From Desulfovibrio sp. JC010 (GTDB taxonomy: Bacteria > Desulfobacterota > Desulfovibrionia > Desulfovibrionales > Desulfovibrionaceae), in contig NZ_VOIQ01000011.1 in assembly GCF_010470675.1 (NCBI RefSeq), positions 1 through 58,862 on the forward strand: DNA of 58,862 bases. The letters run 5' to 3'. The translations under genes and the position numbers were made by a program. Within the stretch, counting starts at the first letter, position 1. Each line of letters opens with the position of its first letter. The notes beneath the pieces were generated by a model. It did no database searches, was not told the origin of the DNA, and saw nothing but the letters and a program-made list of their open reading frames with translations. Positions 1 to 58,862 of the stretch are shown here, piece after piece.

Positions 1-98
1 TTCTCCAAAATAAACACAATTTTCCCTTCTGATCCCAAATCTGACTTTGGTCGCACAAACTTGAGCTTTTCAAATTAAATCGAACGGAAGAAAGCATA

Positions 99-130
99 AT
101 AAAACCCCGCTTTCCGAGAAAAGCGGGGTT
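99..130 (-). terminator. Terminator of the leftward cargo operon
   Basis: An 11-bp perfect stem (103-113 with 120-130, arm AACCCCGCTTT) is followed on the minus strand by TTTTATT. It lies about 75 bp past the stop of the gene ending at 204, so it should end that operon. Confidence 0.7.
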
Positions 131-143
131 AGTCAGCAATCTG

Positions 144-168
144 AGCCCCTCAATAGAGGGGCTTTTCT
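144..168 (+). terminator. Rho-independent terminator
   Basis: The stem AGCCCCTC (144-151) pairs with GAGGGGCT (156-163) around a 4-nt loop and is followed by TTTTCTT on the plus strand. It would stop rightward transcription entering from beyond the left edge, converging on the cargo operon. Confidence 0.65.
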
Positions 169-203
169 TATGCATTCGGAAAAGAAGCTGTCTAAAGTGA
201 ATT

Positions 204-1226
204 CTATTCTTTCTTGTTTTTATGTTCAGAATAGTTCCCCCTTGAGTCTGTTTCAATATGCCCATTAAATTTAGACTCCTTGATCCGTTCTTCAAAGTCA
301 CTTTGGTCAATGTTGAATCCAAATTTGGAGATTCTGTCAAAATCATTTTGCGATATATTTTCTAAATACGGATTGGTTATGAATTCATCTGTATCCAGCT
401 TGTGAACTCCTAAAATAAAGTGTGGAAACAATGCACCTTTAATAGCGACTTCCTGCTGTTGTGGAAACAGCCCTCCGGGGTTGTATGTTGGCAACATAAG
501 GTTTTTAACTGTGTTGTGAATAGATGTAATTGTCCATGGAGCAATAGCATAGAATTCGAATGGGCGAGGTACAAAATAATGGTATACTATTTTTCCACTA
601 GAGTTTTTGTTTGGTTTTCCTTCTCTTCCGTATACCATGGAATGATTTTTCCACCCATGTGCAAAATTAATGGCAGTACGTAGTCTTTTAGATGTTGAAA
701 TCAATATTGATTCTTTTCGTATACCTTGCGAACCTGCAACATGTAGAAAATAAAGATAATAGTCTCTGACGATTAATTGATTGGGAAGTGAATTTATTTC
801 TGAAATATTGTTTGTGAATGAAGTTTTGTTTGAAGCTTCTTTAAAGTATTTTATGAAATTAAGAGGACAGTGGTCTCTTACTTTTTGTTGCAACCGTGAA
901 TTACAAACAACATAGCTTATTTTATCATATATAAAATTAAGTGTTTTGGGAGAGCAGTCTTCAATGTTTGTTAGGTGGGCTCTTGTATTAGTGAAATAGT
1001 CATCCATAAAAAGATGTCTGCATTTGTCTCCTATCTCATATAGGTACTGGTAAACTTCTTGTGGGTTGTTTGTTATTCTATCTTTAAGGTTCTTCTCCTC
1101 TTCCCCTCTATAGCATTGTAGTATCTCATTTTCCTTCTCTTTTTGAGATAGGTATTTTATAAATTTTTTGACATTTGATTCGGTTTGGACATTTAAAGGA
1201 GTGAAGTATGTGTTTACGTATTTCAT
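204..1226 (-). CDS. Unknown protein with ADP-ribosyltransferase-like motifs (candidate effector)
   Basis: A 340-residue soluble protein that I cannot assign by family. Three spaced motifs resemble the R-S-E class of ADP-ribosyltransferase folds: an arginine in CYRGEE (R40), a Ser-Thr-Ser strand (S177-T178-S179, followed by INFA), and QQQEV (Q257-x-E259) before a hydrophobic stretch ending in ILGV. The wide R-to-STS spacing would require an insertion. A FRG-type domain, which also has an RG motif and a late FA, is an alternative. It is the last gene of a leftward operon whose first gene is membrane-anchored. No clear Shine-Dalgarno precedes the ATG, but the next Met comes after R40, so this start is kept. 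Function is inference only. Confidence 0.5.
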   Translation of the reverse strand: MKYVNTYFTPLNVQTESNVKKFIKYLSQKEKENEILQCYRGEEEKNLKDRITNNPQEVYQYLYEIGDKCRHLFMDDYFTNTRAHLTNIEDCSPKTLNFIYDKISYVVCNSRLQQKVRDHCPLNFIKYFKEASNKTSFTNNISEINSLPNQLIVRDYYLYFLHVAGSQGIRKESILISTSKRLRTAINFAHGWKNHSMVYGREGKPNKNSSGKIVYHYFVPRPFEFYAIAPWTITSIHNTVKNLMLPTYNPGGLFPQQQEVAIKGALFPHFILGVHKLDTDEFITNPYLENISQNDFDRISKFGFNIDQSDFEERIKESKFNGHIETDSRGNYSEHKNKKE

Positions 1227-1298
1227 GTAGTGCTGTTCTTTGGAGTGTTAGGAAGTTAATATTTTATTTGGCATGGAAAATCTGTTTGTGGATGCATA

Positions 1299-1517
1299 TC
1301 ATTCATCATCATGGTAATATGAAGGCATGTCTTCCTGATTGAGTCGTTTATCGTATGCTTCTTGTGGATCAGTTACTCCATGTTCAATCCATGCCCTTAC
1401 TTCATCTACATGGAAAAGGCAGTCTATCCATTGTTCGGCTATTTTCATGCCGTCTGTTTCATAGCTTTCTCTGTCGCACTCATACAGTACTTTTATGATG
1501 TCATCACGATCACTCAT
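1299..1517 (-). CDS. Small acidic protein of unknown function
   Basis: A 72-residue protein rich in Asp and Glu, especially at its C-terminus (YYHDDE). It has no signal peptide or membrane segment. The central part (AEQWIDCLFHVDEVRAWIEHGVTDPQEA) reads as two amphipathic helices ending in the W-x(2)-G(V/I)-x-D/P-x-E-A pattern seen in several small uncharacterised proteins. Its ATG overlaps the stop of the upstream gene (ATGA), so the two are translationally coupled. The ART-like gene starts 72 bp downstream. Size, charge and position would fit an inhibitor or adaptor of the neighbouring protein, but nothing proves it. Confidence 0.6.
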   Translation of the reverse strand: MSDRDDIIKVLYECDRESYETDGMKIAEQWIDCLFHVDEVRAWIEHGVTDPQEAYDKRLNQEDMPSYYHDDE

Positions 1518-2512
1518 TCTTTGTCTCCTATGGTGTTTTCTTTAGCTGCTAATTTCTCTGCAGTGTTAAGTATGTCGTCAGGATTATCCCAATATGCTTC
1601 AATCAAGTTGGCGTGAGAAAATTTTGCTGCTGGAGATTCGTCGATAAGTCGAATAGCCTCTTCTGTTTTTAAGTATTCAATGTACTTTGCTGGAAAATAT
1701 TTTTCAGCATCTGTCACTATATTTAATTTTATTTCACTGTTGTTAGCTTCTTGTTGTAAGCAGGCAAGTGAATAGAAAATACATAGGTAAAAACGAGTTG
1801 CAGTTGTATATAATCCTTCTCTGGCTATTTTGTTTTCATTGTCTTTGATGTTAAAAAATATGCCTCTTAGTCTTTGTTTGTAATTTACAAGCATTGAATG
1901 TAGTTCGTGTTGGCTCATTCTTCGTTTATAAGGTGCACTATCATCTTTAGAATTTAGAGTTATCTCTATTGATTTCTCAAATTCACAGCCAATGTTAAAA
2001 ACAAAATCTAAGCCTTCATTTAACCTTTTCATATAAAATTTTGCTAAGAAATAGTGATCTGTTGAATCTGTTGAAAGGTCGGAAAGAAAAGCGTTCATCT
2101 CAGGGGAAATTTCAGTAATTTCATACCTGTCAGTTGGTTTAAGTGGGATATTATGTTTAATGTCGTTTTCAAAATTTTCTTTTTGTTTCACCAAAGAGTA
2201 TAGGTCAAACATCTGAAAGCGGATCGAATTTGTATAAAAGTTACAGGCATTGATTTCTTTCTGCCGTTGCAGCTTCTCTTCCTTGGCTCTCTGTTCTAGT
2301 TCCTTCCGTTTCTCCCGTTTAAGCTGTAACTCATCCCGTTTATTCAAAGATCTGTTTGAGAAGTAAGAGACCGCTCCGGCTGCAAGGAAGGCACTGAATG
2401 TTGTCGTTACAAATTTACTCCAGTTTATATCTGAAAAGACGACCTTGAACCAGTTTAAGCCCTCTCCAGCACTACTGCTTATCACCTGAGTTAAATCTGT
2501 AATATTTAGCAT
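1514..2512 (-). CDS. Membrane-anchored coiled-coil protein of unknown function
   Basis: A 332-residue protein and the first gene of the three-gene leftward operon. One hydrophobic segment lies at about residues 33-51 (FVTTTFSAFLAAGAVSYF), followed at once by a highly charged K/E/R/Q helix (about 54-87) that looks like a coiled coil. The remaining 240 residues are mostly helical and soluble. The topology suggests an N-terminal anchor and a cytoplasmic body. I recognise no catalytic motif. It overlaps the next gene by 4 nt. A membrane sensor or scaffold role in the operon is a guess from architecture. Confidence 0.65.
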   Translation of the reverse strand: MLNITDLTQVISSSAGEGLNWFKVVFSDINWSKFVTTTFSAFLAAGAVSYFSNRSLNKRDELQLKREKRKELEQRAKEEKLQRQKEINACNFYTNSIRFQMFDLYSLVKQKENFENDIKHNIPLKPTDRYEITEISPEMNAFLSDLSTDSTDHYFLAKFYMKRLNEGLDFVFNIGCEFEKSIEITLNSKDDSAPYKRRMSQHELHSMLVNYKQRLRGIFFNIKDNENKIAREGLYTTATRFYLCIFYSLACLQQEANNSEIKLNIVTDAEKYFPAKYIEYLKTEEAIRLIDESPAAKFSHANLIEAYWDNPDDILNTAEKLAAKENTIGDKE

Positions 2513-3024
2513 CTTATTCTTGTAGTATCCAAACTGTTTTTATTTGCTCAAGACTCCTGCCTTGGTTGCTGCACCCCAGCCTGAAATAGGGCACATGATC
2601 ATTCCTGAAGTTATTGCGTGTTTCTTATATCTAGTATTGTTCAGTCTGCCAAGATGTTATGGAACTAGTTGTTTTTAGATAGTTAGTCCCTATGTAGACC
2701 CTTTCAGAGTTATAATGAGCAATCTATTTTGAAAATTTTTTTTGAGAAAAATATGTGGATGAAATAGCTTTTTTATCGGGAATTCTCGATGGTTTATCTA
2801 TACCTGACAAATACATGATTTCAGCGGCTTAGTGTGCTATTGCCTTGTCTATGTAAAAGTAATTGTGTTCGGGATGCGTTTACGCCTCTAAAGGCTAATT
2901 TTCTCCTCGTAGCAAAGTAGTCTGGTTAATAAACTAAAAAATATCGCGAGAATCGCACTGGCCTAAGAATGGGGTCCCCCCCCCCTCTAATTTTGTCGTG
3001 CGAAAAATTTAGTGGAGTGAAAAA
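2513..3024. other. 512-bp AT-rich divergent intergenic region
   Basis: No gene is supported here. It must hold the promoters of the leftward cargo operon and of the rightward gene at 3025. Visible structure is a near-perfect 16-bp palindrome at 2775-2790 (ATCGGGAATTCTCGAT, two mismatches), possibly an operator, and a C10 homopolymer at 2976-2985. Confidence 0.6.
2971..2985. repeat. G4-T-C10 homopolymer tract
   Basis: GGGGT is followed by ten consecutive C residues (2976-2985), 39 bp before the ATG at 3025. A run this long is out of place in AT-rich DNA and is prone to slipped-strand length change. Confidence 0.85.
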
Positions 3025-3840
3025 ATGTCTAGCAAGTACATCACTGCGAAAGAGCTTCTTAAGTTGAACGATTGGATACTTCAGGATCTGATCGAGTTGG
3101 TAAGGTCTGGACTGACTCCATTCCATCCTGAGAAGCTTGCAAAGATGATTCATATCTCTGCACTGCCGAAAAGGGTTCTGCTATATTCTGTTGATGAAGC
3201 GGAGAAATGGGTGGCTGACAATTGGGGATGGTATAAACAGCGTAGAAAGGAAGGGCCTGATTTTGAATTGTATCAAATACTGTATGATATTTTTTTAGAT
3301 GAACGTAATAAATCCTTTGAAGATTTTATGTCTTTTGATGCCGAAGGAAATGAAATTTATATGCGTGAAGAGTTATTAGAACAGTTCGTTGGTGTTAAGT
3401 CGTCTTATGTTAAAGATGGGTATATGACGTATAAGGATGATGACGAGCTTAATGGTTTTGTATTTATTAAAAAAGAAATTAAAAAGCAACGTCCTGAAGT
3501 CTTGGTTGATACTGTTGAGATTGAATCAGACCCTGAAGAGGAAGAAGAAGGTTTCCGGGAGTACAAATTTTTTTGTTTGAGGATTGACGAATTGCAAGAT
3601 GTTGAGCCCAAAAAGAAAAGAGCTCTGAAGTCTTTAGTGTATGATTTGTATAGAAAGCAGAAAACACGTGCTGAACTTGCCAAGGACCTTTCGCTTTCAG
3701 CTAGTCAGAATAAAGACACACTTGAAAGACATGCACGTAGGTATCTTGAGAAAGGAAGAGGTTTACTTAAGGAGCTACCCAACGATCTCCTAGCTTCTAT
3801 TGGGCTGGATGGCTATCTTGTAAATGATGCCGATGAGTGA
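3025..3840 (+). CDS. Hypothetical element-borne protein
   Basis: A 271-residue protein with a good Shine-Dalgarno (GTGGAGTG, 6 nt before ATG). I do not recognise a named family. The N-terminus (YITAKELLKLNDWILQDLIELVRSGLTPFHP, read from residue 5) resembles the short helical 'AKELL..W' opening of many uncharacterised proteins on Desulfovibrio prophages and islands, possibly a DNA-binding helix pair. The middle has an acidic run (DPEEEEE), and the C-terminus is basic and helical (about 200-260). It is transcribed toward the AlpA-like gene. Its low GC marks it as part of the element. A regulatory role is possible but unproven. Confidence 0.6.
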   Translation: MSSKYITAKELLKLNDWILQDLIELVRSGLTPFHPEKLAKMIHISALPKRVLLYSVDEAEKWVADNWGWYKQRRKEGPDFELYQILYDIFLDERNKSFEDFMSFDAEGNEIYMREELLEQFVGVKSSYVKDGYMTYKDDDELNGFVFIKKEIKKQRPEVLVDTVEIESDPEEEEEGFREYKFFCLRIDELQDVEPKKKRALKSLVYDLYRKQKTRAELAKDLSLSASQNKDTLERHARRYLEKGRGLLKELPNDLLASIGLDGYLVNDADE

Positions 3841-3914
3841 AATTTTTATAGTTGTCCGCCTAGAAAAAAGAGAATGTCTATTTAACGCCCTAAAAAGAAT
3901 GAATATCTTTTTTG

Positions 3915-3948
3915 CTTGTCCGGCTTGACGTCCGCTCGCCCGGACAAG
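3915..3948. promoter_or_regulatory. 9-bp perfect inverted repeat upstream of alpA-like gene
   Basis: CTTGTCCGG (3915-3923) and CCGGACAAG (3940-3948) flank a 16-bp spacer. No T-run follows, so an operator is more likely than a terminator. Confidence 0.5.
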
Positions 3949-3955
3949 GCAGTCT

Positions 3956-4022
3956 ATGATGAACAAAGCAACGCAGTGAGGTGTAATGCAATCCGCTGCA
4001 AACCGAACAAGGTGTTCATCAT
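3956..4022. promoter_or_regulatory. Long-range inverted repeat overlapping the alpA-like start codon
   Basis: ATGATGAACA (3956-3965) is perfectly complementary to TGTTCATCAT (4013-4022), whose last two bases are the A and T of the start codon at 4021. A smaller repeat, GAACA-agg-TGTTC (4005-4017), sits inside the right arm. In RNA the long stem could hide the ribosome-binding region; as DNA it could be an autoregulatory operator. Confidence 0.5.
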
Positions 4023-4206
4023 GAATCAAAAATTGGTCAATGAAAAACAGGCTGCCGAGTATTTAGGTCTCTCCCGAAGCACTCTCCAATCTCTTCGCTT
4101 TATGCACAAACCGCCTGCATATGTAAAAATTGGCAGGTCGGTGCGCTATTTGGTGGAAGATTTGGACGAGTTTCTGAAAAGTCGAAGAATTAATCCTGAG
4201 AAATAA
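4021..4206 (+). CDS. AlpA-family / excisionase-like helix-turn-helix protein
   Basis: A 61-residue protein that is almost entirely a winged helix-turn-helix of the MerR/AlpA-like kind: an N-terminal helix with EKQAAEYLGLSRSTLQSLR, a PPAYVKIGRSVRY wing, and a C-terminal LDEFLKSRR helix. Such proteins activate integrase or excision genes in satellites and prophages. I chose the ATG at 4021, preceded by AAGGTG, because an open frame reaching back to 3916 runs through the inverted repeats and is not family-like. The replication gene follows 10 bp downstream, so they probably form one operon. Confidence 0.85.
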   Translation: MNQKLVNEKQAAEYLGLSRSTLQSLRFMHKPPAYVKIGRSVRYLVEDLDEFLKSRRINPEK

Positions 4207-4216
4207 GGGGGAGAAC

Positions 4217-6682
4217 ATGAATAAAAAAATCGAAACCCCTACTGAGATGGAAGTCGGCAAACTTGATGATCTCAGCAAGGGTAACATGTATTCATCAAAA
4301 TTATTAGAATGCGATGCTGATGTCAATTGTTCCTTGCTTTCTGACTGCGAAATTTCGGGAGAATTTATAAATGATATGAGCTTACATGAAGCTGCCCTTT
4401 TTTATGCAGAGCAAGGTTATGCCGTTATTCCATGTTATGGGAAGAGGCCCGCAATAAAAGGTGGTTATAAGAAGGCTACAATTAATCCTGATGTTATAAA
4501 TGAATGGTGGGGTGAAAAGCCTGATTACAACATAGGTATTGCAACCGGAGATGCTTCAGGCTTTTTCGTCCTCGATATAGATGGGGATGTTGGAGAAGAA
4601 AGCATTCGAAAACTGGAAGCAGAGAATAGTCCTTTACCTGAAACACATACAATTAAAACGGGTGGCGGTGGCCGCCATATGTGGTTCAAGAACCCACAAG
4701 GGCGAATAATAGGGAATAGAGCAGGTATTGTTGATAAGGTCGACATTCGCGGAAATGGAGGACATGCAATTGCGCCGCCTTCTTTGCACGAAAGTGGTAA
4801 TGTATACGAGTTGGTTATTGATTGTGAGGTCGCTGAAGCCCCTGAGTGGCTGCTAGATTTAATTGGTTCCAAGACTGGGACTACAAATCAATCTGCTGAG
4901 TTAAGTGTGTTGGAGCAATCTGATGTTGAAACAACAAAGTATGGACAGGTTGCTCTAGATAATGAGTGCGAGGACTTAGCGCAATTTAAGAAAAAAGGTA
5001 ATAGGAATAGTAAACTTTATCTGTCAGCGATTAGAATGGGGCAACATATTGCTGGTAATGAGTTGAACTATTTTGAAGTGTATGAACGCCTAGAAAATGT
5101 GGCAATAGGGATTGGGTTGGATGCAGATGAAATTGGGCCAACAATTGAGAGCGGGCTAGGATTTGGATTCAGCAATCCAAGGCGAAATGATATTGTTAAG
5201 TTTGATGAAAAGCCCAAACCTTTAGGGAATGCCGCTCAAGAACTTCCTGAGGTTCCTATAAGTATTTTTCCTGAAGTAATGCAAAGCATTGTTAAAGGCA
5301 TAGCGTATTCAATTCAGGTTCCCATTGAATTGGTTTTAATTAATTTTTTGGCTTGCATAGCTCTTTCAATCCAAAATAAAATTATTATCAAGGTTAAGTC
5401 TGGTTATTATGAGCATATAAATATTTATGCAGCGGGGGTATTACCTCCTGGTGATCGAAAATCAGCTGTTACCGGTTTTTTTAAATATCCCTTTTTGCAT
5501 TCAGAAATAGAGCAAAGTAAACAGCTTAAGCCGGAAATTGAAAAGGTGCGCATTACTAGAAGTGTTTTGGAAAAAAGAATTGATTTAAAGATGAATCAAG
5601 CTGCAAAGACAGATGATGCAGAAGATCGAGATAGGTATATTCAAGAAGTTGTTGATTTGAAGGAAAAATTGCCGGAAATTCCATACGTTCAGCGTTGGTT
5701 TGCTGATGATGCCACTCCTGAAGCTTTGGGTGAGTTATTGCAAAATAATAATGAAAGTATAGGAATGATTGAAGCTGAGGGAGGTTTTTTCGGAAATTTG
5801 GCAGGCAGATATTCTAAAATTCCAAACATTGACGGAGTGCTCAAGTATTGGAGCGGAGAAGGGCATGTTATTGATAGGAAGAAGCATGATCCGATAAGGT
5901 TGGCGAATCCTCTTATGACTATGTGTTTAAGTGTTCAGCCGCATGTTTTAGATGAATTGTATAGTAATCCTCATTTTGTTGGCAGGGGGCTATCAGCTCG
6001 CTTTATATGTCTAATCCCAAAAACTATAGTAGGTTATCGAAATTCAAGAGTTGAAGGGATTAATCCATCTGTGAAAAGGTTATATAGTCAATTAGTTCAG
6101 AGGTTAATGGCTATCCCCATAAAGACTGAAGAGGCAAATAGAAAGTCTTTTTATTGTATAGGATTAACTCCTGCTGCTGAGGATATGTATCACGATTATC
6201 ATGAAAAAGTTGAAGAGGCTCTTAAAGAAGGAGGACGACTGGAAACCGTTCGTGATTGGGCAAGCAAGCTCACTGGACAGCTTGTCCGTCTTGCCGGGAT
6301 ACTTCATTGTATAGCAACTGAAAACCCACACGAGAATCCTATTCTGGGGGAGACAATGGAAGCAGCATGTCTTCTTGCAGATGTTTTGGGGGAACACGCT
6401 CTCGCAGCTCATGGTTTAGCTGAAGAAAACAAGGATTTTAAGTGCGCTCATAAAATACTGGATCGAATCAAGAAGGATAAGATCTGCGAATTTAGCGAAC
6501 GTCAGATGCTTGAAAAAATAAAGGGTTCATTTAATTCCATGAAGTTGATAGGGAAGGGGATCAAAGTATTGTTAGATAGATTTTATATTAAAGAACTACC
6601 AAGGAATAGAACAGGTAGAGGTCGCCCACCAAGTGCAAAGTATATGGTTTCTCCCTATATCACCAAGGATTATGGTGATTAA
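4217..6682 (+). CDS. PrimPol plus DUF3987 replication protein
   Basis: An 821-residue protein with a strong ribosome site (AAGGGGGAG). Residues about 55-215 are a bifunctional primase/polymerase domain: the catalytic acid pair is D120-x-D122 (LDIDGD), the nucleotide-binding histidine is H154 (GGRHMWF), and D176 lies in DIRGNGGHAIAPP. After a linker, residues about 345-740 match the DUF3987 helicase-like domain, with a degenerate Walker A, LPPGDRKS, near residues 408-415. This fusion is typical of self-replicating satellites and integrative elements and should prime and unwind the excised element. AT-rich codons match the element, not the host. It is full length with no frameshift. Confidence 0.9.
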   Translation: MNKKIETPTEMEVGKLDDLSKGNMYSSKLLECDADVNCSLLSDCEISGEFINDMSLHEAALFYAEQGYAVIPCYGKRPAIKGGYKKATINPDVINEWWGEKPDYNIGIATGDASGFFVLDIDGDVGEESIRKLEAENSPLPETHTIKTGGGGRHMWFKNPQGRIIGNRAGIVDKVDIRGNGGHAIAPPSLHESGNVYELVIDCEVAEAPEWLLDLIGSKTGTTNQSAELSVLEQSDVETTKYGQVALDNECEDLAQFKKKGNRNSKLYLSAIRMGQHIAGNELNYFEVYERLENVAIGIGLDADEIGPTIESGLGFGFSNPRRNDIVKFDEKPKPLGNAAQELPEVPISIFPEVMQSIVKGIAYSIQVPIELVLINFLACIALSIQNKIIIKVKSGYYEHINIYAAGVLPPGDRKSAVTGFFKYPFLHSEIEQSKQLKPEIEKVRITRSVLEKRIDLKMNQAAKTDDAEDRDRYIQEVVDLKEKLPEIPYVQRWFADDATPEALGELLQNNNESIGMIEAEGGFFGNLAGRYSKIPNIDGVLKYWSGEGHVIDRKKHDPIRLANPLMTMCLSVQPHVLDELYSNPHFVGRGLSARFICLIPKTIVGYRNSRVEGINPSVKRLYSQLVQRLMAIPIKTEEANRKSFYCIGLTPAAEDMYHDYHEKVEEALKEGGRLETVRDWASKLTGQLVRLAGILHCIATENPHENPILGETMEAACLLADVLGEHALAAHGLAEENKDFKCAHKILDRIKKDKICEFSERQMLEKIKGSFNSMKLIGKGIKVLLDRFYIKELPRNRTGRGRPPSAKYMVSPYITKDYGD

Positions 6683-6701
6683 TTCTTCCCTATCACCATG
6701 G

Positions 6702-6837
6702 TTCGCATAATTAGCAGAATAGCCGCTTATGAAAATAGGCGGCTATTGTTTGTTTCCATATTCTGGCTTCGCATAATTCGCTAAATTGGCGCACGAGCTT
6801 TTATGCCCTACACTGGATCGCACAATTCGCAGAATTA
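6702..6837 (+). repeat. Three iteron-like direct repeats (candidate replication origin)
   Basis: Copies start near 6702 (TTCGCATAATTAGCAGAAT), 6768 (TTCGCATAATTCGCTAAATT) and 6817 (ATCGCACAATTCGCAGAATTA). Consensus is TCGCA(T/C)AATT(A/C)GC, each preceded by TGG within a few bases. They lie just after the PrimPol/DUF3987 gene, where satellites often keep their origin. Confidence 0.6.
6719..6750 (+). terminator. Hairpin after the replication gene
   Basis: ATAGCCGC (6719-6726) and GCGGCTAT (6739-6746) form an 8-bp perfect stem with a 12-nt loop, followed by TGTTTG. It may be a weak terminator of the alpA-replication operon, or an origin stem-loop, as it sits between iterons 1 and 2. Confidence 0.45.
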
Positions 6838-7027
6838 CAGCTTGATTAAGTCCCGGCAATGACGTCCAATAACTTAGCTCCGTTCGTGATCCTGTACGTA
6901 ACCTTTGTTCTTGAACTCGCTCCGGTTGCGGTGTATTCCCAGCCCTTCGAATCCAAGCAGGAGTTTTTTTGATGAGTCGGTTTTTCGCCCAGTTGTGGGG
7001 AAGAGTGTGGGGAAGAATACAGATAAA

Positions 7028-7063
7028 AGAAAAGGACTCACAGCAAGTATGCTGTAAGTCCTT
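7028..7063 (-). terminator. tRNA-Arg terminator
   Basis: On the minus strand the stem AAGGACTTACAGC / GCTGTGAGTCCTT (one A.C mismatch) with an ATACTT loop is followed by TTCTTTT. It lies 9 bp beyond the tRNA 3' end. Confidence 0.8.
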
Positions 7064-7072
7064 GAAATATCA

Positions 7073-7149
7073 TGGCGGGGCAGGAAGGATTCGAACCCTC
7101 GGCCAACGGCTTAGAAGGCCGTTGCTCTATCCAACTGAGCTACTGCCCC
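7073..7149 (-). tRNA. tRNA-Arg (anticodon TCT)
   Basis: The minus strand folds as a complete cloverleaf: acceptor GGGGCAG / CTGCCCC, discriminator G, encoded CCA, D-arm GCTCAGTTGGATAGAGC, anticodon stem CGGCC-type with loop CTTCTAA (anticodon TCT), and T-loop GGTTCGAATCC. The 3' end faces the integrated element. Protein-like reading frames across it on the plus strand are spurious. Confidence 0.95.
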
Positions 7150-7213
7150 GCGCGAGAGATGCTTATTTATACAAAGCGTACCTGACGGTCAAGTAAAAAA
7201 ACAGGAAAATGTT

Positions 7214-8422
7214 TTGAAATTTAAAAATTTTGTGGAATTCAGTACTTATCTGGATGATCTCGGTCTTTTTCATATGGATCTGAGCCTCGGCAGGATGGAA
7301 GAGTTTGTGCGTAATTGGGGCGGTAAGGGGGCTTTTCCGGTTATCCATGTGGTGGGAACCAACGGTAAAGGTTCCACTTCTTCGTATTTAACTTCCATCG
7401 CTATTGAGCACGGCCTTAAAGCCGGAACGTTTACCTCGCCCCATTTTGTGACTCCCCGGGAGCGGATAACCGTCAACGGTTCCATGCTTACAGAAGAAGA
7501 ATGGTGCGCTGTTGCCAATCAGGTTATGGAAATCGCGCCGGATGTCGGGTTGACCTATTTTGAACTGCTGACCTGCATGGCACTGGTTGCGTTCAAGAAT
7601 AACGGTGTTGATCTGGCGGTAATGGAGGCCGGGCTGGGCGGGCGTTTTGATGCCACCAATACTGTTGATCCCGATCTGACCGTATTCACCCCCATCGGAC
7701 TCGATCACGAGAAGGTTCTCGGTTCCACCATTGATTTAATCGCCGCAGACAAGGCCGATGCCATGCGTGAGAATGGAAAGGCCATCACTGCCGCACAGGT
7801 CCCGGAAGCTATGACGGTTCTTGAGTCGCGGGCCGGGGAATTGGGATGTGCTCTTTCTCATATTAATAAGCAGGAAGTTGTTGCGGACCTGAATCCGTCT
7901 CTTGCCGGGGAGCATCAAAAGCAGAATGCCGGGCTTGCGGCTGCTGCGTGGCGCATGTTTTGCGAAGAGCCGGATGTAGTTTTTAATGAAGATAAGGTTC
8001 GTAGCGGGGTGTCAAAAGCTTTTATTGCCGGACGGTTGCAGGTTGTTGAATCTGACAGAATCTATATTTTAGACGGAGCGCATAACACCCATGCCTTTGA
8101 TGCTCTCGAAGCAGAGTTGTCGCGGTCCGCGATCAAGCCGGATGCGATTATCTTTTCCTGCATGAAAGACAAGAATCTTGATCCGGTCAAAGAGGCCCTT
8201 TTTCGTATGACTGACGGGTCAATCATAGCCTGTGGAATTGAGAATAACGAACGGGCTTATCCTTATGAGGAATTGGCTGCGGTCCTCGGAGAGCGGGCAA
8301 AAGCAGCCGGAACCATTGACGAAGCCCTTTCAATGCTTAATTCCGGTGATAGAACAGTTCTAATCTGCGGGTCCTTGTTTTTGCTGGCAGCTTTTTATAC
8401 AAGATACCCAGAATTTTTATGA
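7214..8422 (+). CDS. folC: Folylpolyglutamate synthase / dihydrofolate synthase
   Basis: A 402-residue Mur-ligase family enzyme that adds glutamate to dihydropteroate and/or tetrahydrofolate with ATP. The P-loop GTNGKGSTSSY is at residues 48-58. It is followed by TSPH (ligand loop), the FELLTCMA helix, MEAGLGGRFDATN (the FolC signature), a carbamylated-lysine-type region near LDHEKVLG, and ILDGAHNTHAF of the C-terminal domain. The start is TTG at 7214, with AGGAAAA just upstream; the ATG at 7210 runs into a stop at once. It ends 5 nt before a dispersed repeat. It is the first host gene after the tRNA. Confidence 0.93.
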   Translation: MKFKNFVEFSTYLDDLGLFHMDLSLGRMEEFVRNWGGKGAFPVIHVVGTNGKGSTSSYLTSIAIEHGLKAGTFTSPHFVTPRERITVNGSMLTEEEWCAVANQVMEIAPDVGLTYFELLTCMALVAFKNNGVDLAVMEAGLGGRFDATNTVDPDLTVFTPIGLDHEKVLGSTIDLIAADKADAMRENGKAITAAQVPEAMTVLESRAGELGCALSHINKQEVVADLNPSLAGEHQKQNAGLAAAAWRMFCEEPDVVFNEDKVRSGVSKAFIAGRLQVVESDRIYILDGAHNTHAFDALEAELSRSAIKPDAIIFSCMKDKNLDPVKEALFRMTDGSIIACGIENNERAYPYEELAAVLGERAKAAGTIDEALSMLNSGDRTVLICGSLFLLAAFYTRYPEFL

Positions 8423-8427
8423 AGAAT

Positions 8428-8504
8428 GCCTCCGGCGGCCCTCCGGGGGCCAAAGAACCCTTTTGGAAAAGGGTTCTCTGGACTCTCCTAAAACTTTTAA
8501 TAGT
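8428..8504 (-). repeat. Dispersed repeat copy 1 (variant B, after folC)
   Basis: Begins GCCTCCGGCGGCCC 5 nt after the folC stop and continues with an AGAACCCTTTT / AAAAGGGTTCT hairpin, then GGACTCTCC and AAAACTTTTAATAG. Variant B shares its tail with copies 7 and 8. Strand here means the direction in which the GCCGGAGGC end is on the right. Confidence 0.85.
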
Positions 8505-8565
8505 TTAGTTCAGGAACTTACTTTTTTAATCAGGGTTTTAAGTTGTAATTTTATGAGGGTTTATT

Positions 8566-9963
8566 TTGTCTAATTTATTTAAGTATTTACCTTCTGTTGA
8601 TTCTGTCCTTACCCGTCTTGAAGACGAAGGGGTCATCGACGGATTGCCGAGGACCCTTTCCCGTGATCTGGTTAACGGCTTTCTTGATGTCTGCCGTGAG
8701 GAAATCAAGGGCGGGATCATTACCGAGGAAAAGCAGCTTTCCCCGGAAACACTTTTCCCGCGCCTGACCTGCCATGTGCGGGCCGGGGCGAAGCCGCATT
8801 TCCGACGGGTGCTCAATGCTACCGGGGTGGTGGTGCATACCAATCTCGGACGTTCCCTGCTGGCGGACAGCGCAGTTAAGGCTGTTACTGAGGCCTGTGC
8901 ATGTTATTCCAATCTTGAGTTTGACTTGGGGACCGGGGAGCGTGGCAGCCGTTACAGTCATGTGGAAAAGCTGATCTGCGAGATTACCGGGGCCGAGGCC
9001 GCACTGGTGGTTAACAACAACGCTTCGGCGGTGCTGATCACCCTTGAAACACTTGCCAAGGGGCGCGAGGCTATTGTTTCCCGCGGGCAGCTGGTGGAGA
9101 TTGGCGGATCGTTCCGTATTCCGGATGTGATGACCAAGAGCGGGGCATCCCTGCGTGAAGTAGGGGCCACCAACCGCACTCATCTGCATGATTACGAGAA
9201 TGCCATCAGCGAGGACACGGCCTTGCTCATGAAGGTGCATACTTCCAATTTCCGGGTCATCGGGTTCACCAAGGAAGTTTCCGGTGGCGAACTGGCCGAA
9301 CTGGGTCGCAAGCATGATCTCCCGGTCTATGAGGATCTCGGCAGCGGAAACCTGACTAATTTTTCCGGGCTGGGACTTATGCGCGAGCCTACAGTTCAGG
9401 AAGTCGTAGCTGAAGATGTGGACGTGGTTTCATTTTCCGGTGACAAAGTGCTGGGTGGACCGCAGGCGGGGATTATTGTCGGTAAAAAGAAATTTATCGA
9501 TATGATTAAGAAGAATCCGCTCAACCGCGCGGTACGCATCGACAAAATGACTCTCGCAGCCCTTGAAGCGACCCTGCGTCTCTACCTTGACCCCGAAACC
9601 GCCAAGCGCGAAGTTCCCACTGTGCGCATGATCACCGAGCAACCTGAAAATCTCAAAAAGCAGGCCCAGTCCCTTGCCCGCACATTGCGTCGTGAGCTTG
9701 GCGAGTCCGCAAAGATCGGCGTACGCGAGGGAGTCTCCCGCGTAGGCGGCGGGGCGTTCCCGGAGCAGGATTTAAAGACTTTTCTGGTAACCGTTATTCC
9801 GGGTGGAAAAGTTACGGTTGAAGAATTAAAAGAATGTCTTCTTTCAACCGAACCGCCGCTGGTAGGTAGGATTGAAGAAGATGCATTCTGCCTAGATCCA
9901 CGGACCCTGACCCGCGAAGAATACAAACTCTGCGCAGAAGCTATCTCACAGGTATTAAAGTAA
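8566..9963 (+). CDS. selA: L-seryl-tRNA(Sec) selenium transferase
   Basis: A 465-residue PLP enzyme that converts seryl-tRNA(Sec) to selenocysteinyl-tRNA(Sec) using selenophosphate. An N-terminal tRNA-binding domain is followed by RRVLNATGVVVHTNLGR (about 84-100), the AALVVNNNASAV loop, the VEIGGSFRIPDV region, and the PLP lysine K294 in SFSGDK. The length matches the family. The start is TTG at 8566, behind GAGGG. It is followed by an M18 aminopeptidase and selB, giving a split sel locus. selC and selD are not in the window. Confidence 0.95.
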   Translation: MSNLFKYLPSVDSVLTRLEDEGVIDGLPRTLSRDLVNGFLDVCREEIKGGIITEEKQLSPETLFPRLTCHVRAGAKPHFRRVLNATGVVVHTNLGRSLLADSAVKAVTEACACYSNLEFDLGTGERGSRYSHVEKLICEITGAEAALVVNNNASAVLITLETLAKGREAIVSRGQLVEIGGSFRIPDVMTKSGASLREVGATNRTHLHDYENAISEDTALLMKVHTSNFRVIGFTKEVSGGELAELGRKHDLPVYEDLGSGNLTNFSGLGLMREPTVQEVVAEDVDVVSFSGDKVLGGPQAGIIVGKKKFIDMIKKNPLNRAVRIDKMTLAALEATLRLYLDPETAKREVPTVRMITEQPENLKKQAQSLARTLRRELGESAKIGVREGVSRVGGGAFPEQDLKTFLVTVIPGGKVTVEELKECLLSTEPPLVGRIEEDAFCLDPRTLTREEYKLCAEAISQVLK

Positions 9964-9980
9964 AAATTAACAATAACATC

Positions 9981-10063
9981 GGCGAAGCCTAATAAAAGTT
10001 TTTGGGATTCTTAAACCCTTTTTTTAAAAAGGGTTTAAGTCCCCCGGAAGGGCCGCCGGAGGC
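9981..10063 (+). repeat. Dispersed repeat copy 2 (before M18 aminopeptidase)
   Basis: Runs from GGCGAAGCC, through GGGATTCTTAAACCC and a T/A-rich hairpin, to GCCGCCGGAGGC, ending 10 nt before the ATG at 10074. Its GGAGG (10058-10062) is the only plausible Shine-Dalgarno for that gene. Confidence 0.88.
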
Positions 10064-10073
10064 ATCTATAATT

Positions 10074-11462
10074 ATGAATAAATCTCTTGAACATGAACCG
10101 AAAAGCTGCTGGGAAATTTTCAAAGACGAAGAGCACCAGCAGAAAATGGATGACCTTGCAGCCCGGTACATCGACTTCCTGACCCGCTGCAAAACCGAGC
10201 GCGAGACCATCAAATACGTTGAAGACAGACTGCGCGAAGAGGGTTTCGAAGATTATCTCGGCGCGGACCAGTGCTTCCGTTCTTTCCGTGATAAGACAAT
10301 TTTTATTGCCCGTAAGGGTAAAAATCCGCTCTCGCAGGGCTTCAGACTGGTGGGCGCACATGCCGATACCCCGCGTATCGATCTTAAGCAGCGTCCGCTG
10401 TACGAAGACCTCGGTATGTCCATGGCCAAGACCCATTACTATGGCGGTATCCGCAAATACCAGTGGCTGGCACGGCCTCTTTCTTTGCACGGCGTGGTGG
10501 TCAAGGCTGACGGCACCAAGGTTGATGTTGTCATCGGCGAGGATGCGGATGATCCGGTCCTTTCCATCCTCGACCTGCTGCCGCACCTTGCCCACAAGCA
10601 GGTGGCCAAGAGTGTCACTGATGCTTTTGAAGCTGAAAAACTGAATGTCCTCATGGGGCACTCTTTGTCTTTCTCTAAGGACGAAGAGGACGAGGGTGAT
10701 GCTGACGGCAAACCTTCCGTAAAACGCAAGGTACTGGAGCTGCTCAACGAGAAATATGATATCGTTGAAGAAGACCTTTTCAGCGCGGAAATGCATATTG
10801 TTCCTGCAGGTCCGGCCCGTTACGTAGGTTTGGATAAGTCCATTGTGGGCGGATACGGACAGGATGACCGTTCCTGCGTGTTTCTCGCACTGGAAGCATT
10901 TCTCAACGCTCCTGAACCTGAGCATGCCCAGATAGTACTTTTCTACGATAAGGAAGAGATCGGTTCCGAAGGTTCTACCGGAGCCAAGTCGCTCTTTTTC
11001 GAATACTGCCTCGAAGACCTCATCGAAGCATGGGAACCCAACGCCAAGATGTCCCGGGTGATGATGGCCGGGAAGGCCCTGTCCACTGACGTTCACGCGG
11101 CAATCGATCCCGATTATCAGGACGCGCACGAGAAGCTTAATTCCGCTTATCTCGGTTACGGTCCCAGTTTCAGCAAATTTACCGGACATCGCGGTAAGGT
11201 TGGTGCCAATGATGCCCACCCTGAATTCGTGGCCTGGCTGCGCAATATCCTAAATGAAGCCGGAGTGCCGTGGCAGATGGCTGAACTCGGCAAGGTCGAT
11301 CTCGGCGGGGGCGGCACTGTTGCCAAGTTTCTCGCCCTCTACGGCATGGATGTAATTGATTTCGGTCCTCCGGTGCTTTCCATGCACAGCCCGTTCGAAC
11401 TGACCAGTAAAGCTGATCTTTATGCTACTGAACTGGCTTTCAGGACATTTTTGAAAAATTAA
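10074..11462 (+). CDS. M18 family aminopeptidase
   Basis: A 462-residue zinc aminopeptidase of the M18 (aspartyl aminopeptidase / ApeB) family, cytosolic, releasing N-terminal residues from peptides. Metal-site and catalytic motifs in order: GAHADTPR (H96), GYGQDDRS, FYDKEEIGSEG, STDVHAAIDP and VLSMHSPFEL near the C-terminus. The start is set at the ATG at 10074. A longer open frame from 10002 would translate the dispersed repeat itself (MGFLNPF...), which recurs before unrelated genes, so it is rejected. It lies between selA and selB; no functional link to selenocysteine is evident. Confidence 0.92.
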   Translation: MNKSLEHEPKSCWEIFKDEEHQQKMDDLAARYIDFLTRCKTERETIKYVEDRLREEGFEDYLGADQCFRSFRDKTIFIARKGKNPLSQGFRLVGAHADTPRIDLKQRPLYEDLGMSMAKTHYYGGIRKYQWLARPLSLHGVVVKADGTKVDVVIGEDADDPVLSILDLLPHLAHKQVAKSVTDAFEAEKLNVLMGHSLSFSKDEEDEGDADGKPSVKRKVLELLNEKYDIVEEDLFSAEMHIVPAGPARYVGLDKSIVGGYGQDDRSCVFLALEAFLNAPEPEHAQIVLFYDKEEIGSEGSTGAKSLFFEYCLEDLIEAWEPNAKMSRVMMAGKALSTDVHAAIDPDYQDAHEKLNSAYLGYGPSFSKFTGHRGKVGANDAHPEFVAWLRNILNEAGVPWQMAELGKVDLGGGGTVAKFLALYGMDVIDFGPPVLSMHSPFELTSKADLYATELAFRTFLKN

Positions 11463-11485
11463 ATATAGCTTTCGAATACAAAGCC

Positions 11486-11567
11486 GGCGAAGCCTTAATA
11501 AAAGGTTTTGGGATTCTTAAACCCTTTTGCAAAAGGATTTAAGGCTCCCGGCAGGGTCGCCGAAGGC
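11486..11567 (+). repeat. Dispersed repeat copy 3 (before selB)
   Basis: GGCGAAGCC to GCCGAAGGC, with the internal AAACCCTTTTGCAAAAGG hairpin. It ends 12 nt before the selB ATG. Its end is GAAGG rather than GGAGG; selB has a separate AAAGGATA site. Confidence 0.88.
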
Positions 11568-11579
11568 AAAAGGATAATT

Positions 11580-13487
11580 ATGCCCGTAGTTATGGGAACA
11601 GCCGGTCATATTGACCATGGTAAGACCAGCCTGATTAAAGCATTGACCGGAACGGACTGCGACCGTCTGGCCGAGGAAAAGAAACGCGGCATCACCATTG
11701 AGCTGGGTTTTGCCAGCCTTGATCTTGGCGGTGATGAACAGCTGAGCATCATTGATGTTCCGGGCCATGAGAAGTTTGTGAAAAACATGGTTGCCGGGGC
11801 AGCGGGTATTGATTTCGTGCTGCTGGTTATCGCCGCTGATGAAGGGGTGATGCCCCAGACCCGCGAACATCTGGAAATCTGCACTTTGCTGGGCATTGAG
11901 AAAGGTTTCGTGGTTCTGACCAAGGCCGATACGGTCGATGAAGAGTGGCTGGAGATGGTGCAGGAAGATGTGCGTGAATTCCTTGCGCCGAGCTTTCTGG
12001 CTGAAGCACCTGTCCATGCTGTTTCCTCGCATACCGGACAGGGCCTGGATGAATTGCGTAGCGAGATTGGGAAGTTCATGAAAGGTTTCGCCCCGAAACG
12101 CAGGACTGACCTCGCTCGTTTGCCTGTGGACCGCGTGTTCACCATGAAAGGGCACGGCACGGTGGTGACCGGGACTCTCATTTCCGGGCAGCTTTCCGTG
12201 GGCGATGATGTGTTGCTGTATCCTAAATTGACTGAGACCAAGGTGCGCAGCCTGCAATCACATGGCTCGTCTGTAGAGACCGCTCCGGCAGGGCGCAGGA
12301 CCGCCATCAACCTGCACGGCGTTGAGGTTGAAGATATCGAGCGCGGTGAAGTGCTGGGCCGTCCGGGAACACTCTTTCCGTCTACTGTCTGGGATGTGGA
12401 GCTGACCTGTCTGCCGTCTTCCCCCAAAAGCTTGAAGCACCGCAAGGAAATCCATTTCCATCATGGCTCCAAGGAAGTAATGGCCAAGGTCTATTTTCTT
12501 GATCGTGAAAAGCTGGAAAAGGGCGAACGGGCGGTTTGCCAGATTCGTTTTGAAAAGCCCATGACCGGGGTTTACGGGGATCGTGTTGTCTTGCGTTCGT
12601 TTTCCCCGCTGCGGACAATCGCCGGGGGCAGCATCATCAACCCGCTGGGCCGCAAGGTGAAACGTTTTTCCGATGATGTGAAGCGGCTGGAATCACTTAT
12701 TGGAGCCGAGCCGGAAGAACTGGTCCTTACCCAGCTTGATCTGGCCGGTCGGGCCGGGCTTACTTTTCAGGAGCTTTCCATCCTGAGCAATGTGGCCTCC
12801 AAGCCTTTGGAAAAAATGCTCCAGACCATGGGCGGGCAGCAGAAGATTTTTCTGTATGACAAGGAAACCCGCAGCTATGTTTCCGGCACTCACTATGAGA
12901 ATCTGGTGCAGGGACTGCTGGATCACCTTGCTGAATTTCACAAGAATGAGCCCATGAAGCCGGGCGTCTCGCGTGGTGAGATCGGCTCCACCTACGGCAA
13001 GGGATTGCCGGAAAAGCTTTTCCATACAATTGTGGAACGTCTGCTTAAGAAAAATGATATCATGGCTGCACAGGAGATTCTGCATCTGCCCGGACACAAG
13101 GTTTCTCTTGCTTCGGATCAGCAGAAGCTGCGTGACATCCTGATGAGTACATACGAGAAAGGCGGGCTGACTCCGCCGAATCTGAAGGATGTGCTTGATC
13201 CGCTTGATCTGGTTTTCAAAGAAGCCGCGCCTGTTTACAAGCTCTTGCAGGATGAAGGGTTGCTGGTCAGGATCAAGGATGACATGTATTTTGCTAAATC
13301 CGCAGTGGACGGCTTGCAGAAGATTCTTGAGGGGTATTTCGCTGAAAACCAAGAACTCGGCCCGCAGGATTTTAAAACACTGGTCGGCCTGTCGCGTAAA
13401 TTTTCCATTCCATTGCTTGAGTATATGGATAAGGAAAAGATCACCATTCGAGTCGGTGATAAGCGCAGGTTGCGTAAGCAGAGTTAA
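11580..13487 (+). CDS. selB: Selenocysteine-specific elongation factor
   Basis: A 635-residue GTPase that delivers selenocysteyl-tRNA(Sec) to UGA codons followed by a SECIS hairpin. GTPase motifs: G1 GHIDHGKT (9-16), RGITIELGF (switch I), DVPGHEKF (G3) and LTKAD (G4). EF-Tu-like domains 2 and 3 follow, and the C-terminal third carries the winged helices that bind SECIS RNA (for example KFSIPLLEYMDKEKITIRVGDKRRL at the end). The ATG at 11580 follows AAAGGATAAT; the longer frame from 11508 lies in the repeat and is rejected. A bidirectional terminator follows. Confidence 0.95.
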   Translation: MPVVMGTAGHIDHGKTSLIKALTGTDCDRLAEEKKRGITIELGFASLDLGGDEQLSIIDVPGHEKFVKNMVAGAAGIDFVLLVIAADEGVMPQTREHLEICTLLGIEKGFVVLTKADTVDEEWLEMVQEDVREFLAPSFLAEAPVHAVSSHTGQGLDELRSEIGKFMKGFAPKRRTDLARLPVDRVFTMKGHGTVVTGTLISGQLSVGDDVLLYPKLTETKVRSLQSHGSSVETAPAGRRTAINLHGVEVEDIERGEVLGRPGTLFPSTVWDVELTCLPSSPKSLKHRKEIHFHHGSKEVMAKVYFLDREKLEKGERAVCQIRFEKPMTGVYGDRVVLRSFSPLRTIAGGSIINPLGRKVKRFSDDVKRLESLIGAEPEELVLTQLDLAGRAGLTFQELSILSNVASKPLEKMLQTMGGQQKIFLYDKETRSYVSGTHYENLVQGLLDHLAEFHKNEPMKPGVSRGEIGSTYGKGLPEKLFHTIVERLLKKNDIMAAQEILHLPGHKVSLASDQQKLRDILMSTYEKGGLTPPNLKDVLDPLDLVFKEAAPVYKLLQDEGLLVRIKDDMYFAKSAVDGLQKILEGYFAENQELGPQDFKTLVGLSRKFSIPLLEYMDKEKITIRVGDKRRLRKQS

Positions 13488-13495
13488 GATAAATT

Positions 13496-13532
13496 ATAAA
13501 GCCCGGATTCGTGAGAGTCCGGGCTTTTATTT
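13496..13532. terminator. Bidirectional terminator between selB and toxin gene
   Basis: AAAGCCCGGATTC (13498-13510) pairs with GAGTCCGGGCTTT, flanked by A-rich and T-rich runs, so it serves both converging transcripts. Confidence 0.85.
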
Positions 13533-13802
13533 TAACATGCGCATGCGTTCATGCAGAAAACGGATTATTTCAACTCGATTGTTTTTGATCCGGTAAACGC
13601 AGATAAAGGGCAGTTTCGGGATGATCAGTTCGCGGGTGCCTTCAACTGTACCGTCACGTCCAAGTTGAGGAAATGAGTCTAATGATTCGGTTGCCTTTTT
13701 TATCTGTGCTGCAATTCGGGATACAATTTCAGGATTTTCCCGTTTTATGTATTCCAGTTGTCCTTGCAGGTCTCTTTGCGCAGGTTTAGTCCACAACGGC
13801 AC
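13527..13802 (-). CDS. ParE/RelE-superfamily toxin
   Basis: A 91-residue protein of the type II toxin superfamily. It shows an N-terminal WTKPAQRDLQGQLEYI helix, DSFPQLGRDGTVEGTRELII (the usual ParE 'P.lGr...G.Re' stretch) and a C-terminal YRI...VEIIRFLHERM strand-helix with the terminal arginine/histidine region. ParE members poison gyrase and RelE members cut mRNA; the sequence is closer to ParE, but this is not certain. The start is GTG and shares one base with the antitoxin stop (TAGTG), so translation is coupled. Confidence 0.9.
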   Translation of the reverse strand: MPLWTKPAQRDLQGQLEYIKRENPEIVSRIAAQIKKATESLDSFPQLGRDGTVEGTRELIIPKLPFICVYRIKNNRVEIIRFLHERMRMLK

Positions 13803-14038
13803 TATGCACCGAACCTGCTGAAGATCTCATTAACTTCCTCTTCAGAAGCGAATTCACCTTTGTCGGCAGCCTCCAGTCCTTCCTGAACCTGCTCTTTAAA
13901 CCATTGCTGGTATTCAATAAAATCCTTGATTGCTTTATTGAGTACCCAGTTACGGCTTCTGCCCATGTCCTTGGCTATTTTATCAAGGGAAGACAGGGTG
14001 TCCGGGTCGGTGCGAAAGCTGGTGCTTGATTGCGGCAT
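13802..14038 (-). CDS. Ribbon-helix-helix antitoxin
   Basis: A 78-residue CopG/ParD-like antitoxin that binds the toxin and represses the operon. The N-terminal RHH is visible: a TSFRTDP strand, a LSSLDKIAKDMGRSRNWVLNKAIKDFI helix-turn-helix (from about residue 14), then an acidic, probably disordered toxin-binding tail (EAADKGEFASEEEVNEIF). It lies directly upstream of the toxin gene with a 1-nt overlap. The module sits between two near-identical terminators. Confidence 0.9.
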   Translation of the reverse strand: MPQSSTSFRTDPDTLSSLDKIAKDMGRSRNWVLNKAIKDFIEYQQWFKEQVQEGLEAADKGEFASEEEVNEIFSRFGA

Positions 14039-14117
14039 TATTCACCTCAAGTATGTTTGATATCGTTTGTAGTCACCATGAATATTAGTGATTAGATTTG
14101 AGTATGGCAAGAAATTT

Positions 14118-14152
14118 TAAAAGCCCGGATCGTATGAGTCCGGTTTTTTTTT
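14118..14152 (+). terminator. Terminator-like hairpin with T9
   Basis: AAAAGCCCGGAT pairs imperfectly with GTCCGG, followed by a run of nine T. No rightward gene ends nearby, so it may be left over from rearrangement. Its stem closely resembles those at 13498 and 14804. Confidence 0.6.
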
Positions 14153-14237
14153 GCGTCTTTTGCTGGCTGGGGCTGCTGTGGGGTGATATAGTCAGGTAGG
14201 TCTGTGAAATAAACTTCAACCTGACAGGAGCTTGGGT

Positions 14238-14774
14238 ATGACAAGGAGATTATATCCGTTATTGGCCGGAATATTGTTTGTGTTTATGATGAGTTTTGTT
14301 TTTGTCCCCTCTGCCGGAGCCGGGGATGCGGAAGCTATATTGAAATTAAAAAATGAAATTATTCAAAAGCAGAATAAGGGCAGGCTCGGAGTGCAGGAAT
14401 TTGCTCTGTGCACTAAGGTTTTGAATTATGCTTCATTTTATCCCAAGCAGGATAATAAAATTAAGCGCGGCACAAAGCTCCTTTTATATTACGAACCAAT
14501 CAACTGGTTTACGTCCACACAGCAGGGCAGGTATGAATTCTATCTTACGCAGGATGTCATTCTTGAATCGGCAGCAGGGGAAGTTCTTTTCAAGCGTGAT
14601 GGGCTTTTGAGCATGCATTACAATACCGGTAAGCCCATCCTTGATATTTATATGACCAATGATTTCAGTCTCGGAAATCTTCCGGCCGGGAAGTATCGTT
14701 ATATTATTGTATTGCATGATATGATCAGCGGGCAGCAGTTTAAGCGGGGGATTCAGTTTGAATTAGTGGAGTAG
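14238..14774 (+). CDS. Secreted protein of unknown function
   Basis: A 178-residue protein with a clear signal peptide: positive MTRRLYP, hydrophobic LLAGILFVFMMSFVFV, and a cleavage site near PSAGAG-DA. There is no lipobox. The mature part is about 150 residues of alternating strands (RYEFYLTQDVIL, LLSMHYNTGKPILDIYMTN, GKYRYIIVLHD), likely a beta-sandwich exported to the periplasm. One Cys remains. The ATG at 14238 has AGGAG 7 nt upstream; TTG at 14232 is too close to it. I do not recognise the family. Confidence 0.75.
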   Translation: MTRRLYPLLAGILFVFMMSFVFVPSAGAGDAEAILKLKNEIIQKQNKGRLGVQEFALCTKVLNYASFYPKQDNKIKRGTKLLLYYEPINWFTSTQQGRYEFYLTQDVILESAAGEVLFKRDGLLSMHYNTGKPILDIYMTNDFSLGNLPAGKYRYIIVLHDMISGQQFKRGIQFELVE

Positions 14775-14803
14775 GTAAAATTCAGTCAGGACTGGAAAAT
14801 ACA

Positions 14804-14840
14804 AAAGCCCGGATTCATGTGAATCCGGGCTTTAAAAATA
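14804..14840. terminator. Bidirectional terminator
   Basis: AAAGCCCGGATTC (14804-14816) and GAATCCGGGCTTT (14821-14833) form a perfect 13-bp stem with an ATGT loop. It serves the secreted-protein gene and the leftward tRNA-His pair. Confidence 0.85.
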
Positions 14841-14916
14841 TGGGGTGAGTGAGGGGACTTGAACCCCCGGCCACTTGGGCCACAACCAAGTGCTCTACCA
14901 ACTGAGCTACACCCAC
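14841..14916 (-). tRNA. tRNA-His (GTG), copy 2 of tandem pair
   Basis: The minus strand gives acceptor GTGGGTG / CACTCAC with the extra -1 G opposite discriminator C typical of tRNA-His, D-arm AGCTCAGTTGGTAGAGC, anticodon loop TTGTGGC (GTG), T-loop GGTTCAAGTCC and encoded CCA. It is identical to the copy 121 bp away. Confidence 0.95.
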
Positions 14917-14961
14917 CTTAAAAAAGGGGTCAGGGACTATCTGATCCCTAGATATGTCAAA

Positions 14962-15037
14962 TGGGGTGAGTGAGGGGACTTGAACCCCCGGCCACTTGGG
15001 CCACAACCAAGTGCTCTACCAACTGAGCTACACCCAC
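14962..15037 (-). tRNA. tRNA-His (GTG), copy 1 of tandem pair
   Basis: Same sequence as the tRNA at 14841-14916, offset by 121 bp and transcribed first. The 45-bp spacer (14917-14961) holds no further gene. Confidence 0.95.
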
Positions 15038-15365
15038 CGCGTGTGAGAGGTGTGTTTAACTAAGCTGGGTGCGATGGTCAAGAAGTTTTTGAAAAAAAGG
15101 CTATTTTTTTTGAGTTCTGCAAATCACGCAAGTAAAAGAGATGATTAACTTGTTTATAAAACCGTGTTTTGATCTTAATAAGAAAATAGGTTAAGCGCGG
15201 TCTTCACTAATGAGTTATTTTGTGCCACAAACATTTTGTTCTTTTGTTACTGAAAGCAATCAGGGGTCGAGGGTAGGTATTGCCTTATTCACCCGGCTGC
15301 CGGGACGTTAATTTCAAGCTGTTGGCGTCGGTGGCTTATTACCTGATAAATATAAGGATTTTGAG
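15038..15365. other. 328-bp region upstream of murA
   Basis: No gene is supported. It must contain the leftward tRNA-His promoter and the murA promoter. The only notable structure is CCCGGC-T-GCCGGG (15292-15304), whose significance is unclear. Confidence 0.5.
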
Positions 15366-16619
15366 ATGGATAAATTAGTTATTGAAGGTGGAGTTTCCCT
15401 TAACGGCCCGATCAGGGTCAGTGGTTCCAAAAACGCAGCCCTGCCTATCCTGCTGGCCTGTATTCTTCCGGAAGGTCCGGTTTGTCTCGATAATGTTCCG
15501 CGTCTTCGGGATATTCATACCACGCTCAAGCTGCTTAATATCCTCGGTTGTGAGACTTCTTTTGAAGGTAACAGGGTGTGCAGCGAAGTGAAGGACCTTA
15601 AGGTGGAAGCACCTTACGATCTGGTTAAGACCATGCGTGCTTCGGTGCTCTGCTTGGGTCCCCTGCTGGCTCTGAAGGGGGAGGCCAAGGTTGCGCTTCC
15701 CGGTGGCTGTGCTATCGGTGCACGTCCGGTGGATCTGCACCTGACCGCTTTTGAGCAGATGGGTGCTACTTTTGATCTTGATTCAGGTTATATTCATGGA
15801 AAGTGCGACAAGCTCAAAGGCGCGCACATCCATTTTGATTTCCCCACTGTGGGCGGCACCGAGAACGTGCTCATGGCCGCAGCTTTGGCCGAAGGTGAGA
15901 CCATTATTGAAAACGCGGCCCGTGAGCCTGAAGTTGTTGATCTTGCCAATTTCCTTATTGCCTGCGGAGCGAAAATTTCCGGTCACGGCACCAGCATTAT
16001 TACCGTGCAGGGCGTTACTTCCCTTAAAGGCGGCGACTACAAAGTCATGCCCGACCGCATTGAGGCCGGGACTTACATGGTTGCTGCCGCAATGACTGAC
16101 GGTGAATTGCTGATTCAGGACTGTCCCTTTCAGGAGCTGGAATCCGTTGTTTACAAGATGCGCAAGATGGGCATCTCCCTTGAGGAAGAAGAGGGCGGAG
16201 TGCGCGTGCGCCGGGCCAACGGTCTTATCTCCGGGGTGGATATCACCACGCAGCCGTACCCCGGCTTTCCTACAGATATGCAGGCTCAGCTCATGACCCT
16301 GATGTGTCTCTCCAACGGTGCCGGTACCATTGAGGAAAAGATTTTCGAAAACCGTTTCATGCACGTGCAGGAACTGGTGCGTATGGGCGCGAATATCAAG
16401 CTAAAGGGCCGTACCGCCATGATTCGCGGCGTTGAGAAGCTTACCGGTGCTCCGGTTATGGCTTCGGACCTGCGGGCCAGTGCTTCCCTCGTTGTAGCCG
16501 GACTGGCTGCTTCCGGGCGGACTGATGTTCAGCGTATTTATCATCTTGATCGCGGCTACGAGAAGCTGGAAGATAAGCTTTCCGCTGTGGGCGCAAGGGT
16601 CTGGCGCGAGAAAGAGTAA
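15366..16619 (+). CDS. murA: UDP-N-acetylglucosamine 1-carboxyvinyltransferase
   Basis: A 417-residue cytosolic enzyme that transfers enolpyruvate from PEP to UDP-GlcNAc, the first committed step of peptidoglycan synthesis and the target of fosfomycin. The N-terminal SGSKNAALP (K22-N23 type) binds substrate. The catalytic loop [14 protein letters not shown] contains C115, the residue alkylated by fosfomycin, so sensitivity is expected. [14 protein letters not shown] and AGTYMVAAA are conserved. AAGGATT precedes the ATG. comEC starts 15 bp downstream, so they probably form an operon. Confidence 0.96.
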
Positions 16620-16634
16620 CCGGCCTTTCTGGTT

Positions 16635-19037
16635 ATGAATCAAGTCGAGAATTCGATTTCAGGAAACAGGTCCGGGATTCCGGGCCTGTTTTTTTGGGAG
16701 ATTCTCACTCCTGCCTTTGTTTTCGGCATCCTGTCCATCAAATGGATGCTTCCTTCCCTGACCGCTTTGCTGGTCTATTTTTTTATTCTTTTTATTTTTC
16801 GCGCTGAGAAGGGCGCAGCTTTGCTGATGTTGGTGCTTTTCGGCTTCGGGCATTGGTATGGCAATTTTGTGCTGCCTCCCGGACCGGATGTCATGCCTGA
16901 TTGGATGGCTGCCCGTGAAAAAGTCCGACTCAGCGGAACAATCCACAGTATCAAAGGTGCACCGGGCAAGCGGCTGAAAATCCTTCTTGATGATGTCAGC
17001 TGCCAAAGCAAGGCCGGGCAGACGCAGCTTGAAGGTCTTCTGAACTGGACATGGGACCAGCCGGACCGGACTCCATATGTAGGGCAGCAGGTCTCGTTAA
17101 AGGTGCGGGTAAATCCGGTTCACGGGTTCCGCAACAGCGGACTCTGGGATTATGATTTTTATTGCCGCACAAAAGATATCCGCTACCGAACCTACACCCG
17201 TGGACCGATCAAGGATGGCGGACTGCAGCCGTACGAACCGCAGGGCTTGCAGAAACTGCGGGCTTCCCTGCGTGAACATATTCTCAAAAATGCACCCCCG
17301 ACACAGGGCGGAGCCATATTTCCGGCCCTGCTCACCGGGGACCGTTTCTATCTTTCACGTGACAGCGTGGAGCTGATTCGCCGGGCAGGAGTTTCGCATA
17401 TTCTGGCTTTGTCCGGTCTGCATGTGGGATTTATTGTTGCCTTGGGTTTCGGTGTGGCCTGGTTTGTAGGTGCTGTTTATCCTCGGATTTATCTGCTTAT
17501 TCCGCGTATGCGATTGGGCGTCCTTTTCTCCATACTTCCGGTGCTGCTTTATCTCTGGCTGGGCCAGTTCAGCCCTTCGCTTCTGCGGGCTGTGACCATG
17601 TTCGGCTTCTGGGGGCTGCTCATGTTTTGGGGCCGGGGCAGGGTGTTGCTGGACGGTTTGTTTCTGGCTGTGCTGTTGATTCTTGCGCTTTCACCGCTCA
17701 GTGTTTTTGATCTTGGTTTTCAGCTTTCCGTGTTGGCTGTGGGCGGTATAGCCTTGTTTTATCCGTTGTTTTCACGACTTATGCCTGCTGCTGATGGATT
17801 ATGGAGCAGGGTAATGCGGTTTGTGCTGGCTCTGATCTACATTAGTATTTGCGCAAACATTGCCTTGCTGCCCGTGCTGGTCTGGAATTTCGGGGTGCTC
17901 ACGCCGAACCTGCTTTTCAACGTTCTTTTCGTGCCTGTGCTCGGTTCATTTATCCTGCCTGTCTGCGGGGTCGGCGGATTGATCTGTTCATACATCAGCC
18001 CGGAAATTTCAGCGCATTTCTTTTCCGTCGGGGCCGCAGTCTTTGAATGGCTGCTTTTGCTGGTGCATAAAGCTGCAGATGCAGGCATGCTGCCCGAATA
18101 TGCGTTTTACCGCCCGCACTGGGAAGGGTTGCTGATCTACTATCTGGTTCTGGGGGCGGGCCTGTTGGCTTTTTATGGTAGAGGGAAGCGGGCGCAGGTT
18201 TTGCTGCTGCCAATGGTTCTGCTGCTTGGCGTGCGAATTTACGGGACCATGGGGCCTTCACTGGTGCGTATGGATATTCTGGATACCGGGCAGTCGCAAT
18301 GCGTGGTTATTACCGGACCGCAGGGTTCACGGACTGTGGTGGACGGCGGCGGTGGTTTCGGCAGGAATTTTGATATGGGTCGCTCAATTGTAGGGCCGTG
18401 GCTTGCTCACGGACATCTGCCGCAGGTGGATAATATTTTCATGACCCACGGTGACCGCGATCATGCCGGAGGTCTGGCCTTTCTGCTGGAGAAATTTACT
18501 GTCGGCCGTTTTTATTCCAACGGTGATATTCCTTCCGGCAGGGTAGGTGAACGATTCAAGGCAGCTTTCGAACAAAACGGTATTCATCCTGAAGTTCTGA
18601 TTAAAGGGGATATAGTTGAGCTTGAGCCGGGGCTGGTCATGGAGGTTCTGCATCCTTATGCGGGATTTGAAGGCAGCCGAAATGATCGTTCTCTCTATCT
18701 TCGGTTGCTCTGGAATGATCTGCCGCTGCTTTCCATTTCCGGTGATCTGGACCGCAAGGGGGTACGGGCTGTGCTGAAGAGCGGGGGGGAGCTTGCATCA
18801 AAAGTGCTGGTACTGCCGCACCATGGCAGTGCCGGATCATATTCGCCTCAATTGTACCAACGGGTAAATCCTGAGCTTGCGTTGGCAGCCTGCGGATTTT
18901 TGAATCGTTTCAATTTTGTTGCAGAAAAGGTTGAGCGGGAACTGGCAAAAAGACACATATGTATGTATACGACTTCAGCGAATGGAATGTTGACTGTTGA
19001 ATGGGACAGTGACGGGCGCGTGGTTACTGTTCCTTGA
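16635..19037 (+). CDS. comEC: ComEC/Rec2 family DNA-internalisation protein
   Basis: An 800-residue inner-membrane protein. Hydrophobic helices at the N-terminus (about 15-75) are followed by a DUF4131-type beta domain. The Competence domain (about 215-500) has the RRAGVSHILALSGLHVGF signature and many helices. The C-terminal metallo-beta-lactamase domain (about 540-800) has THGDRDHAGG for metal binding and LVLPHHGSAGSY. The family carries single-stranded DNA into the cytoplasm in transformation. Other competence genes are not in the window, so active transformation is not shown. No frameshift is seen. Confidence 0.93.
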   Translation: MNQVENSISGNRSGIPGLFFWEILTPAFVFGILSIKWMLPSLTALLVYFFILFIFRAEKGAALLMLVLFGFGHWYGNFVLPPGPDVMPDWMAAREKVRLSGTIHSIKGAPGKRLKILLDDVSCQSKAGQTQLEGLLNWTWDQPDRTPYVGQQVSLKVRVNPVHGFRNSGLWDYDFYCRTKDIRYRTYTRGPIKDGGLQPYEPQGLQKLRASLREHILKNAPPTQGGAIFPALLTGDRFYLSRDSVELIRRAGVSHILALSGLHVGFIVALGFGVAWFVGAVYPRIYLLIPRMRLGVLFSILPVLLYLWLGQFSPSLLRAVTMFGFWGLLMFWGRGRVLLDGLFLAVLLILALSPLSVFDLGFQLSVLAVGGIALFYPLFSRLMPAADGLWSRVMRFVLALIYISICANIALLPVLVWNFGVLTPNLLFNVLFVPVLGSFILPVCGVGGLICSYISPEISAHFFSVGAAVFEWLLLLVHKAADAGMLPEYAFYRPHWEGLLIYYLVLGAGLLAFYGRGKRAQVLLLPMVLLLGVRIYGTMGPSLVRMDILDTGQSQCVVITGPQGSRTVVDGGGGFGRNFDMGRSIVGPWLAHGHLPQVDNIFMTHGDRDHAGGLAFLLEKFTVGRFYSNGDIPSGRVGERFKAAFEQNGIHPEVLIKGDIVELEPGLVMEVLHPYAGFEGSRNDRSLYLRLLWNDLPLLSISGDLDRKGVRAVLKSGGELASKVLVLPHHGSAGSYSPQLYQRVNPELALAACGFLNRFNFVAEKVERELAKRHICMYTTSANGMLTVEWDSDGRVVTVP

Positions 19038-19158
19038 ATTTAATTATTTTTTTATTAATAATTGTATGTGGAAACTTGATTTTCATGTGCAAAAGTGCCA
19101 AGGTCTTTCCATTGACCGAAGATTTTGTGTGAAGCCTAATATGATGGAGGTTCCCTGC

Positions 19159-19557
19159 ATGCGAGTGCTGATTGTTGATGATGATTTTTATTGCCGCAAT
19201 ATGTTGCATGAGATCATGAAACCATATGCACAGTGCGATATTGCCGTTAACGGTGAAGAAGCTGTATTTGCCTTTAAAAAAGGTCTTGAGTCCGGCAATG
19301 CGTACGACCTTATCTGTCTGGATCTGATGATGCCGGAAATGGACGGCCAGCAGGCTTTGCGTGAAATGAGGTCTATTGAAAAAGATTTCAAGGTTGAAGA
19401 GGACGGTGCAGTAAAAGTTATTGTCACCACCATGCTTGATGACCGCAAGGAAACCCATGATGCTTTTTTCCTTGGCGGTGCCACTTCTTATCTGGTCAAG
19501 CCTATTGAAGAAGATAAGCTGGTCAAGGAACTCAAGAATCTCGGTTTTTCCGTATAA
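19159..19557 (+). CDS. Stand-alone response-regulator receiver protein
   Basis: A 132-residue CheY-like single domain with no output domain. The acidic pocket is D7-D8-D9, the phosphorylation site D55 (LDLMMPEMDG), the switch T90/T91 and the conserved lysine K114 (LVKPI). It is therefore predicted to be phosphorylated by a histidine kinase elsewhere and to act by protein binding. The start is ATG 19159, because GATGGAGG lies 8 nt upstream; earlier in-frame starts would put that ribosome site inside the gene. No partner kinase is adjacent. Confidence 0.9.
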   Translation: MRVLIVDDDFYCRNMLHEIMKPYAQCDIAVNGEEAVFAFKKGLESGNAYDLICLDLMMPEMDGQQALREMRSIEKDFKVEEDGAVKVIVTTMLDDRKETHDAFFLGGATSYLVKPIEEDKLVKELKNLGFSV

Positions 19558-19625
19558 GATACAAATTCCGACTTTAAAGGGATTTTTAAATCCTGTTGAT
19601 TATATTTTCCCGTTAATGTGGGCTG

Positions 19626-19655
19626 AATCCGCGGCTTTTGCTGCGGATTTTTTTT
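19626..19655 (+). terminator. Terminator after receiver gene
   Basis: AATCCGC (19626-19632) and GCGGATT (19643-19649), the loop also containing GGC/GCT pairs, followed by a run of eight T. Confidence 0.8.
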
Positions 19656-19797
19656 GCTAAATATTAAAAAATGTATTATTCAAGGCTGTTAGAAATAAAT
19701 AACGGAATTGAAGTTCCGCTGGAAGTGGTCTATTGTACCTCCTTCATATCAAGTTTTATCCGCTGATAGATGCGGTTTTATATAAGGTTTTTTTAAA

Positions 19798-21156
19798 ATG
19801 TCACAGATTTTAGGCGTTAAATTTAACGATTTCGGACAGATATATTATTTTTCGTCCGGGCCGTTCGTCGTTCGCGAGGGCCACTCGGTCATAGTGAAGA
19901 CCGAACAGGGTATGGGGCTGGGCAAGGTTTTTGTTGTGCAGCAGGACCTGCCCGAAGATGTAACCGAGGATTCCATCAAGACCATTTACCGTCTTGCCGG
20001 GGATGAAGATCTTGAGGCCGAGGTTGAGAACAGGGAGCTTTCCCGTACAGCCCACAGGTTCTGCAAAGATTGTATCGACCGTCAGAAGCTGGAAATGAAG
20101 CTTGTGGATGTGGAAGTCTTTTTTGACCGCAGCAAGATGATCTTTTACTTCACCGCTCCGGGCAGGATTGATTTCCGCGAGCTGGTCAAGGATCTGGTTA
20201 AGGAATACCGGACCCGTATTGAACTGCGTCAGATCGGTGTGCGTCACGAAACCCAGATGCTGGGAGCAATTGGTAACTGCGGGCAGATCTGCTGTTGCCG
20301 CCGTTTTATGCGTAAGTTCATGCCGGTGACTATCAGGATGGCCAAGGAACAGAATTTGTTCCTTAATCCGACCAAGATTTCGGGTATTTGCGGAAGATTG
20401 CTCTGCTGTCTTTCTTTTGAGCAGGAAAACTATGAAGATTTCCATCGCAAGAGTCCCAAGACCGGGAAAAAATATAATACCGTGCACGGAACTGTGCGGG
20501 TTACCCGGACCAACTTTTTCCGCAACACTCTGACCGTATTGCCGGAACAGGGTGATGAAATTGAAATTCCGCTTGATGATTGGCCGGATATGATCAAAGG
20601 TCCCGGCCAGGATCGCGGCGGCGATTCAGATTCCCGTGACGGTGATTCCCGTCGTGGACGTTCCGGTGGCAGGGATCGCAGCTGGGGAGATAATGACGGT
20701 AGTGATGCAAGGCCGCAAAGGTCCCGGTCCGAGCGTGGTCGCTCTGATCGCTCAAGGCCGGAAAGAGGGCGTTCTGACCGTTCCAGATCAGATCGTCCCA
20801 AGTCTGATAGACCCAGACCGGAAAGGCCGAAATCTGAACGTCGGCCAGATCGCCGCAATGAAGCCCCGGAAAGCGCAGAAGGTGCCAGAAGCGGAGAAGA
20901 AAGGCGCGGTGAAGAAAGACGCGAAGGCGCAAGGCTGGAAAAACGCCGGGATGATTCCCGGCAGGACCGCCGCAGACGTCCACCCAAAAAGGATCGTCCG
21001 CAGAATAAGCCGGAACAGGACAAGGGGGCCGCTCCCGCCAAGCCCGGAGAAAAGGATGAGTCCGGTTCTGCCAAGACAGGAAAGCCTTCAAACCGCCGTC
21101 GTCCTTCAAGGCGCAGGCGCAAGCGTAAACCTTCCGGAGCACGGAAGAATAAATAA
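19798..21156 (+). CDS. PSP1 / RicT-like protein with Arg-Ser-rich tail
   Basis: A 452-residue protein. Residues about 1-265 match the PSP1 domain of RicT (YaaT): a VKFNDFGQIYYF opening, HRFCKDCIDRQ, the cysteine cluster GNCGQICCCRR and a second CGRLLCC, residues that hold iron-sulfur clusters in the B. subtilis Ric complex. Residues about 275-452 are unlike the family: a low-complexity tail of RSDR, RSER, RPER and EERR units ending in KPSNRRRPSRRRRKRKPS, predicted disordered and strongly basic at the end. RNA binding is a reasonable inference. It is upstream of metG. Partners RicA and RicF are not visible. Confidence 0.88.
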   Translation: MSQILGVKFNDFGQIYYFSSGPFVVREGHSVIVKTEQGMGLGKVFVVQQDLPEDVTEDSIKTIYRLAGDEDLEAEVENRELSRTAHRFCKDCIDRQKLEMKLVDVEVFFDRSKMIFYFTAPGRIDFRELVKDLVKEYRTRIELRQIGVRHETQMLGAIGNCGQICCCRRFMRKFMPVTIRMAKEQNLFLNPTKISGICGRLLCCLSFEQENYEDFHRKSPKTGKKYNTVHGTVRVTRTNFFRNTLTVLPEQGDEIEIPLDDWPDMIKGPGQDRGGDSDSRDGDSRRGRSGGRDRSWGDNDGSDARPQRSRSERGRSDRSRPERGRSDRSRSDRPKSDRPRPERPKSERRPDRRNEAPESAEGARSGEERRGEERREGARLEKRRDDSRQDRRRRPPKKDRPQNKPEQDKGAAPAKPGEKDESGSAKTGKPSNRRRPSRRRRKRKPSGARKNK

Positions 21157-21406
21157 TGTTTTATAGTTCGGTCCGGTAAAAAAATGTCGGGCCGAACAAA
21201 TGTTTGCTTATCTGCGGGTTCTTCGCTATATGGCGTTCTGCCCGTGAACGGCAAAGAGCGATGCGGCCGGTTGAAAATGTCAGTATTATCACCCGGCTGT
21301 TAAGTTTTTTGCGCTCTTCACTTCGGATTTTGTATGCGGCAAAAGGTCGCTTTTATATAAATTTTATTAAATCCGATTGTTATCACCTTAACAGGAGTGA
21401 CTGATT

Positions 21407-23347
21407 TTGGATTCGTTTTTTATTACAACTCCCATCTATTATGTTAATGCAAAGCCGCACCTCGGCCATGCCTACACAACAATTCTTGCTGATTCCATGA
21501 ACAGGTTTCACAAGCTGCTGGGAGATGAAACTTTCTTTCTCACCGGAACCGACGAACACGGTGATAAGATCGTACAGGCTGCAGAAAAAGGCGGCCAGAC
21601 ACCACGTGAATACGTCGACGAGATAAGCGCGCTGTTCAGCGGCATTTGGCCCGGACTGCAGATTGAAAATGACGATTTCATCAGGACTACACAGGAAAGG
21701 CACATCAAGTGCGTTCAGGAAGTTCTGCAGAAAGTCTACGATAAAGGTGATATCTATTTCGGTGAATACGGCGGCCACTACTGCTTCGGCTGCGAAAGAT
21801 TTTATACCGAGAAGGAACTGGTTGACGGTAAATGTCCGCAGCATGAAACAGTTCCCGAATATATTGCGGAGAAGAACTACTTCTTCAAAATGTCCAAATA
21901 TCAGGACTGGCTCATCGGACACATCAATGCCAACCCTGATTTTATCCGTCCTGAAAGATACCGCAACGAAGTTCTCAGCCTGCTCAAGTCCGGCGAACTG
22001 GAAGATCTGTGCATCTCCCGTCCCAAGAGCCGTCTTGAATGGGGAATCGAACTTCCTTTTGATGATAAATTTGTGACTTATGTGTGGTTTGATGCTCTTA
22101 TCAACTACATTACCGCTCTTGAATATCCCGAAGGGCAGAAGTTTGAAAAATTCTGGCCCAAAGCCAACCATCTGGTGGCCAAGGATATCCTCAAGCCGCA
22201 TGCCATCTTCTGGCCCACAATGCTCAAGGCTGCCGAGATTGAGCCTTACCAGCACCTGAACGTGCATGGTTACTGGCTTATCAAGGACACCAAGATGTCC
22301 AAGTCTCTGGGTAACGTTGTTTCCCCGCTGGAAATGGCTGAGAAATACGGCGTAAACGCATTCCGCTATTTCCTGCTGCGCGAGATGGTTTTTGGTAATG
22401 ATTCCAGCTTTTCCGAGGAAGCCCTTGTGGGCCGTCTCAATGCGGACCTTGCCAACGACCTCGGCAACCTTTTCAGCCGGACCCTGTCCATGACCCACAA
22501 ATATTTTGAGGGCAAGGTACCGGATCAGGGCGAAGAAATTGATGAAGATTGCGAAATCAAGAGCCTTGGCCGTAAAGCCATGGCTGAATTTCAGAACAAT
22601 TTCATGGACGCTAAATTCTCCCGCGGTCTGGAAGGACTCTGGGAACTTGTGCGCGGCCTGAACAAATATATCGATACCACCCAGCCGTGGACTCTTTATA
22701 AAGAAGAGAAGATGTCCCGTCTCGGAACCGTGATGTATGTCCTGCTTGAGAACATGCGCAAAATCGCGGTTCATCTCTGGCCGGTTATGCCGGAAGCCAG
22801 TGAAATGATGCTGGAACAGCTGGGCATTAAATTCGCTCCTGAGAAAGTTAACCTGCAGGGTGAAATCGATGTCTGGGGTTTGCTTGATCCGGGTACCGAA
22901 GTTGCCAAGAAATCCAACCTTTTCCCGCGTGTGGAACTGCCCAAGGAAGAACCTGCTCCCAAGAAAAAGGAAGCAAAGAAATCCAAGAAGCAGCCCAAGC
23001 AGGCCAAGGAAGAGATCCCCGGAGTTATCGAGTTTCCTGATTTCCAGAAAGTGGACATGCGCGTGGGAACCGTGCTTTCCGTAACCAAACATCCCGATGC
23101 GGATAAGCTGCTGCTGGTCAAGATTGATACCGGCGATGATGAGCCGCGTCAGGTGGTGGCCGGGCTGGCTGAGTTCTTCAAGCCGGAAGAACTGGAAGGC
23201 CGTCAGGTTGTGGTTGTTGTAAATCTCAAGCCCCGCAAGCTGCGCGGTGAAGTGTCTCAGGGCATGATTCTCGCTGTGCGCAACGGTGATGAGATGCAGC
23301 TGCTGAGCGTAAGCGCGCCTGTTGCCAATGGGTGTAAGGTTTCGTAG
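21407..23347 (+). CDS. metG: Methionyl-tRNA synthetase
   Basis: A 646-residue class I synthetase. It has the HIGH-type motif PHLGHAYT (about 17-24), TGTDEHG, one zinc knuckle (CFGC...CPQH) and the KMSKS loop (TKMSKSLGN). The anticodon-binding helical domain and a Lys/Pro-rich linker (about 505-535) lead to a C-terminal EMAP-II-like tRNA-binding/dimerisation domain (about 540-646, VDMRVGTVL...HPDADKL). The start is TTG at 21407, with AGGAGTG in front. It is essential for translation initiation. Confidence 0.96.
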
Positions 23348-23369
23348 CTACAATTTATATCAAAAAATT

Positions 23370-23404
23370 AAATCCCCCGCTTGCTTATGCAGGCGGGGGA
23401 TTTT
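23370..23404. terminator. Bidirectional terminator between metG and slyX
   Basis: AAATCCCCCGC pairs with GCGGGGGATTT. T-rich flanks are present on both strands, so it ends metG rightward and slyX leftward. Confidence 0.85.
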
Positions 23405-23430
23405 GCATTTGGCTATATTTAAAAAACGCT

Positions 23431-23499
23431 GGCGAAGCCAAACTAAAAGGTTTTGGGATTCTTAAACCCTTTTGCAAAAGGGTTTAAGCCGCCGGAGGC
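23431..23499 (+). repeat. Dispersed repeat copy 4 (at slyX stop)
   Basis: GGCGAAGCC through the AAACCCTTTTGCAAAAGGGTTT hairpin to GCCGCCGGAGGC. It is a short form lacking the GGCTCCCGGCAGG block. Its last base is shared with the slyX stop codon (CTA on the plus strand). Confidence 0.9.
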
Positions 23500-23732
23500 T
23501 AAACCTGTCCGTAATGGGGCGGCGGAACGTCATCCTGCGGAGATGCGTAATCCACGGCTTCCTTGAGGTCTTTCATCTGGCGGACCATTAATTCCAGTTT
23601 CTTCTCAAGGTCATTGATCTGTTTTTGCTGGGCAATGATGAACTTGTTCAGTTCTTCTACGGTCTGGTCCTGAAGCGCGAGGGCGGTTTCAAGGGATTCT
23701 ATTCTTTCTTCTGTGGATTTTGTATTATTCAT
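23499..23732 (-). CDS. slyX: SlyX-family protein
   Basis: A 77-residue coiled-coil protein. The heptad-rich helix ERIESLETALALQDQTVEEL continues through NKFIIAQQKQINDLEKKLELM, and the C-terminus ends in PPPHYGQV, the PPPHY tail typical of SlyX. Function is not established. The start at 23732 gives the normal family length; an upstream ATG at 23807 would add a Cys/Phe-rich extension foreign to the family. Shine-Dalgarno is weak. Confidence 0.82.
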   Translation of the reverse strand: MNNTKSTEERIESLETALALQDQTVEELNKFIIAQQKQINDLEKKLELMVRQMKDLKEAVDYASPQDDVPPPHYGQV

Positions 23733-23831
23733 TGTTGGAAAATGCCAGAAGAGCAGCCCGAAGGCAAATGAAAGAAAATGGCGGCAAATGAAACACGTGG
23801 ATGGCAAATAAAAGGAGAGGGGAGGGCTGAT

Positions 23832-24098
23832 TTAAGCTTTGATTTTTTTGGGCAGGTCGTAAGGCACATCTGCACCGTTGATGACCAGATTGATGACCCG
23901 GCCTTCGGTGCGTTCTACAAATTCTTTGTGGGCTTTGAGAGATATCATAGTCTCTATCATGTCTTCTGTGCTGGCCCAGACTCCGAATGTTGCCTTGTTC
24001 TGGTCATGAATTTTTTTCATTTGCAGAATGGTAAGTGACCACCACGACTGGCCGGTGGCAAGCATTTCCAGGGCTTGCCATTTTGCATCTGAACCCAT
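23832..24098 (-). CDS. Conserved hypothetical protein
   Basis: An 88-residue soluble protein. Its N-terminal half is helical with adjacent tryptophans (GQSWWSLTILQMKKIHDQ); the C-terminal half includes FVERTEGRVINLVING and ends in PYDLPKKIKA. No signal peptide or metal motif is seen. I cannot name a family. It lies between slyX and feoA on the same strand, about 48 bp after feoA, and could be cotranscribed with feoA. Ribosome site is weak. Confidence 0.65.
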   Translation of the reverse strand: MGSDAKWQALEMLATGQSWWSLTILQMKKIHDQNKATFGVWASTEDMIETMISLKAHKEFVERTEGRVINLVINGADVPYDLPKKIKA

Positions 24099-24146
24099 GG
24101 CTTACTCTTTTTGATTGAAGTGGAGAAAATTCCGGTTACGTGTATA

Positions 24147-24419
24147 TTAGAACGCACTGCATTTGTCGCAATCGCAAACCGGGATAGCCATGATTTTTTT
24201 GGCCATTTCGCAGCCGATGGCGAACTGGGAACTGCGTACCCGGATATTCATGCGGCCGTTGCTGCCGATGATATCCACGATAGTTCCCGGGATTATGCCC
24301 ATGGAAAGGAGTCTGCTGCGGCAGCATTTTCCACCTTCAAATCCGGTGACCCTGACCGACATTCCGGCTTTGTAGCTGGAGAGCGGTCTTTGTTTTGCTG
24401 TGTTTGCTAGTACGTTCAT
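24147..24419 (-). CDS. feoA: FeoA-domain protein
   Basis: A 90-residue SH3-like protein that works with the FeoB ferrous-iron transporter. PLSSYKAGMSVRVTGFEGG begins the domain, then RSRLLSMGIIPGTIVDII and RSSQFAIGCEMAKKI, the usual FeoA order. The C-terminus adds CDCDKC, which could bind metal. No feoB is adjacent, so this is an orphan in the window. The promoter is overlapped by a Fur-like palindrome (24424-24442). Confidence 0.88.
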   Translation of the reverse strand: MNVLANTAKQRPLSSYKAGMSVRVTGFEGGKCCRSRLLSMGIIPGTIVDIIGSNGRMNIRVRSSQFAIGCEMAKKIMAIPVCDCDKCSAF

Positions 24420-24423
24420 TGCA

Positions 24424-24457
24424 ATTGAAATTTAAAGTCAATTATGTGCTTTGTCAA
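24424..24457 (-). promoter_or_regulatory. feoA promoter with overlapping Fur-like palindrome
   Basis: The minus strand shows TTGACA (24457-24452), a 17-bp spacer and TAAATT (24434-24429). A 19-bp palindrome, ATTGAAATTTAAAGTCAAT (24424-24442), covers the -10 box and resembles Fur sites with arms related by 7 of 9 positions. The predicted transcript would start only a few bases before the ATG. Confidence 0.55.
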
Positions 24458-24590
24458 TGGGAGGATGGAATTATCATACAAATAAGGTAGACAACTCTGT
24501 GCTTGCCCATCTTCGAGGAATGTTTTATGTCTTTCTGTCTCACCCACAAGTCCTAACGCCAATATTTCAAACCATTATTGGATGGAGTTC

Positions 24591-27500
24591 ATGCCTAAAC
24601 GCACTGATATCAAGAAAATTATGCTTATCGGCTCCGGGCCGATCGTCATCGGTCAAGCCTGCGAGTTTGACTATTCAGGAACTCAGGCTCTTAAAGCCTT
24701 GAAAGAAGAGGGATACGAGGTCATTCTCGTTAACTCCAACCCTGCAACCATCATGACCGATCCCGTTCTGGCGGATCGAACCTACATTGAACCCATCGAA
24801 CCGGGCACCATTGCCAAAATCATCGAAAAAGAACGACCGGACGCACTGCTGCCTACATTGGGCGGACAGACCGCGCTGAATACAGCCCTTGCCGTAGCTG
24901 AGCAGGGTGTGCTGGAAAAATTCGGTGTGGAGCTGATCGGTGCATCCGTTGATGTTATTGAAAAAGCTGAAAGCCGCGAACTTTTCCGTGCGGCCATGGA
25001 AAAAATCGGCCTCAAGGTTCCCACCAGCCGTATTGCCCGCAACATCGACGATGTTCGCCGCTGCGGTAAGGAAATTGACTTTCCCATCATCATCCGTCCT
25101 GCATTTACTCTTGGCGGAACCGGTGGCGGGGTGGCCTACAATATGGAAGATCTGGAACATATCGCCATGCAGGGGATTTCCGCCAGTCTCCAGAATGAGG
25201 TCATGCTTGAGGAATCCATTCTCGGCTGGAAGGAATACGAACTTGAGGTCATGCGTGACCGCAAGGATAACTGCGTAATTATCTGTTCCATTGAAAACAT
25301 CGACCCCATGGGCGTACATACCGGGGACTCCATTACCGTTGCCCCGGCCCAGACCCTGACCGATGTGGAATACCAGATGCTGCGCGATGCTTCTCTCGCC
25401 ATCATGCGCGAGATCGGCGTTGAAACCGGCGGTTCAAACGTACAGTTTGCCATCAACCCGGAAAACGGCGAGCTGGCCATCATTGAAATGAACCCCCGTG
25501 TTTCCCGTTCTTCCGCACTGGCATCCAAGGCAACCGGATTTCCCATCGCCAAGATCGCGGCCAAGCTGGCTGTCGGTTACACTCTTGATGAGATTCCCAA
25601 CGACATCACCCGCGAGACAATGGCCTCCTTTGAGCCGACTATTGACTACTGCGTAATCAAGATTCCCAGATTTACTTTTGAGAAATTCCCCGGTTCCGAA
25701 GATTACCTGACTACCGCCATGAAGAGTGTCGGTGAAACCATGGCAATCGGCAGAACCTTCAAGGAGTGTCTGCAGAAAGGTCTGCGTTCCCTAGAAGTGG
25801 GCATGCCCGGATTCGGTAAGGTTTTCGAACCCACCGAGATGGACCGTGATGAACTCATCGGCCTGATCCGCAAGCCTAATTCCAGACGCATGTTCTACCT
25901 GCGTGAAGCTTTTCTTGCCGGACTGACCCTTGAGGAAATTTTCGACATCACCAAGGTTGACCCCTGGTACCTGCATCAGTTTGAAGATTTGGTTAATTTT
26001 GAAAAGGAACTCCGCCAGTTCTCTCTTGAAATCGGTCTTTATTCCGGCGACGACCGGATTCCGGCCATGTTCAAGAAAGCCAAGGAATACGGATATTCCG
26101 ATCCGCAGCTGGCTACCATGTGGCGTGAGTCTGAAAAGAATGTCCGTGAATTCAGAAAGAATCTCGGCCTGATTCCGACCTACTATCTGGTTGATACCTG
26201 CGCCGCTGAATTTGAGGCTTACACCCCTTATTTCTACTCCACCTACGAGTCCGGGCAGGAAGCACAGTCCATGCCTGAACGCAAGGTCATGATTCTCGGC
26301 GGCGGTCCCAACAGGATCGGACAGGGCATCGAGTTCGACTACTGCTGCTGTCACTCCGCGTTTGCGCTGGAGGACATGGGCGTGAAATCCATCATGGTCA
26401 ACTCCAACCCCGAAACCGTATCCACTGACTACGATACCTCCGACAGACTCTATTTTGAGCCGCTGACCTACGAAGATGTGCTCAATATCATTGAGTTTGA
26501 AAAGCCTGAAGGCGTTATCGTGCAGTTCGGCGGGCAGACACCGCTTAACCTCGCTATCCCGTTGCTCAAGGCCGGGGTCAAGATTCTGGGAACCTCCCCG
26601 GATGCCATTGACCGCGCTGAAGACAGGGAAAGATTTCAAGCCCTGCTCAAGAAGCTTGATCTTAAACAGCCGCCTAACGGAACAGCCATGTCTCTCGAAG
26701 ATGCCAAAGCCATTGCCGAGCGTCTGGACTATCCGCTGGTGCTGCGTCCTTCCTATGTTCTCGGTGGACGTGGAATGGATATCGTTTACAGCGACGAAGA
26801 ATTTGATTCCTATTTCCGCGAAGCAGCGGTTGTTTCCCCGGAACACCCCATCCTCATCGACAAATTCCTTGAGAATGCTGTTGAAGTTGATGTTGATGCT
26901 CTGGCCGACGGCGAGCAGACTTACGTTGCAGGGGTTATGGAACATATTGAGGAAGCCGGGATTCACTCCGGTGATTCCGCCTGCGTTCTGCCTCCGCACA
27001 CTCTCAGTGATGAGATTGTAAAGGAAATTGAACGTCAGACTGTGGCTCTTGCCGAAGAACTGGAAGTTGTCGGTCTGATGAATATTCAGTTTGCGGTGAA
27101 GGATAATGAGATTTACATCATCGAAGTTAACCCCCGCGCATCCAGAACCGTGCCCTTCGTAAGTAAGGCTACCGGTATCCAGCTGGCTAAAATGGCTACC
27201 AAGGTTATGCTCGGAGAAAAGCTCAAAGACCTTGATCCATGGTCTATGCGTAAAGAAGGGTTCTATTCCGTTAAAGAAGCGGTTTTTCCCTTCAACAGGT
27301 TCCCCAATGTAGACGTTATGCTTGGGCCTGAAATGCGTTCCACCGGTGAAGTAATGGGCATGGACTACACTCCCGGCCTTGCTTTCATGAAAGCTCAGCT
27401 CGGTGCTGGTATCAAGCTGCCCATGGAAGGTACCGTCTTTATCTCTGTAAAGGACAGGGACAAGGAGGCAATCCTGCCCACTGCTAGAAATTTTGAGAGA

Positions 27501-27824
27501 CTCGGATTCAAGATTCTGGCTACCGGAGGAACTGCCGACTATTTGTTTGAGCAAGGGATTGCTACCAAGAAAATACTCAAGGTTAATGAAGGTCGTCCGC
27601 ATGTTGTTGACTACATCAAGAACGGCGATATCGACCTTTTGATCAACACGCCTTCCGGCAAGCAGACTGTTTCAGATTCAAAGGAAATCAGACAGACAAC
27701 CCTGCTTTACGGACTGGCATATACAACCACCGTCGCGGGTGCCCATGCCATGAGTCTGGCAATTGAGGAGCAACGCGGCAAAGGGCTTGATGTGCAGTGC
27801 CTGCAGCACTATCACAACATGTAA
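24591..27824 (+). CDS. carB: Carbamoyl-phosphate synthase large subunit
   Basis: A 1077-residue enzyme making carbamoyl phosphate from ammonia (supplied by CarA), bicarbonate and two ATP, for pyrimidines and arginine. It shows two homologous ATP-grasp halves, opening at [23 protein letters not shown] and [22 protein letters not shown] (about residue 563), and a C-terminal MGS-like allosteric domain (about 935-1077, [14 protein letters not shown]). The start at 24591 (MPKRTDIKK) matches the family, with GGATGG upstream; an ATG at 24582 is in frame but sits on that ribosome site. carA is not in the window. Confidence 0.96.
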
Positions 27825-27846
27825 GAAGTTAGTTAATTTGGAAAAC

Positions 27847-27881
27847 GGACCGTGCTTAACACACGGTCCTTTTCCTTTTTT
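27847..27881 (+). terminator. carB terminator
   Basis: GGACCGTG (27847-27854) and CACGGTCC (27862-27869) followed by TTTTCCTTTTTT. Confidence 0.88.
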
Positions 27882-27907
27882 AATAGCAACAATTTAGAGC
27901 TAAGAAC

Positions 27908-27989
27908 GGCGAAGCCCTATTAAAAGGTTTTGGGATTCTTAAACCCTTTTGCAAAAGGGTTTAAGGCTCCCGGCAGGGCCGCCGGAGGC
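27908..27989 (+). repeat. Dispersed repeat copy 5 (before purF)
   Basis: Near-consensus copy: GGCGAAGCC, TTTTGGGATTC, hairpin TTAAACCCTTTTGCAAAAGG, CTCCCGGCAGGGCC, GCCGGAGGC. It ends 6 nt before the purF ATG. GGAGG (27984-27988) is 7 nt from the start codon and is its Shine-Dalgarno. Confidence 0.92.
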
Positions 27990-27995
27990 ATTCAA

Positions 27996-29384
27996 ATGAA
28001 AAAAGAATATTGCGGACTGTTTGGGATTTACGGACATCCTGAAGCGGCCAGAATGACTTATTTCGGCCTTTACGCCATGCAGCATCGCGGACAGGAATCT
28101 GCCGGGATTGTCACTTGGGACGGCACTGCCATCCGTGAACAGAAGGGCATGGGCCTTGTGGCCGATGTTTTTAATGAGCGTCATCTCGGTAAGGAACTGA
28201 AAGGGGATATTGCTGTGGGGCATATCCGCTATTCCACAACAGGTGCTTCCCTGATCAGGAACGCCCAGCCTTTTCTGGTTAAGTTCGGCGACCTGCATCT
28301 GTCCATCGCCCATAACGGCAACTTGGTGAATACCCTTGAGCTGCGCAAGGAGCTTGAGGCACAGGGGTCTATTTTTCAGACCACCATGGATTCCGAGGTA
28401 TTTGTTCACCTCATCGCCAAGAATCTGAACGGCAACACCATTGAAGACGCGATCATGAAAGCCTGCCGCAAGGTTAAGGGTGCTTTCTCCCTGCTGATCA
28501 TGGCAAATGACAAGCTTATTGCAGTTAAAGACCCTAACGGTTTCCGTCCGCTGGCTATCGGCCGGGTGGGCGATAATTACGCTTTTGCTTCTGAAACCTG
28601 CGCATTCGACCTGATCGATGCTGAGGAAATCCGTCCTCTGAATCAGGGGGAAATGGTTGTAGTTGAGGGTGGCAAACTTACCTCCTACACCTATTGTGAA
28701 AGCGCGCCCAAGCGTCAGTGTATTTTTGAACTTATTTATTTTGCCCGTCCGGATTCCACTGTTTTCGGCGAAGTTGTTTACGAACGCCGCAAGAAGATGG
28801 GTGCTGTGCTGGCTCAGGAACATCCGGTTGATGTTGATTTTGTCATGCCGTTTCCTGATTCCGGTAACTACGCAGCAGTTGGTTACTCCCAAGAATCCGG
28901 CCTGCCCCTTGAGCTGGCTATGATCCGTAACCACTACGTGGGCCGTACTTTTATTCAGCCTTCTCAGGATATGCGCGATTTCAGCGTACGGGTTAAGCTT
29001 AACCCGGTTAAATCCATGATCAAAGGCAAGAAGATCATGATTGTGGAAGATTCCATTGTGCGTGGAACCACCACCCGGACCAGAATTAAAAAGCTCCGTG
29101 AACTTGGTGCCCGTGAAATTCACATGCGGGTCAGCTGTCCTCCCATCAGGAACCCATGTTACTACGGCATCGATTTCTCCTCCAAGGGCGAACTCATTGC
29201 CGCCAACAGCACTGAGGAAGAGATTGCACGTTTCTTGGGTCTCGATTCACTGCACTATCTGTCTATTGAGGGCTTGCTCAGTTCAGTGGAAGAAAGGGAT
29301 TCCTACTGCCTCGCTTGCTTTAACGGTGATTATCCCATCCCCCCTTGTGAGGGATACGGGAAAATGTGTCTGGAAAACGATTAA
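27996..29384 (+). CDS. purF: Amidophosphoribosyltransferase
   Basis: A 462-residue enzyme catalysing the first step of purine synthesis (PRPP plus glutamine to phosphoribosylamine). After a 5-residue propeptide (MKKEY) comes the N-terminal nucleophile C6 of the class II glutaminase, then MQHRGQESAG and HNGNLVN. The phosphoribosyltransferase half has the PRPP loop IMIVEDSIVRGTTT. Cysteines near CIFELIYF, CPPIRNPC and CLAC suit the Fe-S form of the enzyme. The ATG at 27996 has GGAGG supplied by the repeat; the open frame to 27930 only translates the repeat. Confidence 0.96.
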   Translation: MKKEYCGLFGIYGHPEAARMTYFGLYAMQHRGQESAGIVTWDGTAIREQKGMGLVADVFNERHLGKELKGDIAVGHIRYSTTGASLIRNAQPFLVKFGDLHLSIAHNGNLVNTLELRKELEAQGSIFQTTMDSEVFVHLIAKNLNGNTIEDAIMKACRKVKGAFSLLIMANDKLIAVKDPNGFRPLAIGRVGDNYAFASETCAFDLIDAEEIRPLNQGEMVVVEGGKLTSYTYCESAPKRQCIFELIYFARPDSTVFGEVVYERRKKMGAVLAQEHPVDVDFVMPFPDSGNYAAVGYSQESGLPLELAMIRNHYVGRTFIQPSQDMRDFSVRVKLNPVKSMIKGKKIMIVEDSIVRGTTTRTRIKKLRELGAREIHMRVSCPPIRNPCYYGIDFSSKGELIAANSTEEEIARFLGLDSLHYLSIEGLLSSVEERDSYCLACFNGDYPIPPCEGYGKMCLEND

Positions 29385-29411
29385 TATCTCTGCCGGGAGT
29401 TTACCATTGTC

Positions 29412-29939
29412 ATGAGCGATCCTTTCGTATGTGCCAGATGCGCCGCCAAGGGGCCGACATGTTGTGAGTTGACTCCGGGGACAGAAGAAGTCATTTTCCC
29501 GATTTCCGAATATGAACGGGAACGCATTATGGAATGCGTTCCCGATTCCGGTGGGTTCGGTTTGCAACTGAATACCCCGGCTTTTATAGAAAATATGCTC
29601 AAGCTCTTTCCCGGTCAGCGCAGAAGAGTGAAAGAGTTGTTTCCTCCGGGGGGAATGCATTATCGGCTTGAAGTTGATTCCGCCGGCAAATGCTTGTTTC
29701 TCGGCAGCGGGGGATGTGTTATCCCCAAGGAAGCCCGGCCATTGTATTGCCGGCTTTTTCCTTTTTGGACCGATGAAAGCGGGCGTATTACGCTGCTTGA
29801 TGTTGAAACCTGCCTTGCGCAGCAGGAAAATAAGACTCCGGGCAAGTTGTTTAAGACACTCGGAGTAACCCAGTCAGAAGTGCGTGATTTGCACAGTAAG
29901 TTACGGATTGCATGGGGCTTTGCCGCTCACGTTGATTAA
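29412..29939 (+). CDS. YkgJ-type cysteine-cluster protein
   Basis: A 175-residue soluble protein with the metal-binding cluster pattern of the YkgJ / zinc-or-iron-chelating family: CARCAAKGPTCCEL near residues 7-20, and CLFLGSGGCVIPKEARPLYCRLFPF (from about 93). Function is unknown for the family; it is thought to bind Zn or Fe. It lies 27 bp after purF and 16 bp before the PBP1A gene, so the three may be cotranscribed. Confidence 0.82.
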   Translation: MSDPFVCARCAAKGPTCCELTPGTEEVIFPISEYERERIMECVPDSGGFGLQLNTPAFIENMLKLFPGQRRRVKELFPPGGMHYRLEVDSAGKCLFLGSGGCVIPKEARPLYCRLFPFWTDESGRITLLDVETCLAQQENKTPGKLFKTLGVTQSEVRDLHSKLRIAWGFAAHVD

Positions 29940-29955
29940 CGGATGAGAATCATAA

Positions 29956-32367
29956 ATGAAAAAAGTATATAAAATCCTACTGATAGTGACGCTTGCCATG
30001 GGAATTCTCGGCGTCGGGTCCATGGCCGGACTTTATTTCTGGGCTGCCAGTGATCTGCCCGGATTTAAGAATATCACCGACTATAATCCTCCTCTGGTGA
30101 CCACTGTTTATTCCCGCAACCACAAGGTTCTCGGATATTTTTACAAGGAGAAGCGTTTTCTGGTCCGCATGGACGAGATGAATCAGTTTTTGCCCAAGGC
30201 TTTTCTGGCTGCGGAGGACGCTTCCTTTTATCAGCATGACGGTGTTGATTTTACTGCAATTTCCCGTGCATTTGTGGCCAACATGAAGAGCGGTGCCAAA
30301 ACTCAGGGCGGCAGTACCATCACCCAGCAGATCATCAAGCGCCTGCTGCTGACCCCGGAGAAAAGTTACAAGCGTAAACTCAAGGAAGCTATCCTTGCTT
30401 TCCGTCTGGAACATTATCTGGAAAAAGATGAAATCCTGACTATTTACCTGAACCAGATTTATCTCGGCGCAGGTGCTTACGGTGTAGAAGCTGCCGCGCG
30501 GACCTATTTCGGCAAGCATGTTGATCAGCTTTCCATTGCTGAATGTGCCTTGCTGGCAGGTCTGCCGCAGGCTCCCAGCCGTTATGATCCCCTGCGTCAC
30601 CCTGAAAGGGCTAAGGCGCGTCAGTTGTACGTGCTCGGCCAGATGTACGAGCACAACTGGATTTCCCGCGATGAGTACAACAAGGCTGTGGAAGAGCAGC
30701 TTGTATACAAAAGTATGGAAGACCCTTCATGGAAGCACGGACCGTATTTTCTTGAAGAAGTACGCCGCTGGCTGATCGATAAATACGGCGAGGAAACTGT
30801 CTACAAGGGCGGTCTGAACGTCTACACCAGTTGCGATATGAAACATCAGGATGCTGCAACCGAGGCTGTTAAGGACGGTCTGGAAGCATCCACCAGACGT
30901 CGTGGATGGCGAGGTCCGCTGCTTGAGCTCAAGCCCGCCGAATATGCCGGGTTCCTTGCATCCGAAATTATCCCCGAACCGGAATTGCGTCCCGGAAAGT
31001 GGGTCAAGGTGCTGGTGACCAAGGTTTCCAAGAAGGAAGCTGCCGTTAAGTTCGGCAAGTACGCCGCGACCATGCCTGTGACCAGCATGAAGTGGTGCCG
31101 CACCCCGGATGTGAAGAAAGCACCTGAAGATGTCCGCCCCAAGAAGGATGCTACTAAGATCCTCAAGAAGGGTGACGTGGTCTGGGCAAGACTCGACAAG
31201 GCATTCTTTAAGGACGGCAGCGAAGTTAATTTCAATCAGGTTGATCCTGATACCGATACCCTCGGCGATGTCAGCTGGGCTGTATCCCTGATGCAGAAAC
31301 CTGTGGTGCAGGGTGCCCTTGTTTCCATGGACCCCAAAACCGGGGATGTGCTGGCCATGGTCGGCGGTTACACCTTTGGCGGAAGTCAGGGAAGCCAGTT
31401 CAACCGCGCTACTCAGGCTAAACGTCAGCCCGGTTCCGCTTTCAAGCCCATCGTATATTCCACTGCCATGGATAACGGCTTCACCCCGGCATCCATCATG
31501 ATGGATGCTCCGTTTGTATATACTGATATGGAAGCCGGGAAGCTCTGGAAGCCCCAGAACTTTGAGGGCGTATTCTACGGCCCGACCCTGCTGCGCACTG
31601 CGCTGGTTAAATCCAGAAACCTCGTGACCATCCGTCTGGCCCGCAAGATGAGCATTGATAAGATCATCCAGCGCGCCAAGGACATGGGCCTTGAAACCGA
31701 ATTTCCCAGAGATCTTTCTGTGGCTCTCGGTTCCGCGTCCGTAACCCTGCTCAATATGGTTGAAGCGTACTCGACCTTCGCACGCGGCGGATCACGGGTT
31801 AAGGCCCGTCTGGTGCTTTCCGTGAATAGTGCCTGGGGCGAATTACTTTATGATTCCAAGCCCGAAATCGTTGATGCCATCAGCCCGCAGACTGCCTATA
31901 TCATGTGCAATCTCATGAAAGAGGTTGTGCAGCACGGAACAGGCTGGCGTGCCAAGGTGCTTCGCCGTCCGGTAGCCGGTAAGACCGGAACCACCAACAA
32001 CGAGCAGGATGCATGGTACATGGGTTACTCCCCCTACCTTGTAACCGGGGTATTTGTGGGCTTTGACCAACTGACCCCCATGGGTAAATGGGAAACCGGT
32101 TCCCGTGCAGCCAGTCCTCTCTGGGTTTCCTACCGCAAGAAAGTGGAGAAGGATTATCCCTACGAGGATTTTCCGCAGCCTGACGGCGTGGTCATGGCTA
32201 AAATTGACGCCGCATCCGGTCTGCTTGCAGGGCCCGGTTCCAGCAAGACCTTCTTCCTGCCTTTCAAGGAAGGCACCCAGCCCACAAGGACCGCATCCGG
32301 TTCCGGTGAGGATGGTGGTGATGGTGGCAGTGGCTCAAGTGAGGATCTGTTTAAGCAGACTTTCTAA
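29956..32367 (+). CDS. mrcA: Penicillin-binding protein 1A
   Basis: An 803-residue bifunctional peptidoglycan synthase anchored by one N-terminal helix (about 7-31). The glycosyltransferase domain (about 60-235) has catalytic E87 in AAEDASFYQHDGVD, then GGSTITQQ and KLKEAILAFRLE. An OB-like insert follows (about 310-440). The transpeptidase domain has SxxK at S494-K497 (PGSAFKP), SRN, and KTGTT (K676). The C-terminus is a short Gly/Ser/Asp tail. It ends 6 nt before a dispersed repeat. Confidence 0.95.
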   Translation: MKKVYKILLIVTLAMGILGVGSMAGLYFWAASDLPGFKNITDYNPPLVTTVYSRNHKVLGYFYKEKRFLVRMDEMNQFLPKAFLAAEDASFYQHDGVDFTAISRAFVANMKSGAKTQGGSTITQQIIKRLLLTPEKSYKRKLKEAILAFRLEHYLEKDEILTIYLNQIYLGAGAYGVEAAARTYFGKHVDQLSIAECALLAGLPQAPSRYDPLRHPERAKARQLYVLGQMYEHNWISRDEYNKAVEEQLVYKSMEDPSWKHGPYFLEEVRRWLIDKYGEETVYKGGLNVYTSCDMKHQDAATEAVKDGLEASTRRRGWRGPLLELKPAEYAGFLASEIIPEPELRPGKWVKVLVTKVSKKEAAVKFGKYAATMPVTSMKWCRTPDVKKAPEDVRPKKDATKILKKGDVVWARLDKAFFKDGSEVNFNQVDPDTDTLGDVSWAVSLMQKPVVQGALVSMDPKTGDVLAMVGGYTFGGSQGSQFNRATQAKRQPGSAFKPIVYSTAMDNGFTPASIMMDAPFVYTDMEAGKLWKPQNFEGVFYGPTLLRTALVKSRNLVTIRLARKMSIDKIIQRAKDMGLETEFPRDLSVALGSASVTLLNMVEAYSTFARGGSRVKARLVLSVNSAWGELLYDSKPEIVDAISPQTAYIMCNLMKEVVQHGTGWRAKVLRRPVAGKTGTTNNEQDAWYMGYSPYLVTGVFVGFDQLTPMGKWETGSRAASPLWVSYRKKVEKDYPYEDFPQPDGVVMAKIDAASGLLAGPGSSKTFFLPFKEGTQPTRTASGSGEDGGDGGSGSSEDLFKQTF

Positions 32368-32373
32368 AGAAAT

Positions 32374-32441
32374 GCCTTCGGCGACCCTGCCGGGGGCCTT
32401 AAACCCTTTTGCAAAAGGGTTTAAGAATCCCAAAACCTTTT
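32374..32441 (-). repeat. Dispersed repeat copy 6 (after PBP1A gene)
   Basis: Begins GCCTTCGGCGACCCTGCCGGGGGCC 6 nt after the stop, then the TTAAACCCTTTTGCAAAAGG hairpin and AATCCCAAAACCTTTT. It is followed directly by a strong terminator. Confidence 0.9.
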
Positions 32442-32447
32442 GTTAAT

Positions 32448-32490
32448 TAAAAAGGCTGCTTCCAATTCAGGAAGCAGCCTTTTAATTTTT
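32448..32490. terminator. Bidirectional terminator between PBP1A gene and pyrE
   Basis: AAAGGCTGCTTCC (32451-32463) and GGAAGCAGCCTTT (32470-32482), with T-rich sequence on both sides. Each converging transcript first passes a dispersed repeat (copies 6 and 7). Confidence 0.88.
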
Positions 32491-32500
32491 GTACGGCTAA

Positions 32501-32578
32501 AACTATTAAAAGTTTTTGAAGAGTCCAGAGAAACTTTTTACAAAAAGTTTCTTTGGCCCTCGGAGAGCCGCCGGAGGC
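32501..32578 (+). repeat. Dispersed repeat copy 7 (variant B, at pyrE stop)
   Basis: AACTATTAAAAGTTTTTGAAGAGTCC-type start, hairpin AGAAACTTTTT / AAAAAGTTTCT, then TTGGCCCTCGGAGA and GCCGCCGGAGGC. The last base is shared with the pyrE stop codon. Confidence 0.9.
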
Positions 32579-33273
32579 TACTCAGGATAAGTAGAAATAC
32601 CACCGTGAGCGGCGGACCACTCAACGGGGTTGTTCAGGAATTTTTCTACTTCTTCAAGAGACTTGTTGTCGAAGTACTTTTCTTTCTTGGCAACGTTGAG
32701 GATATCCCACCAGTTGGCGAGGGAAAGCATTTCGAGTCCTGCTTCGGCCAAAGTGTCCTTTGCCTTGGGGAAGATGCCGTAGTGGAAGAGCACGAAGGTG
32801 TGGGTTACTTCCGCACCGGCTTTGCGCAGAGCCTGAGCAAAGTTGATTTTGCTGCGTCCGTCGGTAGTCAGGTCTTCTACGAGCAGTACTCTTGCACCTT
32901 CTGCGAAATCGCCTTCGATCTGGGCGTCACGGCCGAATCCTTTGGGTTTTTTGCGTACGTACTGCATGGGCAGCATGAGACGGTCGGAGAGCCATGCGGC
33001 AAAAGGGATACCTGCGGTTTCGCCACCGGCTACGCAGTCGATGGACTCAAAGCCGACTTCGCGCAGGATTACGGAAGCACCGAAATCCATGAGGGTCTGG
33101 CGTACGCGGGGGAATGAAATGAGCTTGCGGCAGTCGATGTAAACCGGGCTGGCCCAGCCGGAGGTGAACTTGAAGGGCTCATCTGCACGGAAGTGAACTG
33201 CTTCTACTTCGATGAGCATTTTCGCTGTGATTTCAGCGATGGTTTCTTTGTCGGGAAAGCTGGTGGGTACCAT
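32578..33273 (-). CDS. pyrE: Orotate phosphoribosyltransferase
   Basis: A 231-residue enzyme converting orotate and PRPP to OMP. It has [16 protein letters not shown] (orotate loop), [24 protein letters not shown] (flexible catalytic loop) and the PRPP motif [14 protein letters not shown]. About 20 residues longer than common PyrE at the C-terminus. AAGGAG precedes the ATG. It is the last gene of the leftward cluster, but a terminator hairpin separates it from pyrC. Confidence 0.95.
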
Positions 33274-33301
33274 TTTTTCTCCTTGTGTTGTTTTTATCGC
33301 G

Positions 33302-33335
33302 AAAAAAAAGCTGAACCGAAATATAACGGTTCAGC
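33302..33335 (-). terminator. Intercistronic terminator / candidate attenuator between pyrC and pyrE
   Basis: On the minus strand GCTGAACCG (33335-33327 side) pairs with CGGTTCAGC (33318-33310 side), 9 bp, followed by eight U. The stem starts 5 nt after the pyrC stop codon, so a ribosome ending pyrC would cover its first arm. pyrE starts 28 nt further on. Confidence 0.8.
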
Positions 33336-33340
33336 ATCTA

Positions 33341-34384
33341 TCAATCAACCAAATCCCAATAAAGGGGGGTGTCGGGTTTGAATATCTTTACGACATCGCC
33401 TCCGACTTTAATCTGCCAGTCCATTTCAACGGGTTCTTCTCGTTTGGCTAAAGTAATGGTGCTGCCATTGGGAGAAAATCCGTAAAATCTGGCACCGTAT
33501 ATGGAAGTAAACCCTTCGAGTTTTTCAAGGGCATTAAGCTCTTCAAAAATCTGGGTTACATATCCTATTGAAGTGGGGGCATTGAATATGCCTGCCGCAG
33601 CCCCGGCTTTTTCTTTGGCCCGGGCCGGATGGGGGGCGGAATCAGTGCCGAGGAAAAATCTTTCATCACCGGATACAGCAGCCTTACGCACGGCCTCGCG
33701 GTCCTCGAAGCTTTTGGCAACGGGCAGGCAATACATGTATGGATTCATGCCGCCTTTAAAAAGATCGTTGCGGGTCAGCAGCAGATGGTGCGGGGTTATG
33801 GTGGCGACCATGTTCTCGTCCTGCTCAAAAACGTAATCAACCCCGGCTTTACTGGTCAGGTGTTCGAATACGATTTTGAGCTTGGGGAAATCCCTGCGGA
33901 CCGGATCGAGGACCCGTTCGATGAAGACAGCTTCGCGGTCAAATACATCCACTTCCGGGTCGGTGACCTCTCCGTGTACGGAAAGGGGCATGCCGATTTC
34001 CTGCATGGCTTCCAGCACGGGATAGACATTTTTGATGTCGGTAACGCCGCTGTCGGAATTTGTGGTCGCTCCTGCCGGGAAAAGTTTTACAGCATGGAAG
34101 GCTTTGACTGCGTAGGCGGTGTGAATATCGTCCGCTGAGGTGGAATCGGTCAGGTAGCAGGTCATGAGCGGTTCGAAGTGTGATCCTTCGGGACGGACTG
34201 CAATGATGCGTTTGCGGTATTCCTCGGCCATTTCGGCTGTGGTTACCGGGGGCATGAGATTGGGCATGACAATGGCCCGACCGTAAATTTTTGCGCTGGA
34301 AGGAAGCACTGCCGCAAGCATATCTCCATCGCGCAGGTGAAGATGCCAATCATCCGGTCGTATGATGGTTATTTCGTTGTTCAT
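33341..34384 (-). CDS. pyrC: Dihydroorotase (class II)
   Basis: A 347-residue zinc amidohydrolase interconverting N-carbamoyl-L-aspartate and dihydroorotate. It has the metal motif HLHLRDG (H14, H16 region), MPNLMPPVTT, the carbamylated lysine in VKLFPAGATTNSDSG, HGEVTDPEVD, HLTSKAG and LGTDSAPH (catalytic Asp). Length and motifs match the E. coli-type homodimeric enzyme. The start overlaps the upstream hydrolase stop (TAATG), so translation is coupled. Confidence 0.96.
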   Translation of the reverse strand: MNNEITIIRPDDWHLHLRDGDMLAAVLPSSAKIYGRAIVMPNLMPPVTTAEMAEEYRKRIIAVRPEGSHFEPLMTCYLTDSTSADDIHTAYAVKAFHAVKLFPAGATTNSDSGVTDIKNVYPVLEAMQEIGMPLSVHGEVTDPEVDVFDREAVFIERVLDPVRRDFPKLKIVFEHLTSKAGVDYVFEQDENMVATITPHHLLLTRNDLFKGGMNPYMYCLPVAKSFEDREAVRKAAVSGDERFFLGTDSAPHPARAKEKAGAAAGIFNAPTSIGYVTQIFEELNALEKLEGFTSIYGARFYGFSPNGSTITLAKREEPVEMDWQIKVGGDVVKIFKPDTPLYWDLVD

Positions 34385-35715
34385 TAGTTGAACTCCGTGA
34401 TTGTGCGGTGCAGTACTGAAAGGCCCCGGATGAAATCTTCCATGTCCATTTCTTCTTCCGGGTTGTGGGAGCCGTTGCGGTTGCGCACGAAAATCATGCC
34501 TGTGGGAACACCCGCGTTGGCGAAGAGTGAGGCATCATGCCCAGCTCCACTTGGAATAGCTTCTACAGGTAACCCTTCCGCAATGCAAGCATTGTTTATA
34601 CGATCCACAATTTCCTGATCAATGACCGCCGGGGGAGTTTTGACCGGTTTGTCGAATTCGAAATTTATGCGCCGTTCATGGGTGATGGTGGCGCATTCGG
34701 AATGGAGCAGGGCTTCGATGGCCGCAAGGGTGTGTTCATACTGGCTGCGGGCTTCGAAGCTGAAAGTTACCTCGCCGGGTATGCGCGACATGGCATGGTG
34801 CTGCGGATCTGTTGAGAGGATTCCACAGGTGGTCACCAGATCACCACCATGCTGCAGGATGGTGGTCCAGTGGTCGTCGATACGGGTGATCAGCTCCGCA
34901 GTGGCGAAGACCGCATCTTTGCGCAGCCAGCGGGGAACGGCTCCCGAATGTCCGGCCTCGCCGATGCACTTGATCTTGCGGTGGCGGATGTTGCCCCGGA
35001 TTCCGGTCACAGCGGCAACGGGCAGGTTGCGGGCGATCATGACCGGACCCTGTTCAATGTGCAGTTCAAAGAAGGCTTTGATTTTTGATGTGTCGATGAG
35101 CACTTCGCCGTTGGCAATGCGTTCTACATCGGCACCGCAATCAACCATGTGTTCTTTGAGCGGGCGGCTGTCGTCACGCTGGAGCAGTTCCTGTTCGGAT
35201 TCTTCCAGCTTGCCGAGCAGGGCCTTGGAGCCGAGGTAACAGGCTCCGAACCACGCACTTTCCTCACCGCGCAGGGCGATAACTTTTACCGGGACTTCAG
35301 GAGTCCTACCGCTGCGTTTAATTTCCGCAAGGCAGAGCAGCCCTGCGATAACCCCGGCGGCACCGTCGTAGTTTCCGCCTTGGGGTACGGAATCAAGATG
35401 CGAGCCGATGAGGATGTATTCTTCGTCTGCGGGAATTTTTTCCAACTCTATGACAAGGTTTGCTGCATTGTCGCGGTAGGTGATTAAACCTTCCTTGTGT
35501 GCGAAATTCTCAATAAGTTCAAAGGCCCGTGTTTCCGCTTCGCCGTATGAAGGACGGGATACCCCGGCCACATCGCGGGAGAGTTCTTCCAGATCGGCAA
35601 AGAGCTGTTCCGCTTCTGCGGTGAGATGCTCTAAGCTTGCCGGGGTCTGGGGAACCGGGTGCGGGCTGGTACTGTTGCCTGCTGATCCCATATTGCTGGT
35701 CATTGCGTTCATCAT
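34384..35715 (-). CDS. M20-family N-carbamoyl-amino-acid / allantoate amidohydrolase
   Basis: A 443-residue enzyme of the M20 hydantoinase/carbamoylase group, which removes the carbamoyl group from N-carbamoyl amino acids or related ureido acids, giving ammonia and CO2. Metal and catalytic motifs: IGSHLDSVPQGGNYDGAAGV, RGEESAWFGACY, FFELHIEQGPV, GEAGHSGAVP and SGAGHDASLFA. The precise substrate cannot be read from sequence. It lies between dctM (15 bp upstream) and pyrC (1-nt overlap), which points to a ureido acid such as N-carbamoyl-aspartate. The first 25 residues are Ser/Pro-rich and may not all be translated. Confidence 0.88.
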   Translation of the reverse strand: MMNAMTSNMGSAGNSTSPHPVPQTPASLEHLTAEAEQLFADLEELSRDVAGVSRPSYGEAETRAFELIENFAHKEGLITYRDNAANLVIELEKIPADEEYILIGSHLDSVPQGGNYDGAAGVIAGLLCLAEIKRSGRTPEVPVKVIALRGEESAWFGACYLGSKALLGKLEESEQELLQRDDSRPLKEHMVDCGADVERIANGEVLIDTSKIKAFFELHIEQGPVMIARNLPVAAVTGIRGNIRHRKIKCIGEAGHSGAVPRWLRKDAVFATAELITRIDDHWTTILQHGGDLVTTCGILSTDPQHHAMSRIPGEVTFSFEARSQYEHTLAAIEALLHSECATITHERRINFEFDKPVKTPPAVIDQEIVDRINNACIAEGLPVEAIPSGAGHDASLFANAGVPTGMIFVRNRNGSHNPEEEMDMEDFIRGLSVLHRTITEFN

Positions 35716-35730
35716 ATCAATATTTCCTTT

Positions 35731-37008
35731 TTAGGGAGCAATGAGGCTGGGCAGGAAGGTTGCCAGACCGGGAACATAGGTGACCAGAATGAGGACCAGA
35801 ATATTAATGAACAGGAAGGGCCAGACTCCATTGATAATGGACATGACCGGCTTTTCCAGAGTGGAAGAGGCCACGAAAATATCCAGACCGAAAGGCGGGG
35901 TGATCATGCCGATGCAGATGTTCAGACAGACGATCTGACCGAAATGGATGGGATCTACACCCATGGAAAGTGCCACCGGATAAAGGGGCGGCACCAGAAT
36001 CAGCAGGGCTGAGTTGGGATCAATGAACATCCCGGCAATGAAAAAGGCCACGTTGACGATCATCAGGAAGGTGATCGGTCCGGCATCTATCTGGGTCAGG
36101 AAATTGGTGATCAGAACCGGAACCTGAGCAAGGGTGACAAAGTAGGAAAGCACACTGCCCATGGCCAGCAGGATAAAAATGATCGTGGTGGAGATGGCAG
36201 CACGTTCGGTTATGCTGATCAGTCGGCTGAAGGACAGGTTTTTGTATACGAATGCTTCAATAAGGATAGCGTAAACAACGGATACCGCCGCCGCTTCCGT
36301 GGGGGTGAACAGACCAGTGTAAATACCGCCGAGGATGATGATCGGCAGTCCCAGAGCCCATGCTGCGGATTTGAAGACTGTGAAAAACGGTACAGTGGAT
36401 TTTTCTCCTCGGCCCACGCCCTTGCGCAGGGATTCGAAGATAACCAGCGCGGCAAAGGCCAGACCGAGAGCCATGCCTACACCCAGACCGCCGATAAAGA
36501 GTCCGGTGATGGAAGTTCCGGTCATCCAGCCGTAAATAATCAGGGTGATGGAGGGCGGGATGAGCAGGGCGGTTTCTGCACTGGAAATGATTAACCCGAG
36601 GCTGAATTTTTCGCTGAATCCGGTCTTGCGCAGTTCCGGGTACATGAGTTTGCCCATGGCGGCCACGGTTGCCGGGGCAGATCCGGAAACGGAACCGAAG
36701 GCCATGGAACCGAAAATTGTGGTGTGGCCGATGCCGCCCAGACGGTGCCCGGTGAAATATTTGATCAGGTCGGTTAACCGTTTGGCAATCTGGCCGGAAG
36801 CCATGAGTTCTGCAGCAAAGATGAAAAAGGGAATTGCCAGCAGGGTGGAAAAGTTGATTCCGCCGACCAGTTTTTGAATCAGTACCGGATCGGGAATGCG
36901 CTGAAACATGAAGGTTTTGGTCAGGAAAGCGGGTACGCCGAGCACCAGCAGCATTTCAAAACCGCAGACAAGCATCAAAAGTGCGATGAGGATAATTACA
37001 GGAGTCAT
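35731..37008 (-). CDS. dctM: TRAP transporter large permease DctM
   Basis: A 425-residue inner-membrane protein with about 12 hydrophobic segments across its length. It has the DctM pattern PFFIFAAELMASGQIAKRL (about 58), GSMAFGSVSGSAPATVAAMG (helical-hairpin substrate and Na+ region) and TPPFGLDIF near the C-terminus. With DctQ it forms the Na+-driven channel taking up substrate from the DctP binding protein. It follows dctQ by 12 bp. Substrate is not known from sequence; the neighbouring enzymes suggest a ureido or pyrimidine acid. Confidence 0.93.
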   Translation of the reverse strand: MTPVIILIALLMLVCGFEMLLVLGVPAFLTKTFMFQRIPDPVLIQKLVGGINFSTLLAIPFFIFAAELMASGQIAKRLTDLIKYFTGHRLGGIGHTTIFGSMAFGSVSGSAPATVAAMGKLMYPELRKTGFSEKFSLGLIISSAETALLIPPSITLIIYGWMTGTSITGLFIGGLGVGMALGLAFAALVIFESLRKGVGRGEKSTVPFFTVFKSAAWALGLPIIILGGIYTGLFTPTEAAAVSVVYAILIEAFVYKNLSFSRLISITERAAISTTIIFILLAMGSVLSYFVTLAQVPVLITNFLTQIDAGPITFLMIVNVAFFIAGMFIDPNSALLILVPPLYPVALSMGVDPIHFGQIVCLNICIGMITPPFGLDIFVASSTLEKPVMSIINGVWPFLFINILVLILVTYVPGLATFLPSLIAP

Positions 37009-37020
37009 GGTTTACCGCCT

Positions 37021-37539
37021 TTACTTGCTGGGGATGGTGATGGGCCGGGTGTGGCGGTCATTGATGTTCAAAAGCTCAAGCAGATAGCGCAGGGTCAGCA
37101 GGCCGAATCCGATGGATGGTGCGATGTAGAGCCAGTACATGGGCAGGCCCAGTGTGGGGCTGAGCTGTCCGGTACGCATGACGAATTTAACGAGGGCGAT
37201 GCCCAGCCAGACCAGATAGCAGCTGAAGACGGTCCCGGTCAGGTTGATGAGGATGCTGATAATTTTGCGGGGTAGGTCGGGCATCTTTTCGAAAAGTGTG
37301 GTTACCGCTACCTGACGGCCGCGCTCAAGGGCAAGGCCCAGTGCGAGAAATACCGCCCAAACCATGAGCAGTCGTGTGGCTTCATCAATCCATGCGAAGG
37401 TGCTGGAATATTGGGGTGTTATTTCCCGGACCAGAACATTGAAGGTGTACAGGCCGACCATGACCAGATTTATGGAAATGATCAGTACCCTTTCGATTAT
37501 CCGTATCCCGTCCAGCAGGGAACCCAGCATCTTACGCAT
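37021..37539 (-). CDS. dctQ: TRAP transporter small permease DctQ
   Basis: A 172-residue membrane protein with four helices (about 14-36, 47-70 region, 88-115, 130-155). The family marks are WIDEATRLLMVWAVFLALGLALERG in helix 2 and a C-terminal LLELL segment. AGGAG precedes the ATG. It is separated from dctP by 61 bp that include a terminator-like hairpin. Confidence 0.92.
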   Translation of the reverse strand: MRKMLGSLLDGIRIIERVLIISINLVMVGLYTFNVLVREITPQYSSTFAWIDEATRLLMVWAVFLALGLALERGRQVAVTTLFEKMPDLPRKIISILINLTGTVFSCYLVWLGIALVKFVMRTGQLSPTLGLPMYWLYIAPSIGFGLLTLRYLLELLNINDRHTRPITIPSK

Positions 37540-37551
37540 ATGAAAACTCCT

Positions 37552-37586
37552 GAAAAAACCGCAGGGAAATGTATTTTCCCTGCGGT
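37552..37586 (-). terminator. Intercistronic hairpin between dctP and dctQ
   Basis: On the minus strand ACCGCAGGGAAA pairs with TTTCCCTGCGGT, followed by TTTTTTC. It begins about 15 nt after the dctP stop and could reduce read-through into dctQM. Confidence 0.75.
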
Positions 37587-37600
37587 GTAATGAATCGTAA

Positions 37601-38620
37601 TTATTTTACAATCTGTGCGTATTCTTCTTCGTAAAGCTTGATCAGCTTTTCACCTTCAGCACCTGCGCGGGAAAGGTAGGCCGCTTTGGTCTTGGGGTAC
37701 ATGAGTTCACGCATGGCAGCGCGGTCTGCAGCCTGCAGGGGGGATACGTTCACACCGGCCTTCTTGATGACTTCAAGAGCGTCTTTCTGGGCCTGTTCCT
37801 TGTGAGCTTCAACACCGGGCATTACTTCAATGAAAGTGTCCACGATGATCTTCTGGTATTTGGCAGGCAGGGATTCCCAGTAGGAGGGGTTGAAAAGAAC
37901 ATAGTCTTCCATGGCACCGTGCTCGGAAGTTACGAGGTACTTCTGTACTTCGTAGAATTTCATACGCTGGATGGTGTCGAGGGGGTTCTCTTCACCGTCT
38001 ACAACGCCGTTCTGCAGGGCGGTGTAAAGTTCACCGAAAGGCAGGGCGATGGCGGAAGCACCGATGGCTGCAAACTGCTCGATGAGGATTTTGGAATCCA
38101 TTACGCGGAAGGACTGGCCTTTGAAGTCCGCGATGGAGGAAATGGGCTTGTTGGAGGTGAAGTTCTTGCGACCGTTGGGCCAGGTGGCGATTGCTTTGAA
38201 GCCTCTTGAATCAAAAGATTTGAGCAGAGCTTTACCGAAGTTGCCCTGACGCAGTTCCTGTGCTTTTGCGCGGTCAACGGGAAGCAGGAAGGGGATATCC
38301 ATAATGGAAACCGCAGGGTTGAATCCGCCGAGGAAAGCCGCGGGGGATACGGTGCCCTCGATGGTTCCGAACTGCACTCCTTCGTTCATCTGACGCTGGT
38401 TGCCGAGCTGAGAAGAGGGGAAGATTTTGAATTCAACTTCGCCGCCGGTGCGCTCTTTAACAAGCTTGGCAACTTTTTCCAGCCCCTGATGGCGGGGCTG
38501 GAGCGGGGATTCGAGGTGACCGATACGGGCTTCGTATTTGGCGGCATTGGCGGAAATAACTCCACCCATGACCATGCACAAAGCCAGAGCTATAGTAACA
38601 ATTCGTCCGAAAAATTTCAT
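37601..38620 (-). CDS. dctP: TRAP transporter periplasmic binding protein DctP
   Basis: A 339-residue protein with a signal peptide (KFFGRIVTIALALCMVMGG, cleavage near SANA-AK). The mature part matches DctP: HLESPLQPRHQGLEKVAKLVKERT opening, EGTVSPAAF, and the FKGQSFRVMDSKILIEQFAAIGA region containing the conserved arginine that binds a substrate carboxylate, then VVDGEENPLDTI. First gene of the leftward cluster, behind a 350-bp divergent region with candidate operators. Confidence 0.94.
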   Translation of the reverse strand: MKFFGRIVTIALALCMVMGGVISANAAKYEARIGHLESPLQPRHQGLEKVAKLVKERTGGEVEFKIFPSSQLGNQRQMNEGVQFGTIEGTVSPAAFLGGFNPAVSIMDIPFLLPVDRAKAQELRQGNFGKALLKSFDSRGFKAIATWPNGRKNFTSNKPISSIADFKGQSFRVMDSKILIEQFAAIGASAIALPFGELYTALQNGVVDGEENPLDTIQRMKFYEVQKYLVTSEHGAMEDYVLFNPSYWESLPAKYQKIIVDTFIEVMPGVEAHKEQAQKDALEVIKKAGVNVSPLQAADRAAMRELMYPKTKAAYLSRAGAEGEKLIKLYEEEYAQIVK

Positions 38621-38704
38621 TGTGGAAGCCTCCTGAAATGGTGTGCGTGAAACTGACCTGCAGCATCACATGATCAAGTCGAACCGGAACCGTGCATCCC
38701 GGTG

Positions 38705-38746
38705 TTTGCCCGACTGGCAAGCGGGTTTGCCCGACTGGCAAGCGGG
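38705..38746. repeat. 21-bp perfect tandem duplication
   Basis: Two exact units (38705-38725, 38726-38746) of TTTGCCCGACTGGCAAGCGGG. Each contains TTGCC-cgact-GGCAA, so each unit can form a small hairpin or bind a dimeric protein. They lie about 85 bp before the dctP start. Confidence 0.9.
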
Positions 38747-38856
38747 TTTGATTGCAAATTTAACAGGCTGCAGAATGAATTCAAGGGAATTCGTATTGAT
38801 CTGCAACTGTAATTTGATTTCCCTATGTTGGGTCAAAAAATAGATTTTTGTCAAGA

Positions 38857-38908
38857 AAAATCTCATTTTTGAAACAATTCAAAAAAATGTTCACAAAAAT
38901 GAGATTTT
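38857..38908. promoter_or_regulatory. 15-bp perfect inverted repeat (candidate operator)
   Basis: AAAATCTCATTTTTG (38857-38871) and CAAAAATGAGATTTT (38894-38908), 22 bp apart, so the two half sites face the same DNA side two to four turns apart. Confidence 0.7.
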
Positions 38909-38912
38909 GAGT

Positions 38913-38932
38913 CATAATTGATAACAATTATG
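38913..38932. promoter_or_regulatory. 8-bp palindrome (candidate operator)
   Basis: CATAATTG (38913-38920), ATAA, CATTATG-type arm CAATTATG (38925-38932), a perfect inverted repeat 39 bp before the regulator ATG; it would overlap or follow its promoter. Confidence 0.6.
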
Positions 38933-38971
38933 GAAATTAAATAGTTTTTTAGCTCTCACGGAGACGAGCGA

Positions 38972-39856
38972 ATGAGTGAACTCAGTCCTAAGGAAATAGG
39001 TCAGCGTCTGAAGGCATTCAGGCTGGGCAGTAAATATAGTACCGAGGAAATCGCGTCCAAAATCGGGATTTCACGGGCGGCTCTTTATAGGTATGAAAAA
39101 GGCGATCCGCCCAAGCTGGAGACTCTGGAGTCCATAGCCGAGCTGTTCGGCGTTTCCCTGCCGTCTTTGATGGGCGTAGGGGTGGAGTACATTTCTTCGG
39201 CAATCAGTTTTTTTGAGCGCATGCGTCAGAACGAGGCTGAATCGGAACAGCTTTCGGTCATGTTCGGCTTGGTTTCTTACCTGCTGACCACGGATGAATT
39301 TGACGAATATCTTGAGATTTCTATTAAGGAAGGTCTTCCTGAAGAATTGCAGGATGACGCAGATACACTGAGACATATCTCCGATATTATGGCTGTTCTG
39401 AGTGAACGCAAAAAAGGGTACGAGCAACGCAGGCCGAGCATGGTCAACCTTGCTTCAGCCACCAATCTTGAGCAATTCCTGCGCAGCGGGTTTGTGGGGA
39501 CGTTTGATCTGCCCGAAGATGAATTGCAGAAGCGGCGCGAGGTTGCCCGGCGCGAGGTGGAGAATGTAATCAACCTGTTGGAAGAACAGCCCATCGGTGT
39601 ACAGATAGGTCTGCTGGTGGATTCCGTGCCGAGCACTCATTTTCAGATTTTCCGCCAGTCTGAACGTTCAACACTTTGCCTCAGTCCTTACAAATTATGT
39701 CATTTTCCCAATGTACGGCTCGGCGTGGGGATGTTAACATCAGCTCCTGAAGCACTTGAGTTGCATCAAAGTATGATTTCCGAGCTTTGGGGTCCTGCTT
39801 TGAAAGGACGCAGGGCCGCAGATTATCTGCGCAAAATGATAGAAGACTGCAAATAA
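38972..39856 (+). CDS. XRE-family transcriptional regulator with sensor-like C-terminal domain
   Basis: A 294-residue protein. Residues about 7-65 are an XRE helix-turn-helix (IGQRLKAFRLGSKYSTEEIASKIGISRAALYRYEKG). The long C-terminal part (about 75-294) has no family I can name; a conserved-looking block (SERSTLCLSPYKLCHFPNVRLGVGML, about 227-252) could bind a ligand. It is divergent from dctPQM-hydrolase-pyrC-pyrE, with palindromes between them, so it is the likely controller of that cluster and itself. A ureido or pyrimidine intermediate as ligand is inference. Confidence 0.85.
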   Translation: MSELSPKEIGQRLKAFRLGSKYSTEEIASKIGISRAALYRYEKGDPPKLETLESIAELFGVSLPSLMGVGVEYISSAISFFERMRQNEAESEQLSVMFGLVSYLLTTDEFDEYLEISIKEGLPEELQDDADTLRHISDIMAVLSERKKGYEQRRPSMVNLASATNLEQFLRSGFVGTFDLPEDELQKRREVARREVENVINLLEEQPIGVQIGLLVDSVPSTHFQIFRQSERSTLCLSPYKLCHFPNVRLGVGMLTSAPEALELHQSMISELWGPALKGRRAADYLRKMIEDCK

Positions 39857-39886
39857 AAAAGGGTCCCGCACAATTGTGCAGAACCC
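39857..39886 (-). terminator. Terminator of the U32 protease gene
   Basis: GGGTTC..GCACAATTGTGC..GACCC hairpin followed on the minus strand by TTTTTTATTT. It lies beyond dispersed repeat copy 8. Confidence 0.7.
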
Positions 39887-39890
39887 GTTG

Positions 39891-39972
39891 CGAAGCTTAA
39901 TAAAAGTTTTTGAAGAGTCCAGAGAAACTTTTTTCAAAAAGTTTCTTTGGCCCTCGGAGAGCCGCCGGAGGC
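39891..39972 (+). repeat. Dispersed repeat copy 8 (variant B, after U32 gene)
   Basis: CGAAGCTTAATAAAAGTTTTTG, GAGTCC, hairpin AGAAACTTTTT / AAAAAGTTTCT, TTGGCCCTCGGAGA, GCCGCCGGAGGC. It ends 5 nt before the stop codon of the leftward U32 gene and is almost identical to copy 7. Confidence 0.9.
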
Positions 39973-39977
39973 AACTC

Positions 39978-41954
39978 TTACAATAAACTCAAATCCCAGT
40001 TGAAATTACTGGTTCTCTGCGGTTCCGGTACGGCGCGGGGCCACGGCTCATCAATGTTCAGGAACATGGTGTAGCCGGAATTTTCCAGCACCTTGCGCTC
40101 GGCATTGAAATCGAGGGGCCAGCCGGGATAGATCCAGTAGGTTTGTCCGTACTTGCGGGCCCAACAGATTTCCTTTTTCTGGCTGTAGATGGGGCTCATC
40201 AGTTCTGTCTCGTCAGCCATGATCCTTGAAAGAGCGAGCGGCCACATGCCGGAAAGGATCACACCCAGCGGAAGCGGGCTGCTCTGCGGCAGGGCGAGGA
40301 AATCCTCGCGGGCCAGCTCCGGGCTGACGTAAGCGGATGAAAAGCCCATGTCGGCCAGCAGCTCGATGGTCAGCGGGTTGGAAACGTTGCAGAAAGGTCC
40401 GGCATGAAAGCGGACTTTGGCATGTTCCGGGAAAAAGGCTTTCTGCCACGGGGCGTTAAGCACGAAATCGCGTCCGCCGCCGCTGAGACAGATGTCGATG
40501 ATCTTCTGGATTTCTTTTTCCTCATCCGGCCAGACCACCGGGGGCAGATGCCAGAATATTTTGGACACGGCCGGACGCGGGGTGCGCTTGAGGGCGTTCA
40601 TGGAAAGCCAGACATCGGTGCCGAATTTTGTTTTTCCTTTGGGCGGATTGCGGGTCAATGTATGACGCGCGGTACGTTCCGGCAGCGGACAGGGCTGCGG
40701 CAGATCGATGATCATGTTGCTGGCTGCGTTATCTGCAACTTTGATCTTTGAAAGTCTGGAATCAAGTTTTTTGAGGGCCTTGACTAAACCTTCTTCGCGG
40801 CGGTCTATGAGGAACACGCGGGTACCGGATTTGAGGCGGGTTTTGCCTTTGACCGGAATGGAGACCTTGCCCCGCTTGGGGATGAATTTGCGGATCTTCA
40901 TGGTCTGGTGTCCGGGCTGGTCCTGATAGCCGATGCGCAGGAAATCCCCGGCGAGAAGTTCCTGTCTGCAGTTGAAGTAGGGCTTGCCGTTTTTTTCCTG
41001 CTTGGTGATACCGATGAGGAAACCGGAACCGGTTTCGTTGGACGGATCAAGCGGAGTGAACGGACGCTGCGGCAGGAATACGGAATGGGAAGAAGGTCTG
41101 CCCAGAGCCAGTTCCAGCAGTTCTACTGCATCCTTTTTGACTTTGGCGTCATTGGGATTGTCGCGCAGCATTTTGTAGGCTGCTACAGTGTAGTATACGT
41201 AGTGGGGGCCTTTTTTGCGGCCTTCGATTTTCCATGAGCTGACCTTGGGAATGGCAAGGGTCGGCTTGGTCAGCACATCAAGGCTGAGATCGAGGCAGGA
41301 GAACAGACGCTTGGGCTGATCCTTGCGCTTGGCACCGCCGTAAAGTCTGCGGCAGGGCTGGACGCAGCGTCCGCGCAGGCTGCTCTTGCCGCCGAAAAAG
41401 GAGCTCCAGTAGCAGCGGCCGGAAACGGAATAGCAGAGCGCGCCATGGACGAACATTTCAAGGGTCATGGAATCAGGGCAGGCATCGGCCATCATCCTGA
41501 TTTCATCAAGGTTGAGTTCGCGGGGCACGACCACGCGGTCTACGCCCAGCTCTTCGGCGGTCTTGAGGGCCGCAGGATGGCTGACGTTGGCGAGGGTGGA
41601 AAGGTGCAGTTCCCCTTCGAATCCGGCCTGACGGGCGATCTCAACCATGGCGATATCCTGAATGATCAGGGCGTCCGGTTTGACTGTGCGGGAAACGCGG
41701 TCAATCAAACGGGCTGCGGAGTTGATATCGTCCGGTTTGATAAGGGTATTCATGGGAATGTGGGTGCGAACACCGTTTTCCCGACCCAGCTCAGCAAGGG
41801 CTGCAAGCTCGCTCGTAGCGAAATTATAAGCTTCCATGCGGGCGGAAAAATGTTTAAGTCCGGCATAGACAGCGTCCGCGCCTGCGGCTATGGCTGCAAG
41901 GAAAGAGGATTTGTCGCCTGCCGGAGCAAGAATTTCTGGTTTATGTTCATTCAT
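39978..41954 (-). CDS. Peptidase U32 family protein
   Basis: A 658-residue protein. Residues about 5-290 form the U32 domain: EILAPAGDKSSFLAAIAAGADAVYAGL, the signature EMFVHGALCYSVSGRCYWSSF followed by SLRGRCVQPCRR; the cysteines of this block could hold a cluster. A beta-barrel region (about 300-390) and a second TIM-like half follow. Some U32 members (RlhA, TrhP) hydroxylate RNA bases rather than cut peptides, so the protease label is by family only. Divergent from pyrK, 57 bp away. Confidence 0.9.
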   Translation of the reverse strand: MNEHKPEILAPAGDKSSFLAAIAAGADAVYAGLKHFSARMEAYNFATSELAALAELGRENGVRTHIPMNTLIKPDDINSAARLIDRVSRTVKPDALIIQDIAMVEIARQAGFEGELHLSTLANVSHPAALKTAEELGVDRVVVPRELNLDEIRMMADACPDSMTLEMFVHGALCYSVSGRCYWSSFFGGKSSLRGRCVQPCRRLYGGAKRKDQPKRLFSCLDLSLDVLTKPTLAIPKVSSWKIEGRKKGPHYVYYTVAAYKMLRDNPNDAKVKKDAVELLELALGRPSSHSVFLPQRPFTPLDPSNETGSGFLIGITKQEKNGKPYFNCRQELLAGDFLRIGYQDQPGHQTMKIRKFIPKRGKVSIPVKGKTRLKSGTRVFLIDRREEGLVKALKKLDSRLSKIKVADNAASNMIIDLPQPCPLPERTARHTLTRNPPKGKTKFGTDVWLSMNALKRTPRPAVSKIFWHLPPVVWPDEEKEIQKIIDICLSGGGRDFVLNAPWQKAFFPEHAKVRFHAGPFCNVSNPLTIELLADMGFSSAYVSPELAREDFLALPQSSPLPLGVILSGMWPLALSRIMADETELMSPIYSQKKEICWARKYGQTYWIYPGWPLDFNAERKVLENSGYTMFLNIDEPWPRAVPEPQRTSNFNWDLSLL

Positions 41955-42011
41955 AATGTATCACGCTTATGCCGCAAAAATGCGGTCAGCAAAAATCTAC
42001 AGGATTAAATC

Positions 42012-42806
42012 ATGAGTGCAAACAATTGCAGGGCTGTTAAAGTCATCAGCAACAAGCCCCTCGGATTATCCTCACCCGGTGAGGAAATTGTCGAACTCAA
42101 ACTCGAATATCCGGATTGGAAGCCGGGTTGGCGGGCCGGACAGTTCGTTATGATCAGGCCCGTTTCATGGCCTCTGGACCTCATCTGGGGACGTCCTTTC
42201 TCCATATGTAACGCAGATGAGACCGGTCTGACTATCCTTTTTCAGGTTGTCGGTCGCGGAACTGCCCGTCTGCTGGAACTTAAAGAGGGCGACGAAGTGA
42301 ATATCTGGGGACCGCTGGGTAACTTCTTCAGCAAACCGCAGAACCGTCCCGTACTCATGCTCGCCGGAGGGATGGGTTTAGCTCCCTTTTGCGGATATGT
42401 CGATACCCATCCGCAGCCTGAAAATCTGAAGCTCTTTTTTGCCCACCGCCCGCCGCTGGAAAATTATCCTTATAAAGGTCTGGCGGGCAAGGTTGATGTG
42501 GAAGATATCCGCGAAACCAAGCCTGAAGACATCCCTGCCATCATCGCAAGGGTGGAGGAGCTGGTTAAGGAATATGCGGATAATGACGGTCTTATTGTTG
42601 CCTGCGGACCGCATCCGTTCCTGAAAACCATCTGGAATGCGGCCAACAAGTACGGCGCGGATGCGGAGCTTTCCCTTGAAAACCGCATGGCCTGCGGCGT
42701 AGGTGCCTGTCTGGGCTGTGTTTGCAAGGACGGTGACGACCATCATACTCAGGTCTGTACCACCGGGCCGATTTTTAAAGCCAATAATCTCAGTCTGGAG
42801 GATTAA
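42012..42806 (+). CDS. pyrK: Dihydroorotate dehydrogenase electron-transfer subunit
   Basis: A 264-residue FAD and [2Fe-2S] protein that passes electrons from PyrD to NAD+. It has WGRPFSIC for FAD, MLAGGMGLAPF for the nucleotide and the cluster cysteines CGVGACLGCVC followed by VC 16 residues later. The stop is 3 bp before pyrD, so the pair is coupled. Its presence makes the enzyme class 1B (NAD-linked). Confidence 0.95.
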   Translation: MSANNCRAVKVISNKPLGLSSPGEEIVELKLEYPDWKPGWRAGQFVMIRPVSWPLDLIWGRPFSICNADETGLTILFQVVGRGTARLLELKEGDEVNIWGPLGNFFSKPQNRPVLMLAGGMGLAPFCGYVDTHPQPENLKLFFAHRPPLENYPYKGLAGKVDVEDIRETKPEDIPAIIARVEELVKEYADNDGLIVACGPHPFLKTIWNAANKYGADAELSLENRMACGVGACLGCVCKDGDDHHTQVCTTGPIFKANNLSLED

Positions 42807-42809
42807 GAC

Positions 42810-43721
42810 ATGGATGTATCAGTAGATTTTGCCGGACTGAAGCTCAAGAACCCCATCCTCACCGCGTCCGGGACTTTCGGTTTCGGCCTTGAATTCAAGC
42901 GTTACGGAGATCTTGAATCTCTGGGCGGCATCGTGGTCAAGGGGCTTTCTCTCAAGCCGAGGGAAGGTAACCCCATGCCCAGAATCGCGGAAACTCCCTG
43001 CGGTATGCTCAATGCCATCGGCATTCAGAACCCGGGGGTAGAGGAATTCATTAATAAAAAGCTGCCCAAGCTGCCGTGGAAGACCCTGCCTGTGCTGGCA
43101 AACCTCTACGCCACCGATGCTGAAGAGTTCGGCGAACTGGCCGGAGTTCTGGCCGGGGAAGAGGGCGTGGCAGCCCTTGAGGTCAATGTTTCCTGCCCCA
43201 ACGTAAAAGAGGGCGGTATCGCCTTCGGTCAGGACCCGAAGCAGATCACCAAGGTTGCCGAGGCGGTAAAGAAGAATGCCGGAAACAAGCCGGTCATCAT
43301 CAAGCTTTCCCCCAACGTCACCGATATCACTGTCTGCGCAAAAGCAGCTGAAGACGGCGGGGCGGACGCGCTTTCGCTGATCAACACCCTTTCAGGTATG
43401 GCTGTGGATATTGAACGCCGCACCCCGCGCCTTGCCAACGTCATCGGCGGGCTTTCCGGTCCGGCTGTGAAGCCTGTTGCCTTGCGTTGTGTGTATCAGG
43501 CCGTGAATGCAGTAAAAATCCCGGTCATGGGACTTGGCGGCATCAGTTCTGCTGAAGATGTTGCGGAGTTCCTGCTGGTAGGTGCTACTGCGGTCCAGAT
43601 CGGCACTGCAAACTTCATCAGCCCCGACACTGCATTCAAAATTGCTGAAGAGCTGCCCAAGGTTCTGGAGCGGGTAAAGGCTGAATCCATTGATGAATTC
43701 ATCGGCAGCCTGAAAGTCTAG
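42810..43721 (+). CDS. pyrD: Dihydroorotate dehydrogenase catalytic subunit, class 1B
   Basis: A 303-residue FMN TIM-barrel enzyme oxidising dihydroorotate to orotate. It has NPILTASGTFGFG, NAIGIQNPG, the catalytic cysteine loop LEVNVSCPNVKEGG, VIIKLSPNVTDI and the FMN-phosphate motif MGLGGISSAEDV. It works with PyrK (upstream) and joins pyrC and pyrE about 8 kb away in the same pathway. Confidence 0.96.
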   Translation: MDVSVDFAGLKLKNPILTASGTFGFGLEFKRYGDLESLGGIVVKGLSLKPREGNPMPRIAETPCGMLNAIGIQNPGVEEFINKKLPKLPWKTLPVLANLYATDAEEFGELAGVLAGEEGVAALEVNVSCPNVKEGGIAFGQDPKQITKVAEAVKKNAGNKPVIIKLSPNVTDITVCAKAAEDGGADALSLINTLSGMAVDIERRTPRLANVIGGLSGPAVKPVALRCVYQAVNAVKIPVMGLGGISSAEDVAEFLLVGATAVQIGTANFISPDTAFKIAEELPKVLERVKAESIDEFIGSLKV

Positions 43722-43811
43722 GAAATTAGTTTTTTAGATTTTATTTAGAATAATCTGGAGAAAGTGCTTGCCAATCAGTTCTGATTTAGCTAGACACTTT
43801 CTCACCCAAGC

Positions 43812-43901
43812 GGAGAGGTGTCCGAGTCCGGCTTAAGGAGCACGCCTGGAAAGCGTGTATAGTTAACGCTATCGGAGGTTCAAATCCTCTCCTCTCCGCC
43901 A
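43812..43901 (+). tRNA. tRNA-Ser (GGA), copy 1
   Basis: A 90-nt class II tRNA: acceptor GGAGAGG / CCTCTCC with encoded CCA, anticodon stem CACGC-GCGTG around CTGGAAA (anticodon GGA), long variable arm (TATAGTTAACGCTATC) and T-loop GGTTCAAATCC. It is identical to the copy at 45966-46055. Confidence 0.95.
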
Positions 43902-43914
43902 GCTTGAATTTAGT

Positions 43915-43948
43915 AAGCCCCTTGCAACGTTGTTGCGAGGGGCTTTTT
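43915..43948 (+). terminator. Terminator of tRNA-Ser copy 1
   Basis: AAGCCCCTTGCAAC pairs with GTTGCGAGGGGCTT, followed by TTTT. Near-identical to the hairpin after copy 2 (46069). Confidence 0.85.
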
Positions 43949-43994
43949 CGTGGTTGGTTAATTTGTCTGCTTAATGTGTTTTGGTTAGCACTTG

Positions 43995-44240
43995 CTAGTG
44001 CCGTCCCCGTCCTCTACCTCTTCCTTGTCTGCCTCTCTGACTCCAGCCCCGTCCGCTGGATGAGCTGGTTATGCCGGTAATCGGATTGCGGGTCGGGCGG
44101 CCCGTTACAACAGTATACAGGTACAGGGCAAAAGTAACAGGCCAGATCAGACCTGAAACAACACTGCCGCCTACAGACATCGAGCGTCTGTGAATTGAAT
44201 AAATACAGATTCCTATTGCGATAATCAGATAAAGTGCCAT
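43995..44240 (-). CDS. Small membrane protein with Arg-Gly tail
   Basis: An 81-residue protein with two hydrophobic helices (about 2-16 and 24-45, the second as VVSGLIWPVTFALYLYTVV) and a C-terminal Ser/Arg/Gly stretch (SSSSGRGWSQRGRQGRGRGRG). AAAGGAG precedes the ATG. Family unknown. It lies in the islet between the two tRNA-Ser copies. Confidence 0.7.
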   Translation of the reverse strand: MALYLIIAIGICIYSIHRRSMSVGGSVVSGLIWPVTFALYLYTVVTGRPTRNPITGITSSSSGRGWSQRGRQGRGRGRGRH

Positions 44241-44365
44241 CTGATGCTCCTTTGACGAACGTGCGTCATATTCGGACCGTCAGGTACTTCCGCCTGTCTG
44301 AACACTACGCTCAAAAGGAATTGTCGGCAATGGGGGAATCTGCTGCATGTCGGTGTAATATCAGT

Positions 44366-44419
44366 AAGCCCCTTGCAGCTTGCCCCCCATTGGGTGGACA
44401 AGCTGCAAGGGGCTTTTTT
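44366..44419 (+). terminator. Third tRNA-Ser-type terminator without a tRNA
   Basis: AAGCCCCTTGCAGCTTG pairs with CAAGCTGCAAGGGGCTT, followed by TTTTTA. It shares AGTAAGCCCCTTGCA and the GTCGGTTAATTT flank with the tRNA-Ser terminators, yet no tRNA precedes it. Confidence 0.8.
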
Positions 44420-44427
44420 ATTGTCGG

Positions 44428-45795
44428 TTAATTTCTGATCAGATTAAAGTTAAGCCTTTTTCGGCCCTTGTGGGTATAGCATCCACTTTGAAAGCTCGTG
44501 ACCACGTTCCCTTTGGTCTTTTTTATAAACCCTTCGGTGCAATAGGTTTTAGAGCCTTTGATTACATATGATGTTTTATTTCCGCTTGATTTTTTGATTT
44601 TGTATTTGAATTTATTTTTCCCCATGGTGATTTTACCGCTTTTAGCAGCCTTGGATCCCTGTATATATGTTCCATCGGTGTAGAACTGATATATTCTGTA
44701 GTGTTCTTTGCCTCCCCAGTAGTCGGTCAGGTCTGAGACAAAGGTTCCGGCTATTTTGGGTTTTGTGCTGCCGGAATTGATCGCACCGGCTGTGTTTCCG
44801 CCTTGGCTGGTGTTGGAAAAATTATCATGAATCTTCTTGAAGTACATTGCCCTTCCGCCGGGGCTGTAGCACCCGCTTTTAAAACGGGTTATCTCATTTG
44901 CTTCGGTATCGGTGACATAGCCTTCGGTGCAGGAACCTCCGCTGCTTACTACAAAGAGGTTACCTGATTTTGAAATTCTGAACCTTTTTTTATGCTTGCT
45001 CATGGTCACTTTTCCGGTCTTGGCATTTTTGCTGCCGGAGACGTAAGTCCCATCACCATTGAAGTGGTAGATTCTGTAGTGGTATTTGCCATTCCAGTAG
45101 TCTTTTATATCAGCCAGAAATGTACCGGATATGGTCGGGAGTGAATTGCCGGAATTAACAGCAGCCTGTTGGTTGCCGTAAGGAGTGTTGCCGTAGGGAT
45201 CATTACCGGAACTGGGTTGTTGATTGCCATACGGATCATTGCCGGAACTGCCTGCTCCAAGCGGCAGTCCGCCTAGCTGGCTGCCATGGTTCTGTTGACC
45301 TGCTCCGGGATAATACCATGTGTTCATGGAGTGGCGGAGCTGGTGCCATGACTGACTGCGTCCTTTGAGGGCAAAACCTTGAAAGACGTAGTTCACGCCG
45401 TTGTATCTGGATGCGACAAGATGTGAGTCGAATTGGTTTCCATCGCGGGTATGACCGGAATATGTTCGGGTAACAGCAGGGTAACCTGACACCTGACCGG
45501 GTACTTGGGACACTTTGTTTTGAAAGGGCAACCCTTCCTTGGTCATTTCCTGCGCCCACATATCAAGCAGTGCATCAAGCGGCACCTCTTGCCCAGGTGC
45601 TGCGTAAAGTTCAATGGCAGCATCTTGCGCCGGAGAAGTACATTGTTTAATCAGATCATTACCTCGTGCAGCCCTATTGTCATTCCATCCCGGCGGACAT
45701 TGCAGTCCCTGAGACATGTCAGTCGCCAATGAGAGTGATGTGAAACTGAAAAAGGAAAGCAAAATCAGCAATAAAATCATACAGGTGCGGTTCAT
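44428..45795 (-). CDS. Secreted protein with tandem C-terminal repeat domains
   Basis: A 455-residue protein with a signal peptide (MNRTCMILLLILLSFFSFTSLSLA). Residues about 30-165 form one domain containing a WAQEMTKEG helix and YPAVTRTYSG strands. A Gln/Gly/Asn linker follows, with GNDPYGN repeats (about 170-215). Two homologous units of about 100 residues then follow (about 222-325 and 348-455), each opening with (I)(S/A)GTF, then DYW, HYRIY, DGTY, SGSK-type turns and a conserved Cys pair (CTEGY/F ... SGCY) that may form a disulfide. Family not recognised; probably periplasmic or surface exposed. Confidence 0.75.
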   Translation of the reverse strand: MNRTCMILLLILLSFFSFTSLSLATDMSQGLQCPPGWNDNRAARGNDLIKQCTSPAQDAAIELYAAPGQEVPLDALLDMWAQEMTKEGLPFQNKVSQVPGQVSGYPAVTRTYSGHTRDGNQFDSHLVASRYNGVNYVFQGFALKGRSQSWHQLRHSMNTWYYPGAGQQNHGSQLGGLPLGAGSSGNDPYGNQQPSSGNDPYGNTPYGNQQAAVNSGNSLPTISGTFLADIKDYWNGKYHYRIYHFNGDGTYVSGSKNAKTGKVTMSKHKKRFRISKSGNLFVVSSGGSCTEGYVTDTEANEITRFKSGCYSPGGRAMYFKKIHDNFSNTSQGGNTAGAINSGSTKPKIAGTFVSDLTDYWGGKEHYRIYQFYTDGTYIQGSKAAKSGKITMGKNKFKYKIKKSSGNKTSYVIKGSKTYCTEGFIKKTKGNVVTSFQSGCYTHKGRKRLNFNLIRN

Positions 45796-45965
45796 TGTGC
45801 AGCTCCTTAAGGTTTGTATGGATTGTAGCGTATTTTAAAGGATATTTCTAGTAGTTATGTTTTTGCTCTCTTACGAAGTTAAGATGGCTTGTGAATATAT
45901 TTCAAAATAATTGAAAAAATGCTTGCCAAGCGTGGCTGATTTAGCTAGATACATTTCTCCCAAGC

Positions 45966-46055
45966 GGAGAGGTGTCCGAGTCCGGCTTAAGGAGCACGCC
46001 TGGAAAGCGTGTATAGTTAACGCTATCGGAGGTTCAAATCCTCTCCTCTCCGCCA
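45966..46055 (+). tRNA. tRNA-Ser (GGA), copy 2
   Basis: Identical over 90 nt to the tRNA at 43812-43901, including CCA. The flanks are also alike: upstream TTAGCTAGA and TCCCAAGC elements, and downstream AGCTTGAATTTAGTAAGC. Confidence 0.95.
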
Positions 46056-46068
46056 GCTTGAATTTAGT

Positions 46069-46102
46069 AAGCCCCTTGCAACGATGTTGTGAGGGGCTTT
46101 TT
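46069..46102 (+). terminator. Terminator of tRNA-Ser copy 2
   Basis: AAGCCCCTTGCAACG-type stem with TTGTGAGGGGCTT, followed by TTTT. Confidence 0.82.
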
Positions 46103-46180
46103 CGTGTCGGTTTGATTTCTTTTCAGCTGGAATGCAATTTATCCTTGCATTTGCCTGTGTTCTGATTACTCATTTTCCTT

Positions 46181-47521
46181 ATGCAAACAGAATTAAAGAT
46201 TCCCATTCTTCCCCGCAGGATTGTCTCACAGCAGTTCAGTGAAGCTGATATTGAACGTCTTGCCCAAGGGCTGGCTGATCCTGAAAATCGTATGACTGAG
46301 ATCATTGGTGCCTTGATCAACGTGCACAAGAATGATGTCTGCGATACCCGCGAAATACGCGTAAAATTTAAAGATATGCAGATTGAGGTGGACCGGGTGA
46401 ACGGCCATGTCAATTTGATGTGTACCCGTGTGCCGAGGGATTGCCTCTACGATGGCCGAAATGTTATCTGGCAGTCTGTGGAGCACATTTCTGCGGTGAT
46501 CCGTGATATTATTTTTGCCCCAAAATTTGATTGCGGCACTGACTGCTGCCGTTCAACCAATATCAGGAAATTTGTTGAACATTCCGGGCTGATGTACCGG
46601 GGTGAGCGCGGGCTGGTCATGTTCACCTGGGGCGGGCATCAGGTTCCCATGGATGAATACAATTTTGCCAAGGAACTCGGTTATTGGACCGCGCTTTTCA
46701 TGCCCGACATGGAGAACATCACCGGGTGCGGTGTCGGGGTTATGAAGGCCCCGTTCAAAGGCGCGCAGGTGGCTTACGGTAAGCAGAACACCTTTGAGCG
46801 TTTCGGACACCGTGATTTTATCGGTTTTTCCGAGAAGAAGATTCTGGCTGCGGAAGCACCCAACGAGCTTGTCACCCAACTGCTCACTTTTCCGACCATT
46901 GAAGAGCGTATGGAAGCATTTATCCGTGCTTCCCACCGCGGCAAGGTTCATCCCGGCGGTGCCGGTACAGTTGAGGAAATCCTGACCATGCTGGCTCTGC
47001 TTTCCATGCCGGAGAATAAGGAGATTCCTTATGAGTTCGACCTCGTGGAAAAGGGCGGCGGTGTTTATTTCAAAGAATTGGTGGAGTATCTGAACATCTG
47101 CTTTGATGATGCTCTGGACGGTCTGTACAATGTGCATGTGGGTACTGCCCGGTCTTATGCCAACTATGTGGCCTATCAGTCGCAGCATTTGAATACCCGC
47201 TATTTGTGGAATGATGATCTGGTTTTCGAGCCCCGAATTCAGGAGCCTTTCGAGGTGACCTTTGAATCTATGGAAGGACTCGATCTTTCCCGTGATCAGG
47301 AACCGTTTTCCTTGCTTATCAACCTGCGCCGGTTCTTTTCCGCTGTTGTTCATCTGACAGTAAAAGACCCGGATATGCTGGATTCATGGGGCGATGACAG
47401 GCCGCTTATCAAGGGCGATAGAAAGATTCTGGATGCCACAGACGAGCTGGTCCGCAAGCTGGCTAAGCAGGGCAGGATTCATCCCAGCAAGAATAATTCG
47501 TCTGCATACCGTATAGCGTAG
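46181..47521 (+). CDS. ppnN: PpnN-like nucleotide 5'-monophosphate nucleosidase
   Basis: A 446-residue protein matching E. coli PpnN (YgdH) in length and order. PpnN hydrolyses nucleoside monophosphates to base and ribose 5-phosphate and is controlled by (p)ppGpp. The central LOG-type Rossmann domain (about 130-320) has VMFTWGGHQVP, and HPGGAGTVEEI (the PGGxGTxxE motif with catalytic Glu), flanked by the N- and C-terminal domains typical of PpnN. Purine or pyrimidine salvage is the likely role. The Shine-Dalgarno is weak. Confidence 0.88.
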   Translation: MQTELKIPILPRRIVSQQFSEADIERLAQGLADPENRMTEIIGALINVHKNDVCDTREIRVKFKDMQIEVDRVNGHVNLMCTRVPRDCLYDGRNVIWQSVEHISAVIRDIIFAPKFDCGTDCCRSTNIRKFVEHSGLMYRGERGLVMFTWGGHQVPMDEYNFAKELGYWTALFMPDMENITGCGVGVMKAPFKGAQVAYGKQNTFERFGHRDFIGFSEKKILAAEAPNELVTQLLTFPTIEERMEAFIRASHRGKVHPGGAGTVEEILTMLALLSMPENKEIPYEFDLVEKGGGVYFKELVEYLNICFDDALDGLYNVHVGTARSYANYVAYQSQHLNTRYLWNDDLVFEPRIQEPFEVTFESMEGLDLSRDQEPFSLLINLRRFFSAVVHLTVKDPDMLDSWGDDRPLIKGDRKILDATDELVRKLAKQGRIHPSKNNSSAYRIA

Positions 47522-47543
47522 TCTGGTTTTAATTGGAAAAAGT

Positions 47544-47577
47544 AAAGCCGACCTGTTGATTTCAGGTCGGCTTTTTT
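47544..47577. terminator. Bidirectional terminator
   Basis: AAAGCCGACCTG (47544-47555) and CAGGTCGGCTTT (47563-47574), then TTTAAT. It ends ppnN and, on the other strand, the solute-binding gene, whose stop lies at its edge. Confidence 0.85.
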
Positions 47578-48355
47578 AATGGATAAATTCGTTAACTATG
47601 GCATCTATCTCCCCGTTTTTTTGCATTTCAAGAATTTTGTCGTTGAATTGCCGTATGAAATCCTGTTTATACGGAGGGTTGTTATTTCCTGAAAATCCAA
47701 GATAACCGTGTTCTGTGCTGATTTGTATGCTTTTTTTAAGCTTTGATAAATCTGCACCCACTTTATTTAACATGTAGAGGGATGAGATGTTGTTGCTGGC
47801 GTAACAATCAATTCTTCCCTGCATTAATTTTTTGGCATTTTGTATTGTGCTGGCTGCTTTCTGAAACTTAATTTTATCAATTCCGGGTACGGCAAAACCG
47901 AGATTGGTGCCGATCTGGAGATCTTTATAGTCTTCCGGCCAATTTTGACGCGGTTTGGTTAGAACTTCTTTCCGGCAAAACAGCCCGTAGCCTTCTTCAA
48001 GGATAGGCACAGAATAAGTATCTATCCACGGGCGCAGTTTGGGGCGGTAATAGGGGGGGAAGAATGCAAAATAATGTCCCTTTTCAATTCCGAGAAGGAC
48101 TCTTTTCCATGGCAACGGCTTGATTTGAACATCGTATCCATCCATGCGGGCGAATGCTTTTTGCAGAATTTGTACGTAAATTCCGTTATAGGTCCCGTTT
48201 TGTACATAGCTGTACGGCGGATATGTCTTGTCGCCATAGACAGTAATTTTTTCTGCGGCGTGTCCGCTGTTTGGGAAGATGTTCATTCCCGCGCAGATCA
48301 TGAAAATGAGTAGATATTTATGCAACAAGATTTGTACCTGAGTGTTTAAGGACAA
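47576..48355 (-). CDS. Family 3 extracellular solute-binding protein
   Basis: A 259-residue protein of the amino-acid-type binding fold. An N-terminal hydrophobic signal (LLIFMICAGMNIF, cleavage near GHAA-E) is followed by ITVYGDKTYPPYSYVQNGTYNGIYV (ligand-site opening), LPWKRVLLGIEKG, and a C-terminal DKILEMQKNGEIDAIVNEFI typical of SBP_bac_3. No permease or ATPase is adjacent, so it may serve a distant ABC system or act as a sensor-like protein. Start could be any of several early Met; the one at 48355 is tentative. Confidence 0.82.
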   Translation of the reverse strand: MSLNTQVQILLHKYLLIFMICAGMNIFPNSGHAAEKITVYGDKTYPPYSYVQNGTYNGIYVQILQKAFARMDGYDVQIKPLPWKRVLLGIEKGHYFAFFPPYYRPKLRPWIDTYSVPILEEGYGLFCRKEVLTKPRQNWPEDYKDLQIGTNLGFAVPGIDKIKFQKAASTIQNAKKLMQGRIDCYASNNISSLYMLNKVGADLSKLKKSIQISTEHGYLGFSGNNNPPYKQDFIRQFNDKILEMQKNGEIDAIVNEFIH

Positions 48356-48427
48356 CAGATGGTATTGCCATCTTATTCAAAGTTTTCGATTCAGGTCAAA
48401 TGTATAGTAGGAAAGCGGTAATGTTTT

Positions 48428-50659
48428 TTACATGGCGGCCCGGATCATGCGCAGCTGTTCGTAGGAGTAATTTCCGCAGAGCCCATTAAAAACCGGACTG
48501 AGCTGCATGAGACCTTCCTCTTTGTAGAAAGCGAGGGTGTCTTTTAAGCATTCCAGCTCCGTATCTTTAAAATCAAGTATATCGGTCACGTTTACTTTTC
48601 CGGCCCCGATGCATGAAGTCAGGTGGGCATAAATCGTTGCAGGCTTGATACCGCGTGATTCAGCCACTTTTTCTACGTCCATCAGTTCTTCGAAGAGCTC
48701 AAGGGTTTCCAGTGCGGATGCTGATACAGTGGGACCTTCTTTTTTGGGCTTTGAAGCGGGGACTTCCTTGATTTTGTCTTCCGGGATGGGAAAAAGGTCG
48801 TCCGGTCTGCCGTGTTGTTCCTGATGATTCAGCAGAACTTCAACTATTGCGGCTCCGTAGCGGAAGATTTTCTGGTCGCCTAGACCGCTGATGGCGTACA
48901 GTTCCCCGGTGGTCTGCGGGCGATAGCAGCCCAGCTCCAGCAGGGTTTTGTCTGCGAAGATGGCATAGGCCGGGACATGCTGCTCCTGCGCGAGGGTGTT
49001 GCGTAGGCTGCGTAAAGATTCCAGCAGTTCCTGAGCTTCGGGAGTGGTGAGGGACGGGCTGTTCGCATCGCCGATGACCAGCTTCTTGCGGGACTTGCGG
49101 GTTTTGGTCTTGGCCAGTACCGGGTCCTTGCGCAAGGCTACAGTGCGTTCCTTACGCAGAACCTCCCAGCTTTTACCGTTCAGTTTCAACGATCCGTAAC
49201 CTTCCATATCCACATCAACCAACCCTTGGGAAACCAGCTGGCGGTGGATGGAGAGCCATTCGTCGGAATTAAATTCCTTACCGATGCCGTAGGTGCTCAG
49301 GCTTGCATGTCCCTGTGTTGAAATTCGTTTACTTTCCTTGCCCAGCAGGATGTCGATCAGGTAGTTGGCCCCGAAAAGCTGTTCGGTGCGGTAAATATTG
49401 GAAAGGGCTTTCTGGGCCGGAATGGTTCCGTCAAAGGTGGATGGCGGGTTAATGCAGGTGAAGCAGTTTCCGCAGGTTTTTTCAAGTTCTTCCCCGAAAT
49501 AGGCAAGCAGTGACTGACGCAGACAGCCCGGAGATTCGCAATAAGCGAGCAGGGCGTTCAGTTTGCGCAGCTCAAGGGCCTTGCGGTCATCGGGAGCATT
49601 GCCGGACATGATCATCCGTTTCAGGAAGCCGATATCCTGAATACCCACGGACATCCATGCTTCGGCGGGCAGTCCGTCACGTCCGGCACGACCTGTTTCC
49701 TGATAGTAGGCCTCGATGGTCTTGGGCAGATCGAGATGGGCCACGTAGCGCACGTCCGGTTTGTCGATGCCCATACCGAAGGCGATGGTCGCCACCATGA
49801 CGATACCGTCTTCAGACATGAACCGGGCCTGATTGGCTTCGCGGGTCTGCGCGTCCAGTCCGGCATGGTAAGGCAGGGCGTTGATACCTTGTTTGCAGAG
49901 CCATGCTGCGGTGGATTCCACTTTCTTGCGGCTCATGCGGTAGACGATGCCGCATTCCGCGAAATGGTCGTTCTTGATGAAATTCAAGAGCTGCCGTTTT
50001 TCCTGATCCTTGGGAACCACTGTGTAGCGGATGTTCGGGCGGTCAAACCCGGTGGCGAAAATGTCGTCTTCCGTAAAAGAAAGTCGATGCAGTATTTCTT
50101 TGCGCGTGGGCCCGTCGGCAGTGGCGGTCAGGGCCATGCGCGGGACATTGGGGAACATTTCCGCAAACACGCCAAGACGCAGGTAGTCGGGTCGGAAATC
50201 ATGTCCCCACTGGGCAACGCAATGAGCTTCGTCAATGGCGATGAGGCTGATCTTAATGCCGGAAAGCATGTCCATGAATCCGGGCTGGGCCAACCGTTCC
50301 GGGGCCACGTAAAGCAGGTCCATGTTTCCGCTGTGCAGTTCATGGATGATGTGGTTGGCCTCGGAAGGCTGCACCGAAGAATTCAAACAGGCCGCACGTA
50401 CTCCCATCTGCTGCAGGGCCGCCACCTGATCGCGCATCAGGGCGATGAGCGGGGAAATGATAATGCCCACCCCCGGACGCAGGATGGCCGGGATCTGGTA
50501 GCAGGCGGATTTACCGCCACCGGTGGGCATGAAAACAACGGCATTTCCGCCGCCCATGATGCGGTCGATGATGTTTTCCTGCGGGCCGCGGAATGATTCA
50601 TAACCGTAGGTCTGGCGCAGGACATCTAAAGGAGTACGGTTGGGAGTATTTTGATCCAT
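48428..50659 (-). CDS. recQ: ATP-dependent DNA helicase RecQ
   Basis: A 743-residue superfamily 2 helicase for recombination and replication-fork repair. It has the RecQ motif 0 [10 protein letters not shown], Walker A PTGGGKS (K50), DEAH ([16 protein letters not shown]), ALTATAD, and ARGRAG-type ETGRAGRDG in motif VI. The zinc domain cysteines (CLRQ...CGNCFTC) are next, then the winged helix, an HRDC domain (about 540-620) and a C-terminal helical domain. The start is 50659 (MDQNTP); an ATG at 50698 lies inside the upstream terminator hairpin. Confidence 0.94.
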
Positions 50660-50670
50660 TGTGTTAAATA

Positions 50671-50707
50671 TGAAGAAAGCTCCCGATGGAGAATCCAAAG
50701 GGAGCTT
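50671..50707 (-). terminator. Terminator after DUF1640-like gene
   Basis: AAGCTCCC (50677-50684) and GGGAGCTT (50700-50707), followed on the minus strand by TCTTC. It lies 22 bp past that gene and just before recQ. Confidence 0.6.
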
Positions 50708-50728
50708 GGTGTTTAGAGTGTGCTCGCA

Positions 50729-51016
50729 TTAGAGTAGTTTCACTAGGGCAGCTATTGATCCTCCTTGAACAATAAGAAGGCCAGCCATCCATTTAATAAT
50801 TTCTGATTTGGCATCTCTGACTTCAGCTTTCAGTTCTCCACGAACTGTGGCGATTTCTACCTGTAGTTCCGCTTTCATGGCCATCAGGTCTGCTCTTGTA
50901 GCAAGTTCTTGCTTGTATTGTTCGTCCTGCCTTTCCAGAACATGAGCAATAACTTCGGCAGCCTCTTTGCCTACAGCTTCTTTTAGCTTTTCTGAGTCAT
51001 CAAAAAGTAATGCCAT
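50729..51016 (-). CDS. DUF1640-like coiled-coil membrane protein
   Basis: A 95-residue protein: helical N-terminus, a coiled-coil heptad region (about 30-70, LATRADLMAMKAELQVEIATV) and a C-terminal hydrophobic helix (IIKWMAGLLIVQGGSIAALVKLL). This order matches DUF1640 (the bacterial relatives of the mitochondrial MCUR1/CCDC90 proteins). Function unknown. It stands between recQ and map on the same strand. Confidence 0.75.
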   Translation of the reverse strand: MALLFDDSEKLKEAVGKEAAEVIAHVLERQDEQYKQELATRADLMAMKAELQVEIATVRGELKAEVRDAKSEIIKWMAGLLIVQGGSIAALVKLL

Positions 51017-51085
51017 TTCAAGTACCTCTGTCTATATAAATAGGCATAAAGTTATATTACGTCAAGAATCGTAAGTAAATAAATC

Positions 51086-51865
51086 CTACATCGCCCAGCC
51101 TTCGCCGTTCTCCCCGCAGGTAAGCACCTGTGATCCGGTGGAGGTAACAGCGATGGTGTGCTCGAAGTGGGCGGAAGGCTTGCCGTCCTTAGTGACGATG
51201 GTCCAGTGGTCTTTGAGGGTTTCGGTGGTCTTTACACCAGCGTTGATCATGGGTTCCACGGCAATGACCAGACCCTGTTTGAGCTTGAAATCCTTGACCA
51301 GCCTGCTGTGGTAGTTGGGGACCTGCGGGGATTCCCAGAGTCCTTCACCGATACCGTGGCCCACCAGCGATTCAACAACGGAAAAGCCTTCGTTGCGGGC
51401 GTATTTGGACATTTCCTTGGCGATCTTGCTCCATTTTACGCCGGGCTTGATGCGTTTAATGGCAATACGCAGGCATTCCTCGGTCACGTCCATGAGTTTT
51501 CTTTTCTCATCATCAATTTCACCGATGGCATGGGTTACGGCGCAGTCTGAGCACCAGCCGTTCAAGCGCACACCGATATCGATGGACAGGATATCTCCAT
51601 TCTCCAGTTTACGGGCGGAGGGGATGCCGTGAACGATAGCTTCGTTGATGGACATGCAGCAGCCGGCAGGAAAAGGAACCTTGCCCGGAACACCTTTGAA
51701 AAGCGGAGTGGCTCCGTTGGAGGTGATATATTTCTCCACTTCGGCATTGATTGCTTCGGTGGTTACACCTGCTTCGCACATTTCTTTAGCCACCATGTGG
51801 GCTTTGTGGAGCAGAATACCTGCTTCGCGCATGAGGTCGATTTGTTTTTTATTCTTTATAATCAT
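51086..51865 (-). CDS. map: Methionine aminopeptidase type I
   Basis: A 259-residue metalloenzyme removing the N-terminal Met of new proteins. Metal-ligand motifs: DIGVRLNGWCSDCAVTH (Asp pair), LVGHGIGEGLWESPQVPN (His), IAVEPMI (Glu) and FEHTIAVT (Glu). The substrate histidine is in EAIVHGIPS. Length is normal for type I. The Cys-rich spots (CC near MSINE) are of no known role. Confidence 0.95.
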   Translation of the reverse strand: MIIKNKKQIDLMREAGILLHKAHMVAKEMCEAGVTTEAINAEVEKYITSNGATPLFKGVPGKVPFPAGCCMSINEAIVHGIPSARKLENGDILSIDIGVRLNGWCSDCAVTHAIGEIDDEKRKLMDVTEECLRIAIKRIKPGVKWSKIAKEMSKYARNEGFSVVESLVGHGIGEGLWESPQVPNYHSRLVKDFKLKQGLVIAVEPMINAGVKTTETLKDHWTIVTKDGKPSAHFEHTIAVTSTGSQVLTCGENGEGWAM

Positions 51866-51987
51866 TGGGATGACTCCAGAAAATGTTTTCGTGACCGGGA
51901 CAGGCTACTCTTAAATATATGGAAGTCAACAGGAGAAGAGCACGTTCTTCGGGTGGAGCACTTACTTCGGTGAAAAAACAAACTTAA

Positions 51988-53833
<1,846 letters not shown>

Positions 53834-53837
<4 letters not shown>

Positions 53838-54238
53838 TGAGTGAGCACAGGGCCGATGAACATAAGTCCGATGATTTCGGTCAGACCGTAGGCTCCAAAG
53901 AGCAGCGCAAAATTCGTGCGGAGCAGAAAGGGACCGTGGGCGCGTGGTCGGCTTTCGGGGCCATGGGGGCCGTTGGTTGGCTGGTGGCAGTGCCGATAGT
54001 GCTGGGCAGTCTGCTGGGAGTCTGGATGGACCATAATTGGCCTGCGAAAATCAACTGGACCATGACCATGCTCGGAGCCGGGCTGGCTGTAGGCTGTCTC
54101 TTCGCCGGAATATGGATGAACCGCGAGAAGAACAAGATCATCAGGGAACGAGAGGAATGGGAGCAGCAGGATTTGAAATCTAAGGACTTAGAAACGAAGG
54201 AACCAGAGTTGAAGGATAAAAACGATGATCATCAGTAA
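53834..54238 (+). CDS. atpQ: N-ATPase AtpQ (AtpI-like) subunit
   Basis: A 134-residue membrane protein with two helices (about 41-63, WSAFGAMGAVGWLVAVPIVLG, and 75-94) and charged ends. It fits the AtpI-like protein called AtpQ that is specific to N-ATPase operons and may act in assembly or Mg2+/Na+ handling. It starts with ATGATG overlapping the atpC stop, and its end overlaps atpR by 14 nt. Confidence 0.85.
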
Positions 54239-54542
54239 TTATATAATAACCATTGCCGCTTTCGGTATCGGCCTGCTGCTCTCGGCAGTACATTTCGGCG
54301 GGCTGTGGCTGACAGTGCGTATTCTGCCCCGTTGCGAAAGGCCGAGGCTCTTTTTCTGGTCCAGTTATCTGGGACGTTACGGGATCACTCTATGGGGGTT
54401 CGCACAGGTTATGAGCTACGGTCCGTTACCGTTTGTGTCGGCGTTTCTCGGCTTTTATTTGCTCAGGACTTACGCATTGGCAAACCATTGCGGCATGGGC
54501 GTGCTGGAATTTGTGAAGGTAAAGAGGTCTGAATGGAAATAA
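54225..54542 (+). CDS. atpR: N-ATPase AtpR subunit
   Basis: A 105-residue membrane protein with three helices (about 4-30, 40-62 region, 68-85). AtpR is found only in N-ATPase operons; a conserved Arg between helices is thought to interact with the c ring, and this copy has RGI-type R (YLGRYGITLWG). Function is not firmly known. It overlaps atpB by 10 nt. Confidence 0.85.
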   Translation: MIISNYIITIAAFGIGLLLSAVHFGGLWLTVRILPRCERPRLFFWSSYLGRYGITLWGFAQVMSYGPLPFVSAFLGFYLLRTYALANHCGMGVLEFVKVKRSEWK

Positions 54543-55201
54543 GCCCGGACCATATCGTTTATTTCAGCTTCGGTTTTTTCAAGCTGAATGCCACCATTGT
54601 TTACACATGGCTGGTTATGGTTCTGCTTGCGGGATTTTCCTGGCTGGTGACCCGCCGGGTTACATCGTCCGCGCAAATTTCAGATCAGCAGAATTTGCTG
54701 GAAGTACTGGTGGGCGGGCTGCTTGTTCAGATCAAAGACGCTACCAATCAGCAGCCTGAAAAGTTCCTGCCGCTGCTCGGAAGTCTGTTCATTTTCATTT
54801 TAGTTTCCAATCTGCTTTCCGTAGTGCCGGGATTCAAGCCGCCCACGGGATCGCTTTCCACCACCACAGCCTTCAGTCTGATCGTATTTTTCGCGGTTCC
54901 TTATTACGGCATCAAGCAGAACGGTCTGCTCAATTATCTCAAAAGTTACGTGCAGCCTTCGCCGTTTATGCTGCCGTTTAATATAATCGGTGAGGTCAGC
55001 CGTACTTTTGCGCTGGCAGTGCGTTTGTTCGGAAATATTCTCAGCGGAACCATGATGGGGGCGATATTACTGGTGATCATGCCGCTCTTCGTTCCCGTAA
55101 TCATGCAGATGCTGGGGCTGCTTATCGGAGTTGTGCAGGCTTATATTTTTACCGTGCTCGCGGCGGTATTTATTGCTGCGGGTCTGGAAGTGCATGGGTA
55201 A
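54533..55201 (+). CDS. atpB: N-ATPase a subunit
   Basis: A 222-residue membrane subunit forming the ion half-channels. It has the hallmark arginine R164 in AVRLFGNILSG, and about five to six helices. LGSLFIFILVSNLLSVVPGFKPPTG in the middle and VQAYIFTVLAAVFI at the end are family motifs. The stop codon runs straight into dispersed repeat copy 9, and atpE follows 192 bp later. Confidence 0.94.
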   Translation: MEISPDHIVYFSFGFFKLNATIVYTWLVMVLLAGFSWLVTRRVTSSAQISDQQNLLEVLVGGLLVQIKDATNQQPEKFLPLLGSLFIFILVSNLLSVVPGFKPPTGSLSTTTAFSLIVFFAVPYYGIKQNGLLNYLKSYVQPSPFMLPFNIIGEVSRTFALAVRLFGNILSGTMMGAILLVIMPLFVPVIMQMLGLLIGVVQAYIFTVLAAVFIAAGLEVHG

Positions 55202-55368
55202 GCCTCCGGCGGCCCTGCCGGGGGCCTTAAACCCTTTTTATTGCGCCCCTTCCTGGGGCTTACCCCTTCGGGGCGGTGCCTTTCTGGCACCGGGCAAATC
55301 CGCTTTCCTGCGGATTTGTGTCAAAAGGGTTTAAGAATCCCAAAACCTTTTATTAAGGCTTCGCCTAA
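55202..55368 (-). repeat. Dispersed repeat copy 9 with a four-hairpin insert, between atpB and atpE
   Basis: GCCTCCGGCGGCCCTGCCGG starts directly after the atpB stop, then TTAAACCCTTTT. About 85 bp (about 55239-55322) are inserted where the loop of the usual hairpin lies, after which AAAAGGGTTTAAGAATCC and the normal tail resume. The insert holds four stems: 55245-55259, 55263-55273, GGTGCC/GGCACC at 55275-55291, and CAAATCCGC/GCGGATTTG at 55295-55318. Confidence 0.88.
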
Positions 55369-55393
55369 TTGAATTAAATAAAGGGGGTTCTCA

Positions 55394-55672
55394 ATGGAAA
55401 CTCTTGGTTGGATTGCATTCGGGTCGATAATTGCGGCCGGTCTTTGCATGGGTATCGGAGCCATTGGTCCGGCGATTGGTGAAGGGATGGCTCTTTCGCG
55501 GGCACTCAGTTCCATTGCCCAGCAGCCGGATGAGACCAATACTATTGTGAAATTCCTGTTTGTGGGTATGGCTATGGTCGAATCCACGGCTATTTATTGC
55601 TTTGTGTTGGCCATGATTCTGCTTTTTGCCAATCCGTTCTGGTCCTATTTTATTGAAAAGGCCGGAGGCTGA
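55394..55672 (+). CDS. atpE: N-ATPase c subunit (predicted Na+-binding)
   Basis: A 92-residue double-helix hairpin of the c ring. Helix 1 has the GIGAIGPAIGEG motif with an extra glutamate E30; helix 2 has E63-S64-T65 and Y68. In Na+-translocating rings, a Q or E in helix 1 and ES(T)-x-x-Y in helix 2 coordinate Na+. These residues predict Na+ transport, and the E30 plus E63 pair is characteristic of N-ATPases. The repeat and insert before it may set its abundance. A GGGGG-type site (AAAGGGGGTT) precedes the ATG. Confidence 0.94.
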   Translation: METLGWIAFGSIIAAGLCMGIGAIGPAIGEGMALSRALSSIAQQPDETNTIVKFLFVGMAMVESTAIYCFVLAMILLFANPFWSYFIEKAGG

Positions 55673-55674
55673 TA

Positions 55675-56406
55675 ATGCTGCTGGACTGGTTCACGATCAT
55701 TGCTCAGATCGTGAATTTCTTCGTGCTTATCGCGCTGCTCAGGATGTTTCTGTACAGGCCCATTGTTACGGCTATGCAGGAACGCAAGGAGCGTGTTGCG
55801 CAGGAAACGCGGGCATTGCGTGAGGCGCGAGATAAAGCGGAAATTATTAATGTCGAGCTTCGCCGTAAGCGCGAGGAGCTTGAGAACCGCGAATCTGAAG
55901 TCATGGCCGAAATTCATGCCGAGGCCGAACGATGGCGCAATCAGGCTATGGAATCCGCTCGTGGTGAGATAGAAACCATGCGCAGGGAATGGCTGGCCGC
56001 GCTGGAGCGGGAAAAGGAAAGCGTTGCACTTAACCTGCGCAAAAAGCTTACCCACGAAGTTTCCGCCACAGCCGCACGCATTGTGCAGGACCTTTCCGGC
56101 AGTGATCTGGAGCAGCTGATTCTGAGCGGATTCATGCAGCGGATAGATGCAGAGGCACGGGATGTTGATTGCGGTAATTCTGAAATTCTGATCCGTACAG
56201 GGTTTGAACATACTGATTTACAAGAACAAAAACTTAAACAATTACTTGAGGAATTGTTCCCGGTTCAAAATGAACGGATATTTTCAAACGATCCAAGATT
56301 GGGCCTCGGTATTGAGCTAATTGCCGGAGATCGCAAGTGGGAATGGAATTTAAGTTCATATGTAACAGAGCTTGAGAGTAAAATTTTAACAGAAATAAAT
56401 AGCTAA
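55675..56406 (+). CDS. atpF: N-ATPase b subunit
   Basis: A 243-residue peripheral-stalk subunit: an N-terminal helix (about 4-25, WFTIIAQIVNFFVLIALLRMF), then a long charged coiled coil (about 35-140), and a C-terminal region ending in IELIAGDRKWEWNLSSYVTELESKI that resembles the delta-type tail. N-ATPase operons lack a separate delta gene, and this longer b subunit may replace it. It follows atpE by 2 bp. Confidence 0.9.
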   Translation: MLLDWFTIIAQIVNFFVLIALLRMFLYRPIVTAMQERKERVAQETRALREARDKAEIINVELRRKREELENRESEVMAEIHAEAERWRNQAMESARGEIETMRREWLAALEREKESVALNLRKKLTHEVSATAARIVQDLSGSDLEQLILSGFMQRIDAEARDVDCGNSEILIRTGFEHTDLQEQKLKQLLEELFPVQNERIFSNDPRLGLGIELIAGDRKWEWNLSSYVTELESKILTEINS

Positions 56407-56434
56407 ATTTGCCGCACACTCTTTCAGACGAAGC

Positions 56435-56514
56435 GGCGAAGCCTTAATAAAAAGTTTTGGGATTCTTAAACCCTTTTTCAAAAGGGTTTAAGCCCTCGGA
56501 GAGCCGCCGGAGGC
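56435..56514 (+). repeat. Dispersed repeat copy 10 (before atpA)
   Basis: GGCGAAGCC, TTTTGGGATTC, hairpin TTAAACCCTTTT / AAAAGGGTTTAA, CCCTCGGAGA, GCCGCCGGAGGC. GGAGG (56509-56513) ends 4 nt before the atpA ATG and is its Shine-Dalgarno. Confidence 0.92.
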
Positions 56515-56517
56515 AAA

Positions 56518-58044
56518 ATGTCTTTTCTTGAAAAGAACATAAATCAGGCCTTGAATGCTCATGAGAAGGGCCGTGAGAACATGGATTATTCTCCTGATTC
56601 ACGTGAAGTAGGTCGGGTGATTTCCGTGGCCCGCGGTGTTGCGCAGGTGCAGGGTCTTGGTTCAGTGCGTTCGGAAGAGTTGATTACGCTTGGCAACGAT
56701 GTTCCGGGCATGGCTCTGGATTTGCTGCCGGATTCCATCGGCGTGGCCCTGCTGGGCGCGAACACGGGCCTTAAAGCCGGGGATGAAGCTGTTCCTTCCG
56801 GCACGGTGCTGAGCGTCCCGGTGGGGGATTCCTTGATCGGGCGTGTTGTAGATCCGCTGGGCAATCCGCTGGACGGCGGTCCGCAACCGGAAACACTCGA
56901 GACCCGTGCGGTAGAATCAGAAGCCCCGCCAATCCTGATGCGTGCCCCGGTTGATACGCCCATGGCCAGCGGCATCAAGGTGATTGATACGTTGATTCCC
57001 ATCGGGCGCGGCCAGCGGGAACTTATACTTGGCGACCGCCAGACCGGGAAAACCGCCGTGGCTCTTGATATTATCCTGAATCAGAAAAAGGGTGACGTGG
57101 TCTGCGTGTATTGCGCCATCGGGCAGCGCAGTACTTCGGTGGCACGGGTGATTGATACCCTGCGCAACCACGGGGCCATGGATTACAGTTTCGTTGTGGT
57201 TGTTGAGGGCGATGCTCCTTCGGGCATGCAGTATATTGCCCCTTATGCGGCAACGAGCATGGCTGAATATTTCATGGAGCAGGGTAAGGATGTGCTTATC
57301 GTGTATGACGACTTGACCCGCCACGCACAAGCATATCGCCAGCTCAGTCTGCTAATGCGCCGTCCTCCGGGGCGTGAGGCTTTTCCGGGGGATATTTTCT
57401 ATATCCATTCAAGGCTGCTGGAGCGTTCCACAAGGCTTAAGCCGGAACACGGAGGCGGTACGCTTACCGCGCTGCCCATCGTGGAAACCGAGGCCCAGAA
57501 TATCTCGGCCTATATTCCTACGAACCTTATTTCCATCACCGACGGGCAGATTTATCTTTCCCCGGTGCTTTTCCAGAAAGGCATGCTCCCGGCAATCGAT
57601 GTGGGCAAGTCGGTTTCACGAGTAGGCGGACGGGCCCAGCCCAAGGCCTACCGTAAGGTTTCCGGTGACCTGCGCCTGACCTATTCCCAGTTTCAGGAGC
57701 TGGAAGCATTCGCAAGGTTCGGCACAAGGCTTGATCAGGATACCAGAAATCGTATTGAACACGGGATGCGGGTGCGAGAACTGCTCAAGCAGGACCGCTT
57801 CTCGCCGCTCAGTGCTGCAGAGCAGGTGGTCATTCTTTGGACCGTATCGCTTGGGTTGTTGGATGATGTCCCGCTGGAGAGTATCGGAGAAGTTCAGCAG
57901 TATTTGCTGGCCCGAATGCAGGAGAGTTTTGAAGCAATGGATCGTCTGGCGCAGGCCGAACCCAAGGATGAAATCTGGGCCGAGCTTGAAAAAGCGGTCA
58001 CCCAGCATATGCAGAAGTGGAGGGAGGCCAATGCAGCAGCTTGA
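56518..58044 (+). CDS. atpA: N-ATPase alpha subunit
   Basis: A 508-residue regulatory/catalytic partner of AtpD. It has the P-loop GDRQTGKT (K178), the VIYDD Walker B region ([30 protein letters not shown]) and the [14 protein letters not shown] arginine-finger block. The start at 56518 has GGAGGC from the repeat 3-4 nt upstream; ATG 56581 (MDYSPD) is an alternative with a weaker site. It overlaps atpG by 14 nt. Confidence 0.95.
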
Positions 58045-58862
58045 AACGGTCCGCAAAAAGATCGCAACCTCGGGCGATCTGCTTTCGGTGGTCAAGACCA
58101 TGAAGGCCCTTGCTGCGGTCAACATCCGCCATTTTGAGAATGCCGCCAAGGGAGTGGGCGAGTACGGAGAGGTCATCGAACAGGGCTGGACTGTGTTTTT
58201 CCGCAATGCCGGAATTCTCCCCCATGGCCCGAGAGATGGAATTGCTGTGGTGCTGGCAATCGGTTCCGATCAGGGCATGTGCGGGCAGTTTAATGAGCTG
58301 GCACGGGCGCAGACTGTTGCGGTGGTGGAAGAACTTCGTGAGGAAGGGCAGAACGTGATCTGCTGGACCTGCGGAGAGCGGGTGCGTGGTGCTCTTGAGG
58401 ATTCGGGAATCGAGGTGGATTTGAATTTTCGGGTTCCGGGCAGCCTGCGCGGAGTGGACAGCATTGTAGATGATATTGAGCAGCACCTTGAAGAGTGGCG
58501 TAACAAGCGCGGGATGAATCATTTCAGCATAGTGAATAACCTGCACGTCAGCGATGGCGACAAAGTCGCTGCCCGTCATATTTTACCGCTCCATAAGCGT
58601 AGCGGAAGCACGAAATGGAATGGGAAATCCCTGCCCATGACCAACGTTCCGGTTCAAGATTTATTCTCAAGTTTATTCAGGGAATATCTATACATCTCCG
58701 TATACGGCGGAATTGTTCAATCTTTAGCCGCCGAGAACAGTTCCCGCCTCGCCGCCATGCAGGTTGCCGAGAAAAACATCATCGAGCATGTCGAGGTCCT
58801 TGAATCAGAATATCGTACCACCCGGCAGGGATCGATTACCGGTGAGTTGCTGGATATTGTTG
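58031..58862 (+). CDS. atpG: N-ATPase gamma subunit (partial, runs off window)
   Basis: At least 277 residues; the 3' end is beyond the window. The rotor subunit: [32 protein letters not shown] for the N-terminal helix, [11 protein letters not shown] in the Rossmann-like middle and an incomplete C-terminal helix ([16 protein letters not shown], then [20 protein letters not shown]). The last conserved Gln-Gly-x-Ile-Thr stretch is present, so only a few residues are missing. The start overlaps atpA; AGGGAGG lies 4 nt upstream. Confidence 0.9.

Follow-up and report, generated by a model that had tools for sequence, protein, structure and literature searches.

The window, the whole 58,862-nucleotide stretch analysed here, carries ten copies of a dispersed repeat, and sequence inspection together with R1 matches confirmed every one of those listed in the first-pass annotation, each with its GC-rich end (GC end, GGAGGC) at a gene boundary. 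Its distances and its two core variants, A and B (B in copies 1, 7 and 8), also agree with our reading: the GC end lies −1 to 6 nt from the stop in the six stop-facing copies (1, 4, 6, 7, 8 and 9), and 3, 6, 10 and 12 nt before the start in the start-facing copies 10, 5, 2 and 3. The start distance of copy 5 was read from the sequence (the automatic caller put the start 63 nt away). Other copies in the genome have further cores, C, C2 and D. At gathering score, the only Rfam matches in the window were five tRNAs, and no element was matched. The features are as follows.

8428..8511, minus strand: copy 1, with a type B core; stop of a Mur-ligase-like gene 5 nt before its GC end
9981..10063, plus strand: copy 2, type A; in the selA / M18 peptidase gap, GC end 10 nt before the start
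11486..11567, plus strand: copy 3, type A; in the M18 peptidase / selB gap, GC end 12 nt before the start
23431..23499, plus strand: copy 4, short type A lacking the GC-rich insert; one-base overlap with the slyX stop
27908..27989, plus strand: copy 5, type A; ATG 6 nt past the GC end, GGAGG at the Shine-Dalgarno position
27908..27916, plus strand: left mini-hairpin of copy 5, GGC-GAA-GCC, GNA loop
27928..27937, plus strand: putative third-strand segment L of copy 5, TTTTGGGATT
27938..27965, plus strand: main hairpin of copy 5 (arm R 27938–27950, loop 27951–27952, arm R' 27953–27965)
27981..27989, plus strand: right mini-hairpin of copy 5, GCC-GGA-GGC, GNA loop, includes GGAGG
32374..32455, minus strand: copy 6, type A; 6 nt past the stop of a PBP gene, left member of an outward-facing pair
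32450..32483, plus strand: terminator-like hairpin separating copies 6 and 7, overlapping at its first bases with the R1 span of copy 6
32495..32578, plus strand: copy 7, type B; one-base overlap with the stop of a convergent phosphoribosyltransferase gene, right member of the pair
39889..39972, plus strand: copy 8, type B; U32 peptidase gene, stop 5 nt away
55202..55365, minus strand: copy 9, type A; about 80 nt of small hairpins inside its loop, directly past the ATPase a-subunit stop
56435..56514, plus strand: copy 10, type A; ATPase alpha-subunit start 3 nt further

In the usual layout, an NGC-GAA-GCN mini-hairpin is followed by an A/T spacer, the segment L, the R/R' main hairpin, an optional GC-rich insert and a GCC-GRA-GGC mini-hairpin; copy 9 exceeds the others in length because of the sequence nested in its loop. 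In an 859-kb sample of the same genome we counted 97 copies (129 R1 rows minus 29 opposite-strand palindrome echoes left 100; removing two further echoes and merging the two parts of copy 9 gave the final number), which extrapolates to about 500 in the whole genome. Both ends form mini-hairpins with GNA loops on the strand ending GGAGGC. Both inner pairs of the left end form in 72 copies, of which 68 have the loop GAA; an inner pair is missing in the other 25 of the 97, and at the outer position 10 copies have A/C and 8 have T/T. At the right end, fully paired in 87/97, the loop is GGA in 66 and GAA in 19. Such loops, GNA and GNNA, are described as giving extraordinarily stable DNA mini-hairpins (PMC4686876, in part). 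Folding energies did not differ between the two strands of the element, and mismatches favoured the plus strand weakly (14 G.T versus 5 A.C contexts, p = 0.064).

The segment L tracks arm R in mirror order, as prescribed by the triple-helix code of the strand ending GGAGGC. Of 256 letter maps, the best was A>A, C>G, G>G, T>T, both raw and family-balanced (65 distinct L/R sets). The L–R score was 0.713 for the own pair, against 0.299 for shuffled L and 0.480 for swapped L (106 unique sets, from 124 hairpin elements of which five lacking a recognised centre, including the TTCT case of G016, were left out of the scoring). The lengths of the T runs in L and R were also correlated (rho 0.60, 45 parsable of the 65 sets), with exceptions to tract matching. 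Within-family permutation, which overstates independence because the copies are related by descent, gave p = 0.0005 for B, 0.0005–0.001 for C, 0.05–0.15 for A alone and 0.03–0.32 for D; jointly the four families reached p = 0.0005, the lowest value that 2000 permutations allow, and 8 of 64 sets belonged to families too small for this test. The map choice and the permutations point to the triplet code of an intrastrand triplex repeat (in the PIT/ITxF sense) in B and C, and weakly in A and D. Joint changes were found as well. Between G016 and G010, L differs by TTTT to TTCT, R by CTTTT to (C/T)TCTT and R' by AAAAG to AAGAG; between G000 and G003, GGGATT becomes GGGGTT while TTAAACCC becomes TTAGCCC.

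The GC end was the end nearer to a gene in 81 of 96 copies (one of the 97 has no left gene), where in-place flipping would give 50% (p = 4e-12); the other 15, including one tie, break the rule. Among 27 elements from five sampled genomes of relatives (two dropped, one inside a called gene and one with no flanking gene), this was so in 20 of 25 (p = 0.004, with the AT-end position approximate). Close pairs had their GC ends outward in 34/34 cases from three genomes (9/9, 11/11 and 14/14). Run on these samples, the genome-wide orientation check named in the first-pass annotation did not refute the rule. The stricter rule, that the GC end always adjoins a gene boundary, holds for the ten window copies and fails in the genome sample, where 24 of 68 stop-facing copies have it more than 8 nt from the stop, partly because a second small hairpin (GCGC-loop-GCGC) intervenes; this hairpin occurs within 60 nt into the right flank in 18/97. 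A possible start lies within 12 nt in 14 of 28 start-facing copies, the starts being uncertain.

None of the 97 copies lies inside a called gene, and they occupy 28 of 59 convergent, 52 of 232 tandem and only 2 of 100 divergent gaps. This distribution, with promoter regions almost free of copies, would fit insertion anywhere followed by purging of hits in genes and promoters, with short gaps mimicking anchoring. Purging leaves the polarity unexplained, however: within 8 nt of a stop we found the GC end in 44/68 and the AT end in 2/60 (own sample), and it does not account for the outward arrangement of all the close pairs. We consider selection as the only cause of the positions very improbable. 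Some ssDNA movers are expected to show a bias in replication strand; the counts by strand, which gene orientation confounds, were 52:45 in this genome (16:18 for convergent copies), 74:47 in G016, and 88:43 or 84:47 in G003 depending on the arc chosen.

The proximity to stops and the nearly empty divergent regions would also fit a role in RNA, with the copies as selected 3'-UTR (and 5'-UTR) hairpins that affect translation termination or mRNA decay. In several convergent gaps paired copies sit between the stop and a terminator-like hairpin, and E. coli REPs located less than 16 nt from a stop are reported to lower translation (PMC12306157, in part). Against this, the strand that the GNA loops and the triplex code suit is the one antisense to the stop-facing gene; the portion of PMC4666352 used here states that RNA does not form purine-motif triplexes; and in tandem gaps 26 copies face a start, almost as many as the 34 that face a stop. 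Many sites are also empty in a relative, as described below. We judge this role unlikely. The mRNA-end function suggested by the first-pass annotation is supported only in part; the GGAGG of start-facing copies does often occupy the Shine-Dalgarno position.

A strong hairpin in 3'-UTRs could likewise be a transcription terminator, and in one convergent gap (C1, 171 kb) G016 shows a terminator-like hairpin at the position of the copy pair in G000. But in five of the six convergent pairs of the own sample a separate hairpin of terminator type lies inside the pair (by eye; the one in the window also by scan), copies 9 and 10 are located within an ATPase operon, the main stem is not directly followed by a T run, and PIT elements are described as lacking terminator activity in the section of PMC4666352 consulted. 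That the copies are terminators is highly improbable.

Among 30 genomes searched, the element is restricted to one genus, within which copy numbers are very different between genomes. G016 lacks a copy at about 20 of 33 syntenic sites, including the adjoining sites 297034/297148, which were counted as empty and retain a short GCCTCCGGAGG-like stretch. In related species such sites are vacant, lack the hairpin or carry another core; by eye, site 76040 is a hairpin-less remnant, and a diverged type C copy is present at site 335208. The comparison with related genomes proposed by the first-pass annotation therefore reveals turnover, and, with the spread in copy number, favours the mobile part of the targeted mobile unit that it envisaged. 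Copies were not found in plasmid records, nor the exact core in viral contigs (in both, records near the source may have been left out). Among the literature matches listed, none described the repeat by title or abstract opening, and a text match to the 12-mer GCCTCCGGCGGC returned only works unrelated by title.

The REP-type (TnpA) transposase suggested as the mover did not appear in this genome, where PF01797 (Y1/RAYT) had no match, the control search being positive in E. coli and four other genomes. Movement of a REP/REPIN family by a RAYT (TnpA-REP) enzyme would be in line with the shared habits of numerous copies between genes, dimers that turn one end outward and a preference for convergent and tandem gaps (PMC3733652, in part), and Y1_Tnp matches are present in the copy-rich relatives G003 and G007. 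However, this domain is absent from 13 of 16 relatives, including the copy-rich G016, G010, G001, G009 and G015, whereas G002 has seven matches and no R1 match. The ends, NGCGAAGCN and GCCGRAGGC, do not bear the characteristic GTAG/CGTC tag; one of these tetramers, in either orientation, lies no more than 10 nt from an end in 21 of 97 copies, a raw count with no chance baseline. A RAYT-driven origin is improbable. A reverse transcriptase was ruled out as partner, there being none in the many-copy genomes G001, G003 and G009.

MITEs are non-autonomous, short, dispersed elements that fold as one hairpin, and the repeat shares these traits; unlike them, it lacks a target-site duplication (the flanking direct repeat averaged 4.21 nt, versus 4.22 nt for shuffled pairs, 97 copies), and its terminal inverted repeat is weak and imperfect by eye. 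Integron attC sites act as a folded single strand after stop codons, which the element resembles, and their core-site motifs were not seen in the copies by eye. Intrastrand triplex repeats of the BoxC, PIT and TM-ECO type were reportedly studied by Hoyne and Maher.

Compared with these repeats, as presented in part by Holder et al. (2015; PMC4666352), our element is also short, intergenic and present in many copies, with a hairpin and a third segment in one DNA strand (here deduced from sequence), a number that varies strongly between close relatives, variable loci and inverted pairs. Its third strand would lie 5' of the hairpin (class I order; TM-ECO belongs to class II); types A and B, unlike TM-ECO, switch the purine strand inside the stem; and it has mini-hairpin ends of its own and a polarity relative to genes, while TM-ECO is reported there as having no strand-orientation bias. 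The TM-ECO/BoxC motif CCCTCNCCCN3-6GGGNGAGGGN3GGGNGAGGG had no exact match on either strand of the 859 kb, and we rejected membership in that family. The intergenic setting, high number, oriented dimers, preference for convergent and tandem gaps, and closeness to stops are shared with REP/BIME/REPIN sequences (PMC3733652 and PMC12306157, both in part). The element differs from REPs, as sized in the same parts of these sources, in its unit of about 70–85 nt versus 20–40 nt, and also in having no GTAG/CGTC-tagged end and no RAYT gene in the genome, in its exchangeable triplex-like cores and in placing its GC end before starts as well.

Judged by its sequence, the element is a REP-like, non-autonomous repeat with a putative BoxC/PIT-like triplex core. 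The reading we prefer, at roughly even odds (about 0.5), is one non-autonomous dispersed hairpin family in which a folded single strand is copied or moved and lands at gene edges, with secondary effects on expression. The active form would be the strand ending GGAGGC, as single-stranded DNA, whose ends would fold as GNA mini-hairpins while L folds back into the R/R' groove as an intrastrand triplex. This folded strand may be what is copied or moved, through an enzyme supplied in trans other than Y1 (TnpA-REP); alternatively, template switching at the replication fork and gene conversion between copies could move it. Landing would be tolerated or targeted at gene edges, either between the stop and the terminator or just upstream of a start. 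Effects on expression would be secondary: many start-facing copies would donate GGAGG as a Shine-Dalgarno sequence, and at one site, before the ATPase alpha ATG, GGAGGC is retained without the full hairpin in G003, G009 and G001. On the side against this reading, E. coli BoxC/TM motifs fold in vitro, but a stable triplex was not supported by the in vivo data (PMC4666352, in part).

The further proposal, that the family is evolutionary evidence for cellular maintenance of a foldback alternate-strand DNA triplex, and that this triplex with the two GNA mini-hairpins may be the recognition structure of a single-strand mobility system inserting with fixed polarity at the border of coding and non-coding DNA, is tentative and somewhat doubtful. 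For bacterial intrastrand triplex repeats, known since BoxC/PIT, the accounts drawn on give no sign of selection on the three-stranded form itself. The natural variants of one family offer a three-way covariation test, and the empty and filled sites in sister species a route to the enzyme and its target; if the proposal is true, non-B DNA, gene-edge insertion and donated ribosome-binding sites would be joined in one genus.

All ten window copies of the dispersed hairpin repeat were read directly from the sequence, and a covariance model (R1) was built from the alignment of nine of them, copy 9 being omitted because of its insert. The search of the own genome with R1 gave at least 150 matches (150 scored of 1651 candidates; weakest E = 1.4e-13). 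A sample of this genome chosen blind to the copies (the window and the contig segments C1:1-400k, C3:1-200k and C4:1-200k; 858,862 bases) contained 97 copies, a density of ~1 per 9 kb, which scales to ~500 in the 4.39 Mb genome. At E up to 1e-6, R1 also matched 15 of the 16 congeneric relatives (3 to at least 150 matches each); G002, the sixteenth, and all 13 genomes of other genera gave none. The only named record matching the exact 34-nt core was a Desulfovibrio sp. MAG, in a search from which near relatives may be missing; the host is thus probably a Desulfovibrio-like sulfate reducer.

The first-pass annotation had proposed that the GGAGGC end (GC end) of the repeat, rather than the opposite AT end, faces gene boundaries. 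The own-genome sample bears this out against chance: in 81 of 96 cases the boundary faced by the GC end was closer than the one faced by the AT end (p = 4e-12), with genes called by a simple coding-score caller whose stops are surer than its starts. None of the 97 copies lay within a called gene, and the GC end was at most 8 nt from a stop in 44/68 cases, the AT end in 2/60. Copies occupied 28/59 convergent, 52/232 tandem and 2/100 divergent regions, where the totals are regions of at least 100 nt and the occupied ones were tallied without this cut. The GC end was also the nearer one in 20/25 elements from five sampled relatives (p = 0.004), after exclusion of two others, of which one lay within a called gene and the other had no flanking gene. 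R1 neighbours less than about 300 nt apart were all arranged AT end to AT end with their GC ends outward (14/14 in the own sample, 9/9 in the relative G016 and 11/11 in G003). By eye, five of the six convergent pairs of the own sample enclosed a separate terminator-like hairpin, that of the window pair (32450-32483) being also detected by scan; paired copies thus frame the non-coding stretch, each placed between a stop codon and the terminator. As a separate observation, copies whose plus strand (the one ending GGAGGC) is the G-rich strand were in excess in G016 (74:47) and G003 (88:43 or 84:47, depending on the choice of arc), an excess absent among the own convergent copies (16:18).

Comparison of homologous sites, which the same annotation had suggested, revealed frequent presence/absence differences. 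Thirty-three of the 38 copies of contig C1 had a syntenic place in G016, of which 20 were empty, 5 carried the same core, 4 another core and 4 remnants (classes scripted, two sites reassigned by eye). Where one site carries different cores, gene conversion or repeated insertion may be the cause. Within the 240 nt examined after the PBP gene (copy 6 site), 0/16 relatives carried a copy right at the stop; in G015 a different copy lay further downstream. The junction of the ATPase a and c genes (copy 9 site) was read in seven relatives: G007, G016, G009 and G010 had only the stop, Shine-Dalgarno and start, G003 had an outward pair, and G001 and G011 had longer gaps with no recognised copy. The ATPase b-alpha junction (copy 10 site) carried a copy in G007 and G016, a decayed one in G010 and none recognisable in G011; in G003, G009 and G001 the GGAGGC end was retained 3-4 nt before the ATG without the full hairpin, suggesting that here it is used or retained as a Shine-Dalgarno. 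Some other start-facing copies precede genes with their own GGAG-like site. The window ATPase operon (52087-58044) starts with a beta-like subunit, an N-ATPase-like order, and contains two copies.

PMC4686876 describes DNA mini-hairpins with GNA or GNNA loops as extraordinarily stable when they have two or more G-C pairs. On the strand ending GGAGGC, both ends of the repeat are three-base-pair hairpins. At the left end, both inner pairs were present in 72/97 copies, 68 of these 72 with a GAA loop; the outer pair was G-C (54), T-A (7) or A-T (5), the remainder being mostly A/C (10) and T/T (8). The right end was fully paired in 87/97, with loops GGA (66) or GAA (19). Right flanks carried a further hairpin in 18/97, with loops GAA, GTA, GATA, GGTA, GACA and similar, beginning with G and ending with A in 16/18. 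We know of no comparable stability rule for the complementary loops (T..C) and, given the stability of GNA-type loops, consider the GGAGGC-ending strand to be the one that folds. The right-flank module, gaaatc...AAAAGCGC-loop-GCGC, separates the GC end from the stop in 18/97 copies (e.g., locus L042, 8709 onward); from the gene side it reads GCGC-loop-GCGC-TTTT, a minimal terminator shape.

Between the ends lies the main hairpin, with arms R and R', in several types.

Core types of the main hairpin
Core type A: TTAAACCC
Core type B: CCAGAGAAC or CCAGAGAAAC
Core type C: CTGGGGAAGGGGAAAC
Core type C2: CCAGAGGGGGAAACCC
Core type D: CCAAAGGGG or CTTAAGGGG

A segment preceding this hairpin, L, repeats R in mirror order. 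Scored on 106 unique sets with the code A>A/T, T>T, G>G, C>G/C, a copy's own L reached 0.713, compared with 0.299 after shuffling and 0.480 after swapping; an average of 4.3% of other Ls did better and 22% tied. Because this code was picked post hoc, after data inspection, we scanned all 256 single-letter maps on 65 distinct sets; A>A, C>G, G>G, T>T ranked first, both raw and family-balanced, followed by A>T, C>G, G>G, T>T. Permuting L within families gave p = 0.0005 for B and 0.0005-0.001 for C, and weaker values for A (0.05-0.15) and D (0.03-0.32); jointly, the four families reached p = 0.0005, the floor of 2000 permutations, with 8/64 sets in families too small for testing. T-run lengths of L and R were correlated (rho 0.60, n = 45), and G and A tracts mostly co-varied, with exceptions, in the few sets of types B, C and C2 that were parsable. 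Two cases stand out: in G016 and G010, TTCT in L goes with TCTT in R and AAGA in R' (the G016 case is not in the score sets), and in G000 and G003, GGGGTT in L goes with TTAGCCC in R. With the fixed type-B wobble excluded, stem mismatches comprised 14 distinct G.T contexts and 5 distinct A.C contexts (p = 0.064).

As a third strand folding back onto R, L would run parallel to R' and antiparallel to the R arm. For that fold, G on G-C is canonical in either orientation of the pair, the parallel case being G on an R'-strand G. The motifs in PMC4666352 cover the other canonical triplets: G on R-strand G, A or T on R-strand A, T on R'-strand A and C+ on R'-strand G. The best letter map thus coincides with the canonical triplet set, which points to a triplex of L on R/R'; if the complementary strand folded instead, several of the triplets would be non-canonical. 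To our knowledge, no replication error generates mirror repeats and no proteins read mirror symmetry. According to PMC4666352, RNA does not form purine-motif triplexes, so this reading applies to DNA. From the letters of L and R, the predicted structure is a DNA intrastrand triplex in the strand ending GGAGGC.

The repeat holds a PIT-type core and departs from the TM-ECO consensus (PMC4666352), and it works like REP (PMC3733652, PMC12306157). However, it lacks the tag and the RAYT that define REP. The REP-type (Y1) transposase that the first reading had suggested searching for was not found in the own genome; it occurs in 3/16 relatives, of which two, G003 and G007, have many R1 matches and one, G002, has none; the other 13 lack the enzyme. 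No target duplication was found flanking the 97 sampled copies. A reverse transcriptase was considered as partner and rejected, since its occurrence does not track copy number.

Copy 9 (window 55202-55365) and a copy at another locus, L061 (6025-6173), carry related inserts of ~80 nt at the same loop position. By eye, both inserts form several small hairpins, with different letters and seemingly conserved pairing, and share CCCC-GAA-GGGG. Elsewhere in the window, tRNA-Ser (gga) genes lie in two stretches of 95% similarity (43802-43964 and 45956-46118), ~2 kb apart, that flank a 455-aa minus-strand ORF, and two identical tRNA-His genes stand in tandem at 14841-15037, 121 nt from start to start.
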